From positions 150,557,266 through 150,621,265 of the forward strand of contig CM061142.1 in the NCBI GenBank assembly GCA_030789695.1: 64,000 nucleotides of DNA, given 5' to 3'. The notes under the pieces were generated by a model. That model worked only from the letters and a program-made list of their open reading frames with translations, was not told where the DNA came from and did no database searches. Shown here piece after piece: positions 1 through 64,000 of this stretch. A program made the translations under genes and the position numbers. The DNA comes from Scilla litardierei. Its lineage: Eukaryota; Streptophyta; Magnoliopsida; Asparagales; Asparagaceae. The first letter of the stretch is position 1; each line of letters begins with the position of its first letter.

Positions 1-900
1 ATTTCTTTATTGCTAACTATAATTGAGAGGTATACCAAATCCAAACTATTAGAATAAAAGAAAATTCAGAACGTTATATATATGAAGCATAGGCTCATAG
101 AAACGAAGCACTAATAAAATTATATAACACGCATTTAGACACAGAAAAAATTAGTACAGCTCAAAAATTTTGGTGCACTGGCATCAAGCTTGAATCTTTA
201 AAAATAAGATCAATACGAAATTCAAATAGACGATATTGATATTCAGGTTAAAAGTAAAGATTTTTAAATTGGGGTGGGTAGGGGAAGCGTATGACCAAAA
301 CCATAAAACCAAAATAAATATTTTTAAATAACAGGATCCAGCCATATAGAACACCAAAACGAAAAAAAATTATGTGAAAAACAATTCTGTGAACTTCAAC
401 CCCTAAAAAACTTGAATCTATAGTAATAGTATCCAGTTCATTGCAGGGGAGGATTTTGACTGGTACAAATATGGTTGTTATTATATTAACATTTTTTTGA
501 CTTCAGCCTGTTAAATTTTTTTGTCCTTACTATAATAACAGTTTTTTATATTAAGAACTGATAAAAAACTGAATAACAGTTAATAACTTTCTATAACAGT
601 TTGACAGTTATTAACACTTTTATTATAATTCAAACTGAAAAGGTTTGGTCAAGTTTTTCCTAGTCTTTTACTTGACATTTAACCAAACTTGAAGCAGCTC
701 AGTGTTAACTGACTTGGAACAGTTTGGTTTAAAAAACACTTTTATTATAATTTCTGTTATTATAATTCAAACTTACTATAATAACACTTTTTTCTGTAAT
801 TCAAACTTAATAATATTTATTAACAGTTTTCTTAATATAATAACATGTCCTTACTATAATAACAGTTTTTTTTTCTGTAATTCAAACTTCAGTAACAATT
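1..900. other. AT-rich stretch, no gene recognised
   Basis: No convincing coding sequence is seen. From about 480 to 895 short phrases recur in degenerate form: variants of 'actataataacagtttttt' and 'ctgtaattcaaactt' appear at least four times each, which looks like a decayed minisatellite rather than coding DNA. Confidence 0.5.
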
Positions 901-1565
901 CTATACACTTTTCCTTAGAACAAAACTGAAATGCTTCTTGATCCACATTCTTAATATTTTCATCATTTTCTTCTGAAACTTCATCAAGAACACTGGAGCA
1001 CTTACACTTCCTAATTTATCTCCTCCAGGGTCAAAACTCACAACTCCATTGACTCTTCCCTTATTACCCATCCTTTTTATCACTCCATGGGAATGAGTTT
1101 TCAAGGACTCGGGGAACATGAAAAAGGCTACAAAGTTTTTGAAAGAAACTGATGGCTTGGAGAAGGGTAAGATTTTTACAAAACATTTTGTGACAGAACT
1201 TCTCTTAACAAAATTCCAGGGAGAGTAATTGTTACCAGAGATGTGGGTTAGCGCCTTGAATTTGAATGACTTGGAGGATCTTCTCCATTGCTTGGTTTTG
1301 ATCTATTTTGCATTCATCCTCTTGGGTCTCAAAGAAATTATATAGCCTTGTTTAATTGGGTTCTTCTTCTCACCATCACCATCAGGAATAAACCCAAGAC
1401 TATTAGGATTCACTGTAGTTTCTTCTTTCCAGTTAGCTTGTTTTGGTGTGAGCACCATGATGGCCTTGTTTGCTTCTGCATTAAAGTCCACAGTAGTTCT
1501 CTGAACTGAATTTCCAGACCCAATAGCTTGGTCGGAAAAGGATAAAGCTTGGCTGAGTGTCTAAC
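901..1565 (-). pseudogene. Unrecognised decayed coding remnant
   Basis: On the minus strand an open frame runs from about 1565 down to 1303 (roughly 85 codons), with plausible protein composition, including the stretches TTVDFNAEANKA and NPNSLGFIPDGDGEKK. A second open stretch lies at 1119-901 in another frame and contains VNGVVSFDPGGDKLGS. I recognise no domain. Base composition is less AT-rich than the flanks, which favours former coding DNA. It could be a broken exon set or a decayed ORF of a retroelement. No function is assigned. Confidence 0.3.
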
Positions 1566-1634
1566 AATAAAGCAATTTCTTCAGTCAAATTTTAATAAAA
1601 AATAAAACTTCAGTCTTTTGTTTGAACAAAAGAA

Positions 1635-1872
1635 TTATCCATCGTTACTTCCACCCATAAACTTCAGTCAAATTTTAAACAACAAAAATAACTTCAGTCT
1701 CCCACAAATATCCAAACGGTATGAGCAATGAATTTGTTCTGATTCTTTAGCAATTTTGAACAGCAGAAATTGATTTATCCATCGTTACTTCCACCTACAA
1801 ACTTCAGTCAAATTTTAAACAACAGAAATAACTTGTGAGCTATGAATTTGTTCTGACTCTTTAAAATGACGG
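1635..1872. repeat. Tandem duplication, 140-bp period
   Basis: The phrase beginning ttatccatcgttacttccac at 1635 recurs at 1775. The following sequence (acttcagtcaaattttaaacaac, then 'aatgaatttgttctga') is also repeated. The second copy is slightly shortened and ends near 1872. Confidence 0.8.
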
Positions 1873-1879
1873 AAATTTT

Positions 1880-2925
1880 TTGGAATCCAACCCCAGAGCC
1901 ATAAAATAGCACACAAACTAAACTCTTAGATCATGGATACTCTAAAGATGCATATTAGGCTACTACATCTACCATTAGGATCAAAACTCTATGCACTGCA
2001 TCTCCCCCATAAGATAATTAATACCAAAATTGCCAAAGAATCAATCATTTGTCATAAGCCTCAAAAGCTTTTTGAAATGACAACAAAAATAGGCAACAAT
2101 TTCTATTTGGATGGAATAAATATTAAAAATAACTTGGAAGGAGATGATAGCCTTCCCCAACTATGCCTATTTTAATGCAGAATCCTTATCAAAAAATCAT
2201 TTTTATACATGAAATTGCTCTCTTACCTCCAAAACACAGGAAATTGGGCAGAGCCCAAATCAAAGGAAATACCTTGCTCAATATAATAAGCTGAAAGTTC
2301 TCTCAGATCTAAAGATTCCTCTGTTACCCATTATCATATAAGAAAGGTAAAGCTTCCTCCGTCGATTTTTGCTTGATGTCGCTTGAAGGAGCTGCAGCTT
2401 GAAGGATGTAGCAATTCATGAAGCTTGAAGGAGCTCAGCTCGGGTTTAGATGGAAAATCTGCAACCGATTGCTCCTGCAACAACAATGAAGAGAGATTAG
2501 AATGGCGTGTAAGGCTGACCTTGGTTTTGAGAGAGCAATGATGTCAAAACTCCCCTTACATTTCAAAACTCCCCTTAAATTTCAAACTCCTAATCGTGAA
2601 AACTGAGTAGTGTTCGCGATACATGGGCCCCACCTAGCGTTTTTCGCAAGACGCAAAGAGTGGGAGGTGGGACCCTCGTTTGAAGTGGCCAAACACAGCT
2701 GCATCCCCTCCATTCGTAGCACAAATCCTGGCCGCTTGTTTTGTTCCCGCCTTGTTGTTTTGCTTTCCTGCCTTGTTGTTTTGCGATAAGGTTTTTCGTG
2801 AGATCCTGTGGCTCAAGTGCAAGAGCCCTTCAACGTGGCTGAATCACCATCATTGTTGATGATGGGGACAAACTGGACTTATGACTTGACTTATGACTGG
2901 GACAAAGATTCAAACAAGGTTGTGA
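1880..2925. other. Intergenic DNA, no gene recognised
   Basis: Only short unsupported frames are present. Around 2380-2440 the phrase 'gcttgaagga' occurs several times. A moderately GC-rich patch lies at about 2600-2850. I see no promoter or domain that I could defend. Confidence 0.4.
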
Positions 2926-2932
2926 AAATGTA

Positions 2933-2949
2933 TTATATATATATATATA
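2933..2949. repeat. (AT)n microsatellite
   Basis: A short run of alternating A and T directly precedes the palindromic putative transposon terminus at 2961. Confidence 0.8.
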
Positions 2950-3120
2950 CTAGTCATACCCCGTGCCCGCGGGCACGGTTCAGTTAAGATTTCCTCCGGC
3001 GAAATTTTTGATCCCAAAAAATTATTTCCGCAGCCAAAATTTAAAAGAACGACAAATTAGCATAGAAATATTTAGGGCACGGTTCATTTAAAATATTCCC
3101 TCTCAAAATCTTGGATCCCA
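2950..3120 (+). mobile_element. Putative transposon terminus (Helitron-like) with 18-bp palindrome
   Basis: The sequence CCGTGCCCGCGGGCACGG at 2961-2978 is a perfect 18-bp palindrome just inside an AT run and 'actagtcatacc'. The segment starting gggcacggttca at 2971 is partly duplicated from 3075 (104-bp offset, both ending in 'gatccca'). A related terminus lies at about 9943 in the opposite orientation. Plant Helitron families often show a 'CCCGTGC..GCACGG' signature near the 5' end, but no TC start or CTRR end could be fixed, so the class is inference. Confidence 0.35.
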
Positions 3121-3169
3121 TAATTTTTAACAAACAACAATGATTAAAGCACAATAATCGTTATTTAGT

Positions 3170-3720
3170 TTCACATAAAAATTTTAGTTTCCCCCAAAAT
3201 TTAGTTCTTCCCAGAGAATTTAGTTCCCTACATTTTTTATTTAGTCCCCCCTAATTTTAGTTCGCCCATTACTTCCACATAGAGAATTTAGACCCCAAAA
3301 TTTACTTCCCTTTGAGAGTTTGATTCCCTCAAAAAATTTTACTTCGCCCAAGATTTAGTTCCCTACAGATTTAGTTCCTACCAAAATGTTAAGTATTTCT
3401 CTCGAAATTTTCACAAACTCTATTCCACAAAGAGCAATCCAACGCAGCATTCAAAATATTCCTCCGAAAAATTTGAACTCATTTACAATCTCAGCCCCAA
3501 AAGATATTTGCAGCATTTTCAAAATAACCCCAAAACATTACCGTGGCTTTCAAAATATTCACCCTAACAAATTTTTTTAAGCACATTCAAACTAAAATTT
3601 AGTTTCCCAAAGAATTTAGCTCTCTTTAGATTTAATTTCTCCCAAAATTTAAAATTTTACCTCCATCCAGATTTAGTTTCCCCCAGAATTTTAAATTAAT
3701 TTTAAGAAATTCCACCTTCC
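3170..3720. repeat. Degenerate minisatellite, 'atttagttccc' units
   Basis: About a dozen variants of 'aatttagttcccc' (also ttagtcccc, ttacttcccc, tttgattccc) recur at irregular 20-45 bp spacing, with one coding-free interlude at 3400-3590. The array lies immediately inside the putative transposon terminus. Confidence 0.65.
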
Positions 3721-5223
3721 ATTCAACTTCATGCTCTGAAAAAGAAACATGGAGTATTGATTGCTTCTTCAACGGGCTAAGAGATGATATAAAAATAAAT
3801 CAGAATTCTGAGAAGGGTAGTTGTCTAATTGTATACCACATCAAGTTAAACATAATTAGGCCATATTAAAGCAAGTTGTATTTGGTATGGAATTAGATTT
3901 ATAAATGCCTTCATTTTTTGGGTTGTTGTCAGATACTGGCATAAAGAGCGCTAAATATGACCTGATTGCAAACCAAGACTGGTTTCCTTCACAGAGATGT
4001 GTCGAGCTGCTTACACATCAAAACCACATTAAGTATGATAATCATAGCATGGACCTTAGGTATATGTCGATGATCAAGTCTGCATTATGTACATTAAACC
4101 TCTCATATAAGAATTGTTGATAAACGAAAAATAGTCTCCAATACTGGCATCTGCCTTGTAAGCCTTCAAAACACTTATATGCTCTATATTTTGATCACTT
4201 ACGGTGATAATACCACCCCAAGCATAGAAGTCCCACCACCAAAAGGGAGAAAACATAAGATTTTTCAACTATGGACCAAAGTTATGATTTCTTGCATACC
4301 CTGAGTCAAGAACATGTTTTCAACTATAATGTCAAACACTTATAAAAGTCACTTATTGGCCTAAACTGTTTCATGATGAGCTGAAACAAAGACATCAATA
4401 ATATGATGATGGCAACTTTCTTGAAAGAGACTATGCATAGCTTATGGAACCACATGCATTGATTACTTCCTATGAATCAACACCTCCAACCAAGGCTGTA
4501 AATGCATGAAACTCTCACTACCATATCTGCACATTTCGTTTCCCAAGTTATCCGACAACATAGAACCATAGAACTACTAATTACTTAATATGCCACAGTC
4601 ATGTTATATCTTCATCTATTCGCTGTTAGGAACCCATAAACCATTAATCAACTGTACTCTAGCATGAGTTTATAATGCGGTAAGTATACCAAATAGGAAT
4701 GAAAGATTTCTATTCATACACATCAAATAATCCATGAAATATTTTGTAATTGCAGCAAATTGATCAACAACAGAATATAAAAGCCAACATCAACACTGCA
4801 AAATTAAAACACTAAGAATCTGTGATCATCTTCAAAGATTATCAAATACACAGAAATTATCTGTATCAATATTTACAATCTGTAGTTTAGCTATTGCTCA
4901 TGTCATACACTAAACAAATGTAATAAACCAAACATTTTAGTTGATAACACATTATCATAATTATGATTCACTTTGTCAAATAACCGTAAGGATATTCTCA
5001 ACTGCCATTTGGCATTTGCTTAATCAGTTCATTTTGAGGCATCTTCAGGCGTCATCACTTCACTTCTTGAGATCAATCTCTTCTAAGAAATCAACACTCC
5101 CTGCAATACCTTGGATTCTCTTGATTCGATTACAAAAATAACCTAGATTAATGGTCTCATGATTATATTGATGTGGTCTCTCCGATCATGCTAGGCAACT
5201 CTCAATCGAGCAGTCCGCATTGA
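3721..5223. other. AT-rich DNA, no gene recognised
   Basis: Short frames at 3905-4120 (plus) and 4074-4268 (minus) overlap each other and show no known domain. This stretch could be intron or flank belonging to the MYB-CC fragment that ends at 5224. Confidence 0.4.
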
Positions 5224-5572
5224 TCAGGATTTGTTCATGAACATGGGTAGCCTCCGAGAACGAAGGGTCGTGCACTCGGTGTCTACTGCAGCGACCAGCT
5301 GTGAGAGCTCAGGCCTCTCAGCTTCCAAAGTTTCCACAGATTTCAAGCCATAACTTCCTAGCATTACTTGGGCATTTCTCAGCACTGAGTGCAAGTACTT
5401 CCCCTTGGGATTCTATCCTCATCTGCAAGTGGATATGTACCTGTGTGGTGCAAAGGCCTAAATATGTATAATTCTTGCCTTAAACAATATATTTGATCTT
5501 TTAATATTTCACCTTGATTTGATCTTGTAGTATCCTCTGGACCTCCAGTTGGAGGTGAAACATGGTCTGGAG
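5224..5572 (-). pseudogene. MYB-CC (PHR1-like) transcription factor fragment, frameshifted
   Basis: Two exons of a MYB-CC family regulator lie on the minus strand. The upstream exon (5572-5543) ends in HLQLE at a GT donor (5542-5541). The next exon begins after a CAG acceptor at 5440 and reads VHIHLQMRIESQG, then GKYLHSVLRNAQVMLGS, and ends at a TGA (5226-5224). Joined, this matches the family's coiled-coil signature (roughly LHEQLE-VQRHLQLRIEAQGKYLQ), with the intron at the expected point. The run of four C at 5401-5404 puts one extra base exactly between ESQG and KYLH, breaking the frame. The Myb DNA-binding domain is not seen. A poor 'QKYRL' match occurs at about 5860, but I do not rely on it. 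Confidence 0.8.
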
Positions 5573-5909
5573 CTGCACATTCAACATTAAGTTAGCAGTC
5601 CAAATCATGCGCATTGATCAATGATGAATAAACAAAATCTTACTTATGAAACTGAGGTTGGGTGGTATTTATGTCTGCTGAAAAAATTATGTTCTCTCTT
5701 GGCATATAGTCTACTTGTATGATAGCGTCTAGTAAGCATACCAAACATTATCAAACACCAAACATATAAGGAAGCTCAGTAACATGCTCTAGAACAAATA
5801 CATACATGACACATTCATGTGTACTGATCGCCTTATGATCTCCACTATTTGCGAGTCTATATTTTTGTGAGGGGAAAGTACCTTCAGACATATCTCCAAC
5901 TTTGAAATT

Positions 5910-5957
5910 AAAAGTGCAATCATAAATTAAATGAAAGGAGAGAAACATATTTATCAT
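5910..5957. repeat. Dispersed repeat, copy at 16373-16421
   Basis: About 48 bases starting 'aaaagtgcaatcat' recur near 16373 as 'aaaagtgcgatcat' with roughly four fifths of positions shared. A shorter echo ('aattaaacaaaaggatagaaacat') follows at 5957-5982. The shared piece suggests both places carry sequence from one dispersed element. Confidence 0.55.
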
Positions 5958-7959
5958 AAATTAAACAAAAGGATAGAAACATAGTTTGCATGACAGCTAC
6001 AATATATAGATCTTAATGACTATACAGAAAAGTTTCATAACAAATTGGAGAAACCTGTCAACAATAATTAAATCTTGGCTAATCATAGGAGCATACCCGG
6101 AGCATTTATGGAATATTAGTCATAGTTATTACACAAAAAGTGGATAAGAAGAATTAAATGCATATGCATAATAACAGAAAATAATTCTCTCAGTAAATAG
6201 AGTCATTTGTAATTAAAGAGGCTAGAGGTCCAAGTCATGCTACAAACATAACTGGTGTTTACCCCTACTATGTGAAAGTTTGGAATAAAATGATGAAGGG
6301 GTATATCAATTTCATGAACACTTTGTGCAACAGTAGAGTGGCATCTTACAATGATATGGAAAATGGAATAGTTCAAAAAGATCTTTATTGCATAGATTAT
6401 ATAAAATGAGAAAGCGAGCCAAAAACTCTTTTATGTCAAATGCATCCACACATATGTAAATTGCCAAATGACCATTTTGAGTTTTTTTTCAATTGTTAAT
6501 TGTAGAGTTGAATAGGTAATTGTCATATGCTAGCACCTGTAAGGTAGGAGTCTCAGAAGCCCGTTATCAAAATTGAATAGGGATAGCACCAATAAATGTT
6601 TCATATATGAAGAATTACTCTACCAGCATCACACAAAATTAACAGAAATTCACTTTGAAATGATATAAATAAGATACCAACTTTCAATTGTTAAGACACG
6701 CTTGTGTCATCCTCGACCATTCATCACACAAAATTAACAGTAATTCAATCTCACACTGTCAGCCTAGGAGCAAATAATAATTCAAAAATGATGATGATGA
6801 TGATGATAAGTTCAATTGCTCTATGGAAACATGAAAAATTAAAGCATAAGCATATGAATTTATCAACATAAAAGGATTAAAATCTTAACTGTCAAACATG
6901 AATTTGTTAATTAATGGGGTTCCTCAAGTGCCTCCCAAAAAGGGTTTCTTACACATAGCACACAATCTATTTGGAGGTGAATACTTAACCCTGAGGGTTT
7001 CTCTTATCAGTAATAAGCCCTCACAGCAAGGAATTCTTTAATTCCATATAACTTACATGCTAAAAGTGAAAATAGAACCATCCCAAAAGCATATCAATGT
7101 ATTAGTAGTATGCCAGAACTCTAAAACCCCCTGAAGTGCAACCATCAAATAGTCAAATTGGGATGCTTTGATTCATTTTTAAATTTTAACTTCAAACTCA
7201 TTACCTTCTAATATATGGTGCAAAACAAACAGAAGAATAATCATTCTTTTAAAATTTTCTTTTAAAAAATGAAGCCAATATATGGCATATCTTGTTGGAA
7301 AAGAAAACCTTAACAACATCCCTGAGATTTATTCAAACAAAAACTATAATTTAGAGTATTATCAAAAAATTAATCATATGTGGTCAACATTTTCAGTTAC
7401 AGTTGAGATATGTTGTCTGACAATAATCAATAGCATAGGCAGTAGCAGTATGAGAAGCATTCAGAGCACCTGAATCAGTTGTGCGTAACCGACTTCTATT
7501 TGCCCGGCAACAAATAAAGTTGTCCTACTTCTATTCAGAGTACCTGATATAAACATAGCGATGGAAGGCAACAAATAAAGTCGTCACATTACCTATTATC
7601 AATCTATTTGTTTACAAAGGAATATGATAATCGTGTCTTTTGTTAATGAGATATAATTATAACACTGAAAGAATTCTAGATACAACATAATACACACATA
7701 CTCCAAAAATTATAAAGCATAGGAGATATTCTCTTCAAAATATACCAATTAAGCACATGGTAATCTGAAATTAAATGATGGGTTTTTGCATAAAATTGAT
7801 ATTATTTCAAGTTTAAATATGCACTTTATTTTTTTAGAACTAATGAATTGGATACATCAATGCAAAACCGACAACTTCATTGAATGAATTTATTAGGTAG
7901 CTCCTACAAAATATGTAAATGCCAAAAAATTAGAACAAAAGAAAATAAAAGCTCTGTTA

Positions 7960-8270
7960 AATGGGTCTCCTTTCGGCCTCTCACTTCTCATTTCCTTTCC
8001 ACTCACCTCCTTTGTTGCCTTGTCACACCACCAACAGCATCTCCAAGGCAGCGACCGCGACCACGTCAATCAAATTTGTAGGTTGATCCACTACGAACAT
8101 TTCTCCATTACCGAAGACTTCTGTGCCTATTGTCTGTCAAGCTTCGAGGCCTCCAACTTTCATAGCTTGGCCTTTCTTGTGGCCACACAGGCAAAATTCA
8201 GCCAATTGTCTGTCGTGGATAAGCTGAATGACATCAGAAAATCTGTTGACTTCTCTGAAATTTGCTGAAG
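7960..8270. other. GC-richer patch, open on both strands, unrecognised
   Basis: Base composition is clearly higher in GC than the flanks, and a plus-strand frame of 82 codons is open from 8020 to 8268. The minus strand reads IGTEVFGNGEMFVVDQ and then LIDVVAVAALEMLL, interrupted by a stop. Either could be a remnant exon. I recognise no family. Confidence 0.25.
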
Positions 8271-8374
8271 ATTGAACAAAAAATAATTTTGGTAAACTCT
8301 TAGCAGAAATTACCAATTATTGATCACAACTTGCTCAAGATTGAAGAAAAAATTTCATATTTTGCATTTTACTC

Positions 8375-8512
8375 ATCAATCCACTCCCAAACATACTGAT
8401 ACTTGTTAGTAGAATGGCCTTGCTCTCTAGAAATCATTGCTTGCCTCATGGTGCTCTCATCAAGCCCAGATCCATGCTTCTCACACATCACAGGAGCTCC
8501 CTCAGGAAACAA
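8375..8512 (-). pseudogene. Unidentified exon with protein-like composition
   Basis: The minus strand encodes about 46 codons ending at a stop, including FPEGAPVMCEKHGSGLDES and REQGHSTNKYQYVWEWIDE. GC content and codon use stand out from the surrounding AT-rich DNA. It reads like the last exon of a host gene, but I cannot name the family. No clear acceptor splice site is visible upstream, so its start is uncertain. Confidence 0.4.
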
Positions 8513-9477
8513 TGTACGCTTTTTTTAAATTGTGTTGCTCCAAGTGTTGGGATTCACTACTGAACTATAGCCTTTTTTAAAATCAGATTTTGATATTTCT
8601 TCTACATAGTAGCAACATGTTATAATAAAAAATAATGCAGGATTAACCTTCATCAAAGTTATGTTTGCTTCTCAGAACATTATTGATATCAGAAAAATAT
8701 TGCTTCTCAGAACAATATTGTTTGCTTCTCAGGATTCACTTATTTTCATCATACATTTATATTTTTTGAATCTTTCTGTATGGACATGCATGGCTTTCTT
8801 TTCAGGTTGATATGTGAAACATGGGCTTGCAACAGAACAATATTTGAGATTGGCATGGGTATGTTGAAGCTCAGATCCTGCATATCTCTTTTAGCATGTT
8901 TCATTGGTATTCTGTCATCCACATAAAAATAACACAATTAAATATATTGGCACATCTAATTATTTTCGTTTATCATTTCTATATCAATTTTTTGCAAATT
9001 CTTTTTAGAGGGCAAAATATCCATAACGATAAACTTCAACAAAATATTGGTTGCCAATGTAGGAATGTAAACATTTTAATATGATGATACATGTAAAGTA
9101 ATGACTAATAATGGTCCAAACTACTTGCCACTGGCCCAGATCCTGTAAGTAAAAAACCTACACATCAAATGTGAAAACAAACAGTTTAGAAGTGTTGTTG
9201 AAAATTTGGATGAAGGACCTTGAAAAAAGAACATTATGGGAGGCTAGAAAAAAAGAACATTAAGTGTTGTTGAAAATTTTGTTTAAGAAAAGTTTTTTGA
9301 CAAAATTTGGTTTAAAATTCAAAATTTAGTTCTCACACAATTCATAATTCAAACCCAAAATTCAAACCCCCCCAAAAAAAAATCTGAATGACAACAAAAT
9401 TAAATGATGCCAGTGTAATGCAACTATAATGGCATACGTAACACAATTTTATACGCATATTATGTTTAGTACATTTT
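8513..9477. other. AT-rich DNA, no gene recognised
   Basis: Overlapping short frames lie on both strands at 8749-9084 without a known domain. Around 9300-9375 there is another 'aaaatttagttct' phrase and repeated 'attcaaaccc', recalling the array at 3.2-3.7 kb. Confidence 0.35.
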
Positions 9478-9843
9478 CTATGTGTGTTTCTTAAAATTTG
9501 TTAGGAATGTATCAGACATAGAATAACTACATCCACATAGAAAAATTACATCTAATAGAACCTCATTTGTAACAGGCATTTCATGGAACAACTTACATGC
9601 ATCAGTAAGGTCACTACATTTAGAGTACATGGAAATAAACGCAATACCTATCACAACATCATGGACTACCCCAACATTGATGGATTCTGAATGCAAGCAT
9701 TTTCCAAGAAATGTAGGGGAAAGAGATGCACATGCTTTGAGAACCGAAGCAAGTATTGGCTGTTGGGTTCTATTGGTGAGGTTTTGGGTGTAAATACAGT
9801 GAGCTTCATTTGGTATTCCAACAGATAGATACCCTTTAATCAC
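9478..9843 (-). pseudogene. Pentatricopeptide repeat (PPR) protein fragment
   Basis: The minus-strand frame of 121 codons carries PPR hallmarks of the plant PLS class: ASVLKACASLS near residue 32, then GKCLHSES, then ISMYSKCSDLTDACKLFHEMP near residues 70-90. PPR proteins bind organellar RNA and act in editing, splicing or stabilisation. Full-length family members have many more repeats, while here only about two motifs survive and the neighbouring frame is lost, so this is a fragment. It lies about 100 bp from a palindromic putative transposon terminus at 9943, which suggests capture rather than a resident gene. Confidence 0.75.
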
Positions 9844-9852
9844 TTCACTCCC

Positions 9853-9975
9853 TTATGAAGGATTTTGAGCTCCACTTCTTAGATAAATTCCATAAAGATG
9901 CCTAACCCTGAGGGCATTTTGGCAAAGTTGAATTAAACAGAACCGTGCACGGGCTATGAAATTAAACAAAGCTCC
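9853..9975 (-). mobile_element. Putative transposon terminus with CCGTGCACGG palindrome
   Basis: CCGTGCACGG at 9943-9952 is a perfect palindrome. Read on the minus strand the context is 'catagcccgtgcacggttc' followed by tgtttaattc. This closely parallels 'catacccc gtgc...gcacggttc agttaa' at 2957-2986 on the plus strand. It is therefore probably the same kind of element end facing left, towards the PPR fragment. The element class is uncertain. Confidence 0.35.
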
Positions 9976-10269
9976 CATATGAATTAAACAGAACTTTACA
10001 AAGTTGAACAATGAAAGTTGAGAAGGCGATCGGAGTACTAATAGTTTTTCAATAAGAGTACTAATAGTTCTCTGCTTCAAGGCGAATTCAGATTCTATAA
10101 CCATTATGCTCATCATTGTAAGAAATTCCATAACCCAAATTACACAAATCTAAACCCAAATTAGATTCTATAACCAATCTAAATCAAAATTACTCATTCT
10201 ACTAATTCATAAATAAACCTACGAATACCATTCATTCAACAAATCAACAAACAACCATATATAAGCAGT

Positions 10270-10806
10270 TCAATGATACACTCGTGACATGTACTGTTGG
10301 GCACCGGGAAAGATCATTGGTGAGATCCCGCTTCCCATCCACATTACCCAAGGCATGTGCAATGATACATAGCCAGATGTTAGATTCTGTAATGACTTTT
10401 CGGATGCTTAAATATCAAGGCATTATGTGGTTTTAGTACCTGAAGTTATAGTTGAAGTGATTTCAATTACTCAATCGCCTCATCTAGCATTGACGCTTTG
10501 TGTGACTGAAAATTTATCAGTTACATATTAGATCAGAATAGATGTTCGAGCATATATAAACTGGAAAAGATTAGATTATTAGTGCTATTCCAATATCATA
10601 ATGAAGCTTGATTTTCCCTCAAATATGCCACACTGTAATTAAGATACAAACATGGTAAACATATCTTCATATGCATAACAATATCGTAAGGTGAATATAA
10701 CAGTTTTCTGCTTTATTTTACCTTATTGCAATGAGGAATGAGTTCTTGTAATGTTTTCATCTCATCATTAATTCTATCTCTTCTTCTCTGCATCCGAAGA
10801 GGTTGA
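10270..10806 (-). pseudogene. PIF-like bHLH transcription factor fragment, nonsense-mutated
   Basis: Three exons lie in order on the minus strand. Exon A (about 10806-10722) reads QRRRDRINDEMKTLQELIP and ends CNK at a GT donor, matching the basic region and helix 1 of phytochrome-interacting-factor type bHLH proteins. Exon B (10505-10440) begins after CAG and reads KASMLDEAIE, stop, LKSLQL, stop, LQ, matching loop and helix 2. The two TAA codons replace the family's Tyr and Gln. Exon C (about 10350-10270) reads MWMGSGISPMIFPGAQQYMS, the conserved tail after helix 2 in PIF proteins, then TGA. Intron positions fit the family. The N-terminal phytochrome-binding motif is not seen. Two in-frame stops make this a pseudogene. 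Confidence 0.88.
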
Positions 10807-11321
10807 TAGTCAGAAAACATCTTCTCATTAATTTCACCTTATTGCAATGCAGGATATCCATTTTGACATTCAAATAATAAACTAAGCAACAACCACTGCC
10901 AAAATCTTTGATTAATGACAAAATTGAAAAACTGGCAAAATTTTGCAATGCACCCAACAAAAAGGAATTGCTTCAACATTAAAACCTGGGGCTGATGAGA
11001 TCATCCTCTTCTTGCCTTAATCGTCCTCCCCTTCTTACCTTCCACCTGATGAGATTGTCATTCATCAAAATATTGATGGGGACAAATTATTAGATATAAA
11101 AAGAGTACAGACCATACCATTACCAGTAGATGCGATAATAATTCATAAACACATTCTTACCATTCCACTTCTATTCTCATTCTATTCCATTGCACTTACA
11201 AAGGAATTGCAATAAGTTCTAGAATGTGACATAGTGGTCAGTATGGTCTGAATTGCACTAAGAATCTTTCTGGTTCTTGGCAGCGACGTTGTACGGTGGG
11301 TCACAAAAAATGGTGTTGCAG
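10807..11321. other. Spacer between bHLH and cyclin fragments
   Basis: The phrase 'accttattgcaatg' of the bHLH exon end (10720) recurs at about 10840, so part of that exon seems locally duplicated. No other coding signal could be defended here. Confidence 0.4.
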
Positions 11322-12182
11322 GTGGTCACAATGGAGTCAGACATACTGAAGTTTCTTTGTTTTGAGATGGGCAATCCCACTATCAACACGTTTCTTAGCT
11401 TTTTTGTAATATTTTTCCCTTTTGGAATTTGGTTATTTTAACTATTTACTTCATTTGGCTTATTACATTTGCCTCTTATTTAAGGGATTCATAATAGCTG
11501 GTCAGGATAATAGAACATTAAGGGGCCATATTCATGAAGCCTGCATTTCTAGATATTCGATCTTATATTATATAGTTCAAAAGATGATAACGGAGCATGC
11601 AATTTTCTACAGTACCCAGATCGAATGTTGGAGTACATGTGCAACGACCTTACTGAGTTAACTATAGTAGATTACAGCTGTATAAGATTCTTGCCATCAG
11701 TTGTTGCGGCCTATGCTATTTTCATTGCAAGATTCACCATTAATTAGAGTACTCATCCTTGGGTAAGAACTGACCTCTATGAATTTCACTTGCCCATCAC
11801 TGGATTCTTATTATCTTACCTTTATGTTTGCTCTTGTCCGCAGTAGATATTTCAGAGTGAAATGTTGCAAAGTGAGATAGGTTATAATCTGTAGAGCTAA
11901 GGGATTGTAATTGTACCATACGTGACCTATAGTTGAATCAGAAAAGATCCCGTTCAACTGACATTAGTGTATAAGCAAGATAGGGTAATTCATTATGTTT
12001 GTTTCACTAATATATATTCTCTGGTGACGGGATAAGTATAGGCTTTTTGCTGAACTGTGCCTTACTACTTTTTACAGTTCAAGCGTGTCTCTATGTTGCT
12101 TCCTCACTTAGAAATTCCATCATTCTACGTTGTTGAATTATTAGTATTGTGCCGATGCCTACCCAACAACAATAGAAGCTGA
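11322..12182 (+). pseudogene. A-type cyclin (CYCA3-like) fragment with in-frame stop
   Basis: Exon 1 (11322-11405, after a CAG acceptor) reads VVTMESDILKFL, then FEMGNPTINTFL, matching the cyclin-box helices of plant A-type cyclins. Exon 2 (11613-11762, between 'ctacag' and 'gtaag') reads DLTELTIVDYSCIRFLPSVV, then FIARFTIN, a TAG stop (11745-11747), then HPW, matching the family's second cyclin fold. A last exon from 12078 reads FKRVSMLLPHLEIPS, like the C-terminal tail. The N-terminal cyclin box and the exon between HPW and the tail are not recognisable. A-type cyclins activate CDKs in S phase to mitosis. This copy cannot encode one. Confidence 0.88.
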
Positions 12183-12600
12183 TAAACATTTCTGGGTTAT
12201 GTGTTCTGATCTGTTTAATGGCTCAGTGGCTCTTAAGAGATCGGAGCTCGTGACTGTTGAAAGCATTTTCCTTCTTACTGTCATTGTGAAGGTGCATGGA
12301 TTACTTATTTTGCTTGAGCTGAGAACAGATCTTGGATATGGCTCCATTAACATTCAAAGAGATGATAGGACCGACTACACAATCCCAAACAGTCAATTGT
12401 ATGTCTTTGTATTTTTTGAAGCTGAGTTCTTTTGCCACGGAATAGAGTTCAGAAGTGTATATATCTAGTAAGTTGTTCTCATAAAAAGGGTACATTCAAC
12501 TAAGTATACCAGTCAACTGTAAATTAGCTATGGTACTATTGACTCTACGTTGTACAGTGATGAAAGCGGGCACACTTTTCTAGCCATGGAATTTTTTTTT
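12183..12600. other. Overlapping open frames, unrecognised
   Basis: Frames are open on both strands (plus 12199-12468; minus 12159-12353 and 12301-12495). Their overlap means at most one was ever coding. No known domain is visible. Confidence 0.3.
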
Positions 12601-12649
12601 TCAAAAAAAAGCTCTATATGGATATACTCAAATATTTCCAGCAATTGCA

Positions 12650-12862
12650 ATGAGAATCCAGGATAGTCATGCCAATGAAAGAATGAACATAATGAAGTCT
12701 AGATTTATCAAATATGTAGACATCACAAAGTGTGATGCTATTATTGTCAAGAATGAACAGAAAGCTATAACAACAAAAATCATTTCCAAGTTCACTCACA
12801 TTTCAAAGATGTTTGACATCAGCAAGCCAAGTGAGGAGAACCCAAAAGCAGTCATTCTTTAA
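12650..12862 (+). other. Unrecognised 70-codon open frame
   Basis: The frame opens with MRIQDSHANERMNIMK and closes NPKAVIL, stop. It is lysine- and isoleucine-rich with plausible coding composition, but I know no family for it. It may be an exon fragment, given the other fragments nearby. Confidence 0.2.
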
Positions 12863-15800
12863 AACATCCTCCAGCAATCATTAGTTCTTCAAGCTAATGC
12901 AATGGTAAAAAAATCTCAACTTTTTGGTTTTTTGAAAGCTTCTCTGATCCACTAAGGTCAAGAGAACCCATTTGAAGAAAACTTATCTAATCCACTCTGT
13001 AAGCTCGGCCTCAAGTAGACATCAAAGTTCGAAAGCGATGTCCCCATCTTGATATTAGCAGAAATTTTTGGGCAAAATCGTCAAAATGTTGTTTTTTGGA
13101 TCCAATAAACCTTCAAAAAAGAGTGGCTAAATTTACTCAAACAATAATGCAACAATAAAAAAACAAAAACCAAAGAAGATTAGAGAAAAAAAATAAACAA
13201 AGCAGAATAGAGAAAAATATATCACACATGTCGCTTGAAATGAAGAGGCTCAGATCTGTTTAGGGCCCTAGCTTGCCTGCTAGAGGTTTGAGGAGGAGGA
13301 GAAGGCTCAGATATGCTGCCGAGCTCGACATCATTGACTCTAGAAGGGAAACAAAACACCCCAGGAATCTCTGTACAATGAAAGTATTCATATGAGATAG
13401 AGAGAGAGCCATGATTTTATCAGGTAAGTGAAAAAACATAGAGGGCAAGTTTTGTCAGGTAATTGAAATCATAAAATGTTAGGTAATTGCCATCATCCTG
13501 AGATTTGAGTGCTGAAAACCTCTGAAATCGGACACCTTGCAAAAAATCAAAATGTGTTCTGAAAAAAACCCAAATCAAATGTGTGCTGGAAAAAACTCTG
13601 AAATCGGAGAATAAATGAGAAATTGAAATCAGAGAATAAATCAGAGAACAAATGAGATGTGTTCGGAAAAAAACTTAAAACCCCCAAATTAAGATGTGTG
13701 CTGAGAAAAATCTCAAGCTCCCAAGTTTTGACCTATTTCAGAGTGTGTGCTGAGAAGGGATCTTGAAGTTTTTTTTCAGATGAGGAAAAGCTCTCAAGAT
13801 TTAAACAACAAATTTTTTCAAGCTCTCACCAGTGATATGCAAGAACCCGCAAAATTGTTGTAGTTGTAAAATTATTGTAACTGATGGAAAACCACTGAAC
13901 CCTTGATGGAAATTATTGCAGCTGTCAAATTCAACTTCAACGTAGAAAAATTAGATTCAAAAACCATTCCCGCCAAAGTATTCCCCCCAGCACAAATTAT
14001 AAACTTTATCCCTTTATCCTAGTCAGCATATATCATAGTCAGCATGTCCTAGTAGGACATAATTCAAAAACTTCCCACAATTGTATAATAGATTTTACAA
14101 AATGATATGAAGACAAAAGGAATTAAACTTCAGTCCTTCCTATCATTGATATTTGAGTCGAATAAGAAACCGTTAATTTATGGTGTTTAGAGCCAATAAA
14201 ACCACAAGTTTACCAAAGCATCTTCTGTCCAGAGAAAAAGTAGACCAATTCAACAATAGAAAGGTTAATGGCAAGCTTCTGTGTGGCTGCTAATTATTAC
14301 TAAATTTGACAGACAACATGATTAACGTGATCACTACATTCAAAAACATCCCTCCAATGTCATCTAAAAGAGTTTGAAGAAAAATGTAAACAATTGTGGT
14401 TGCAGAGCAGGAAGCATCAAGATATCATCATTAACAACTTATCCAATAATAGAACCCTAACATAGTATACTTTTAAACCAATTATTAATAAGCAGACTAA
14501 GTGGCAGCTTACTTAAATTATTTATTTCCCATCACAAACTTAAAGCCCACCTGGTTGAAAAGATAAAAAAAATTAAAAATCATGAAGTAAGCTTCAAGAA
14601 GACCAAAGTTGAAGCAATCTTTATCTTGTAGTTTTGGTCGTTAATTCAATTGTTAATTCATATTGGACCCAATCTTTTCTCAACAGACCTGTCCAATCTC
14701 CCTGTAGCACTAAATATGATCTGGATATTATTTTTTTCCTAGCCCCATTTCCTATCTAATTTGCAATTGCTTTGAACATTTTAATGCTAGTCTTCTGGCC
14801 ATCCTAATAAACCATAATATTTGTTGACATATGCTATATTATATGCATATTTGTGACTATATTATATGCATATTTGTGACAGAATTTGCAAAACAAATCT
14901 GAAACCTAATGTTTGAAATATTTGACCCTTAGTTTCACCAAAGATACATAATAGACAACATTTCTCTTAGAGGCTTTGCTACAAACAGTTGGCTGACATC
15001 TGGGGACACAACCAATTGAAGGAAACAATGTGCATCTTAACTTTAGGTTGCCAGTGAACCAAATGTTAACGATCAAGTAGTTCGGCATATATTTTTCATA
15101 ACACATGATTTACAAAGCATGGCAGCAGTATTGATACAAAAATTAAATACCCATATATAATACAGAGGGAAAAAGGGATAAAGAAAAAAAATTGCCAAGA
15201 GCACCTTCACTTTCACCCATCACCTATCCAAGAACAAATTCAACTGAATATTACTATGCTTTTACCCATATCAGTTCTACAAATCAGAAGCCACATCGAG
15301 CAAATCAAAGCCTAAATACCCAAATGAAGCAATTTTCCAACACGCAATGTCAATATTCTCACATGGGTATCCCTCAAGTCTCCAACATATCATGCAAAAG
15401 TTAAAGAAGCAGCACATAAAATTTCATCATATCATTAATTTCAAAGTAGAATTCTAATCTGTGTTCTGGAATAAGAAAATAGATGTATGTTAGAGTGAAA
15501 CTTGTGTTTTGGTGATATTCTTCTATTAGTTGACTTCTGCTCCATATAACTGAAAATGTGAAAAATCTTGTCGATATTCCTATACAAAGGATATTTGTAC
15601 AATGTCACTCAAAGGAAAGACAGAGGAGGATTTATGGGGGGGATACAAATTTTGATGAAGGGCTATCAACCATAGAGCACCACAATAAGAGTTGGTGTCA
15701 AGTCCTAGATGAAGTGAATCAAATAAAAGATAGGTGTGCTCTGGGATCACCACTGTAGAGATGAAAAACAAATGCAACCACGGTAGAGGCGAAAAACAAA

Positions 15801-15890
15801 TGCAAATAAGGTTGGAGGATTGAACCAAATAAACACAAAATCTGATTAAGATTTCAGATGAGATATGGGCTTTGCCAATTGTGACACAGA
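12863..15890. other. AT-rich DNA, no gene recognised
   Basis: Only short frames (13260-13448 minus, 14906-15106 minus, 15192-15404 plus, 15558-15828 both strands) without known domains. From about 13500 to 13760 the phrase 'gtgtgctgaaaaaa/gtgttcggaaaaaa' recurs several times, a weak local repeat. 'ctatattatatgcatatttgtga' is duplicated at about 14830-14880. Confidence 0.4.
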
Positions 15891-15894
15891 TTAC

Positions 15895-16005
15895 CTATTT
15901 ATTCGTAACCACTCCCTAACATCGATCAAGTAAGGAGACGTGAATAAGCCAGTCTGAAACCCACAATTTCTCAAAATCGATTCGGTGAACGTGAAAATAG
16001 AACCC
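15895..16005 (-). pseudogene. Folylpolyglutamate synthase exon fragment
   Basis: The minus strand reads [20 protein letters not shown], then [12 protein letters not shown], ending at a GT donor (15894-15893). This matches the conserved N-terminal region of folylpolyglutamate synthase, which follows the ATP-binding P-loop and adds glutamates to folates. In the family the motif is close to SPHLIDVRERFR. Here His is Tyr and the basic pair is altered. The upstream P-loop lysine motif is degraded (FLSGSIFTF). Other exons are not found within several kb, so it is an isolated fragment. Confidence 0.8.
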
Positions 16006-17530
16006 GACAAAAATATCGATGATAACATCAATAACCTTTTTATGTGACATAGTATGTCAATCAAGGATACATAACACACCCGATACATGGAGCTAAATAA
16101 GCATCTTAAATTTCTCTATCAATATAGTCTTATCGTTTTTCGCATTTAGTGTCATGAACCCCGATCTACTTTACAGTTACATCCCAGATTGAATTTTGAA
16201 TTAAACTCAATTCAAAGAAATGCCAACCTAGTCCAAAACCCCCCATTAAGGTATCTGGTTTCTAACACAGATATTCAATAAAACTGATAACTAAAACACC
16301 CCCATCGAATAACTCCATCTCATAAAAATATGTAATAAATTCAAATCCAGAAAAATCTAAAGAAACATATTTAAAAGTGCGATCATATATTAAACAGAAG
16401 GAGAGGAACATATTTATAACTATAAATGGCTCTTCAGATGGCAAAGAGTTATCCCAAGAATCCATATAACCAGCATCACTGATTTTGGAGTTGCATATGC
16501 AATTTAGAGAAAGAAGGGAGGAAACACTATGAAAAAGATGTGCAGTAGGTGAAAAACACATAAAGTGATGTCTAACAAAACCGGTTATCAAAATACTAAC
16601 AGTGAGAACTAATGTCGTTTTATACAGGATCACAAAATCTGCTTGCAAAACTGCCAATATAGCCTGAATGAAACCTTTCTCGCAAAATTCCGGGAGCATT
16701 GCATACATGAGCAATTGCTATAAAAAGTGTAATTCTTCCCCAAAAAAATAATACTGGAAATCTACGTACACATTGGCTATTGAGGTTTTAATGAATTTTG
16801 GTGCGAAATTTGTTTTTTGAGATACAAAACACAAATAGTGAGAACCAAGCTCCAATTTTGCAAATAAATTCTGATGGATTGTTCACAATTGATTGTGGAG
16901 CTTGGAAAACAAAATCATCTTAATGTTATTGTTTGTTTTTTAGGTTCCAAATTTTGATGCCTGTTATAACAACCAGCTACATGTTTTGTTGCAAAGCTCC
17001 AAAAACATATCAAAATGAAAAACCTGTTATCAAAATACAAAACACAAAAAGCAAAATTTTGACCCATATAAAGTTGTCTTATAATGAACAAAATGATATA
17101 TGCCTGGCACGAATTCATTCATCCCCCATGGTCTATGGAACACTTGCTAGAATTTCCACCATCCTAGCTTCCATTGAACATGAATTTGGGCTGCTCGTAG
17201 CCCTTGGCCAGAAAGGCAACTTTCCTCAATAGTGAAAAAATAAGAAAAATTCCAAAGGGGATCAGCACCCCCAAAAAGTAATTGTTTAAAATATTCATGG
17301 AATTTCTCTTCGTATCTAAATGTAATTGAAATTTTTAAATCAAAATTGGACATTGAACACAACAATTCCTCAAAAAACCCCAAGAACATAATTTTCATGC
17401 AAATAATCTCACCACAACACAAACTTGGGCTTGGTAATAGAAATGAAATTAGGGCGATGAGCGGCTAGAATGCAAGATCAGAAAACTTGAAATAAATTGG
17501 ATGCAAATTCAATAGTTAACCTATTTCCAC
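16006..17530. other. AT-rich DNA, no gene recognised
   Basis: The longest frame (minus, 16714-16262, 150 codons) is hydrophobic, lacks a recognisable domain and includes the dispersed repeat shared with 5910-5957. Frames at 16933-17232 (plus) and 17147-17422 (minus) overlap and are unrecognised. Confidence 0.4.
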
Positions 17531-17532
17531 CA

Positions 17533-17640
17533 TTATTTGGAGATCTGAACCTGAAGATGCTTCTTCTTCTTCCTCCTGAAATTGTCAGCCATTATTTGGA
17601 GATCATCGTCACATAAGATGCTTCTTCTTCCTCCTCGCGT
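17533..17640. repeat. Short tandem duplication, about 57 bp
   Basis: 'ccattatttggagatc' followed within 20 bases by 'agatgcttcttcttc' and 'cctcct' occurs twice in a row, at about 17531 and 17589. Confidence 0.7.
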
Positions 17641-17658
17641 GGAGACAGCAGTAGAACC

Positions 17659-17661
<3 letters not shown>

Positions 17662-17721
<60 letters not shown>
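17662..17721. repeat. (AG)n microsatellite, about 30 units
   Basis: This is an uninterrupted dinucleotide run. Further short GA patches follow at 17785-17830. The reading frame across it is an artefact of the repeat. Confidence 0.95.
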
Positions 17722-17723
<2 letters not shown>

Positions 17724-17929
17724 CAGTACGTTTTCGTTCCCCCCCCCAAAATATTTCTCTTCTCCTCCAAAATTTTATGTAGGGAGAGAGAGAGCTGAAT
17801 CGAGAGAGAGGGGGGGCGAGAGATTGATTATGAGAGAGGGGACGTTTTCGTTCCCCTCAAAATTTTGTTTTCAAAATTTTTTGTTTTCAACCCAAATTTC
17901 AAGTTTCAAATCCCCCCCAATACAAACTC

Positions 17930-18190
17930 ATATACCCAATATCTCATATCCCAATTTCTCATATGCAATTTCTCAAAGACAAACATACTCTATTAACAAA
18001 CATATCCAACTTCTCTTATCAAATTCTCTTATCAAAAATCTCATAACCAATATCTCTTATATAAAAACTCTTATCCAAAAACCCATGATAACATCCCTGT
18101 TTTATAATATAGATATCTCTTATCCAATTTCTCTTTTCCAATATCTCTTATCCAATTTCTCTTGATAACATCCCTCTTTTATAATATAGA
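17930..18190. repeat. Degenerate 'tctcttatccaat' minisatellite
   Basis: Variants of 'ccaatttctcttat' and 'atatctcttatc' recur at 15-30 bp spacing. The phrase 'gataacatccct.ttttataatatagatat' is duplicated at about 18087 and 18163. Confidence 0.65.
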
Positions 18191-18561
18191 TATAATATGG
18201 TAATATTCGGGTGCGAAAAAGTGGTACGAAAGCCCATGCGAAAACTTTTTTTTAATTTTTTTGATTTTTTTCAATTTTTTTTATGTTTAATCTATACAAT
18301 TATATACCCTATGAAAAATAATGGGTGAACCCTAGTGGGATTAGAGCACCCATCCATCCGTTACAAATTTAACGGTCTCAAAATGTGCAAATTTGTTGAA
18401 ATGCCTTGATCGAAGGCCAAATGACAATATTTCTCAATGATTATTTTTTAAGGGGTGTATAACAAATATAATGAAGGTGGAAAAAATAATTTATGAAAAA
18501 AATAAGTTTAAAAGAACTAAATTTTTTTTGCACCATGTGAAATGTTCTGCTTTGAAGATTT

Positions 18562-18584
18562 ACACACACACACACACACACACA
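18562..18584. repeat. (AC)n microsatellite
   Basis: A run of about 11 AC units sits directly before the foldback tandem array. Confidence 0.95.
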
Positions 18585-18591
18585 TGTATAT

Positions 18592-19101
18592 GAATCATCA
18601 GATCAGGTGGCACATGATCTAATAGATCAGGTGCATGATACAAAAAGGAGGACCCAATTGAAAGTACAAGCCTATGTGGGGGCTTGTAATTTCCAACTTA
18701 ATGTGTCTTGGCTCCTGATATATTAGATCAGGTGCCACCTTTTCTACATTATTCTATATAGGGAATCATGTAGATCAGGTTGCACCTGATCTAATAGATG
18801 AGGTGCAAGACACAAAAAGGAGAGCCACACTGAAAGTACAAGCCCATTGGGGCTTGTACTTTCCATCTTAATGTGTCTTTCCACCTGATCTATTAGATCA
18901 GGTGCCACCTTTTGTATATTATTCTATATTTGGAATCATGTACATCAGGTGGCATCTGATCTAATAGATCAGGTGCAAGACACAAAAAAGAGGGCCCCAC
19001 TGAAAGTACAAGCCCATTAGGGGCTTTTACTTTCCAACTTTATGTGTCTTGGCAACTGCTATATTAGATCAGGTGCCACCTTCATCTTCATTATTCTATA
19101 T
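18592..19101. repeat. Three tandem foldback units of about 170 bp
   Basis: Units start at 18592, 18763 and 18933, each beginning 'gaatcat'. Each unit is itself an inverted repeat. The left arm runs from 'aggtggcacctgatct' through 'aaagtacaagcc', and the right arm mirrors it ('ggcttgtactttcca' to 'gatcaggtgccacctt'), giving arms of about 70 bases around a loop of roughly 8-12 bases. Transcripts would form long hairpins. The array ends about 65 bp before the LINE ORF1 start codon. Confidence 0.9.
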
Positions 19102-19105
19102 ACAT

Positions 19106-19136
<31 letters not shown>
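19101..19136. repeat. (CATA)n microsatellite
   Basis: A tetranucleotide run lies between the foldback array and the LINE ORF1 start, followed by further AT-rich sequence. Confidence 0.9.
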
Positions 19137-19166
19137 CAATATATATATTTATTATACAATATAAAA

Positions 19167-19634
19167 ATGAGGGGGGAAGCAGGCGATCCGGGCGGTGGAC
19201 CAAAACAGGGTGACCCAGGCGGGAGCACCTTCGGTGAGGGGGGGCAAGAAAAGCACTTCCAGCCAGGGGGCCAAAGCAAGATGATCGGAGAGATTGCAGA
19301 GGATGGTTGGTGCAAGGTTGTGCGAAGGGAAAGGGTTTTTCCTAGATCAAATGAAGATTTTCAAAAATCTCTGGGTTAAATTGGCAGGGGAGGGGCACAA
19401 AGCAGCAGACCATCGATGAGACCATGGCATCGTGGGGGAAGACCATCTCAAATGTGGTCGAGTTCCGCCAGCGTTCATGAGGTTAGTGCTGACCAAGTGT
19501 TTAACAGAATTCCTATTAGGCCTAACGTCTCTATTAAAATTGATACTTCTGCAACAAAACTATCTTGGTTAGATGTATGCGCTAACAGTTGCACGTATGA
19601 AGAATCCATGGCAATGACTTTAGTAACCCCTATG
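19167..19634 (+). pseudogene. LINE ORF1, N-terminal part
   Basis: A frame opens MRGEAGDPGGGPKQG, glycine- and proline-rich. It has one in-frame TAA at 19377-19379 and continues in the same frame to the Copia insertion point. The last codons before the insertion (CCT ATG) connect directly with ATC AAG at 28301. The N-terminal part has no domain I recognise, as is usual for plant L1 ORF1 before the DUF4283 domain. Confidence 0.7.
19630..19634. repeat. Target-site duplication CTATG, left copy
   Basis: CTATG precedes the Copia left LTR and is matched exactly at 28296-28300 after the right LTR. Confidence 0.95.
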
Positions 19635-20619
19635 TGTTGGATCCTGTGGATGATAAACAACACTAGAAGGGGGGTTGAATAGTGTTGTGAAAATAGTAAA
19701 CTTTTTCATTCGTTAATAATATCACAAATAAAAACCTTCTAATGTTGCCTAAGAAACCAAGTAGAGTGATCTACGCTTGGTTCTTAATCAACAAGTTAAT
19801 CTTAACAGGAAAGTTACATGCAAGTTAAGATTACAAGCAGATAATCTTTACACATAAATAGATATTTACACAGCGGAAATAAATAAATGAACTTTGCAAT
19901 AATATATGGAATAAATAACAAAGATACAAATGTTAGCAAATGAAATAAAATGCTTGTACAACAAAGATAAACAATCACAGAAAAGAAAAACGCAGAGACA
20001 AGCGATTTTTATCCTGGTTCCCCACAACTTGGGTACGTCCAGTCCCCGACCAGTTCGGTACGAGATTTAATCCACTATTGCCTTACCAATACAATTACCT
20101 AACTTCACTTGTTAGGATTTTCCAACGACCTAGCCTTGACCAGGATTTCCAACCACCTGACTTGTCTAGGATTTTCCTGTCCCTTACAACAAAGGGGAAT
20201 CCATAAATAAAACAAAGTTCCCAACTCACCACAATAATTGGGGGAGATTGGATTACACCCAAAAGTCTATAGCCAAAGTAAATATAACAATTGTGTGTTA
20301 CGTGGCTAAAAGAATTTAAATAGATCTTTTAGATCACACAAAGAATATGAGATTATTTGTTGTGATCTTAGATCTATATCTTTTCAAAATCCTTTTAATA
20401 GATGAAAAGTTGAAAAACAAGGATTTTAAAAAATTTTAAAATTACGAAAATAAATATGCAGATCTCAAAATAATATTAGAAAAATAAGAGTTGAGATCAG
20501 AGAATATAAAAGCAGAAATTGGCTATTGGCGTTGAGAGCGAATGAGAGCAATGAGATCAGAATTTTGCACAAAGAATAGAGAGATTAGATTAGTGTGTAG
20601 AATGATCTCAATGAGGGCT

Positions 20620-20629
20620 CTATTTATAG
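20620..20629 (-). promoter_or_regulatory. TATA box of Copia LTR
   Basis: CTATAAATAG on the minus strand lies in an otherwise suitable position within the LTR and is conserved in the right LTR at about 27553-27562. Confidence 0.6.
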
Positions 20630-20732
20630 AGTTTCATAAGAATTTTGAATTTAAAAAAGAATTGACTTTCAGTCCGAACAGATAAGGAAATTGTGTGAAA
20701 TCAAGAAGCAGATTCTTTGAAGAAAAACTACA

Positions 20733-20905
20733 GCTGGTAGTCGACTCCCTAGGGGTGGTAGTCGATTCCCAGAGAATTTCAGCAGAAATACTGCATCCAA
20801 CTGGTAGTTGACTCCCTCCTCTAGAAGTCAACTCCCAGAGCAGTTTTCACTGAAACTCAGCTAGCAAAGATGTAATCAACTCCGGGGTGTTTGGAGGTTG
20901 ACTAC
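20733..20905. promoter_or_regulatory. Cluster of GTCGACT / TTGACT repeats upstream of the Copia TATA
   Basis: Five to six variants occur: GTAGTCGACTCCC (20737), GTAGTCGATTCCC, GTAGTTGACTCCC, AAGTCAACTCCC, AATCAACTCCG and GGTTGACTAC. AGTCGACT is a perfect palindrome, and the variants expose TTGAC, the core of the plant W-box. The right LTR has the same cluster at about 27667-27835 with different substitutions. Confidence 0.7.
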
Positions 20906-21639
20906 TAAGAAATAGAATAGCTAGCAAATGCTCTCAAGAGTTTTTAAAAGATTTGAAAACATTTAAAAATATTTTTCTTTGAAATCATTTTGTGTGTGTG
21001 TGCAACTTTTACTTTGGCTTTAACATAGTTCCTAAGAAACAAAACTCAACACTTAGACTAAGTCAAGTCTTCAAGAAGCTGATCAGATGATTAAAGTGAA
21101 TGCACGCTTCTCTTGAATTTGAGCCTCTTCTTCATTAAGCTTGAGCACTTGCATGAGCTTCATCATTAAGCTATACGTGAGCTTGATGTAGAGCTTACAG
21201 ATTCGTCTCCGTCTTTCGAGTGTGGTTGAGCTTCTTTGAAATATCCGTAAAAGCTATTGATCGCACAACCTGCACACTTAGGTTATTGTGTATTTTGGTG
21301 TGCTCATCATCAAAACCTACATAGGGGCAAGATTCGATTTCCCATCACTCTCCCCCTTTTTGATGATGACACCCAAATAAAAAATATATGAATAGATTAG
21401 CTCAAATAAAATACCGATAAGATAACTTACTCCCCCTGCTTAGATGAGGTACTCCCCCCTGCATCAAAGCCAGTTAGTATAACAAGATATTCATTCTCAT
21501 TTTTGCATTTTTACTCCTTTTCTCCCCCTTGTCATCAATCAAAAAGATGACAAATGAAAAACAACATAAATAAAAGGAGGTAAATCTATACTCAGTTCTT
21601 TTTCTCCCATGATACCCAAATATCGACGAAGCTTTGAAA

Positions 21640-22448
21640 ATACATCTTTTTGCAAAGGCTTCGTAAGTATTTCTGCAACTTAATGCTCATAGGGTACATA
21701 TTTAAGCTCAACATCCTTTTTGACACAGTGATCATCTATGAATTTGTGTCTAATATCAATGTGTTTTGTTCTAGGATGAAGAACAGAGTTTTTAGTGAGA
21801 TTAATAGTGCTTTTGTTATCACAATAAATTACACATGTAGATGTATTAATACCATAATCTACTAGAACTTGTCTCATCCAAAGCACTTGAGCACAAGCGA
21901 GTCCGACAGCTATATATTTTTCCTAGTTGATAGTGAGACTGAACTTTGGTTTTTGCTAAACCATGAAACAAGGGAATGTCCAAGAAAATGACATGTTCCA
22001 CTTGTACGTTTTCTAGTGGCTTTACAGCCAGCATAGTCTGAGTCACTTTATGAAGTTAATTCAAATGTGCTACCTTTGGGATAAAACAATCCAAAGTCAG
22101 AAGTGGTTTTAAGATATCTAAATATCTATTTTAATGTTTTAAGTTGTGATTTCCTAGGATCACCTTGAAATCAGCACATACACTAAACATTATATCGGGT
22201 CGGCTTGCAGTTAAGTATAGCAAAGAACCGATCATACCTCGATATGTTTTCTGATCAACTTTTTTACATGCCTCATCTTTGTCTAAAGAGGTTGATGTAG
22301 CCATTTGTATATTCTTCCCTGATGCAGTCTCCATTCCGAACCTTTTGATTAGGTCTTTGGCATACTTTGTTTGATGAATGACGATTGCTTCTTTTGCTTG
22401 TTTAATTTGTAGTCCGAGGAAGTATATAAGCTCGTCCATATGGCTCAT
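21640..22448 (-). pseudogene. Copia RNase H and RT C-terminal region
   Basis: Frames 22448-22131, 22046-21846 and 21886-21680 in turn encode the end of the reverse transcriptase and the RNase H. Visible motifs are LIYFLGLQIKQ, GMIGSLLYLTASRPDI and then VIYCDNKSTINLTKN with PRTKHIDIRHKFI, the conserved end of Copia RNase H. Frame changes and a deletion after SVCADF break the chain. In a working element this part removes RNA from the RNA-DNA hybrid. Confidence 0.85.
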
Positions 22449-23030
22449 TTTGAATTATTCATGCATTAGCTTAGCAAACACTCGACAAAGATCTTCATTA
22501 GTATATCCAAAAATAATATCGTCTACATATATTTGAATAAGAATGATATCATTATGAATTTTCTTAACAAATAATGTAGTATCTATTTTTCCAACATTAT
22601 ATCCTGAGTCGATTAAGAATTTTCTCAATCTTTCATACCAAGCTCTTGGAGCTTGTTTCAGGTCATATAATGCTTTATTTAGCTTATACACATGTTCAAT
22701 TTTCTTATCATGTTCAAAACCAGGGGGTTGTTTAACATAAACTTCCTCATTTATATAACCATTTAAGAATGCACTTTTTACATCCATTTGGTACAATTTA
22801 AAATTTTTATATGATGCAAATGCAAGTAACATCCTAATGGATTCTAGTCTAGCAACGGGGGAAAAGGTTTCATTGAAATCGATACCTTCTTCTTGTGAAT
22901 ATCCCTGTGCCACTAACCTTGCTTTATTTCTTACCACATTTCCGTCTTCATCTAGTTTGTTTAGGTATACCCATTTTGTGCCGATAACTGGACGATCTTC
23001 CGATCTGGGAACTAATTCCTATACCTGATT
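22449..23030 (-). pseudogene. Copia reverse transcriptase core
   Basis: The longest frame (22937-22455, 160 codons) shows [71 protein letters not shown] and the catalytic [13 protein letters not shown]. The preceding residues ([15 protein letters not shown]) continue upstream in frame, but an earlier stop interrupts the polyprotein. The wording of the motifs fits the SIRE/Maximus lineage. Confidence 0.92.
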
Positions 23031-23606
23031 TTTCTCTAATTGTAGAAGTTCTTCTTGTATGGCTTCAATCCATGCTTCATCTGCGAAAGCCTCATCTATC
23101 TTTTTGGGCTCAATGTTAGAAACAAAAGCAACATGTGACATGTGTTCTATTTATGATCTAGTTCTAACACCTGCATCAATATCACCAATAACTTGGGTGT
23201 GTGGGTGATGTGTAACTTCAAAAAAAGATTTCGGTAAAGAATTTGAAGTGTTTTCATTAGAAATAGGTGCAACATTAGTAATAGGTACGTTATCATCATC
23301 AATATTAATACGAGCATTATCGGAGAGAGATTCGTCAAATGTTACATGCATAGTTTCAACAATGGTTTCGGTATTTTTGTTGTAGATTCTATATGCTTTA
23401 CTATGCAAAGAGTAACCGATAAATATGTCTTCATCCTCTTTGGAGTCAAATTTATCTAGGTTGTCTTTGGTGTTCAGAATATATCATTTACAACTAAAAA
23501 CTTTGAAATAAGATACTTTCGGAATTCGTTGGAGCAATAATTCATAAGGAGTCTTTTCAAAAATGTTTTCTTATTAAAACTTTGTTTTGAATATAGCACG
23601 CGGTTG
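23031..23606 (-). pseudogene. Copia integrase C-terminal region and linker
   Basis: Frames 23408-23151 and neighbours carry SKAYRIYNKNTETIVETMHV and TFDESLSD, the usual C-terminal integrase signature of Copia elements, followed by a low-conservation acidic linker to the reverse transcriptase. Stops and frame shifts interrupt it, for example around 23490 and 23575. Confidence 0.8.
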
Positions 23607-24505
23607 CTACAGCTTCCGCCCAAAAATATTTTGGAAGGTTGCTTTCACACAACACTGTCGTGCACACTCTTGGAGTGTTCTATTTTTCCTTTCAACTACC
23701 CCATTTTGAGGAGCAGCTCTAGGAAAAGCAAAAGTATGAGAGATGCCAAATTTTTCACAAAATCTTTTGAAATGTTCGTTTTTAAATTCCGCGATCACTT
23801 CTTAAAGAAATAACTTTCAATGAGTATAATCGTTCAATTCTTTTGAAAAATGTTTTAAACTCACGAAAGGCATGATTCTTATGAACTAAGAATAATACCC
23901 ACGTGTATTGTTTGAAATCATCAACTATGACAAATACGTATTTAGAGTCATAAAGAGATGGAGTTCTAGTCGGGCCAAACAAGTCCATATGGAGTAGTTC
24001 AAGTGGCTTATTCGAACTGAGAGCTCCAATACTCTTAAATGTACTTTTATGCATTTTTTCCAAATTGACATGAGTCACACATTTTATTTAATTTAAAATT
24101 CAATTTTGGAAGTCCAAGCACCAACTCTTTCCTAGATATCTTACTCATGTTTTTTATGTTTATATGACCAAAACGTCTGTGCCATAGCAACGGCTCATTT
24201 GTTGAAACGATCAAGCAAACATTTGAATCATAATCATTTAATCTAAGCAGATAAATATTTTCTACTCGCTTATCTTTAACAAGAATGGTTTTCATATCTT
24301 TATCATAAACTAAGCTAGCATCAAGAGTAAAAATAACTTTCAAACCTTTATCGCATAATTGGCTTATGCTTACCAAGTTGTGCTTTAGCCAACTTACCAA
24401 GACGACATCTTTGATGAGTAGCTTCGAAAGATTGCCGATGTTACCTATGCCGATAATTTTACCTTTCTTATTGTCGCCAAAGGTTACGGTTCCTCCATCG
24501 TACAT
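23607..24505 (-). pseudogene. Copia GAG-pre-integrase and integrase core
   Basis: Frame 24505-24047 ends with LLWHRRFGHINIKNM and CDSCQFGKNA, the HHCC zinc-binding domain. Frame 24078-23782 has LLHMDLFGPTRTPSL with the first catalytic Asp, and ends at SLRSDRG with the second Asp. Frame 23798-23607 has FCEKFGISHTFAFPR and PQNGVVERKNRTLQE with the catalytic Glu. The DDE set is therefore present but spread over three frames, so the gene is broken. Confidence 0.9.
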
Positions 24506-24508
24506 TTT

Positions 24509-25006
24509 TTAAGAACTAAGCAATTTGGCTTTCCATGTCATGTGTGCGGAGCATCCGCTATCCATTATCCACATGTCCCCATTTTTGTCGTCTTGACAAG
24601 CCATCATGCATATTTCTTCTCCAAACTCTTCATCATTAGATTTGATTGTTTCCATGGGTAATTGAATCAAATTTGAATTAGGTCCGAATCTTTCGTCCAA
24701 TATGTTGAGGATTTCGTGTGCAGTATCTGCCTCTTCTACAAGATCTAACATCTTATCTGTTAAACCAATGTAAATTAGATGTATTACCTTTATGTTTCTG
24801 AAGTAGGCTTCTTCTTGATCCGGATTCCATTGAGTTTGCAGCATGGTTGGAATCTCATATGGTTCTCTAAGAAATCTCCTGTACTTTAGATCTTGTGCCT
24901 CCAGGAAGATCTCCAGTCTTCTTCTACATTGAGAATAGAAGTTGCCGTCGAAGATGGGTGGTTTATGAATACTGTACTCGGGAGGATAGAATGTTGTTGA
25001 TGCCAT
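24509..25006 (-). pseudogene. Copia gag fused to protease start by internal deletion
   Basis: The frame starts with MASTTFYPPEYSIHKPP, a SIRE-like gag start just downstream of the primer-binding site. Gag-type sequence runs to about residue 125 (DERFGPNSNLIQLPMETIKS) and then continues directly into the protease site region GDMWIMDSGCSAHMTW with its DSG catalytic motif. The rest of gag, including the CCHC zinc knuckle, is missing, so an in-frame deletion joined gag to protease. Only 165 codons remain. Confidence 0.88.
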
Positions 25007-25019
25007 CTCCTTTGACCTT

Positions 25020-25031
25020 GCTCTGATACCA
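25020..25031 (-). other. Primer-binding site of the Copia element
   Basis: The minus strand reads TGGTATCAGAGC, complementary to the 3' end of initiator tRNA-Met, two bases from the LTR end. Confidence 0.9.
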
Positions 25032-25424
25032 AGTGTTGGATACTATGGGTGGCAAACAACACTAGAAGGGGGGTGTTGAATAGTGTTGTGCAAATAGTAA
25101 ACTTTTTCGTTCGTTAATAATAGCACAAATAAAAACCTTCTAATGTTGCTGAAGAAACCAAGTAGAGTAATCTACGCTTGGTTCTTAATGACATGCGTTT
25201 ATATTTTATATATTCACGCACGTCTTCTCCGTCATTTTTCGTTGTTTCGTATCTGTTCCTTTGTGTTTTGTAGTTCCTTTTCACTTTCCTTGTGTTTGTG
25301 TTCATTTGCACGACATTGGTAGCACAGGGGACATTTAGGGCCAACATCATGAGTCCTCAGAGCAATGGGAGGTGTCGCACGAGACCCCGAGAGCCATTCG
25401 TCAAGAAAAACCATGTATCAGCTC

Positions 25425-25712
25425 TCAACCGATTGGTAGAATAGCCAACCGATCGGTTCATGCGACTGTATCAGTCCTGAGGAAGAGACAGATCCACCCG
25501 ATTGGGTCAGTGATCGGGTGGATGTAAAACAGAACGTAGCTGTGAAGCCCAAAGCTCACCCGATCGGTTGACTTGTCAACCGATCGGGTCACCTGTAGCT
25601 GCTATTTCCCAAGCTCGAGAAATCAAAGACTCACCCGATCAGTTCAGCAATCGGGTGAGATTTATCAGAGCCGAAGACTAATTTTTCCGTCGTCTCACCC
25701 GATCGGGTGAAT
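25425..25712. promoter_or_regulatory. Cluster of CCGATCGG palindromes upstream of solo-LTR TATA
   Basis: Perfect palindromes include AACCGATCGGTT (25447-25458) and TCACCCGATCGGGTGA (25695-25710). At 25558-25589 the arms ACCCGATCGGTTGAC and GTCAACCGATCGGGT form a perfect 15+15 inverted repeat around TT, with TTGAC W-box cores facing each other. Further degenerate copies fill the interval, which ends about 50 bp before the TATA box. Confidence 0.8.
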
Positions 25713-25762
25713 GTCTATTTTTGTCTTCTTCTGGGAATATTCCCTGACATCTTGCCCACTTG

Positions 25763-25769
25763 TATAAAT
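25763..25769 (+). promoter_or_regulatory. TATA box of the solo LTR
   Basis: tataaat lies in 'cttgtataaatggagc', about 50 bp downstream of the last palindrome. Confidence 0.55.
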
Positions 25770-28295
25770 GGAGCTAGGTTTTTCGAGAAACGAGGATCCC
25801 CATTTTAAGATGTTTTAGGGATTTTTGGCTGCTTTGAATTAAACTCTAATTGTAAGTTCTTTGATCGTTCTTATATTTTGATATTGCGTTTATACTTCTA
25901 TTTGATAAAAAAACTATCGCATGATTTCCATTTTTATGGCTATATCCTGTTTTATTGCATTTCATACCATGTATAGTGAGTAGTTCTTCAATCTGGGACA
26001 TTGGTGGAAGCCCCTTCGTGGGTTCTTCCTAGAACGGCCATATGACTTGGGATCCGATTGGATCTAGGGATTTTGATGGTTACACGAGGGCGTTTCATTG
26101 TCATCGGTGGGAGAAAGACCGCCTTTGATCGTCGGGCCAGGAGGAAATAAAACGGGAGTTTGATTATCTAGCCACAGTTCACCCCCTAGCGTAGACATGA
26201 GTCCTTGCACGTGGGAACGGATTGTATGAAATATCGGGAGCAATCGTTGCGAGCTTAGTGCTCTCGGCGTCGGGCGGTGTTGGACATGGAAATGCCCACA
26301 GTCCAAACCCAGGTAGACCTAGCGTATCATCCTGGGCATCGACCGGAATATCGGGCCCATGGGACGCTAGGTACCACTATTAGAGGCAATGTCTCATCGC
26401 TAAACCCTAGCATTCGACCACATTCGTATCCTTAAGTCGTAATTGTGATAACCCATGATTAGGACGGAAGCCAAAGTCCTAGGTTACCTTTTTACCACTT
26501 ACATCTTTCTCATTAGTTTACTATCGTGACACCCAACCAGAGAATAGGCTAGCTCATCCACCGGGTGATCCGGTTCCCGAATGTTTACGAGTACAACACA
26601 CGCCTCCTCGTGATCGACCCCCAAGCCACACTTCGACACCGTGCGCTTGCGGTTTACAAATTCTAATTCTAGTATCACCGTCCCGATTTGCATGCCAAAC
26701 GAACATCATGTCACTTAATCAACAAGTTAATCTTAACAGGAAAGTTACGTGCAAGTTAAGATTACAAACAGATAATCTTTACACGCAAATAGATCTTTAC
26801 ACAGTAGAAATAAATAAATGAACTTTGCAATAATATAAGGAATAAATAACAAAGATACAAATGTTAGCAAATGAAATAAAATTCTTGTTCAACAAAGATA
26901 AACAATCACAGAAGAGACAAACGCAGAGACAAACGATTTTTATCTTGGTTCCCCACAACTTGGGTACGTCCAGTCCCCGACCAGTCCGGTACGAGATTTA
27001 ATCCACTATTGCATTACCATTACAATTACCTAACTTTACTTGTTAGGATTTTCCGATGATCTAGCGTTGACCAGGATTTCCAACCACTTAGACTTGTCTA
27101 GGATTTTCTCGTCCCTTACAACAAAGGGGAATCCACAAATAAAACAAAGTTTCCAACTCACCACAATAATTGGTGGAGATTGGATTACACCCAAAATTCT
27201 ATAGCCAAAGTAAATATAACAATTGTGCGTTACGTGGCTAAAAGAATTTAAATATATCTTTTAGATCACATAATGAATTTGATTTTATTCGTTGTGATCT
27301 TAGATATATAGCTTTTCAAAATCCTTTTAATAGATGAAAAATTGAAAAACAAGGATTTAAAAAAACTTTTAAAAATAGCCAAAATAAATATGCAGATCTC
27401 AAAATAATATCAGAAAAATAAGAGTTGAGATCAGAGAATATAAAGCAGAAATTGGCTATTGGCGTTGAGAGCGAATGAGAGCAATGCGATCAGAATTTTG
27501 CACAAGGAATAGAGAGATTAGATTAGTATGTAGAATGATCTCAATGAGGGCTCTATTTATAGAGTTTCATAAGAATTTTGAATTTCAAAAAGAATTGACT
27601 TTCAGTCCGAATAGATAAGGAAGTGGAGTGAAATCAGGAAGCAGATTCGTTAAAGAAAAATGACAGCTGGTAGTCGACTCCGTAGGGGTGGTAGCCAACT
27701 CCCAAATAATTTCAGTAGAAATTCTGCTTCCAGCTGGCAGTCGACTCCCACCTCTAGTTGTCGACTCGCAGAGCAGTTTTCACTGAAACTCAGCTAGCAA
27801 AGATGTAATCAATCCCGGGGTGTTTGTAGGTTGACTATTAAGATATAGAATAGCTAGCAAATGCTCTCAAGAGTTTTTAAAAGATTTGAAAACATTTAAA
27901 AACATTTTGCTTCGAAATCATTTTGTGTGTGTGCAATTTTTACTTTGGCTTTAACATAGTTCCTAAGAAACAAAACTCACACACCTAGACTAAGACGAGT
28001 CTTCAAGAAGCTGACAGATGATTAAAGTGAATGCACGCTTCTCTTGAATTTGAGCCTCTTCTTCATTAAGCTTGGACACTTGCAAGAGCTTCATCATTGA
28101 GCTATACTTGTGCTTGATGTAGAGCTTGCAGATTCGTCTTCGTCTTCCGAGTGTGGTTGAGCTTCTTCGGAATATACGTAAAAGCTATTGTTCGTACAAC
28201 CTGCACACTTACGTTATAGTGTAATTAGTACACTAACATCATTTGGTGTGCTCATCATCAAAACCTACTTAGGGGTGGGATTCGATTTCCCATCA

Positions 28296-28300
28296 CTATG
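28296..28300. repeat. Target-site duplication CTATG, right copy
   Basis: Exact match to 19630-19634. LINE ORF1 resumes immediately afterwards. Confidence 0.95.
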
Positions 28301-29514
28301 ATCAAGGGAGATGGATCGGTTATTGCAAGAATCCCAGGATCCCTATTGGAGCGTGGGGATGAAAAATGGAAACACACCCTAGTAGGTTACATGCTAGGGG
28401 ATGTTCCCTATTATGGGTAGGTTAGATCGTGGATGGAGAGGTTGTGGAACCTCAAAAAAGGAGTTCAAATCTATAGTAGGGAAAGTGGATTTTTCTACTT
28501 TAGATTTGAGTGTAAAGACGAATGTGAGAGGATATTACATGGTGGCCCTTGGCTATTTGATGGGAGATTAGTTGTGCTCTAATGTTGGAGTTAAACTCTT
28601 CATCACGATAGGGATATCTTATCCTCTGCACCAGTGTGGGTTCGGTTTCATGGAGTCACGTTGAGCATGTGGAACCAAGATATCCTGCACATCATAGCAT
28701 CAGTTATTGGCACACCGTTGTGTCTAGATCGTGCGACTACAAACTTGGAGAGGCTGACCTATGCTAGATGTTTAGTAGAAGTTGAGCAAAGAAGTCTCTG
28801 TCTACATATGTGGTTATTGACTTGGATGATGGAACTATAATAAAAATTGGAGCAAAGTTTGAAGGAGAACCCCATCGTTGCAGTCACTGCATTTGTTTCG
28901 GACATTCTGATATTCAATGCCTAGCTCTTGCAAAGCTCCCTTCAATCCAAGATGAAGGCCAAGAGGGTGGCCATCAGAAATCTACAGGTGCTCAGGAGAT
29001 TGAGTCCGGCTTTGTGATTGATCAGGCGGATGTGGAGGTCAGGGTTGCGCCAAAACAAATGCAAGGGGTGAGAAAGTAGAAGTAGCGGAGGGGGAAAAGC
29101 AGGATGGGATCAAAATGAGGGAGGAATTAAACAAAATTGATGCTGGGTCTGGGGATTTGGGAGGATTGCAAAATGATGATAACAAATCATCCCTGGGAAA
29201 AGAAACTAAGGTTATACCATCAGATTTCGGAAAAAAATGATCTCAATGGGCCTATAAATGAGGAGGAAGGGGCTGTGCGAATGGAAGAAATCAGTAGGGA
29301 CGCAAGGGGGCAATATGCGGAAAATGCTAAAGGGCGACCTGATGCCCAGGAGCAGGAAGTAAGCCTAACAGACCCAAACAATGCTTCAGAGGACCCGATC
29401 AATGCTCCAGGTGATCCTAAAATAGCTAGATCAATGTCGTCTTTGCTGAATGATACTCTGGACAAAGATATTGACAAAATCCCTGAGAGCCTCACCTATC
29501 CAAATCCTGACTAG
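28301..29514 (+). pseudogene. LINE ORF1, DUF4283 and zinc-knuckle part
   Basis: The first part reads VIARIPGSLLERGDEKW, then VQIYSRESGFFYFRFE, ILHGGPWLFDGRLVV and APVWVRFHGVTLSMWN, the DUF4283 signature of plant LINE ORF1 RNA-binding proteins. After a frameshift near 28810 it continues to a CX2CX4HX4C knuckle (CSHCICFGHSDIQC, near 28880-28920). A stop follows at 29077. The same frame then runs on as an acidic, low-complexity tail to 29514. Stops at GYMLGDVPYYG and elsewhere disable it. Confidence 0.85.
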
Positions 29515-29663
29515 GAAAGTGAGCATGAAGCATTGAAAAGCAAAGCTGAGGGTGAGAAAGTTCAAAAAAAGACCGCTGTCCAACCCACTTCTGTGGCAAA
29601 CACAAGGAAGAGCACAAGGCTAAAAGAGGGCGGAATTGTGCGCCAACAATCAAACCTTTATCA

Positions 29664-30425
29664 ATGATAGTTTTCATCTGGAATACAGGTGGCCTCAATA
29701 ATTTGGTGAGTCGTAGAGATCTTAGAGATAGACTGAAAGTTTTGAAACCATCGGCAGTTGTTCTTCTGGAGACAAAGCTGAGATCAGGTACCATTTGACA
29801 AAATCCTGTATTCACAAACACTGGAGGATGATACCTAACTTCTCTACTCATAGAGGAGGACGTATTTTTCTTGGATTTGATCCATTCGTCGGCAAGCAAG
29901 GTTGTTGTCTTTCTCTGCACAAAACATCTCTGCTTGATGCTATAATGCACGGGAGGGGGGGTTCTCACTAGTGCTGACGGCAGTATATGCTGCAAATACT
30001 AGTATAGAGAGAAGGCAGCTGTGGCAACAGTTGAGTATGGATGCCGTAAATATAACGAATGAAGCTTGGCTAATAGGGGGATTTTAATTGTGTTCTTTAT
30101 ACCAAAGAAAATGTGGGAGGGAAAAAATTGGACACAGGTATGGTTGAAGAGTTCAACGATTGCATTAGCAATTGTTCCCTCTAAGAACTTAAGAGCATAG
30201 GGTCTCAGCTCAGTTAGTGCCACAATCAGCTAGGAAGAGGACGTATTGTAGCTCAGCTCGATCGGGTCTTCTGCAATACTGACTGGATCACCAAACTTCT
30301 GGAATCATTTGTCGAATATTTGGATACCCATACGAGTGATCACTCCCCCATGGTGATCAACCTTCACTCCCAGGTACCTTCCAACCCCAAACCTTTTCAG
30401 TTCTTCAATCATTGGTTAAGCTGGG
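29664..30425 (+). pseudogene. LINE ORF2, endonuclease domain
   Basis: ORF2 opens MIVFIWNTGGLNNLVSRRDL and continues AVVLLETKLRS, the AP-endonuclease start with the catalytic Asn and Glu positions. After a decayed middle, the end shows IVAQLDRVFCNTDW and THTSDHSPMVINLHS with the SDH catalytic motif, then PKPFQFFNHWLSW. Several stops and frame changes intervene. The domain nicks the target DNA in active LINEs. Confidence 0.85.
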
Positions 30426-32188
30426 TAGGATTCAAAGAACTCATTAAGGCAAATTGGAACTAATATATATTTGGTTCCCCAATGTTCTGCATCATCCAAA
30501 AGTTGAAGCGCCTGACGCCAGAGCTTCGAGAATAGGCCCGTACAAAACCTGTCGAGAAAACTATCCCCAGGTGCCGAAAGCTGCTTGAGGAGATCCATGC
30601 TTGGTCGGATATTAACCAGGATTGTGAACTGCAGCAAAGGGAGAAGCATCTCTCTAATGAATTAGCATATATCATGGGGCTGGAGGAGGAAATGTATCGT
30701 CAAAAGAGCCGTCAGAATTGGTTGAGTTTGGGAGACAAAATCACAAAAAGTTTTTACGCTGCTATGAAAACTAGGCAAGGGCACAATAATCTTGGGCATC
30801 TTGTGGATGCAAATGGGGTTCAAAATAGATCGTATGATGAATTGAATATTGAAGCTTCCAGATTCTATGAAGAGTTATACAACCAGATTCATTACTGGAG
30901 AGTCTTTCCAAACCTGGTCCCAAAGTGCAAAGTTACTAATGAGGCATTGGTATGGCTTGAAAGAAGGGTTTGAAAAGAGGAAATCAAAGAAACTGTATTT
31001 CAAATTGGAGTTGATAAAGCTCCTAGGCCAGATGGATATAATGGATTCTTCTACCACTACAATTGGAATCTGATTGGAGATGATGTTACAGCGTCAGTCA
31101 AACCTTCTTCAGATCAGGTACCCTCCTGCGCCAAATCAACCACACCTTCCTCCATTGGTGCCTAAGAATTCAAATGCTACAGGGCTATGTGATTACAGGG
31201 CTATTACCTGCTGCAACATGCTTTATAAGATTATCAGCAAGGTGTTATGCAACAGGCTAAAAGTGGTTATTCATAAGCTCATCTCCCCACACCAAGCGTC
31301 TTTCCTCAAGGGAAGACTTCTCTTAGACTGCACTCATGGCCCATGAACAGATTCGAGATTTTACCAACTCTATGGGGGCCAGAGCCTGCCTAAATCTAGA
31401 CTTGAGGAAATCATTTGACAGCATCAATCAGGAATTTATATATTTCATCATGCATCAATTTGGGTTTGCTTGAACCTTCATCAATTGGATCAAAGAATGC
31501 ATCTCATCACCTACCTTCTCTGTCATGTTAAATGGGACCCCAGTGGGGCACTTTGAGGGCAACAGAGGCCTGAGACATGGAGATACCCTCTCTCCCTATC
31601 TTTTTTATAGTAATGGAAGCTTTCTCTTTGCTTGGTTCTAAGGCTATCACCTCTCGTACCATTCACCCCATGAGACGTGCAAGTTCTATTTCCCACCTCT
31701 TGTTTGTTGATGATCTCCTAATTTTTTGTTGAGCTAACCACCACTCATTATCTGGCATCAAATCTTTGCTCAAAGAATTTACAAATTACATAGGGCTTCA
31801 AATAAATTGGGATTAATGTGCAGCTATTTTTAGCAAGGAGACAAAAAACCCGTCGACTTTAGCAGAATGTTTGGGAATTAAATTGGCTACAACCATTACC
31901 ACCTACATCGGTTTGCCTCTATCCTCTAAATATCCAAAGTCACATATGTACATCAAATTGGTAGACAAGTGCAAAAAGAGGCTCATGGGCTGGACCTCAA
32001 CCATGCTCTCCATATCAGGTCGAATTGAGTTGGTAAGAACTGTTATTTATGGCATGGTATATTTTTGGGTGCAAGCTTTTCGTATACCTCCCTCCATTTT
32101 GCACATCATTACATCTTCCTGCAGAAAATTTATATGGGGGAATGCCTGCACGTGGGCTTGGAAGGACGTATGTGCTGTTCTGAGAGGA
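30426..32188 (+). pseudogene. LINE ORF2, reverse transcriptase (truncated)
   Basis: Linker residues (QKSRQNWLSLGDKITKSFYA, 30700-30760) lead into the RT: LVPKNSNATGLCDYRAITC, LISPHQASFLKGRLLLD, ACLNLDLRKSFDSINQEF with the first catalytic Asp region, GNRGLRHGDTLSPYLF, then LLFVDDLLIFC carrying the catalytic DD (about 31703-31735). The thumb follows at 31871-32160 (KLVDKCKKRLMGWTSTMLS, GRIELVRTVIYGM, RKFIWGNA). Frameshifts and stops are numerous. The frame ends at the Athila-like LTR boundary near 32188, so the RNase H and 3' end are missing here. Confidence 0.88.
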
Positions 32189-33918
32189 TGCGCACCCCTG
32201 ACGCACCCGAAACCTACACCTAGCTTCCACCGTGCGGTGTCACGATCGCCAGGCATGGTATGGCCCCTAGATGTCAATTCCGGGCTCTATCCGCATGCGG
32301 ACGATGTCAAATTATAGTATAAATGATGTCGAATCCCACAAGGACGGTGATAGTGTAATTGAGTTCTCAGCTTACTTTTATATCTCGAAGTGAGATAGCT
32401 ATCAGGTTGAGAGAATTGGTTTTGGTATCATTCTTGATTTAATAATAAAAAGGACTAGGGCGTTAGGGATCACCGCTAAGACCGTCGGGGATCGACGTTG
32501 GAATAGAATCCTTATGTTGCATTAGGGTTAGGGGATTAATCTCCCAATTCGTACCACTCTCGTGGGTTAGAATTGCAAGGTATTTCGGTGGCTCTCAATG
32601 ACACAATAGCGGTAGCCGCCAACATAGCATTATAGTTCATTGGGGATCCCCTCAAGGCATGAGCCGTGCATGGTCACGAGCCTTGAATGGATCCACCGAT
32701 TTCCCTATTCGAATCCTAGGGATACCCCTTTAGTACATCAATTTCACATATCGTGGGCATAATCTCAGTATGGGTTATCCTAGGGATTCGGTAGGATCGA
32801 CCGAAATACTCCCCTATATTCCTAATTCAACATATAGATCCAGATCTACGTCTTTCCCCTAGCGTCTTAGGGCTAATCCATCAACCCTAGAAAAGAATAC
32901 TCACTCATGACGTTATCGACGAATAAAAACACAATTTTTCGGAGAGAAAACATCATGGCAAATTGATAGAAAATAGATTGAAAAACTTACAGCGAGTAAT
33001 AGATCTCAAAGAAAAACCAAGATTCCAAGAACGCGAGAATAGCAAACAAACTTCCAATAAATTTCGATCTAATAATCTTTAAAAAGGTAATCTAGATTTA
33101 ACAAGTTTTTCCCTCTAATCTCCTCTCCAAAATTAATTCAAAAAAACTCAGAAAATGAATCACCACCAACGCTGTCGCAGCTTCCCTCACTTCACTCCCC
33201 CAAACATGCAACAATTGCTCCCAAAATCTTTCCAAAAATGGCCTTCAGCATCGTCGACCGAGTGGGTAACTCGGTCGAGCAGTGGGTTGCTCGGTCGGTC
33301 GCTTGGTCCAAGCATATGTACTACTCAACCGAGCATGACAGTAAATCGCGCTCCTCCAAAATCATCACTCTGTCTGCACGGGCCGAGTCAGCTCTGCTCG
33401 ATCGAGCAGATATCTGACTCGGTCGCTGAAGAAGCTGCTCGGGTCGTGCAAGAGGCTACTTCATCTTGGAAGGTTGGCGCTGCTCGACCGAGCACATAGG
33501 TGCTCGGTCCGAGCAATCCGTGTAGTAGTCGCTTCTTCTCCATTTGCATCTGCTCGACCGAGCAGCTGCTCTGCTCGGTCGAGTCGCCTGGGAAACTCTT
33601 TCTAAATCTTCTGGATCTTTGGGAGCTTCTAGAGCTCCTCCGCGCCTCTCGTTCTCTCCTCCACTCCTCCCATGGCTCTCAAAACTCGGTGAACTCCTGT
33701 AGATCTTCGCCAACGAGCTCACGGTCGCGTCAGATGTGTCCATATCCAAATCGGGTCCCAAATCGCTCCAAAATTCCTGAAAATTCATAAAACACTACGA
33801 AACTCGAATATAACGTTAGAAATGCGATATCGTAGGAAAATACGGGATTTGAATTCGAAAATGGCATGGAATGCGATGTCATGATGCTATGAAAAAGATA
33901 TAAAATATGGACACATCA
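32189..33918 (-). repeat. LTR of the Athila-like element
   Basis: The 3918 side is firm: 'atggacacatca' followed by the polypurine tract. The LINE side is estimated: LINE-like sequence fades between 32165 and 32200, and a TG at 32189 ('tgcgcacccctgacgcacc') is the best start. No second copy in the window allows confirmation. The phrase 'gaatcccacaaggacggtga' near 32330 is typical of this lineage. Confidence 0.7.
33252..33585. promoter_or_regulatory. Cluster of CTCGGTCGAG palindromes in Athila-like LTR
   Basis: About eleven variants of TGCTCGGTCGAGCA / TGCTCGACCGAGCA are packed into 330 bp. TCTGCTCGATCGAGCAGA (33393-33410) is a perfect 18-bp palindrome. TGCTCGGTCCGAGCA (33501-33515) is perfect around a single central T. 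The flanks are not GC-rich. Confidence 0.8.
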
Positions 33919-34988
33919 AAATCCCCCAAGCTTACCTCTTACTCGTCCTCGAGGAAGACGAATACTAGGCACGCCAGGAGAAAAACAAAAAGAAATAAAA
34001 ATAAAAACAAGAATAAAAGAGAATGGAAATGGATGGAGGGTGCTAAGGTTGTTCGGTCAGATCTTAGGCCTAAGCAGTATATCACGATGCTCTGAATATC
34101 AAAAATACATGCTAATGGAAATTTCAAGTTTTACAGATCATATGTTTAGCATGCAATACAGACAAAAGATAGGGATCTACTGAAATAATGCCATCAACTC
34201 ATATCAATCTCATGCAGTCCATAGAGTCTAGTATAAAAGGAGTTGGAAATGCACTTTTCAATCACAGATACACATGGAGCATATAGAAATCACACAGCAT
34301 GCAGTAGAGAATAGAAAGAATCATGCTATTCAATTATTCATTTCGAGTCACGAAAAATCTCCAAAAACTAAAGTGTTTCGTAAAGTTTAAGTATTATCAA
34401 ATCTTCCCGGTATGCACCGTCTCCACTCTATTGTCATACCCACTCATGTGATCAGTTAGTTCACCCCTCAAGCTTAGCTTGAGGCATCGCATCTAGGAAT
34501 AGGATATGGAAAAATTTTTTCCCAGTATATGTGATAGCTTCTAATGAAAGGATATAAAACGATTTTATTCTTTCTTTTCTTTCTTTTTTCTTTTTCATAT
34601 ATACACACACACACATCTTTTCCATTTTTTTCATTTAGAAGCTATACTTTTTCCATTTGAGATTTTTGGGAAGTGAGATGCGGTAAGGGTAGTTGTAGGG
34701 GTGAAACCAACTGATATTTAGAGAACTGCAAAGATATGTGGAGAAGGAAAATAATAAATCTCTCAGTTCACTCATAAGAGGTGCACAACAGTTTAATACG
34801 ATAATACTCTAACTAAACTCATAACTACCATGGATATTTTCATTCATCTAGATGAATACTGAAAAAGCATGCAGTAATAGGCACAATGGCAACAAGCTAG
34901 CAAATAGAAGTGAATAAGATATACAGCAGATGCTCCAAGTGTTCAAGTGATGCATAAACCTAGCTGCATTACCCAACATAGCGCATAT
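33919..34988 (-). other. 3' untranslated part of the Athila-like element
   Basis: Noncoding DNA between polypurine tract and N1 insertion. Contains (CTTT)n and (CA)n-like runs at 34560-34615. Three copies of 'tcccccaagct' exist in this 3' part: one at the LTR (33922), and two across N1 at 53614 and 53783. Confidence 0.6.
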
Positions 34989-37434
34989 TGAAGGGTTTTC
35001 TAGGACCCTTAGGGCACAAAAAATCTATTTCCGTCCTAAGTCGGATGGAACATAGACATAAAATGCACAGCGAAAGAATAAACAAGTTAATCTAATTATC
35101 ATGTAGTTAAACAATTTAACTTAGCCCTAAGGAACCAGAACCTCTTAGCCAGGATCTCTGTCAACTCGGGGTGGATCTGACCACCCCAAGAGGGATCTAA
35201 ACTACTGCGAATAATTAAAACAAAAGCTTATAAAACACGTACCCAGAATCTCAACCCTAGGGAAGGGCACGATGTTCCGCAACGTCTTCCGAGCCGCTCC
35301 CCGTCCTACGTCGAGCCGCTCCTCGAACCGCTCCGCATCCCGAGGCGAGCAATCCTCGTATCGCCGAGCCAACCACGCACCAAAGAAAGTTTCACTCGAG
35401 TGAAAGCCTTCGCCAAGATTTCGGATCCAAACCCGAACTCCTTCGTGGCTTTGCTAGAGCCCTCAGGAGTAAGGCAGAAATAGAGATTATTAATTTAAGC
35501 CTAGATCCGAGCGTGCTCGAACATTTACGGGAGCCGGTCAGATCTGGAGCTTGGGACAAGTTTCGAGGAGGGGAGCATACCCCTATTTATATAGGAGGCT
35601 GACTGCTTCCATTTACTCAAAATCCGATGTGGAATTCAATTTAGTTTGCCTTTCACAAAGGCCAAACTTCCGTGAATTTTAACTCCCTCACCGTTGAGCT
35701 TCATGATTGATACAACCTATCAATACGAAGGGTGTTCAACGGTGAACTCATAGGAAAAAACGGCTCGTCAATCTGAGTCCGTTTGACCCTCCAATTGATC
35801 GTCCAAAGATCAGCCAAATATCATATTTTCGCAACCAAAACCAGCCGTCAATACAATCTGCCTAGGGTTCGCAATCCTAAGCGTGTGGGGCCCACCAGCG
35901 GACCCCGCTGCCTTGTTTTGCGCATGCGCAAGCCCACTGGGGCACTGACAGCATGCGCCCCAACGGGCGCGTGCTAGACATTCGCCCATTGGGGCGCATG
36001 CTGACGCACGCACCGCAGAAACTTGGGGTGCCTGCAAATAAAAGGGCCCTACCCTTTGGGCTGGGCCAATTAAGGCCCGTTTTTTTTGTGTTTCTCAAAC
36101 AGCAAAAAGCACATGGTCCTGATTTATTTGGGCTTCTATTTAAACACTTTAAATAGACTTAATGTACTCGTTTGGACTCCGTTCCTGACGCGGTTTGAAC
36201 CTGTGTCTAGAGCGGGACGATCTCGTCATGCAGGTAACCCTTTCCTTGCGTTTATTTAACTAAAGATAGTCTTAAAAAATTTTAAACACATTTAATCTCT
36301 TTTTGCATCATATGCAAATTAGTCCCTATCTAAGCTTAAATTGTCATTTGCATCAAAATGCAATTTCCTTTTCCTTTGCATCAAATGCAAATTATTCTCC
36401 CTAACTAATTTCTACCTATTACTAGACGAAGGTCGCACTCTGTGTGAGACCCTACAGCCTGACCCTTACAACAGGTTGGGCTCGAAGCCCTATACGGCAG
36501 TGACCACGAGCAGTGGTTGCCGTCCCTGCTTCAGAATCATAATTATGTGGTTGAATCATCGACATGAGTATTGTCGGGACCACCCTGACTGTGTCCATGA
36601 TGAATTCTGTAGTTTTAGTCTCTTCGTCTAAACTATGTCGTGTAGATCAAGTCTTGGGTACGGTCAAACTGTTAACCCCAATAACTTGACTCCGGTTAGT
36701 TTCTATCGATCTTTAGTTAACTAATGTTGGACTTCTTTCAACATACTCTGATCAGAGATTTTACTAAAGACTGAACTACCTCTACGACACTAACTCCCAT
36801 TGACCGGGAGAAATGAATCCTCTCTTGGTCATTACTCTCCTCGTACGCTTCAAGTGACACCCGATCAAAGACCTTTCGACAGGCCTAGCCTCAAAGCTAG
36901 GTCAGTGATCTAAGTGGCACCGTTCACGCACAGGTTCGTAAAATGACCTCAAGTCAAAAGACCAACTAGCCTATCATCACTGAGAGTTATCATTGACAGA
37001 TTGGTTAATATAACCATATGATAACTCTTGTGGATCATTCAGTCAACTCATTCTCTAATGATCACCTATGTATTGTCTTCAACTTTGCCAAGTCAAATGA
37101 TCATGTTATCATCGCCACCGCTAAACAGTGAAGACTAAGACACAATGCTCTATCCTATGCTTCGATATCATTGTCTCGAAACATCTACGACTACGAACCC
37201 TTTTAGAATTATGCTACATACGGTCAAACATTTCGCCATGATCGAGATACTCATCTCGATACATGTTTGTCCTTGCGTAAAGTCTCAGGACTTTACCTAA
37301 GTTAATATATAATGTTAACTACATTATAAAATAACTTAGATAAATTATTACCAAACAGCTTACTGTTATTTTGAACAAGACGTTTGTGCTATTCACACAG
37401 AGATAAATAGCCTCGAGTGCATCATCTTTCTACA
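34989..37434 (-). repeat. N1 left LTR (2446 bp)
   Basis: Bounded by TGAAGGG and TTTCTACA. A TATA box (minus strand TATATAAATAGG) lies at 35594-35583. A cluster of GCATGC-type palindromes lies upstream of it at 35915-36005. Downstream parts match the N1 right LTR and both N2 LTRs. Confidence 0.9.
35915..36005. promoter_or_regulatory. GCGCATGC palindromes in N1 left LTR
   Basis: TTGCGCATGCGCAA (35918-35931) is a perfect 14-bp palindrome. GCATGCGCCCCAA (35951-35963) and TTGGGGCGCATGC (35989-36001) are perfect reverse complements. The corresponding part of the N1 right LTR (51900-51965) has only fragments of them, and N2 has unrelated palindromes there. Confidence 0.75.
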
Positions 37435-37524
37435 TCTCCCACTTGCACTCAGGCCTATTTATTTCGGTATCTTATACCGTTTTTACACATAAGTCTTTCT
37501 AGACTTCATGTGGTAGAGCCTTCG
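37435..37524 (-). other. N1 internal region, left piece
   Basis: Starts with the polypurine tract complement 'tctcccacttgcac' and matches N2 at 58305 onward until the N3 insertion at 37525. Confidence 0.85.
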
Positions 37525-37863
37525 TGTCACGCCCCGCTTCCCTAAAATGGAGGCGAGACGTGAGAAGGTCCGCTCAGACTTGGAGCTGTGAGGCTTCAGT
37601 CTGTAAAGCGTCTGGATTTAAACCGGTAGAGGTCCCTGCAAGTGCGATACGGAACAAAAATAATAATAAAGAAAGAGACATAAATAACCAATCTCAGAAT
37701 GTCCAAAAATAAGTTCCAACATCACAGAAAAGCCACCAGGCTGGAAGAAAAGAGTCTAAAGGCCCAAGCATAGCCAACAAAGTCAAACGTACAGAAAACA
37801 AAGTAATGGTGCTACGCACCGACAACTAACAGCAACCAAAAGCAAAGCAACTCAGAACAGTCT

Positions 37864-38076
37864 CTAAGACTGGTCTCCGATGTCCTCAAACTCCTCGTCA
37901 AACGTAGGCTCAGGCTCAGTGTCAGTGAACACCTCGTCCTCAGCAACGGTCTCTGGCTCAGGGTCTAACATGTGACACCCAAAAGAGAGAGGGACACATG
38001 TCAGCAAGTCTACAAAGACTTGTGCAAGGAAACTGAAAGTAAAGCAAATCAACCTAGCAGTTCTAACATGATGCAA
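37864..38076 (-). other. Conserved 70-codon acidic open frame in N3 LTR
   Basis: Starts MHHVRTARLICF, hydrophobic in the middle, and ends in an acidic tail (DPEPETVAEDEVFTD then FDEEFEDIGDQ). The twin at 44328-44540 in the other LTR differs by only a few residues. Preservation may simply reflect LTR similarity. No family recognised. Confidence 0.25.
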
Positions 38077-39245
38077 ATGACATGGCAGTTAAAGTATGAG
38101 TGCAACAGGTAAAGTAAAGTACAACAAGCATCTAGCATGGCATGGCAAGAGTAGCAAACTACTAACATTCACAAGTCACGTTTTCATGTCGTGCACAGAG
38201 TTCACGCCTTACAGCTGAAGTGGCTGTACGGGCACACTTCTACACTGAGTGGTCACTCAACCCTACCCCTCCACGTGTATCGAGCCAGGGCTTTACCCCT
38301 GAACATGATTGCTCGCTTCTGGATCACGAGCCAGGAAGTGTTTTTGGCATAGGGTTGTGCCTGCAACGCAGGTGCCTAGCCTGAACAAGCAAGTACAAGT
38401 ATAGTAGCGTGTGCTACGAATGAAACAATCAGACATGGATGGCAGACATGGCAAGCTGTAATTTGAATGCATTCAAATAAGGAATTTAAACATGGCAGTT
38501 ACAAATACATGGATGACATGGCAGCATGAACAAAACATGTAAAAGGGGTTGGGTCTAGCTTCGTTGTCAAGCTAGATCAAGTGAGGTGACGGATCTAGTT
38601 TCATTGTCAAACTAGATCAAATAGGCGTCTAAGCAGCTATTATTTCACTGCCTAGTCTCTTTTATGCTACGGTACAAAAGTGGCCTAAAACATGGCCTAG
38701 ACAAGCAACGGGCAAGTTTCACTTGCCTGAATTCAAACGTCTGAAAAACACTGTCCACAGAGTCCAAAGTCACAAACAACCTACATGCACAAGTCCACCA
38801 GCCTACACTTCCAATTTAAATTATCTTAATTAGTGATTCTAAAACATTTAAAAACATCAATTTTAATCTTGTTTAACAGGCTGTGGTTGGGGGTCCTAGG
38901 GGTGCAAAACGTTACCTCAACACGACGCGAAAGCTACACTGACGTCGGGTAGCGACGCCAGGGGTTGGAATATAAGAACGTGCTCCTAGTCCAATTTCCA
39001 GATCAGATTCCTCGCTCGAATAGTTTGGGCAGCAACCAGATCAACGAACCAAGATTCCAATGCTAGCACGTGCGACGAAGGGCTACGACGTGTCGCAACA
39101 TCGTAATCAGCAAAACAACGGAGAGGAAACACTTGGGTGGGGCCCACAGCAGTTCTAGGGGTCAATGGGGGACCCACAACACCTCTGGAGAACTTGGGGG
39201 GCCCACGGAGGCAAGCGGTGCGACGGATGCGGGGTTGCGACGAAA

Positions 39246-39668
39246 GTCGTTCGGTCAGACCGACCCGCTGCGAGGATTTCTCTCGGTCAGACCAAGAGAG
39301 CACAGCGGTCGGTCGGTCGCAGCATTGCGAGGATGCGGGCTCTCGGTCGCAGCGGGCCGCTGCGAGGAATTCCTTCGGTCGGGTGCTTGGGAGCGAGGGT
39401 TGCAACGCGCGGGGTTGCAACGGATCGGTGGTTTGGTGCGGAGCAGGGGAGCGGGTGGGTCAGACCGAGCGGGGGCATCGGTTGTTGTGGGGGTTGCAAC
39501 GTTGCAGTTGCAACGTTGCGGAGCGGAGCGGCGATGCGGGGAAATCTCTCGGTCAGACCGAGAGGGGCTCTCGGTCGTAGCAGGGAGCGGGGGTTGCAAG
39601 GATGCGGCTGGCGACTGGGTGCGGAGCGGAGCAGCGATGCGGGGCGGGGCCTCGGTCAGACCGAGGGA
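39246..39668. promoter_or_regulatory. TCGGTCAGACCGA repeats, N3 left LTR
   Basis: Perfect 6+1+6 inverted repeats at 39251-39263, 39549-39561 and 39652-39664, with one-base variants at 39283 and 39456. GCAACGTTGC palindromes occur near 39495. The cluster lies downstream of the LTR's TATA on the minus strand, so it would be transcribed. Confidence 0.75.
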
Positions 39669-40399
39669 AAACAAGGGAAAACGTCGGTCGGTGCTGGGGG
39701 GGTGCGGCTGTGACGAACGTCGCAAGTTGCAATGCGAAAGTTTGGGTGGTTTTGTGACGGCTAGGGCTTGTTTGTTTGAGGGAAATGGGTATCCTAAGCC
39801 TCCTATATATAGTGTAGGTTGGTTTGACCAAGTCTAGGGTTTAATTTGAATTAAAATTGCTTTTTAATCAATTTTAAACCCAAAATATCACCCACACTAT
39901 ATCTCAAGCAATAGGGGTGCGGCCAAGGGGCTAGGATTTGGGTCAAAAATGTCTTGAAGAATTATAATCTCATAGAAATTATATTTGGCTAAAAATACTT
40001 GAAAACTTAGTAGTTAAAAATATTATAAGCTTTGCTAAAAATGTAAAATAGGTCAAATGAAATCCAAAAATTGTGAAATAAATATTGGGGTGATCGGGAC
40101 GACGGGAGAAAGAAAACTAAGAAAACGGATCTCAATTTCGACGCCGAGTGACGAAACTAAAAATAGAAACGTCTCACGTCAAAAGTGAAAATCACAACCT
40201 CTCTTCGAATAAGATCAAATCGTGGGAGAACGACCCGAGAAATGTTGTTCCAAATTAGTGCCACAATTTAATACTCTCAGAGAAGAACACAACGACATAT
40301 CACACCATAGTGTTCAAAAACAAACAAAGTCTAAAACAAATACGTGCACGGTCAACAGCACGTGCATGAAGAAGGTTCGATCGGAAAGCGACCGTTACA

Positions 40400-43300
40400 T
40401 CCTCCCCACCTTAGAAAAAAGTCCGTCCTCGGACTTTCTAACTATAAGTATAATTCTAGCCAGACTAGTAGCTATCCCGATCACATCACACTATAATTCT
40501 ACCAGGTATAGTCATTACAAATGCTTATACATGCACTAGGTAGTCAAACAATAACTCTGCTAACATGTATATATTCACGCACATATTTCAATCATATGCT
40601 TACATCCCTTATATAACTACTACTTACCTAGCACAAATCAATAGTTCAGATACTCACATAAGATTAGTCTCACACTAGCGAATACAATCATTGCTCTGCG
40701 TATAGATAGCTACCTATGCACAAAACAAACATGTGTATACTACTCCCTAATATTCATCCGATACCAAACACCTCAACACTTGTAGTCACACCATACCATT
40801 ATTAAATCAAGTTTTACTATATCTAATATACATTCACCACTACTTTAATTTCACAATATATAGTCATTCAAATGCATTTTACCATAACTTCACATCATAT
40901 ACGGCCCAATAACTATACTCACGACACGCCACACATATCATAGTCACCAATACCTATAACTAAGCACATACTTACCCGTGCATGGTGCACACACACGCAC
41001 ACGCTAACATTTCATTCATATATACCAATCATACCACTATATACTCAGCACATCTACACACCTAGTTTAGCTAGCACACATACGTTCACACAGGCAAGTC
41101 CTTAGTAAATAACTATACCACAACCAACACTTATAACTATATACTGGTATAGCGACCCACAATCATGTGCGTAACACAACCAGGCACACACAATCTTATC
41201 ACTATACATACATCATCCATAGATATATTCATGGCACTACACGCAACCACAGACATATGTAACAATATACTTAGAGTATACCCACTCAAGCTTGAGTGAG
41301 ACTCAAAACACATATCAGACTACTCTATATACGTAACACGGTATTTATACCTATACCAATACCACTCCAAGGTTTACACACATCTACCAATATAACCATA
41401 TACATACTATAATGTCAATCACACTTAATATCTAGCCAGGTAACACCCACATAGTTCAATCACTTTATATACCATAATATTAATACAGACATCAACACAC
41501 GTATAATTATAATACCCTCACTAATACATGCATTCACCGTATAGTCACACACATGTAGAACATATATTCACACCATATCCTACTACCTATAATTAGTATA
41601 CCAACACATCTACTTCATACATAGTTTAAGATATACAATAGTCGTGTATACCTCATGGTATACACGCATACAACATCCCGTTAAAGCAAGCAATACCAAT
41701 CAAAATTATAATCCTACTACCATATGTATATCACTTATATACTCATGCAGCAAATACATAACTACTTACGTCTAAGCACAATACGTATCTACGTACGTGC
41801 ACATACTCACACGTACTAACATATAGGTCATATAATAGGCCTACCCCTTAACTATACGTACACCTATTATTATCACACCTAACATACACATAGCTTTACC
41901 AACATATTATTTCAACCATTACAAGTATCTCTAACTACATACACCCCATTAGATATTCCAACACTGATTCTTATGTACACAGACGTCTCTAGAGTGGTAT
42001 AGCTATCCACACACATATCTATAAATACTAACACACATACAACTTCATAACATCATGAATAACTCTGAGTATGTATATATCACACAATAGGAAAACATTA
42101 CCATACTACAGGGGAGTACGCTCATTCAAGCCCACACACTCAACTTAGGTACATACACCACGACAACATCACAAAGGTCTAAGGGCCTACTAACAAATTA
42201 GAGTTGACACGGTCATTGACGAGCACTAAAGCCTAAGCAATAGAGGGAGACCGAGGTCGATAGCGTGACGAGGGACGGATCGATAAGCACGAGTTCAGAT
42301 AGGACGAATATAAGGAGACAGCTTGGTTAGGTGAAACAGTGACTCACTTGTGAATGTTTAGGTAGAGGAAAGGAAGGTGTAGTAATACCCTTATAGGATA
42401 CAGAAAAGTAGTGTAAATAACATAAGCTAAAATACGTGAAATTTGAAAACTATCGTACTTCAAAAGTTCAAGTCTCCTTCTGTATAAAAAGAATTTTCTT
42501 GGATGTCGATAAAACAAGTTGTTCGAAACAAGTTTGAGTCGATTATACATAATAAGAGAAAATGGTTTATTGGCTTATTGAATAATCATTATAAAGAAGG
42601 AGTAAAACATTCACACGAACATTAAGGACATATGTTAGAAAATATTATGCGGCAGTAATTTAAAAATTTTGGCAAGAGTTTCGAAATTCAAAGAATAAAA
42701 TCAGGTCAACTATAGTGTGGAGAATTTATGCTCATGCTAAATGTTTTCCAAGTCTTAAAACTGGAGAGAAATTTCAAATAAACAATATTGGAAATACTTT
42801 TAGAGAAACCCGGTTTTGCCAACAGAAACTGATTTATACAAAGATCTTAACATACGAGCACAACGAGCCTGGTACAGATATATAAAAATAATTGAAATTC
42901 TATTTTAGTTTAGAAATTATTCTAAAAGTATGTATGGTGAACGGAAAGATAATAATAACTTAGTAGTAGAATTATCAAAATTGGTAATAAAGCTTTAAAA
43001 CCGAATTATAGAGGGTCTAGATCAGGAAGTGGTTATGAAATAGTAATTTTACAAAAATCTGAAATATGGAAAACGATGAGCATAAAATCGACTTGCTAAA
43101 AGCTGAAGTCCCATGTGACTTGAGAAGTATATTAAAAGTAAGCGTGATGTGTCATTCGAATGGCATAAATAAGAAAAGAAAATTATAAATCGAATTGGGT
43201 AAAATAAAAGTACGGTTCAGAACAAAATTAGTATATGAAGGGACAAGGTATTTACATAGGTACGAAAAGTATATGCTGGAAAAATATCATAAGCTAGTAT

Positions 43301-43987
43301 TCAAAAATCTCGACAAAAGTTTTAAAAATTTAAGTCAACGAAAGAGTATGAAGCCTAAGTGTATATATATTAAAATTTTCGAACAAATTTAAACTTAGGG
43401 AAAGAGGAAATCGAAAAATACTCTTAGAAAATTCAAGATTTGTAACTGAGAGATTCGAAAATTGACGACGATCGTCATGAGGCGATCTCGTGAATCGAGG
43501 CAAGGAAAATGGTCGGAAGATCAAAACATACATACGCATAGGATATGACCCAGGAAAATCTACGGGGAAACTCCTACGGTCGACCAACTAAAGATTAAGA
43601 AACTTGGCACTACGACTTCCTAATGAACAAGACTGTAATGAAATGCGTTCAGCTTGGCCCGAAATCGATGAACCCAAGCGAACGACTAAAGAAATTTTAG
43701 AAGTCTAATATGGTCAGGGCTAGGCAAGAACCACTAAGGTAACTCCTAAGACGATTAAATCAATTCCTAACATGGAGTCTAACTAACAATCAGGGACCTC
43801 TAAATAGCAAGCACAGACGTCTAGCTAAGTCTTCTTACCACCTAGTGGCATAGAAAAACGATTAGGACTAGGCTCAAGGCTTATGACTCGGATGTTGCAA
43901 TTTATTTAATGGACATTCCATAGTTATTATCGTTGTTCCGATAATTCGCAGTTGCAAGACGGACCTGCATGGGCCACCAACAAAACC
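40400..43987 (-). other. N3 internal region, noncoding
   Basis: From about 40440 to 42190 the plus strand is strongly G-poor, composed mainly of A, C and T in 'tacacatac'-like phrases without strict periodicity. From about 42540 to 43600 composition turns to A-rich with more G. No coding domain. The position next to the right LTR (43965-43987) has no obvious tRNA-Met primer site. Confidence 0.75.
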
Positions 43988-46855
43988 TGTCATGCTTCAC
44001 TTCCCTAAAATGGAGGCGAGACGTGAGAAGGTCTGCTCAGACTTGGAGCTGTGAGGCTCCAGTCTGTAAAGCGTCTGGATTTAAACCGGGTAGAGGTCCC
44101 TGCAAGTGCGATACAGAACAAAAATAATAATAAAGAAAGAGACATAAATAACCAATCTCAGAATGTCCAAAAATAAGTCCCAACATCACAGAAAAGCCAC
44201 CAGGCTGGAAGAAAAGAGTCTAAAGGCCCAAGCATGGCCAACAAAGTCAAACGTATAGAAAACAAAGTAATGGTGCTACGCACCGACAACTAACAGCAAC
44301 CAAAAGCAAAGCAACTCAGAACAGTCTCTAATACTGGTCTCCGATGTCCTCAAACTCCTCGTCAAACGTAGGCTCAGGCTCAGCGTCAGTGAACACCTCG
44401 TCCTCAGCAACGGTCTCTGGCTCAGGGTCTAACATGTGACACCCAAAAGAGAGAGGGACACATGTCAGCAAGTCTACAAAGACTTGTGCAAGGAAACTGA
44501 AAGTAAAGCAAAGCAACCTAGCAGTTCTAGCATGATGCAAATGACATGGCAGTTAAAGTATAAGTGCAACAGGTAAAGTAAAGTACAATAAGCATCTAGC
44601 ATGGCATGGCAAGAGTAGCAAACTACTAACATTCACAAGTCACGTTTTCATGTCGTTCACAGAGTTCACGCCTTACAGCTGAAGTGGCTGTACGGGCACA
44701 CTTCTACGCTGAGTGGTCACTCAACCCTACCCCTCCACGTGTATCGAGCCAGGGCTTTACCCCCGAACATGAATGCTCGCTTCTGGATCACGAGCCAGGA
44801 AGTGTTTTTTGGCATAAGGTTATGCCTGCAACGCAGGTGCCTAGCCTGAACAAGCAAGTACAAGTATAGTAGCGTGTGCTACGAATGCAACAATCAGACA
44901 TGGATGGCTTAACATGGCAAGCTGTAATTTGAATGCATTCAGATAAGGAATTTAAACATGGCAGTTACAAATACTTGGATGACATGGCAGCATGAACAAA
45001 ACAAGTAAAAGGGGTTGGGTCTAGCTTCGTTGTCAAGCTAGATCAAGTGAGGTGACGGATCTAGTTTCATTGTCAAACTAGATCAAATAGGCGTCTAGGC
45101 AGCTATCATTTCACTGCCTAGTCTCTTTTATGCTACGGTACAAAAGTGGCCTAAAACATGGCCTAGACAAGCAACGGGCAAGTTTCACTTGCCTGAATTC
45201 AAACGTCTGAAAAACACCGTCCACAGAGTCCAAAGTCACAAACAACCTACGTGCACAAGTCCACCAGCCTACATTCCCAATTTAAATTATCTTAATTAGT
45301 GATTCTAAAACATTTAAAAACATCAATTTTAATCTTGTTTAACAGGCTGTGGTTGGGGGTCCTAGGGGTACAAAACGTTACCTCAACACGACGCGAAAGC
45401 TACACTGGCATCGGGTAGCGACGCCAGGGGTTGGAATATAAGAACGCGCTCCTAGTCCAATTTCCAGATCAGATTCCTCGCTCGAATAGTTTGGGCAGCA
45501 ACCAGATCAACGAACCAAGATTCCAATGCTAGCACGTGCGACGAAGGGCCACGACGTGTCGCAACGTTGTAATCGGCAAAACAACGGAGAGGAAACACTT
45601 GGGTGGGACCCCCATCAGTTCTAGGGGTCAATGGGGGACCCACAACACCTTTGGAGAACTTGGGGGGCCCACGGAGGCAAGCGGTGCGACGGATGCGGGG
45701 TTGCAAAGAAAGTCGCTCGGTCAGACCGAGCCGCTGCGAGGATTTCTCTCGGTCAGACCGAGAGAGCACAGCGGTCGGTCGGGCGCAGCGCTGCGGGGAT
45801 GCGGGCTCTCGGTCGCAGCGGGCCGCTGCGAGGAATTCCTTCGGTCGGGCGCTTGGGAGCGAGGGTTACAACGCGCGGGGTTGCAACGGAGCGAGGGTTT
45901 GGTGCGGAGCGGGGGAGCGGGTCGGTCAGACCGAGCGGGGGCGTCGGTCGCTGCGGGGATTGCAACGTTGCAGTTGCAACGTTACGGAGCGGAGCGGCGA
46001 TGCGGGAAAATCTCTCGGTCAGACCGAGAGGGGCTCTCGGTCGTAGCGGGGAGCGGGGGTTGCAACGATGCGGCGGGCGACTGGGTGCGGAGCGGAGCGG
46101 TGATGCGGGGCGGGGCCTCGGTCAGACCGAGGAAAAACAAGGGAAAACGTCGGTTGGTGCGGGGGTGCAGCTGCGACGAATGTCGTATGTTGCAATGCGA
46201 AAGTTTGGGGGGTTTTGTGACGGCTAGGGCTTGTTTGCTTGAGTGAAATGGGTATCCTAAGCCTCCTATATATAGTGTAGGTGGGTTTGACCAAGTCTAG
46301 GGTCTAATTTGAATTAAAATTGCTTTTTAATCAATTTTAAACCGAAAATATCACCCACACTATATCTCAAGCAATAGGGGTGCTGCCAAGGGGCTAGGAT
46401 TTGGGTCAAAAATGTTTTGAAGAATTATAATCTCATAGAAATTATATTTGGCTAAAAATACTTGAAAACTTAGTAGTTAAAAATATTATTAGCTTTGCTA
46501 AAAATGTAAAATAGATCAAATGCAATCCAAAAATTTTGAAATAAATATTGGGGTGATCGGGACGACGGGAGAAAGAAAACTAATAAGACGGATCTCAATT
46601 TCGACGCCGAGTGACGAAACTAAAAATAGAAACGTCTCACGTCAAAAGTGAAAATCACAACCTCTCTTCGAATAAGATCAAATCATGGGAGAACGACCCG
46701 AGAAATATCGTTCCAAATTAGTGCCACAATTTAATACTCTCAGAGACGAACACAACGACATATCACACCGTAGTGTTCAAAAACAAACAAAGTCTAAAAC
46801 AAATACGTGCACAGCACGTGCACGAAGAAGGTACGATCGGAAAGCGACCGTTACA
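43988..46855 (-). repeat. N3 right LTR
   Basis: Matches the left LTR at nearly all positions. Five perfect TCGGTCAGACCGA repeats at 45717, 45749, 45922, 46015 and 46118. TATA (minus strand) at about 46275-46264. Confidence 0.95.
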
Positions 46856-49800
46856 CTTCTGGATCTGCCAAACCGTCTACTCTATAGACTTAATGGGTTT
46901 CTATGTTCATGTTGGACCAACCATTTGAATCTTATTCAAATAAATCACTTGGCTTTTTGGAATCCACAATATTTTGTTTCCTTGGATCTTATCCAGTTCA
47001 TCGTACCTTACGATAATAATTTAAATTTGGTACTAGTCATTTCAAATGGCTCACATCCATTTCTAATAAAGTATCAAACGCTTTGATTACTTTGTCAAAA
47101 TATATGTTTCATCCCTTTGATGCCTCGCATGTAATTTATACGCTCCCACTGACCTTGAAAACTTTCTGGCTAATTCATATAAGTTGGTTCGTCTAAATCA
47201 TTTTTAGAAGAACGAACTTATAAGTGAATGCTCCAAATTTAATGGTCAACATGAGCGTTTATATCGAGTTTGGTCCAAGTATATCTGTACACATCTGCTG
47301 GTAAAACCGGTTTCATCATAATCCGTTTTATAGAAATTAGGATAAAAACCCGTTCTCGACTAATATGATTGTACTTCACTATTTTCTTTTTGCATCAATC
47401 TTTTAACTTAAAGATTTACTTGCAGAAAATGAGGAAACATTTTCTTTGGGCACGTAAACTAAATTCCAAAATTCATTTACGCATACGGACCAATTCTGAT
47501 TGCATCAAGTTATAAATCGGAGTTACTACTCCGAATTCATCCTAGAAGTTGACTAAGTCATCATCAATTATGATGTCTAACTCGACCCTTCGTCTTACGA
47601 GATTCGAGTAATTATACAACTTCCTAATGATCGATTTAATGAATATCTTATTGATAATGTCCTCATAGAACATTATCAAAACCTAGGCATTATTGTCTGG
47701 GACTTAACCCAGAGGGAGGGCTTAACTCAGAGTCACTAGCTATGTATCGCACCAAGTCTAATTAAGTGTGATTCATACCTTTTAACACACATATGTGTTA
47801 ACGGACTTGACCTGAGAGAAAATCAAATTTTCTTTTAATTGCGCAAGATTTTATGCAGCTAAGTATTTGACCATTCGATCTACTTTTGTCATTTCGTTCT
47901 TTATTTTATCAGACTTGTGTTTCATCAAGACCACATGTCTTAATAAAATATAAGAATAACTTATTTTGGTTAATCAAGACTCGGGTACATCAGTATGTAC
48001 GAGATTGAGTTAGACAACTCATTCTCCCACTGTCTTACAGATGGGTTTTGGCCATTATATCCAAGAGGATAAGATTCACAAGTGTCCGTAGACTTCATAA
48101 TACAAGAGGTCATACCCCTCTTTATGTGACTTGTGAAGCTTATTCTCTCGATACGGCCTAGTCTATTTTGCCATATAAGTTTGCTACTATCTTATGTATT
48201 TATATATTAACATTTAATATATTATAGTTATTACAAATTACTAACACAAAACATTGCTTCTGAAGTAAGGTGACGACATTCGTCAAAATGTGTTAGGCGT
48301 CTTTTGTATAACAATTATTCTGAAATCGTGACATCAAATTTGTCACATTTTCATTTCCTCCTACTTATGCCTTTACTAATGATAAATATAACTAACTTTC
48401 TCAATTGACTTTCTGGAGTGCCTTCTTCCTTTTCTACATCATATTTAGATATTGAATAGCCCAACATAAATGAACAGCTCTGCAAGCATCTCATGTATCC
48501 AAATGCTTGAGCTTTGCAACCTTGAGTGGAGCTCAACACGTTGCTTGTCTCAAGATCCGGTTGGGATGCATAGTCTTGCACCGCTCATGCACTCGTATTC
48601 GACTCAAACAGTTTGATCGAATTCTCGAACTTTGCGGATCAAAATTGTTTTTCCATATAACCTTGAGTGTAACTCGACAAGTTGTAGGGAGAAACTTACT
48701 TCAAATATCCTATATATTCAAGCTGCCCCATATAGAGGCGAGTGACATGTAGCGTGAATTTATTTGTTGGACCCAGAACTTAATGAAATCATATTTCTTA
48801 AGTCTATTCTTTAAAAGGTCATTTTAATGTCAACGAGAATATAGATTAATTCTATTTATTAGCATTTAACTTGATATTCAATTAACCAACCTATTTGACC
48901 AGTTAACTTATTTCATTAAAATATTATTTTTTGATTCCTTCGGTAAACATAGTCTTGCCCTAGTTTAGCATATGTTCAATATTAAATATAGGTAGAATGG
49001 ATTTTATCTATCTATATCCTCCCACTATTTTTACGATCATTTTAAGCCTTAATAATGAACGATTTAATCGAATTAAATAAATGGGTAAGAGATCCAATCG
49101 CCCTGAGCCTAACAACCTTAAGTATAGCTCAACAAGTTGCTTCACTCTGTAATCGAAACATGACTCTTCATCGATCATATCAGATATGACACTCTTATTG
49201 GTTTTTACCCATAACCATTTGTGATCATGAGTGTGCTCATCCAAATCACAATGTCTAGTCTAGTCGGACCCTTATTTTCGTGTCTAGCCGGACTTGTCTC
49301 GGCACTCGGTGTATTCACGACACGTCGGTTTGTGTCAGGTTTTAGACTACATCTAGCCAGATTACATCATTGACTTAACTTACTCCGGCGCTCGGTGTAT
49401 TCATGACACGACGGTTTGGGTCAAGTCAAGTTTTCATCTTATGTATTAAGAAGTTGGTTTCTACAAGGTTGCCATGTTACAGCTTGAGTGTATCTCAACA
49501 ACTGAAACACTGGTCCTATAGTTGCCAACCCCTAAAACAAGGAGGGCTACGGCTAATCTTGAAGAAGATTATTAACGTATTTGACTTAGATATAGTCCAG
49601 GGTGTCATATAGTCATGATTCGCGTCATTGCGATCCAGCGGAACACATCCAGGGAATTGACTAAGCCAGGATCACTATCCCTTATAGGGTGATCCAACAA
49701 ACTTAGCCAAGCACATTGACTGGATCATGGTCCATTGAATGAAGCTGGTCATTTTTATATGCGTGCCATAGACTAAAAGGCTTTTATTAACAACTAATTA

Positions 49801-50715
49801 ATCCTATCAACTAGTTGTATCCTCAAATTCAAAATTTTAGGATTTGTTTAATTACTTTTATTAAATCCTTATCAACTATAGGTTCACGTGCTATCCTAAT
49901 CGTTATTAGGATTTTAATAAATTTATTAACAACGCTAAAAGCGAAGTCCTTTAACGAGAATTAATTTCATAACAATTAGAATTAAAATTTTCATTAAAGG
50001 GACTACCCTAATCAGCAATTAGGTCTTAAAGTGTTGTTAATGTTTTATTAAAACATAGCATGTCAGTAGAATTTATCTCATAAATTTTAACTAGTTCTTA
50101 ATGGCTAACCTAAAGGGTTGTCTTGTGTTATCAAATAAGGGACAAGATGACATAGCCATTAACATAAGGTTACACTAATTTTATCGCATAAAAGAGTGTA
50201 CAACTATTTAACAATTAAACAGAATAACGTATATCAAATAAACAATTTTAGCATGCATACTTAAATTTAACATTTAAATTTAAAAACATGATTTTTAAAA
50301 CATTTTATTTTATGTCATAAAAAATTGTTTTAAAAGATCACAAAAATTGCATGCTACTTAAAATATTTATTGCATAAAAAATTTAAACTTTTAAAATCAG
50401 TTTTAAAAATATCATATAAATTTAAAACATCATTATAAAAAATTTCATGCTTAAAAATTTATCATATAAAATTTTTAAACATCTAAACTTATTTTAAATT
50501 TATCTCATAAAGTTTTAAAATCAGTTCTAAAATTATCAGATAAATTTAAAACATCATTTTAAAAGTTTTCATGTTTAAAATTTTATCATGTAAAATATTT
50601 AAACATCTAAAATCTTTTTAAACTTATCGCATAAATTTAAAGAAAACATTTTTTTGAAAAAGCTTTCAATTAATTAATCGCCGTCCTAGATCAGCATACA
50701 GAGGTGGCTCTGATA
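46856..50715 (-). other. N1 internal region, right piece, noncoding
   Basis: Aligns along its length with N2 internal 58395-62230. Four copies of a stem-loop motif close to CTTGAGTGTAGCTCAACAAG lie at 48521, 48662, 49117 and 49483. 'gctcggtgtattcacgacacg' occurs twice (49294, 49392). A degenerate TTTAAAA-rich repeat fills about 50285-50660 next to the primer site. Confidence 0.8.
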
Positions 50716-50947
50716 CCACTGAAGGATATCACACTAATATTATTGCGACGCTATTAAGGCCCATCATCCATGGCACTCTAGACCCGTCACAAGATACCTC
50801 AGAACTTATTTTACGGCATGCCTCTCGACAACGCCCAACCTATCAAACACCTCCATCTTATCAGGACTTGGTATAGTAAGAGCGATTACTTCGGGTCAGC
50901 TCATAACCCGAGAACCCGTACTCAAGCTCAACAAGCTCCGATACCAC
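50716..50947 (-). other. Extra segment between two primer-site copies in N1
   Basis: 'ctctgataccactgaagg' at 50709-50726 is followed by about 210 bp not present in N2, and then 'ctccgataccactgaagg' at 50936-50953. So N1 has two primer-binding-site-like copies flanking foreign DNA. Confidence 0.7.
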
Positions 50948-53231
50948 TGAAGGGTTTTCTAGGACCCTTAAGGCACAAAAACTCTATTCCCGTCCTAAGT
51001 CGGACGGAACATAGACATAAAATGCAAAGCAGAAGAATAAACAAGTTAATCTAATTAACATGCAGTTAAACAATTTTCCTTAGCCCTAAGGAACCAGACC
51101 CTCTTAGCCAGGATCTCTGCCAACTCGGGGTGGATCTGACCACCCCAAGAGGGATCTAAACTACTGTGAATAATTAAAACAAAAGCTTATAAAACATGTA
51201 CCCAGAATCTCAACCCTAGGGCGGTCAAGATGTTCTGCACTGTCTTCCGAGCCGCTCCTCGTCCCACGTCGAGCCACTCCTTGAACCGCTCTGCATCCAG
51301 AGGCGAGCAATCCCCGTATTGCCGAGCCAACCATGCTCCGAAGAAATTTTCATGTGAGTGAAAGCCTTTGCCAAGATTTCGGATCCGAATCCGAACTCCT
51401 TCGTGGCTTTGCTAGAGTCCTCAGGAGTAATGCAGAAATATAACGAGATAGAGAATATTAATTTAAGCCTAGATCCGAGCGTGCTCCAACATTTACGGGA
51501 GTTGCTCAGCTCTGGAGCTTGGGACGATTTTTGAGGAGGGGAGCAGACCCCTATTTATATAGGATGCTGACTGCTCCCCTTTACTCCAAATCCGATGTGG
51601 GACTAAATTTGGAGTTTAATCAATTCAATTTAGTTTGCCTTTCACAAAGGACAATCTTCCGTGAATTTTAACTCCCTCATTGTTGAGCTTCATGATTGAT
51701 ACAACCTATCAATACGAAGGGTGTTCAACGGTGAACATATAGGAAAAAATGGCTCGTCAATCCGAGTCCGTTTGACCCTCCAATTAATCGTCCAAAGATC
51801 AGCCCAATATCACATTTTCATTACCAAAACCAGCCGTCAATAAAATCTGCCTAGGGTTCGCAACCCTAGGCGTGTGGGGCCCACCAGCGGGCCCCGCTGC
51901 CTTGTTTTGTGCATGCGCCAGCCCACTGGGGCGCTGACAGCACGCGGTTTGAACTCGTTTGGACTCGTTTGGACTCTGTTTCTGACGCGGTTTGAACCTG
52001 CGTCTAGAGCGGGACGATCCCGTCATGCAGGTAACCTTTTCCTTGCATTTATTTAATTAAATATAGTTTTAAACAATTTAAGACACATTTAATCCCTTTT
52101 TGCATCATATGCAAATTAGTCCCTATCTAAGCTTAAATTGTTATTTGCATCAAATTGCAATTTCATCCTCTTTTGCATCAAATGCAAATTATTCTCCCTA
52201 ACTAATTTCTACCTATTACTAGACGAAGGTCGCACTTTGTGTGAGACCCTACAGCCTGACTCTTACAACAGGTTGGGCTCGAAGCCCTATACGGCAGTGA
52301 CCACGAGCAGTGGTTGCCGTCCCTGCTTCAGAATCATAATTATGTGGTTGACTCATCGACATGAGTATTGTTGGGACCACCCTGACTGTGTCCGTGACAA
52401 ATTCTGCAGTTTTAGTCTCTTCGTCTAAACTATGTAGTGTAGATCAAGTCTAGCGTACGGTCAAACTGTCAATCCCAATAACTTGACTCCGGTTAGTTTC
52501 TATCGATCTTTAGTCAACTAATGTTGGACTTCTTTCAACATACTCTGATAAGAGATTTTACTAAAGACTGAACTAACTCTACGACACTAACTCCCATTGA
52601 CCGGGAGAGACGAATCCTCTCTTGGTTACTACCCTCCTCGTACGCTTCAAGTGACACCCGATCAAAGACCTTTCGACAGGCCTAGCCTCGAAGCTAGGTC
52701 AATGATCTAAGTGGCACCGTTCACGCATAGGTTCGTAAAATGACCTCAAGTCAAAAGACCAACTAGCCTATCTTCACTGGGAGTTATCATTGACAGATTG
52801 GTCAATATAACCATATGATAACTCTTGTGGATTGTTCAGTGAACTCATTCTCTAATGAGCACCTGTGTCTCGTCTTCAACTTCGCCAAGTCAAACGATCA
52901 TGAGATCATCGCCACCGCTAAACGGTGAAGACTAAGACACAATGGTCTATCTAATGTTTCGATATCCTTATCTCGAAACATCTACGACCACGAACCCTTT
53001 TAGACTTATGCTACAGACGGTCAAACATTTCTCCATGATCGAGATACTCATCTCGATACATGTTTGACCTTGCATAAAGTCTCAGGACTTTACCTAAGTT
53101 AATATCTAATGTTAACTACATTATAAAATAACTTAGATAAATTATTACCATACAGCTTACTGTTATTTCGAACAAGACGTTTGTGCTATTCACACAGAGA
53201 TAAATAGCCTCGAGGGCATCATCTTTCTACA
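50948..53231 (-). repeat. N1 right LTR (2284 bp)
   Basis: Starts TGAAGGG after the primer site and ends CTACA before CATAC. TATA (minus strand) at 51562-51552. It lacks about 160 bp of the palindrome region present in the left LTR (near 35940-36180). Confidence 0.9.
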
Positions 53232-53868
53232 CATACTAGATACTAATTCATGCATTTGTTTTTCAATTCATTTCAGGCATTAAATCAGATAGATTGACAA
53301 AAGAATATGCACGCATATAGAAAGTAAAACTGAAACTACCCTAATAGCATGTCATCAGATATTAAGCATCGTGAGTAACTACTAAGTCTACGAGAAGTAT
53401 CATCATGTGGCACATCCTTAGCATAAAAAGAAAAGGGCGGAGAAAATAGCATAATGAAAAGAGGGATGCATGCATGGTAAAAAAGCAAACAAAAAACATG
53501 ATGCAGAATGAGAAAAAGGATAAAGAAATGAAAAAGGGGTGGAAAAATAAACTAAAAAGCTGAAAAGGGAGGGAACTGTAAAAGTAAAATGAAAAATAAA
53601 GCGGTAGCGCTCATCCCCCAAGCTAAATCTAGCAGTGTCCTCACTGCTGAGAAAAAGCTAGTAGGCAGGAGATGATGCTAAATAGGGTGGGTGGGGGAAT
53701 AAAAAAAAATAAAAACTGTGCAAAAAGAAATAAAAATATGACATGATGCAATGATGAAGGACAATGATGCATGTATGGGTCCTCCCCCAAGCTATCTAAG
53801 ATCAGGGCCCCGAACAGACAGATGGGCTCAATAAAATATGACGGATGCAATGACGGGTAGGGACAGCA
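53232..53868 (-). other. Athila-like element, 3' untranslated part (right of N1)
   Basis: Noncoding continuation of 33919-34988. Two polypurine-like motifs (minus strand TAGCTTGGGGGA) at 53614-53625 and 53783-53794 resemble the true polypurine tract at the LTR. Confidence 0.6.
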
Positions 53869-55641
53869 TCAAGCAGAGGCACCACCCTCTGGGGGTGGTG
53901 ATGGGTCCCTCTGCTGTGGAATAGGTGATGTGGGTGGATTAGGGTGGGGCTCAACAGGTGGGTCAGTGGGGAGATCAGTGGTGGTGGTGTAAGGCGCATC
54001 TGAAAATAACACTATAGTAGAAGTGTGGTCTACTCTGACGACCGACTCAGATGTGGAAGAAATAGGCTCTACAGAATCCTGGGAATGTGGCGCACTGAGT
54101 GGTGCTAGGGTAGTTACAGTGGCTGGCCGAGGAGGTGGTGCATGAGCTAGGATCACGGGTGGTGGACCACGTGTCCAGAGAAGGTCTATAATGGAGGCTA
54201 GGTCCGCCTCGACTCTCTCGTGATGTGTCATTGTCGAGCGTACGAAGACGTCAAAATCCTGTCGAGGCGAGAAGTTAATTCCTCCAACGCTGTCAGACGA
54301 CCATTTGTGGAACAGGAGTCGAGTGGAGAGCGAGAAATATGGCCAGGAGACACCACTCTCATAAAGTGGTCCCGTGAAGAGGATACATGGTGACTGGGCT
54401 GGAAAGTGGGAGAGTGTGAGCTCAACAGAATCTCATCGAAGGAGGGAGCAGTCGTTGACACAGAAGTGCAGACAAATGTTGAGATGCTCTCGGTAAGGAC
54501 AGCTGAAGAAGGCGACGAAGATGTACCGGTGAGTGGAAATGTGTGATCCTAAATAAGTAGGCAGTGAAGCTATCAGGTCCCGAAGTGGCGGAAGAGTGGG
54601 GACTGGGTCGTGCTCAGGAAAGTCAAGATCTGTAAGATCGGGAGCAGATTGGATATCGGTGCCCTCTGGCACAGGTATGGTGGGGACAGAGGTATGAGTC
54701 TCGGGGAAAGAAGTAGAGACAGTCCTCGAGGACTTGAAGGTGGTGGAAGCGGTGGATACAGAGGTGGTAGAAGAAACGGTGCCCGAGGGTGGTGGCTGTA
54801 CGGGTGGTGCTGGAAGACCGGCGACAAGGGCTGCTATGTCATGCAACTTGTACTCGAGGGAACGGGGCACCCGGTCATCGACGTCAGCCTCGACGAGAGC
54901 ACCATGGGGCTCATGTACATGGAGCATAGGGAGTGGGTCGACCCTGTCGATCATCCAGCTCAGTTAGACGAGAGCTAAGTGGGTGAGGTGTAGGGCGGGA
55001 AGTACCATGTGTGGCGTGTGGTGGGTGCCGACAAGATATGTCCAGTGACGAGCTCCGTAGGGCCTGATGATGTGCATATGCTCTAGCACACCAAGGGTCA
55101 AGCGTGCGGGGCCTGGAGGGGTCACTAGATTGTCAAGAAGATGTAAACCTAGCATGTGTGCAAAGATCGTGAAAAATTCATCGCAGCAGATATCAATCAA
55201 GTGGTATGCGCGGGCGGTCTAAATGAGGCGATGACACAGCTAGTGGGCTACGTCAGAATGTACGAAAGGGCAGAGTGAGCCATCTGGGTGGAAGCACCGT
55301 GGTCGGGTCATCCCCATAAGATGGGATAGCTCAGGAAGGGACATGGTCCCGACCTCTGGCCGACAGAAGATGGTCGTGGCGAGGTGCCTCTTCACGTAGC
55401 AAAGGCAAGGGTGCACGATGCACGATGCCTTTTCCCGGCTCGGGCGATAGTGGTACAGACCTGAAATACGCTGCCAGAAAGCTGGAGCATCGAAAGGGCT
55501 AAAGTCGTAGTCTGGCGAGAAGGCAGTGCGAGGGTCTGGGATGGTGGGGAAATGGAAGTGCGTACGGATCATCTAGTAAGTGATCGTGCAGTCGTGGTCC
55601 ATAAGGCAAAAAGTGATGCCATTGCCCGCCAGTGTGCGGCG
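53869..55641 (-). pseudogene. Athila-type ORF, C-terminal part, with in-frame stops
   Basis: From the N2 insertion (55641) a single minus-strand frame runs to 54433 with four in-frame stops (before MIRTH at 55573, then 55242-55240, about 55209, and 54966-54964). Motifs include FWQRISGLYHYRPSREKA, IVHPCLCYVKRHLATTIF and FFTIFAHMLGLHLLDN, close to the Athila ORF family found downstream of pol in Athila-like Gypsy elements. The remainder is rich in Pro, Ser and Thr and moves to other frames at 54461-54228 and 54231-53869, ending PSPPPEGGASA. Role in the element is unknown. Confidence 0.7.
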
Positions 55642-58304
55642 TGAAGGGAATTGGCGGTACCCTTAGGGCACAAAAACTCTAGTCCCGTCCTAAGTCGGAC
55701 GGAACATAGACAGGAAAATCGATTGCAGCGGAAAAACTTGTTAATCTAATTAACATGCAGTTTAAAACAATTTTAACTTAGCCCTAAGGTCCAAGACCCT
55801 TAGCCAAGATCTATGCCAACTTGGGATGGATCTGACCATCCCAAGAAGGATCTAACCTACTGCGATTAAATTAAACTAATGCTTAATTAAACACATACCC
55901 GGAATCTCAGCCCTAGAGCAGGCAAGATGTTCCGCGCCATCTTCCGAGCTGCTCCCATCTCACGCCGAGCCGCTCCTCGAACCGCTCCCCGAACCGCTCC
56001 TTGAACCGCTCCACAAACCGAGGCGATCAATCCCGTGTCGCCGAGCCAACCAACCGTCGAAGAAAGTTTCACGCGAGTGAAACCTCCGCCTAGATTTTGG
56101 ATCTGAATCCGAACTCCTTTGCGGCTTTGCTAGAGCCCTCAAGAGTAAGGCAGAAATTTTAGGGAGATAGAAGAAATATTAATTTAAGCTTAGATCCGAG
56201 CGTGCTCCAACATTTACGAGAGCCGCTCAGATCTAGAGCTTGGGACGAGTTTTGAGGAGGAGAGCAGACCCTTATTTATATAGGCGGCGGACTCTCCCCT
56301 TTTCTCAAAATCCGATGTGGGGCTATTAATTTGAGTTGATTAAAATCAAGTTAGTTTGCACTTCACAAAGTGCAAACTTCCGTGAATTTTAACTCACTCA
56401 CCGTTGAACTTCAGGATTGATACAACCTATCAATTCGAAGGGTGTTCAACGGTGAACGCATAGGAAAAAACCGTTCGTCAATCGGAGTTCGTTTGACCCT
56501 CCAATTGAGTGTCCAAAGATCAGCCCAAGGCTAGTTTTTCATAAAAACTGAGCCGTCAAATCTGTTTTGCCCTAGGGCCAGATTTTCTGCACAGGCGGGA
56601 CACACCAGACCAACTAGGTGAGCCCAGACCAGGCCAGACGCCTGGTCTGGGCGCACCCAGGCTGGTGCACCCAGCCTGGGCGCCTGGCCCAGGCCAGGGC
56701 GCATAGCCCGGGCCTGGGCCAGGCGCCCAGGCGCTCAGGGCGCCTGGGCGACCCGCCTGGGCCAGCGCCCAGGCGCCCAAGGCACCTGGGCGGGCCCGCC
56801 TGGGCCTGGCCCAGGCGTCCAGCGCCTGGGCCAGCGCCCAGGCACCCAGGGCGCCTGGGCCGGCCCGCCTGGGCGCAGGCCCAAGCGCCCAGTGCCTGGG
56901 CCTGAGCCCAGGCGCCTGGGCTGGCGACCTGGCTCAGCCAGGTCTGGCCAGGCGCCCAGGCCAGACCTAGTCTGGCCTGGCTCAGCCTGGTCTGACCCGG
57001 TCTGATCTGTTTGGCTATTTTGGCTCTAACTTGAGCATCTGGCGTCCGATTTGGACGCCGTTCAAACCTGGGTCTAGACCGGGACATTCCCGTCTTACCT
57101 GAGAACTTTTCCTTGCATTTATATTATTAAATATCGTTTTAAACAATTTAAAACACATTTAATCACTTTTGCATCAAATGCAAATTAGTCCCTATCTAAG
57201 CTTAAATTATCCTATTGCATCAAATGCAATTATTCCATCCCTTTGCATCAAATGCAAATTATTCTCCCTAACTAATTTCTACCTATTACTAGACGAAGAA
57301 TCACACTCTGTGAGAGACCCTACAGCCTGACCCTTACAACAGGTTGGTCTCGAAGCCCTATACGGCAGTGACCACGAGCATTGGTTGCCGTCCCTGCTTC
57401 AGGAATCATCATTATGTGGTTAACTCATTGACATGAGTATTGTTGGGACCACCCTGACTGTTTCCGTGATGAATTCCGCAGTTATAGTCTCTTCGTCTTA
57501 ACTATGTCGTGTAGATCAAGTCTAGGGTACGGTCAAACTGTCAACACCAATAACTTGACTTCGGTTAGTTTCTATCGATCTTTAGTCAATTAATGTTGGA
57601 CTTCTTCCAACATACTCTGCGCAGAGATTATACTAAAGACCGAACTAACTCTACGACACTAACTCCCATTGACCGGGAGAGACGAATCCTCTCTTGGTCA
57701 TTACTCACCTCGTATGTTTCAAGTGACACCCAATCAAAAGACCTTTTGACAGGCCTTGCCTCGAAGCTAGGTCAGTGATCTAAGTGGCACCGTTCACGCA
57801 CAGGTTCGTAAAATGACCTCAAGTCAAAAGACCAACCGGCCTATCATCACTAAGAGTTATCATTGACAGATTGGTCAATGTAACCATATGATAACTCTTG
57901 TGGATTGTTCAGTGAACTCATTCTCTAATGAGCACCTGTGTCTCGTCTCCGACTTCGCCAAGTCGAACGATCATGAGATCATTGTCACCGCTTAACGGTG
58001 AAGACTAAGACACAATGGTCTATCCGATGTTTCGATATCCTTGTCTCGAAACATCTACGACCACGAACCCTTTTAGACTTATGCTACAGACAGTCAAACA
58101 TTTCTCCCTGATTGAGATACTCATCTCGATACCTGTTTGACCTTGCATAAAGTCTCAGGACTTTACCTAAGTTAATATCAAATGTTATCTACATTATAAA
58201 ATAACTTAGATAAATCATTACCAAACAGCTTACTGTTATTTCGAATAAGATGTTTGTGCTATTCACACAGAGATAAATAGCCTGGAGGGCATTATTCTCC
58301 TACA
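55642..58304 (-). repeat. N2 left LTR (2663 bp)
   Basis: Bounded by TGAAGGG and CTCCTACA. TATA (minus strand CCTATATAAATAAG) at 56284-56271. A GC-rich palindrome array lies upstream of it at 56600-57000. Confidence 0.92.
56600..57000. promoter_or_regulatory. CCCAGGCGCCTGGG palindrome array, N2 left LTR
   Basis: About 400 bp built almost entirely from GCCTGGGC and GCCCAGGC units. AGCCCAGGCGCCTGGGCT at 56905-56922 is a perfect 18-bp palindrome. Long open frames on both strands here result from the lack of A and T, not from coding. Confidence 0.85.
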
Positions 58305-61300
58305 TCTCCCACTTGCACTCATGCCCATTTATCTTGGTATCTTATACCATTTTTACACATAAGTTTTCCTGACTTAATGTGGTAGAGCCTTCGTGAGTGG
58401 ATCTGCTAAAACCGTCTACACTATAGACTTAAGGGGTTTCTATGTTCATGTTAGATCAACCATTTGAATCTCATTCAAATAATTCACTTGGTCTTTTCGG
58501 AATCCATAATATTTTATTTACTTGGATCTTATCCAATTCATCGTACCTTACGATAATAATTTTATATTAGTTATTGGTCATTTGAAATGGCTTATATCTA
58601 TTTCTGATAAAGTATCAAACCTTTTGATAACTTTGTCAAAATAAATGATCCATCCCTTTGATGTCTCGCATGTAATTTATACGCTCCCACTGATCTTGAA
58701 AACTCTCTGGCTAATTCATATAAGATGGTCCGTCTAAATCATATTTAGAAAAACGAACTTATAAGTGAATGCACCAATTTTCATGGTCAACTTAAGCGTT
58801 TACATCGAGTTTGGTCTGAGTAGATCTGTACACATCTGCTGGCGAAAATGGTTTCATAATAATCCGTTTTATAGGAATTAGGATGAAAGCCATTCTCGAC
58901 CAACAAGATTGTACTTCACTATTTTCTTTCTGCACCAATCTTTCAACTTAAAGATTTACTTGCAGAAAGTGAGAAAACATTTTCCTTGGACACGTAAACT
59001 AAATTCCCAAATTTATTTACGCACACGGACCTGCATCAAGTTATAAATCGGAGTTTCTACTCCGAATTTCATCCTGGAAGTTGACTAAGTCATCATCAGT
59101 TATGATGTCTAACTCGACAATTCGTCTCACGAAATTCGAGTAATTATACAACTTCTTAAAGATTGATTTAATGAATATCTTATAGATAATGTCCTCATAG
59201 AACATTATCAAAACCTAGGCATTACAATCTGGGACTTAACCCAGAGGGAGGACTTAACTCAGAGTCACTAACAATGGATCACACCAAGTCTAACTAAGTG
59301 TGATTCATACCTTTTAACACACCGATGTGTTAACAGACTTCGCCTGAGAGAAAATCACATTTTCTTTTAATTACGCAAGATTTTATATAGCTAAGTATTT
59401 TACCATTCGATCTAATCGAATCAGTTTAAATACTTTAGTCATTTCGTTCTTTATTTTATCAGACTTGTGTTTCATCAAGAACACGTGTCTTAATAAAATA
59501 TACGAATAACTTATTTAGTTAATCTAGACTCGGGTACATCAGTATGTACCAAACTAAGTTCGACAACTCATTCTCCCACTGTCTTACAGATGGGTTTCGG
59601 CCATTATATCTAAGAGAATAAGACTCACAAGTGTCCGTAGACTTCATAATACGAGAGGTCAGACCCCTCTTTATGTGACTTGTGAAGCTTAGTCTCTCGA
59701 TACAGCCTAGTCTATTTTGCCATATAAGTTAGCTACTATCTTGTGTATTTATATATTAACATTTAATAAATATATTATCATTATACATATTACTCATTGC
59801 TTCAGAAGCAATGTGACGACATTCGTCAAAATGTGTTAACCTTTTGTATAACAATAATTATGAAATCGTGACATCAGAATATGTCACATTTTCATTTCCT
59901 CCTCCTTATGCCTTTGCTAATGATAAATTAAACTAGCTTTCTCAATTGACTTTCCGGAGTGCCTTCTTCCTTTTCTAAATCACATTTAGATATTAAATAG
60001 CCCAACATAAATAAATAGCTATGCAAGCATCTCATGTATCCAAACGCCTGAGAGTTGCAATCTTGAGTGTAGCTTAAGAAGTTGCTTGGCTCAAGATCCG
60101 GTTGGGATACATAGCCTTGCATCGCTCATGCACTCGTATTCGATTCAAACGATTTGATCGAATTCTCGAACTTTGCGGATCAAAATTGTTTATCCATACA
60201 ACCTTGAGGGTATCTCGACAAGTTGTAGGGAGAAACATATTTCTAATATCCTATATGCTCAAGCTACCTCATATAGAGACGAGTGACATGTAGCGTGAAT
60301 TTATTTTGTTGAACCCAGAACTTAATGAAATCATATTTCTTAAGTCTGTTCTTTAGAAGGTCATTTAATTGTCAACGAGAATATAGTTTTAATCCTATCA
60401 ATTAGAATTTAACTTGATATTCAATTAATCAACCTAATTGACCAGTTAACTTGATTAAAATATTATATATTTGATTCCTTCGGTAAACATAGTCCTCCCT
60501 TAGTTTAGCATACGTTCAATATTAAATATAGGTAGATTGGCTTTTATCTATCTATATCCGCCCACTATTTTTACGATCGTTTCAAAGCTTAATAACGAAC
60601 GATTTAATCGAATTAAAATAATGGGTAAGAGATCCAATCACCTTGAGCCTAACAACCTTGAGTGTAGCTCAACAAGTTGCTCGACTCTGCGATCGGAAGA
60701 TGACTCTTCATCGATCATATCAGATATGACTCTCTTAATCGGTTTTTGCCCTTAGCCATTTGTGATCATGAGTGTGCTCATCCAAATCACAATGTCTAGT
60801 CTAGTCGAACCCTTGTTTTCATGTCTAGCCTGACTTGCCCCTTCGCTCGGTGTATTCACGACACGTCGGTTTGGGTCAGGTCTTAGACTACATCTAGTCA
60901 GACTACATCTCTGACTCAACTTACGCCGGTGCTCGGTGTATTCACGACAACATCGGTTTGGGTCCAGTCAAGATTTCATCTTATGTATTTAAGGAATTGG
61001 TTTCTATAAGATTGCCATGTTAAGCTTGAGTGTAGCTCAACAACTATAACACGGGTCCTATAGTTGCCAACCCCTAAAACAAGGAGGGCTACGGCTAATC
61101 TTGAAAAAGATCATTAACGTATTTGACTTAGATATAGTCCAGGGTGTCATACAATCATGATTCGCGACATTGTGGTCCAGCGGAACTCAGCCAGGGAATT
61201 GACTAAGCCAGGATCACTATCCCTTAAAGGGTGATCCAGAACTCTTAGCCAAGCACATTGACTGGATCATGGTCCATTGAATGAAGCTTGTCATTTTTGT

Positions 61301-62230
61301 ATGTATGCCATAGACTAAACAGCTTTTATTAACAACTAATTAATCCTATCAACTAGTTGAATCCTTAAATTCAAAATTTTAGAATTTGTTTAATAACTTT
61401 TATTAAGTCCTTATCAACTATAAGGTTCACGAGCTATCCTAATCGTTATTAGGATTTTAATAAATTTTATTAACAACGCTAAAAGCGAAGTCCTTTAATG
61501 AAAATTAATTATAACAATTAGAATTAAAAAATTCATTAAAGGGACTACCCTAATCAGGAATTAGGTCATGAAGCATTGTTAATGTTTTATTAAAACATAG
61601 TATGTCATTAAAATTCAATTAATAAATTTTAATCATTTTTAATGGCTAACCTGAAAGGGTTGTCTTGTGTTAACAAACAAGGGACAAAAGGAACTAGCCA
61701 TTAAAATAAAGCTACACTAATTTTATCGCATAAAATAAAGTGTACAACTACTTAACAATTAAATAGACTAAAGTTTATCGCATAAACAATTTTAGACTTT
61801 TAAAATCAGTTTTAAAAATATCTTATAAATTTAAAACATCACTTTAAAAATTTTCCATGTTCAAAAATTTATCACATACAATTTTTAAACATCTAAAACA
61901 TTTTAAACTTATCGCATAAATTTAAAGCCTTAAAATCAATTTTAAAATTTCCATGCTTAAAAATTTATCATATAAAAATTTTTTAGGCATCAAAAATAAC
62001 TTTAAACTTTTAAAGATTTAAAATTAGTTTTAAAATTAATACATAAATTTTAAAAACGTCATTTAAAAATTTTCATGTCCAAAAATTTATCACATATAAT
62101 TTTGAACATCAAAAACATTTTATAATTATCTTATTACTTTAAAAAAATTTAAAAGTATTTAAAAAGCATTAACAGGTTTAATGAAATCGCAGTGCTAGAT
62201 CGACTACGCAAACCTAGGCTCTGATACCAC
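58305..62230 (-). other. N2 internal region, noncoding
   Basis: Collinear with N1 internal DNA, and it shows the empty N3 site at about 58391-58397. The CTTGAGTGTAGCTCAAC stem-loop motif occurs at 60062, 60203, 60657 and 61025. 'gctcggtgtattcacgaca' occurs at 60845 and 60930. A TTTAAAA-rich degenerate repeat spans 61755-62165 next to the primer site (62215-62230). Confidence 0.85.
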
Positions 62231-63189
62231 TGAAGGGAATTGGCGGTACCCTTAGGGCACAAAAACTCTAGTCCCATCCTAAGTCGGACGGAACATAGAC
62301 AGGAAAATCGATTGCAGCGGAAAAACTTGTTAATCTAATTAATATGCAGTTTAAAACAATTTTAACTTAGCCCTAAGGTTCAAGACCCTTAGCCAAGATC
62401 TATGCCAACTTGGGATGGATCTGACCATCCCAAGAAGGATCTAACCTACTGCGATTAAATTAAACTAATGCTTAATTAAACACATACCCGGAATCTCAGC
62501 CCTGGAGTAGGCGAGATGTTCTGTGCCGTCTTCCGAGCTGCTCCCCGTCTCACGCCCAGCCGCTCCTCGAACCGCTCCCCGAACCGCTCCGCAAACCGAG
62601 GCGATCAATCCCGTGTCGCCGAGCCAACCAACCGCCGAAGAAAGTTTCACGCAAGTGAAACCTCCGCCTAGATTTCGGATCCGAATCCGAACTCCTTTGC
62701 GGCTTTGCTAGAGCCCTCAAGAGTAAGGCAGAAATTTTAGGGAGATAGAAGAAATATTAATTTAAGCTTAGATCCGAGCGTGCTCCAACATTTACGAGAG
62801 CCGCTCAAATCTAGAGCTTGGGACGAGTTTTGAGGAGGAGAGCAGACCCCTATTTATATAGGCGGCGGACTCTCCCCTTTTCTCAAAATTCGATGTGGGA
62901 CTATTAATTTGAGTTGATTAAAATCAAGTTAGTTTGCACTTCACAAAGTGCAAACTTCCGTGAATTTTAACTCACTCACCGTTGAACTTTAGGATTGATA
63001 CAGCCTATCAATTCGAAGGGTGTTCAACGGTGAATGCATAGGAAAAAACCGTTCGTCAATCGGAGTTCGTTTGACCCTCCAATTGAGTGTCCAAAGATCA
63101 GCCCAAGGCTAGTTTTTCATAAAAACTGAGTCGTCAAATCTGTTTTGCCCTAGGGCCAGATTTTCTGCACAGGCGGGACCCACCAGACC

Positions 63190-63560
63190 AACTGGGTGAG
63201 CCCAGACCAGGCTGGACGCCTGGTCTGGGCGTACCCAGGCTGGTGCACGCAGCCAGGGTGCCTGGCCCAGGCCAGGGCGCCTGGCCCGGGCCTGGGCCAG
63301 GTGCCCGGGCGCCTGGGCTGGCCCGCCTGGGCCTGGCCCTGGCGCCCAGTGCCTGGGCCAGCGCCCAGGCACCCAGGGCGCCTGGGCGGGCCCGCCTGGG
63401 CGCAGGCCCAGGCACCCAGCGCCTGGGCCTGAGCCCAGGCGCCTGGGCCTGAGCCCAGGCGCCTGGGCTGGCGACCTGGGTCAGCCAGGTCTGGCCAGGC
63501 GCCCAGGCCAGACCTAGTCTGGCCTGGGTCAGCCTGGTCTGACCCGGTCTAATCTGTTTG
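63190..63560. promoter_or_regulatory. CCCAGGCGCCTGGG palindrome array, N2 right LTR
   Basis: Same type of array as at 56600-57000 but with different unit order. The AGCCCAGGCGCCTGGG unit occurs twice in tandem (63432 and 63452) where the left LTR has one. The perfect 18-bp palindrome is at 63452-63469. Confidence 0.85.
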
Positions 63561-63887
63561 GCTGTTTTGGCTCTAACTTGAGCATCTGGCGTCCGATTTG
63601 GACGCCGTTCGAACCTGGGTCTAGACCGGGACATTCTCGTCTTACCCGAGAACTTTTCCTTGCATTTATATTATTAAATATCGTTTTAAACAATTTAAAA
63701 CTAGGTCTGGCATGGGTCAGCCTGGTCTGACCCGGTCTGATCTGTTTGGCTGTTTTGGCTCTAACTTGAGCATCTGGCGTCCTATTTGGACGCCGTTCGA
63801 ACCTGGGTCTAGACCGGGACATTCCCGTCTTACCCGAGAACTTTTCCTTGCATTTATATTATTAAATATCGTTTTAAACAATTTAAA
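63514..63887. repeat. 187-bp tandem duplication in N2 right LTR
   Basis: The segment starting 'ctagtctggcctgggtcagc' (63514) through 'caatttaaaa' (63700) repeats from 63701 with few changes. The left LTR has only one copy (56965-57150). Confidence 0.9.
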
Positions 63888-64000
63888 ACACATTTAATCA
63901 CTTTTGCATCAAATGCAAATTAGTCCCTATCTAAGCTTAAATTATCCTATTGCATCAAATGCAATTATTCCATCCCTTTGCATCAAATGCAAATTATTCT

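What the first reader, a model, noticed from the sequence alone, without database searches (positions are those of the whole stretch)
20733..63560. Every LTR family here carries its own cluster of short perfect palindromes
Six unrelated sequence motifs, each palindromic or nearly so, are packed in 90-430 bp clusters within the LTRs of the Copia element (AGTCGACT), the solo LTR (CCGATCGG), the Athila-like element (CTCGATCGAG), N3 (TCGGTCAGACCGA), N1 (GCGCATGCGC) and N2 (CCCAGGCGCCTGGG). The motifs differ between families but the architecture is the same. In Copia, the solo LTR, N1 and N2 the cluster sits 50-700 bp upstream of the TATA box. In N3 it is downstream of the TATA, and in the Athila-like LTR no TATA was fixed. 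I know of no standard LTR feature with this description. Inference: convergent arrays of dimer-binding sites that set element expression, or hairpin and methylation targets that recruit silencing.
Basis: partly seen in the sequence, partly recalled or inferred. Interest (0 to 1): 0.85.

Follow-up and report, generated by a model that had tools for sequence, protein, structure and literature searches.

The report
Palindrome-box arrays in plant retrotransposon promoters
Several unrelated families of plant jumping genes carry, mostly near the switch that turns them on, a tight cluster of short mirror-image DNA boxes, most likely docking sites for paired regulatory proteins; such boxes were already known in one lineage, but here they occur in other lineages too and whole clusters can be exchanged for others.

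Summary
Five unrelated LTR families in the window (N1 and N2 are one family) carry a 0.1-0.5 kb cluster of repeated dyad-symmetric boxes. Exact palindromes alone give little excess in the Copia and N1 clusters; counted as inverted repeats the clusters stand out, weakly for Copia. The feature is not unknown: palindromic "repeated motif" boxes upstream of the TATA box were described in Sirevirus (Ty1/copia) LTRs in 2010, and the Copia element here looks like a Sirevirus. New here: the same layout in an Athila (Ty3/gypsy) LTR and in families with largely non-coding interiors. Genome copies show boxes better conserved than spacers (N3, Athila, solo; Copia borderline) with no clear excess of compensatory change between half-sites, which favours protein-dimer sites over hairpin selection. 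In the N1/N2 family whole arrays are exchanged on a conserved LTR backbone while dyad symmetry is kept. Of 20 random 2-kb pieces of this 3.7-Gb genome 5 pass the array test (0 of 100 shuffles), 4 of them with one repeated box. What binds the boxes was not tested; a site recurring in N1/N2 arrays matches the TCP class I consensus.

The parts
19634..21349 (-). left LTR of a Sirevirus-like Copia element; boxes around AGTCGACT at 20736-20905; TATA at 20622-20628
   Evidence: self-alignment, TATA scan, degenerate boxes, 20 genome copies
26714..28297 (-). right Copia LTR, main part (short part 25033-25188, split by the solo LTR); boxes 27669-27840; TATA 27555
21350..21529 (-). three polypurine copies AGGGGGAG (CTCCCCCT on + at 21350, 21430, 21522), a Sirevirus hallmark
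   Evidence: hallmark from PMC2829016
25189..26708 (+). solo LTR TGACATG..CATGTCA with 5-bp target duplication CTTAA; array of CCGATCGG boxes 25427-25710; TATA 25763
   Evidence: 20 genome copies
32400..33923 (-). Athila-like LTR (low end approximate); CTCGRYCGAG boxes 33252-33585
   Evidence: Pfam ATHILA ORF-1 at 55243-55572; 29 copies including the window's own
34989..37434 (-). N1 left LTR; exchangeable array module about 35840-36160; TATA 35585; TCP-like GTGGGGCCCAC at 35885
   Evidence: 20 related genome copies
50948..53231 (-). N1 right LTR; array mostly deleted (remnant 51860-51950)
37520..40399 (-). N3 LTR (low-coordinate copy); array of CTCGGTCAGACCGAG boxes 39240-39710; symmetric CTATATATAG at 39803-39812
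   Evidence: 20 genome pieces
43985..46855 (-). N3 LTR (high-coordinate copy); array 45700-46140; CTATATATAG at 46266
55642..58303 (-). N2 LTR; array of GCCTGGGC / GCCCAGGC boxes 56590-57000; TATA 56274
   Evidence: 30 LTR copies including the window's two
62231..64000 (-). second N2 LTR, cut by the window end; array 63170-63560; TATA 62852

Best explanation
Each array is a cluster of cis-regulatory boxes in or next to the LTR promoter, of the same kind as the repeated-motif boxes of Sireviruses. Each box is a dyad because a protein dimer binds it; clustering gives cooperative binding near the core promoter and sets when the element is transcribed (or kept unsilenced). Arrays gain and lose direct repeat units and can be exchanged on the same LTR backbone, so families differ in motif but keep the layout. 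Shown here: repeated dyad boxes, their placement, conservation of boxes over spacers in three families (borderline in a fourth), half-site mutation without clear compensation, different arrays on a conserved backbone. Inferred: protein binding, the identity of any protein, effect on transcription or silencing.
For: Box columns are more conserved than spacers among copies: N3 0.962 v 0.877 (circular-shift p=0.002), Athila 0.913 v 0.858 (0.011), solo 0.929 v 0.905 (0.038), Copia 0.954 v 0.923 (0.072), although boxes hold more CpG in Athila, solo and Copia. Half-sites: N3 0 compensated, 77 broken of 721 pair cells; Athila 8 compensated of 1391 against about 4.6 expected from independent change; solo 10 compensated, 155 broken. 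Placement about 50-310 bp upstream of TATA in Copia, solo, N1, N2 and 51-84 bp in the random pieces L145, L157, L162. N2: neighbouring LTR part 96.8% identical, array 78% with 15% gaps. N1-type arrays share a median of 0.8% of 11-mers, yet 17 of 20 exceed all 60 shuffles in hairpin score. GGNCCCAC, the published TCP class I site (PMC6892148, one passage), is in 19 of 20 N1-type and 28 of 30 N2 pieces, 55 and 68 sites against 2 and 12 mirror-image sites. Precedent in Sireviruses.
Against: No binding, expression or methylation data. The window's Copia and N1 clusters show little excess in exact palindromes. By Mann-Whitney the box-spacer difference is not significant for solo (p=0.31) or Copia (p=0.4, with L136 included). 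Boxes were defined on the window's copy, which favours columns that look like the motif, and some copies are two LTRs of one element. In N1-type arrays the sequence turns over almost wholly while dyads persist, which a single conserved binding protein does not explain. N3's array lies downstream of its TATA on the orientation read from the polypurine tract; Athila has no canonical TATA; random piece L150, with the same box as L145, has no TATA near its array. The TCP-like site is absent from the Athila, solo and Copia pieces, where in Copia the mirror control has 9.
Confidence: 0.62

Rival explanations
1. The dyads are kept because the RNA or single-stranded DNA folds into hairpins: U3 is in the 3' end of the genomic RNA, where a row of stem-loops could serve packaging, dimerisation or 3'-end stability, or feed Dicer.
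For: Folding energies below shuffles on both strands, z from -3.0 to -17.6 in nine of ten cluster copies and -1.4 to -1.8 in the remnant N1R; the sense strand has the more negative z in 7 of 10 copies (60 shuffles each). Pairing reaches well beyond the motif cores. N1-type arrays keep inverted repeats, many with loops of 0-8 nt, while sequence turns over. Maize Copia LTRs concentrate miRNA-like hairpins with more small RNA (PMC10760457, passages).
Against: No clear excess of compensatory changes: none in N3, 8 against about 4.6 expected in Athila, 10 against 155 broken in solo; in Athila mismatches that would be G-U in the sense RNA (51) do not exceed the reverse (67); own flanks pair no better than swapped flanks (N3 p=0.075, solo 0.60, Athila 0.79; N1/N2 hairpins p 0.32-1); in N2 and one N3 copy the antisense strand has the more negative z.
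Confidence: 0.17
2. A mutational by-product: palindromes arise and are perfected by fold-back synthesis or template switching during reverse transcription, with no function.
For: N1-type arrays hold many different near-perfect inverted repeats with short loops; arrays differ between LTRs of one element at about twice the flank rate in three of four pairs.
Against: 0 of 91 distinct clean insertions or deletions between N2 or N3 copies score as inverted duplications; 13 are direct, 12 fit both, 66 neither. Box conservation in several families. N1-type copies, where the turnover is greatest, were not put to this test.
Confidence: 0.1
3. The boxes are targets of element-encoded anti-silencing proteins, as VANC proteins bind family-specific motif arrays in VANDAL transposons, so motif and protein co-evolve family by family.
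For: Family-specific clustered motifs in non-coding DNA with gain and loss of repeat units, as described for VANC targets (PMC5735166, passages); different arrays on related backbones.
Against: No such protein was found: the stop-free pieces of at least 75 residues in the N1, N2 and N3 interiors are 76-92 residues long and the 8 searched have no Pfam match; the five Copia pieces searched show Pol-type domains only. The terms palindrom and inverted do not occur in the main text of PMC5735166.
Confidence: 0.11

Closest known systems
Sirevirus repeated-motif (RM) boxes (Bousios et al. 2010, PMC2829016)
   Same: Palindromic boxes in many copies per LTR, motif particular to the element, CpG islands, just upstream of the TATA box; Osr8 motif CGGTCAGACCG is contained in the N3 box CTCGGTCAGACCGAG.
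   Different: Reported as Sirevirus-specific among Ty1/copia; here also in an Athila (gypsy) LTR and in families with largely non-coding interiors. Of the window's repeated boxes only N3's has the CGG-CCG core. Array exchange on one backbone is not in the parts read.
Palindromic cis-regions of maize Sirevirus LTRs and their small RNAs (Bousios et al. 2016, cited in PMC10760457)
   Same: Clusters of palindromes with strong predicted structure in the LTR cis-region.
   Different: The 2016 paper is not held; known only through citing text. In maize Ty3 elements generally lack an obvious hairpin peak (PMC10760457, passages).
VANC target arrays of VANDAL transposons (PMC5735166, passages)
   Same: Family-specific, clustered, fast-evolving short motifs in non-coding DNA of a transposon.
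   Different: DNA transposon with a known element-encoded binder; palindromes not mentioned in its main text.
TCP class I sites (GGNCCCAC; PMC6892148, one passage)
   Same: The site, often as an inverted pair, recurs in nearly all N1/N2 pieces although the rest of the array varies.
   Different: Sequence match only; absent from the Athila, solo and Copia pieces.

Membership tests
Sirevirus RM boxes | repeated box with dyad symmetry | tested here: met
   solo, Athila, N3, N2; Copia by degenerate boxes and genome copies
Sirevirus RM boxes | at least eight copies per element | tested here: inconclusive
   per LTR copy: N2 6-17 half boxes in 16 anchored copies, Athila 5-10 in 28 of 29, solo 6-9 in 20 of 21, N3 3-6 in 19 of 20 fetched pieces, Copia 3-5 in 19 of 20
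Sirevirus RM boxes | CGG-CCG core | tested here: not met
   present in N3 boxes though not above shuffles (p=0.08 and 0.26); solo has CCG-CGG (p=0.006); Copia none. The 2010 paper itself exempts Tnd-1
Sirevirus RM boxes | cluster shortly upstream of a TATA box | tested here: inconclusive
   met loosely in Copia, solo, N1, N2 and random pieces L145, L157, L162; none near in Athila or L150; N3 downstream
Sirevirus RM boxes | CpG island over the boxes | tested here: inconclusive
   CpG observed/expected 1.20 N3, 1.07 Athila, 1.02 solo, 0.73 N1, 0.44 N2, 0.30 Copia; first 19 kb of the window 0.37
Sirevirus (Copia element only) | several polypurine tracts AGGGGGAG near the 3' LTR | tested here: met
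   three copies within 180 bp
Sirevirus (Copia element only) | PBS TATCAGAGC and Copia-type Pol | tested here: met
   GCTCTGATA at 25020; RVT_2, gag_pre-integrs
Athila lineage (33-34 kb LTR) | ATHILA ORF-1 domain in the same element | tested here: inconclusive
   PF03078 E=1.9e-7 at 55243-55572; that stretch and the LTR are separated by the inserted N1 element, so one element is inferred
VANC-like anti-silencing targets | binding by an element-encoded protein that removes methylation | not testable with these tools
   no binding or methylation data
TCP class I target | GGNCCCAC site over a mirror control | tested here: met
   N1-type 55 v 2, N2 68 v 12, N3 24 v 0 (7 of 20 pieces); Athila, solo 0 v 0, Copia 0 v 9; binding itself not testable

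The most novel reading that the evidence does not exclude
The box array is an exchangeable promoter cassette shared by copia- and gypsy-type LTR elements of this genome: dyad symmetry of the boxes is under selection while their sequence is replaced wholesale, family by family and within one family, because each array answers to a different dimeric factor (host or element-encoded) in a race with silencing.
Probability: 0.25. Interest if true: 0.85.

Novelty: new variant of a known kind. Interest (0 to 1): 0.55.

Why it matters
The 2010 paper left open what reads the palindromic boxes and asked for reporter tests. Here one genome offers several unrelated families, and within N1/N2 nearly identical LTR backbones with different arrays, so binding, expression and methylation can be compared with the rest of the LTR held almost constant. 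If the layout is general to gypsy-type LTRs, it is a common rule of plant retrotransposon promoters rather than a Sirevirus peculiarity.

Tried and rejected
Perfect-palindrome counting as the measure was given up: it misses degenerate boxes, and its best window is a microsatellite. Fold-back mutation was tested in N2 and N3 and found without support. Selection for base pairing was tested by pair accounting and by swapping flanks and found without clear support; one of the seven solo sites was set one base off (checked). The first Athila conservation test used loci in mixed orientation and stopped on an error; it is discarded and replaced. Solo and Athila LTRs share no clear similarity (best E 0.087). 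A genome count of CCGACTAGTTNNNNAACTAGTCGG was asked six times and not answered. Literature: nine searches answered (one query was rejected for a short term) in an open-access library; the 2016 Sirevirus paper is not held. Searches listed no title on such arrays in gypsy LTRs, but most listed papers were not opened, so no claim is made that they are unreported. Passages of PMC12844716, PMC6911290, PMC10794571 and PMC6019531 were also seen and are not relied on. A protein search with the Copia reverse transcriptase (best 120 of 7508 listed) gave plant and mostly unnamed hits and did not settle the lineage. Families of N1, N2, N3 and solo remain open. The species was not identified.
Full report
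What the window holds. The window is plant DNA rich in nested LTR retrotransposons. Self-alignment and boundaries read from the sequence give: a Copia element on the minus strand whose right LTR is split by a solo LTR (25189-26708, plus strand, target duplication CTTAA); a LINE at about 28298-32399 (RVT_1 on one piece, E=1.1e-6, just under Pfam's cut-off); an Athila-like LTR (33923 downward) whose interior is inferred to continue beyond the inserted N1 element, with a Pfam ATHILA ORF-1 hit at 55243-55572; the N1 element (LTRs 34989-37434 and 50948-53231) with N3 (LTRs 37520-40399 and 43985-46855) nested beside its left LTR; and N2 (LTRs 55642-58303 and 62231 to the window end). N1 and N2 share LTR flanks and interiors (interiors 86% identical), so they are one family. 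Their interiors and N3's have no stop-free piece above 92 residues, and the 8 pieces searched have no Pfam match. The Copia element has three copies of the polypurine tract AGGGGGAG within 180 bp, a tRNA-Met type primer site and Copia Pol domains, which matches the Sirevirus description in PMC2829016 (passages).

Is the observation above chance. Exact motif counts are low for some families. Inside the clusters, perfect palindromes exceed shuffles clearly in N3, for 12 bp and more in solo and Athila, partly in N2, and little in Copia and N1. Taking the best palindromic 8-mer in any 350 bp, with the choice of motif included in the null, gives p=0.01 for solo, Athila and N2, 0.03-0.04 for N3, and nothing for Copia and N1; of 19 control segments three also reached p=0.01, all with AT-rich motifs. 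Inverted repeats (arm 8-27, loop 0-19) show the feature better: z from 4.8 to 16 for solo, Athila and both copies of N1, N3 and N2, 3.5 and -0.3 for the two Copia LTRs. In the whole window 37 of 56 hairpins with arm G+C of at least 0.4 lie in the 3.0 kb of clusters, which were, however, chosen for palindromes. By 2-kb tiles, 7 of 32 in the window have three or more such hairpins within 400 bp; six hold these arrays and one a tandem repeat at 18.6-19.1 kb.

Copies elsewhere in the genome. The genome (G000, 3.68 Gb) could be searched. CCCAGGCGCCTGGG occurs at 1878 places, its mirror image at 0. Copies were chosen by similarity to the LTR next to the array, not by the array itself; only the best 40 candidates per search are scored, and some copies are two LTRs of one element. 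Athila: 29 of 30 loci usable (one rich in N; one is the window's own); 5-10 boxes in 28, 1 in one. N3: 22 sequences (20 fetched, 2 from the window), 103 boxes with up to 3 mismatches, one piece (L067) without an array. Solo: 21 sequences, 6-9 near-exact CCGATCGG in 20, 3 in one, mirror control 0. Copia: 20 fetched, 3-5 near-exact AGTCGACT in 19, none in L136, mirror control 0-2; 14 of 20 have 3-4 exact boxes where the window's LTRs have 1 and 2, so the window's copies are decayed. N2: 16 of 30 loci could be cut between fixed anchors, arrays 348-539 bp, 6-17 half boxes, mirror control 0; the other 14 were left out because an anchor was not found.

Selection on boxes. Mean frequency of the commonest base, box against spacer: N3 0.962 v 0.877, Athila 0.913 v 0.858, solo 0.929 v 0.905, Copia 0.954 v 0.923; circular-shift p 0.002, 0.011, 0.038, 0.072 (N3 without L067, L069 and L072, Copia without L136). 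Mann-Whitney p for the same contrast was 7e-9 for N3, 9e-4 for Athila, 0.31 for solo and 0.4 for Copia with L136. In Athila, solo and Copia boxes hold more CpG than spacers, which should speed decay, so the test is conservative there; in N3 the share is about equal. Boxes were defined on the window copy, a mild bias in favour.

Pairing or protein. If the fold were selected, changes on one arm should be matched on the other. N3: 721 pair cells, 644 unchanged, 77 broken, 0 compensated. Athila: 1391 cells, 1214 unchanged, 169 not Watson-Crick, 8 compensated against about 4.6 expected; two of the five dyads overlap. Solo: 982 unchanged, 155 broken, 10 compensated; no expectation was computed. Flanks beyond the core pair no better with their own partner than with another site's (N3 both copies p=0.075, solo 0.60, Athila 0.79; N1/N2 hairpin A p=0.32, n=13, others n=8 or fewer). 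Pairing does extend beyond the short core, which fits a longer half-site, such as TCAMCCGAT in solo. Folding energies are low on both strands; the sense strand has the more negative z in 7 of 10 copies, most clearly in Copia, the antisense in N2 and one N3 copy. So the evidence leans to protein sites without excluding structure.

Array exchange. N1 and N2 LTRs are 71-96% identical per 100 bp outside the array zone and 46-66% inside it. Among 16 N2 copies the neighbouring LTR part is 96.8% identical on average and the array 78% with 15% gaps; a control LTR part of 400 bp is 92% identical with 5% gaps; L038 and L060 are 99.6% identical beside and 71.6% inside the array. Twenty N1-related copies (flank 86-91% identical to the window; 20 of 40 listed were fetched) have arrays that share a median 0.8% of 11-mers (173 of 190 pairs under 5%), yet 17 of 20 exceed all 60 shuffles in hairpin score and the other three are reached by one shuffle each. 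Insertions and deletions between copies of N2 and N3 do not score as inverted duplications (0 of 91; 13 direct, 12 both, 66 neither; solo had none to test). Between the two LTRs of one element the array has about twice the substitutions of the flanks in Copia, N3 and N2 (p 0.006, 0.001, 0.004) but not in N1; for transitions at G or C sites alone no pair differs significantly.

How general. Twenty random 2-kb positions on seven large contigs (not all large ones) were drawn by script; 12 were fetched and the other 8. Five of 20 have at least three G+C-rich hairpins within 400 bp, against 0 of 100 shuffles. Four of the five are arrays of one repeated box: CCGACTAGTT-4 nt-AACTAGTCGG (L145, L150), CTCGACCGAG (L160, as in the window's Athila), and CAGTCGACTG (L162); L161 is mixed. 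L157, not among the five, has two boxes of the first kind at its edge. A TATA box follows the last box by 53 bp in L145, 51 in L157 and 84 in L162; L150 has none near, and L160's array runs to the piece end. L157 and L162 are homologous downstream of the TATA (68.8% over 702 bp) and carry different arrays: a second case of different arrays on a related backbone, though older.

A candidate reader. GGNCCCAC, given as the TCP class I site in PMC6892148 (one passage), occurs in 19 of 20 N1-type pieces (55 sites, mirror control 2) and 28 of 30 N2 pieces (68, control 12; two pieces are the window's own); in 7 of 20 N3 pieces (24, control 0; most pieces start beyond the site seen in the window); in none of the Athila, solo and Copia pieces (Copia mirror control 9); in 3 of 20 random pieces. 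In N1 it is the near-palindrome GTGGGGCCCAC. This is a sequence match, not a binding result.

Comparison with what is known. PMC2829016 (section 9 in full, other passages) describes palindromic RM boxes in 13 Sireviruses, different from element to element, forming CpG islands, with a TATA box on average 37 bp beyond, and calls them Sirevirus-specific against classic Ty1/copia elements. The Copia element here fits the Sirevirus description. N3's box contains the Osr8 motif. Athila is a gypsy lineage (recalled), and N1, N2 and N3 are not shown to be Sireviruses and do not all meet the CGG-CCG core; they work like RM boxes, and membership is not claimed. PMC10760457 (passages) reports hairpins concentrated in LTRs of maize Copia and generally no obvious peak in Ty3. 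VANC targets (PMC5735166, passages) are an analogue for fast-changing family-specific arrays.

Verdict. A real and, in this genome, common promoter feature of a known kind, extended to other lineages, with array exchange as the most interesting part. The proposed mechanism, dimer-binding boxes, rests on conservation and on the lack of clear compensation; it has not been tested at the bench.

Noticed in passing
window 18584-19105: three tandem copies of a 170-bp unit with nested inverted repeats, outside any LTR
   Followed up: no
window 2930-2980; L146 and L148: TA microsatellite followed by CCCGTGCCCGCGGGCACGG; similar hairpins turn up in two random pieces, so this may be the end of another repeat family
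   Followed up: partly
window 28298-32399: degraded LINE with a reverse transcriptase fragment on the plus strand
   Followed up: partly
window 63517-63889: 188-bp direct tandem duplication beside the N2 array in one LTR only
   Followed up: no
window 39493-39519, 45961-45983: a second, unrelated palindrome TGCAACGTTGCA is repeated inside the N3 array
   Followed up: partly
N1-type pieces such as L085, L087: recurring hairpin CTATTTAAA-cac-TTTAAATAG downstream of the variable array
   Followed up: partly
L136: Copia copy in which the box array is missing and other sequence stands in its place
   Followed up: no
L007 (C13:150637584): an Athila-family LTR lies about 46.7 kb from the window's own and could be the other LTR of the same element
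   Followed up: no
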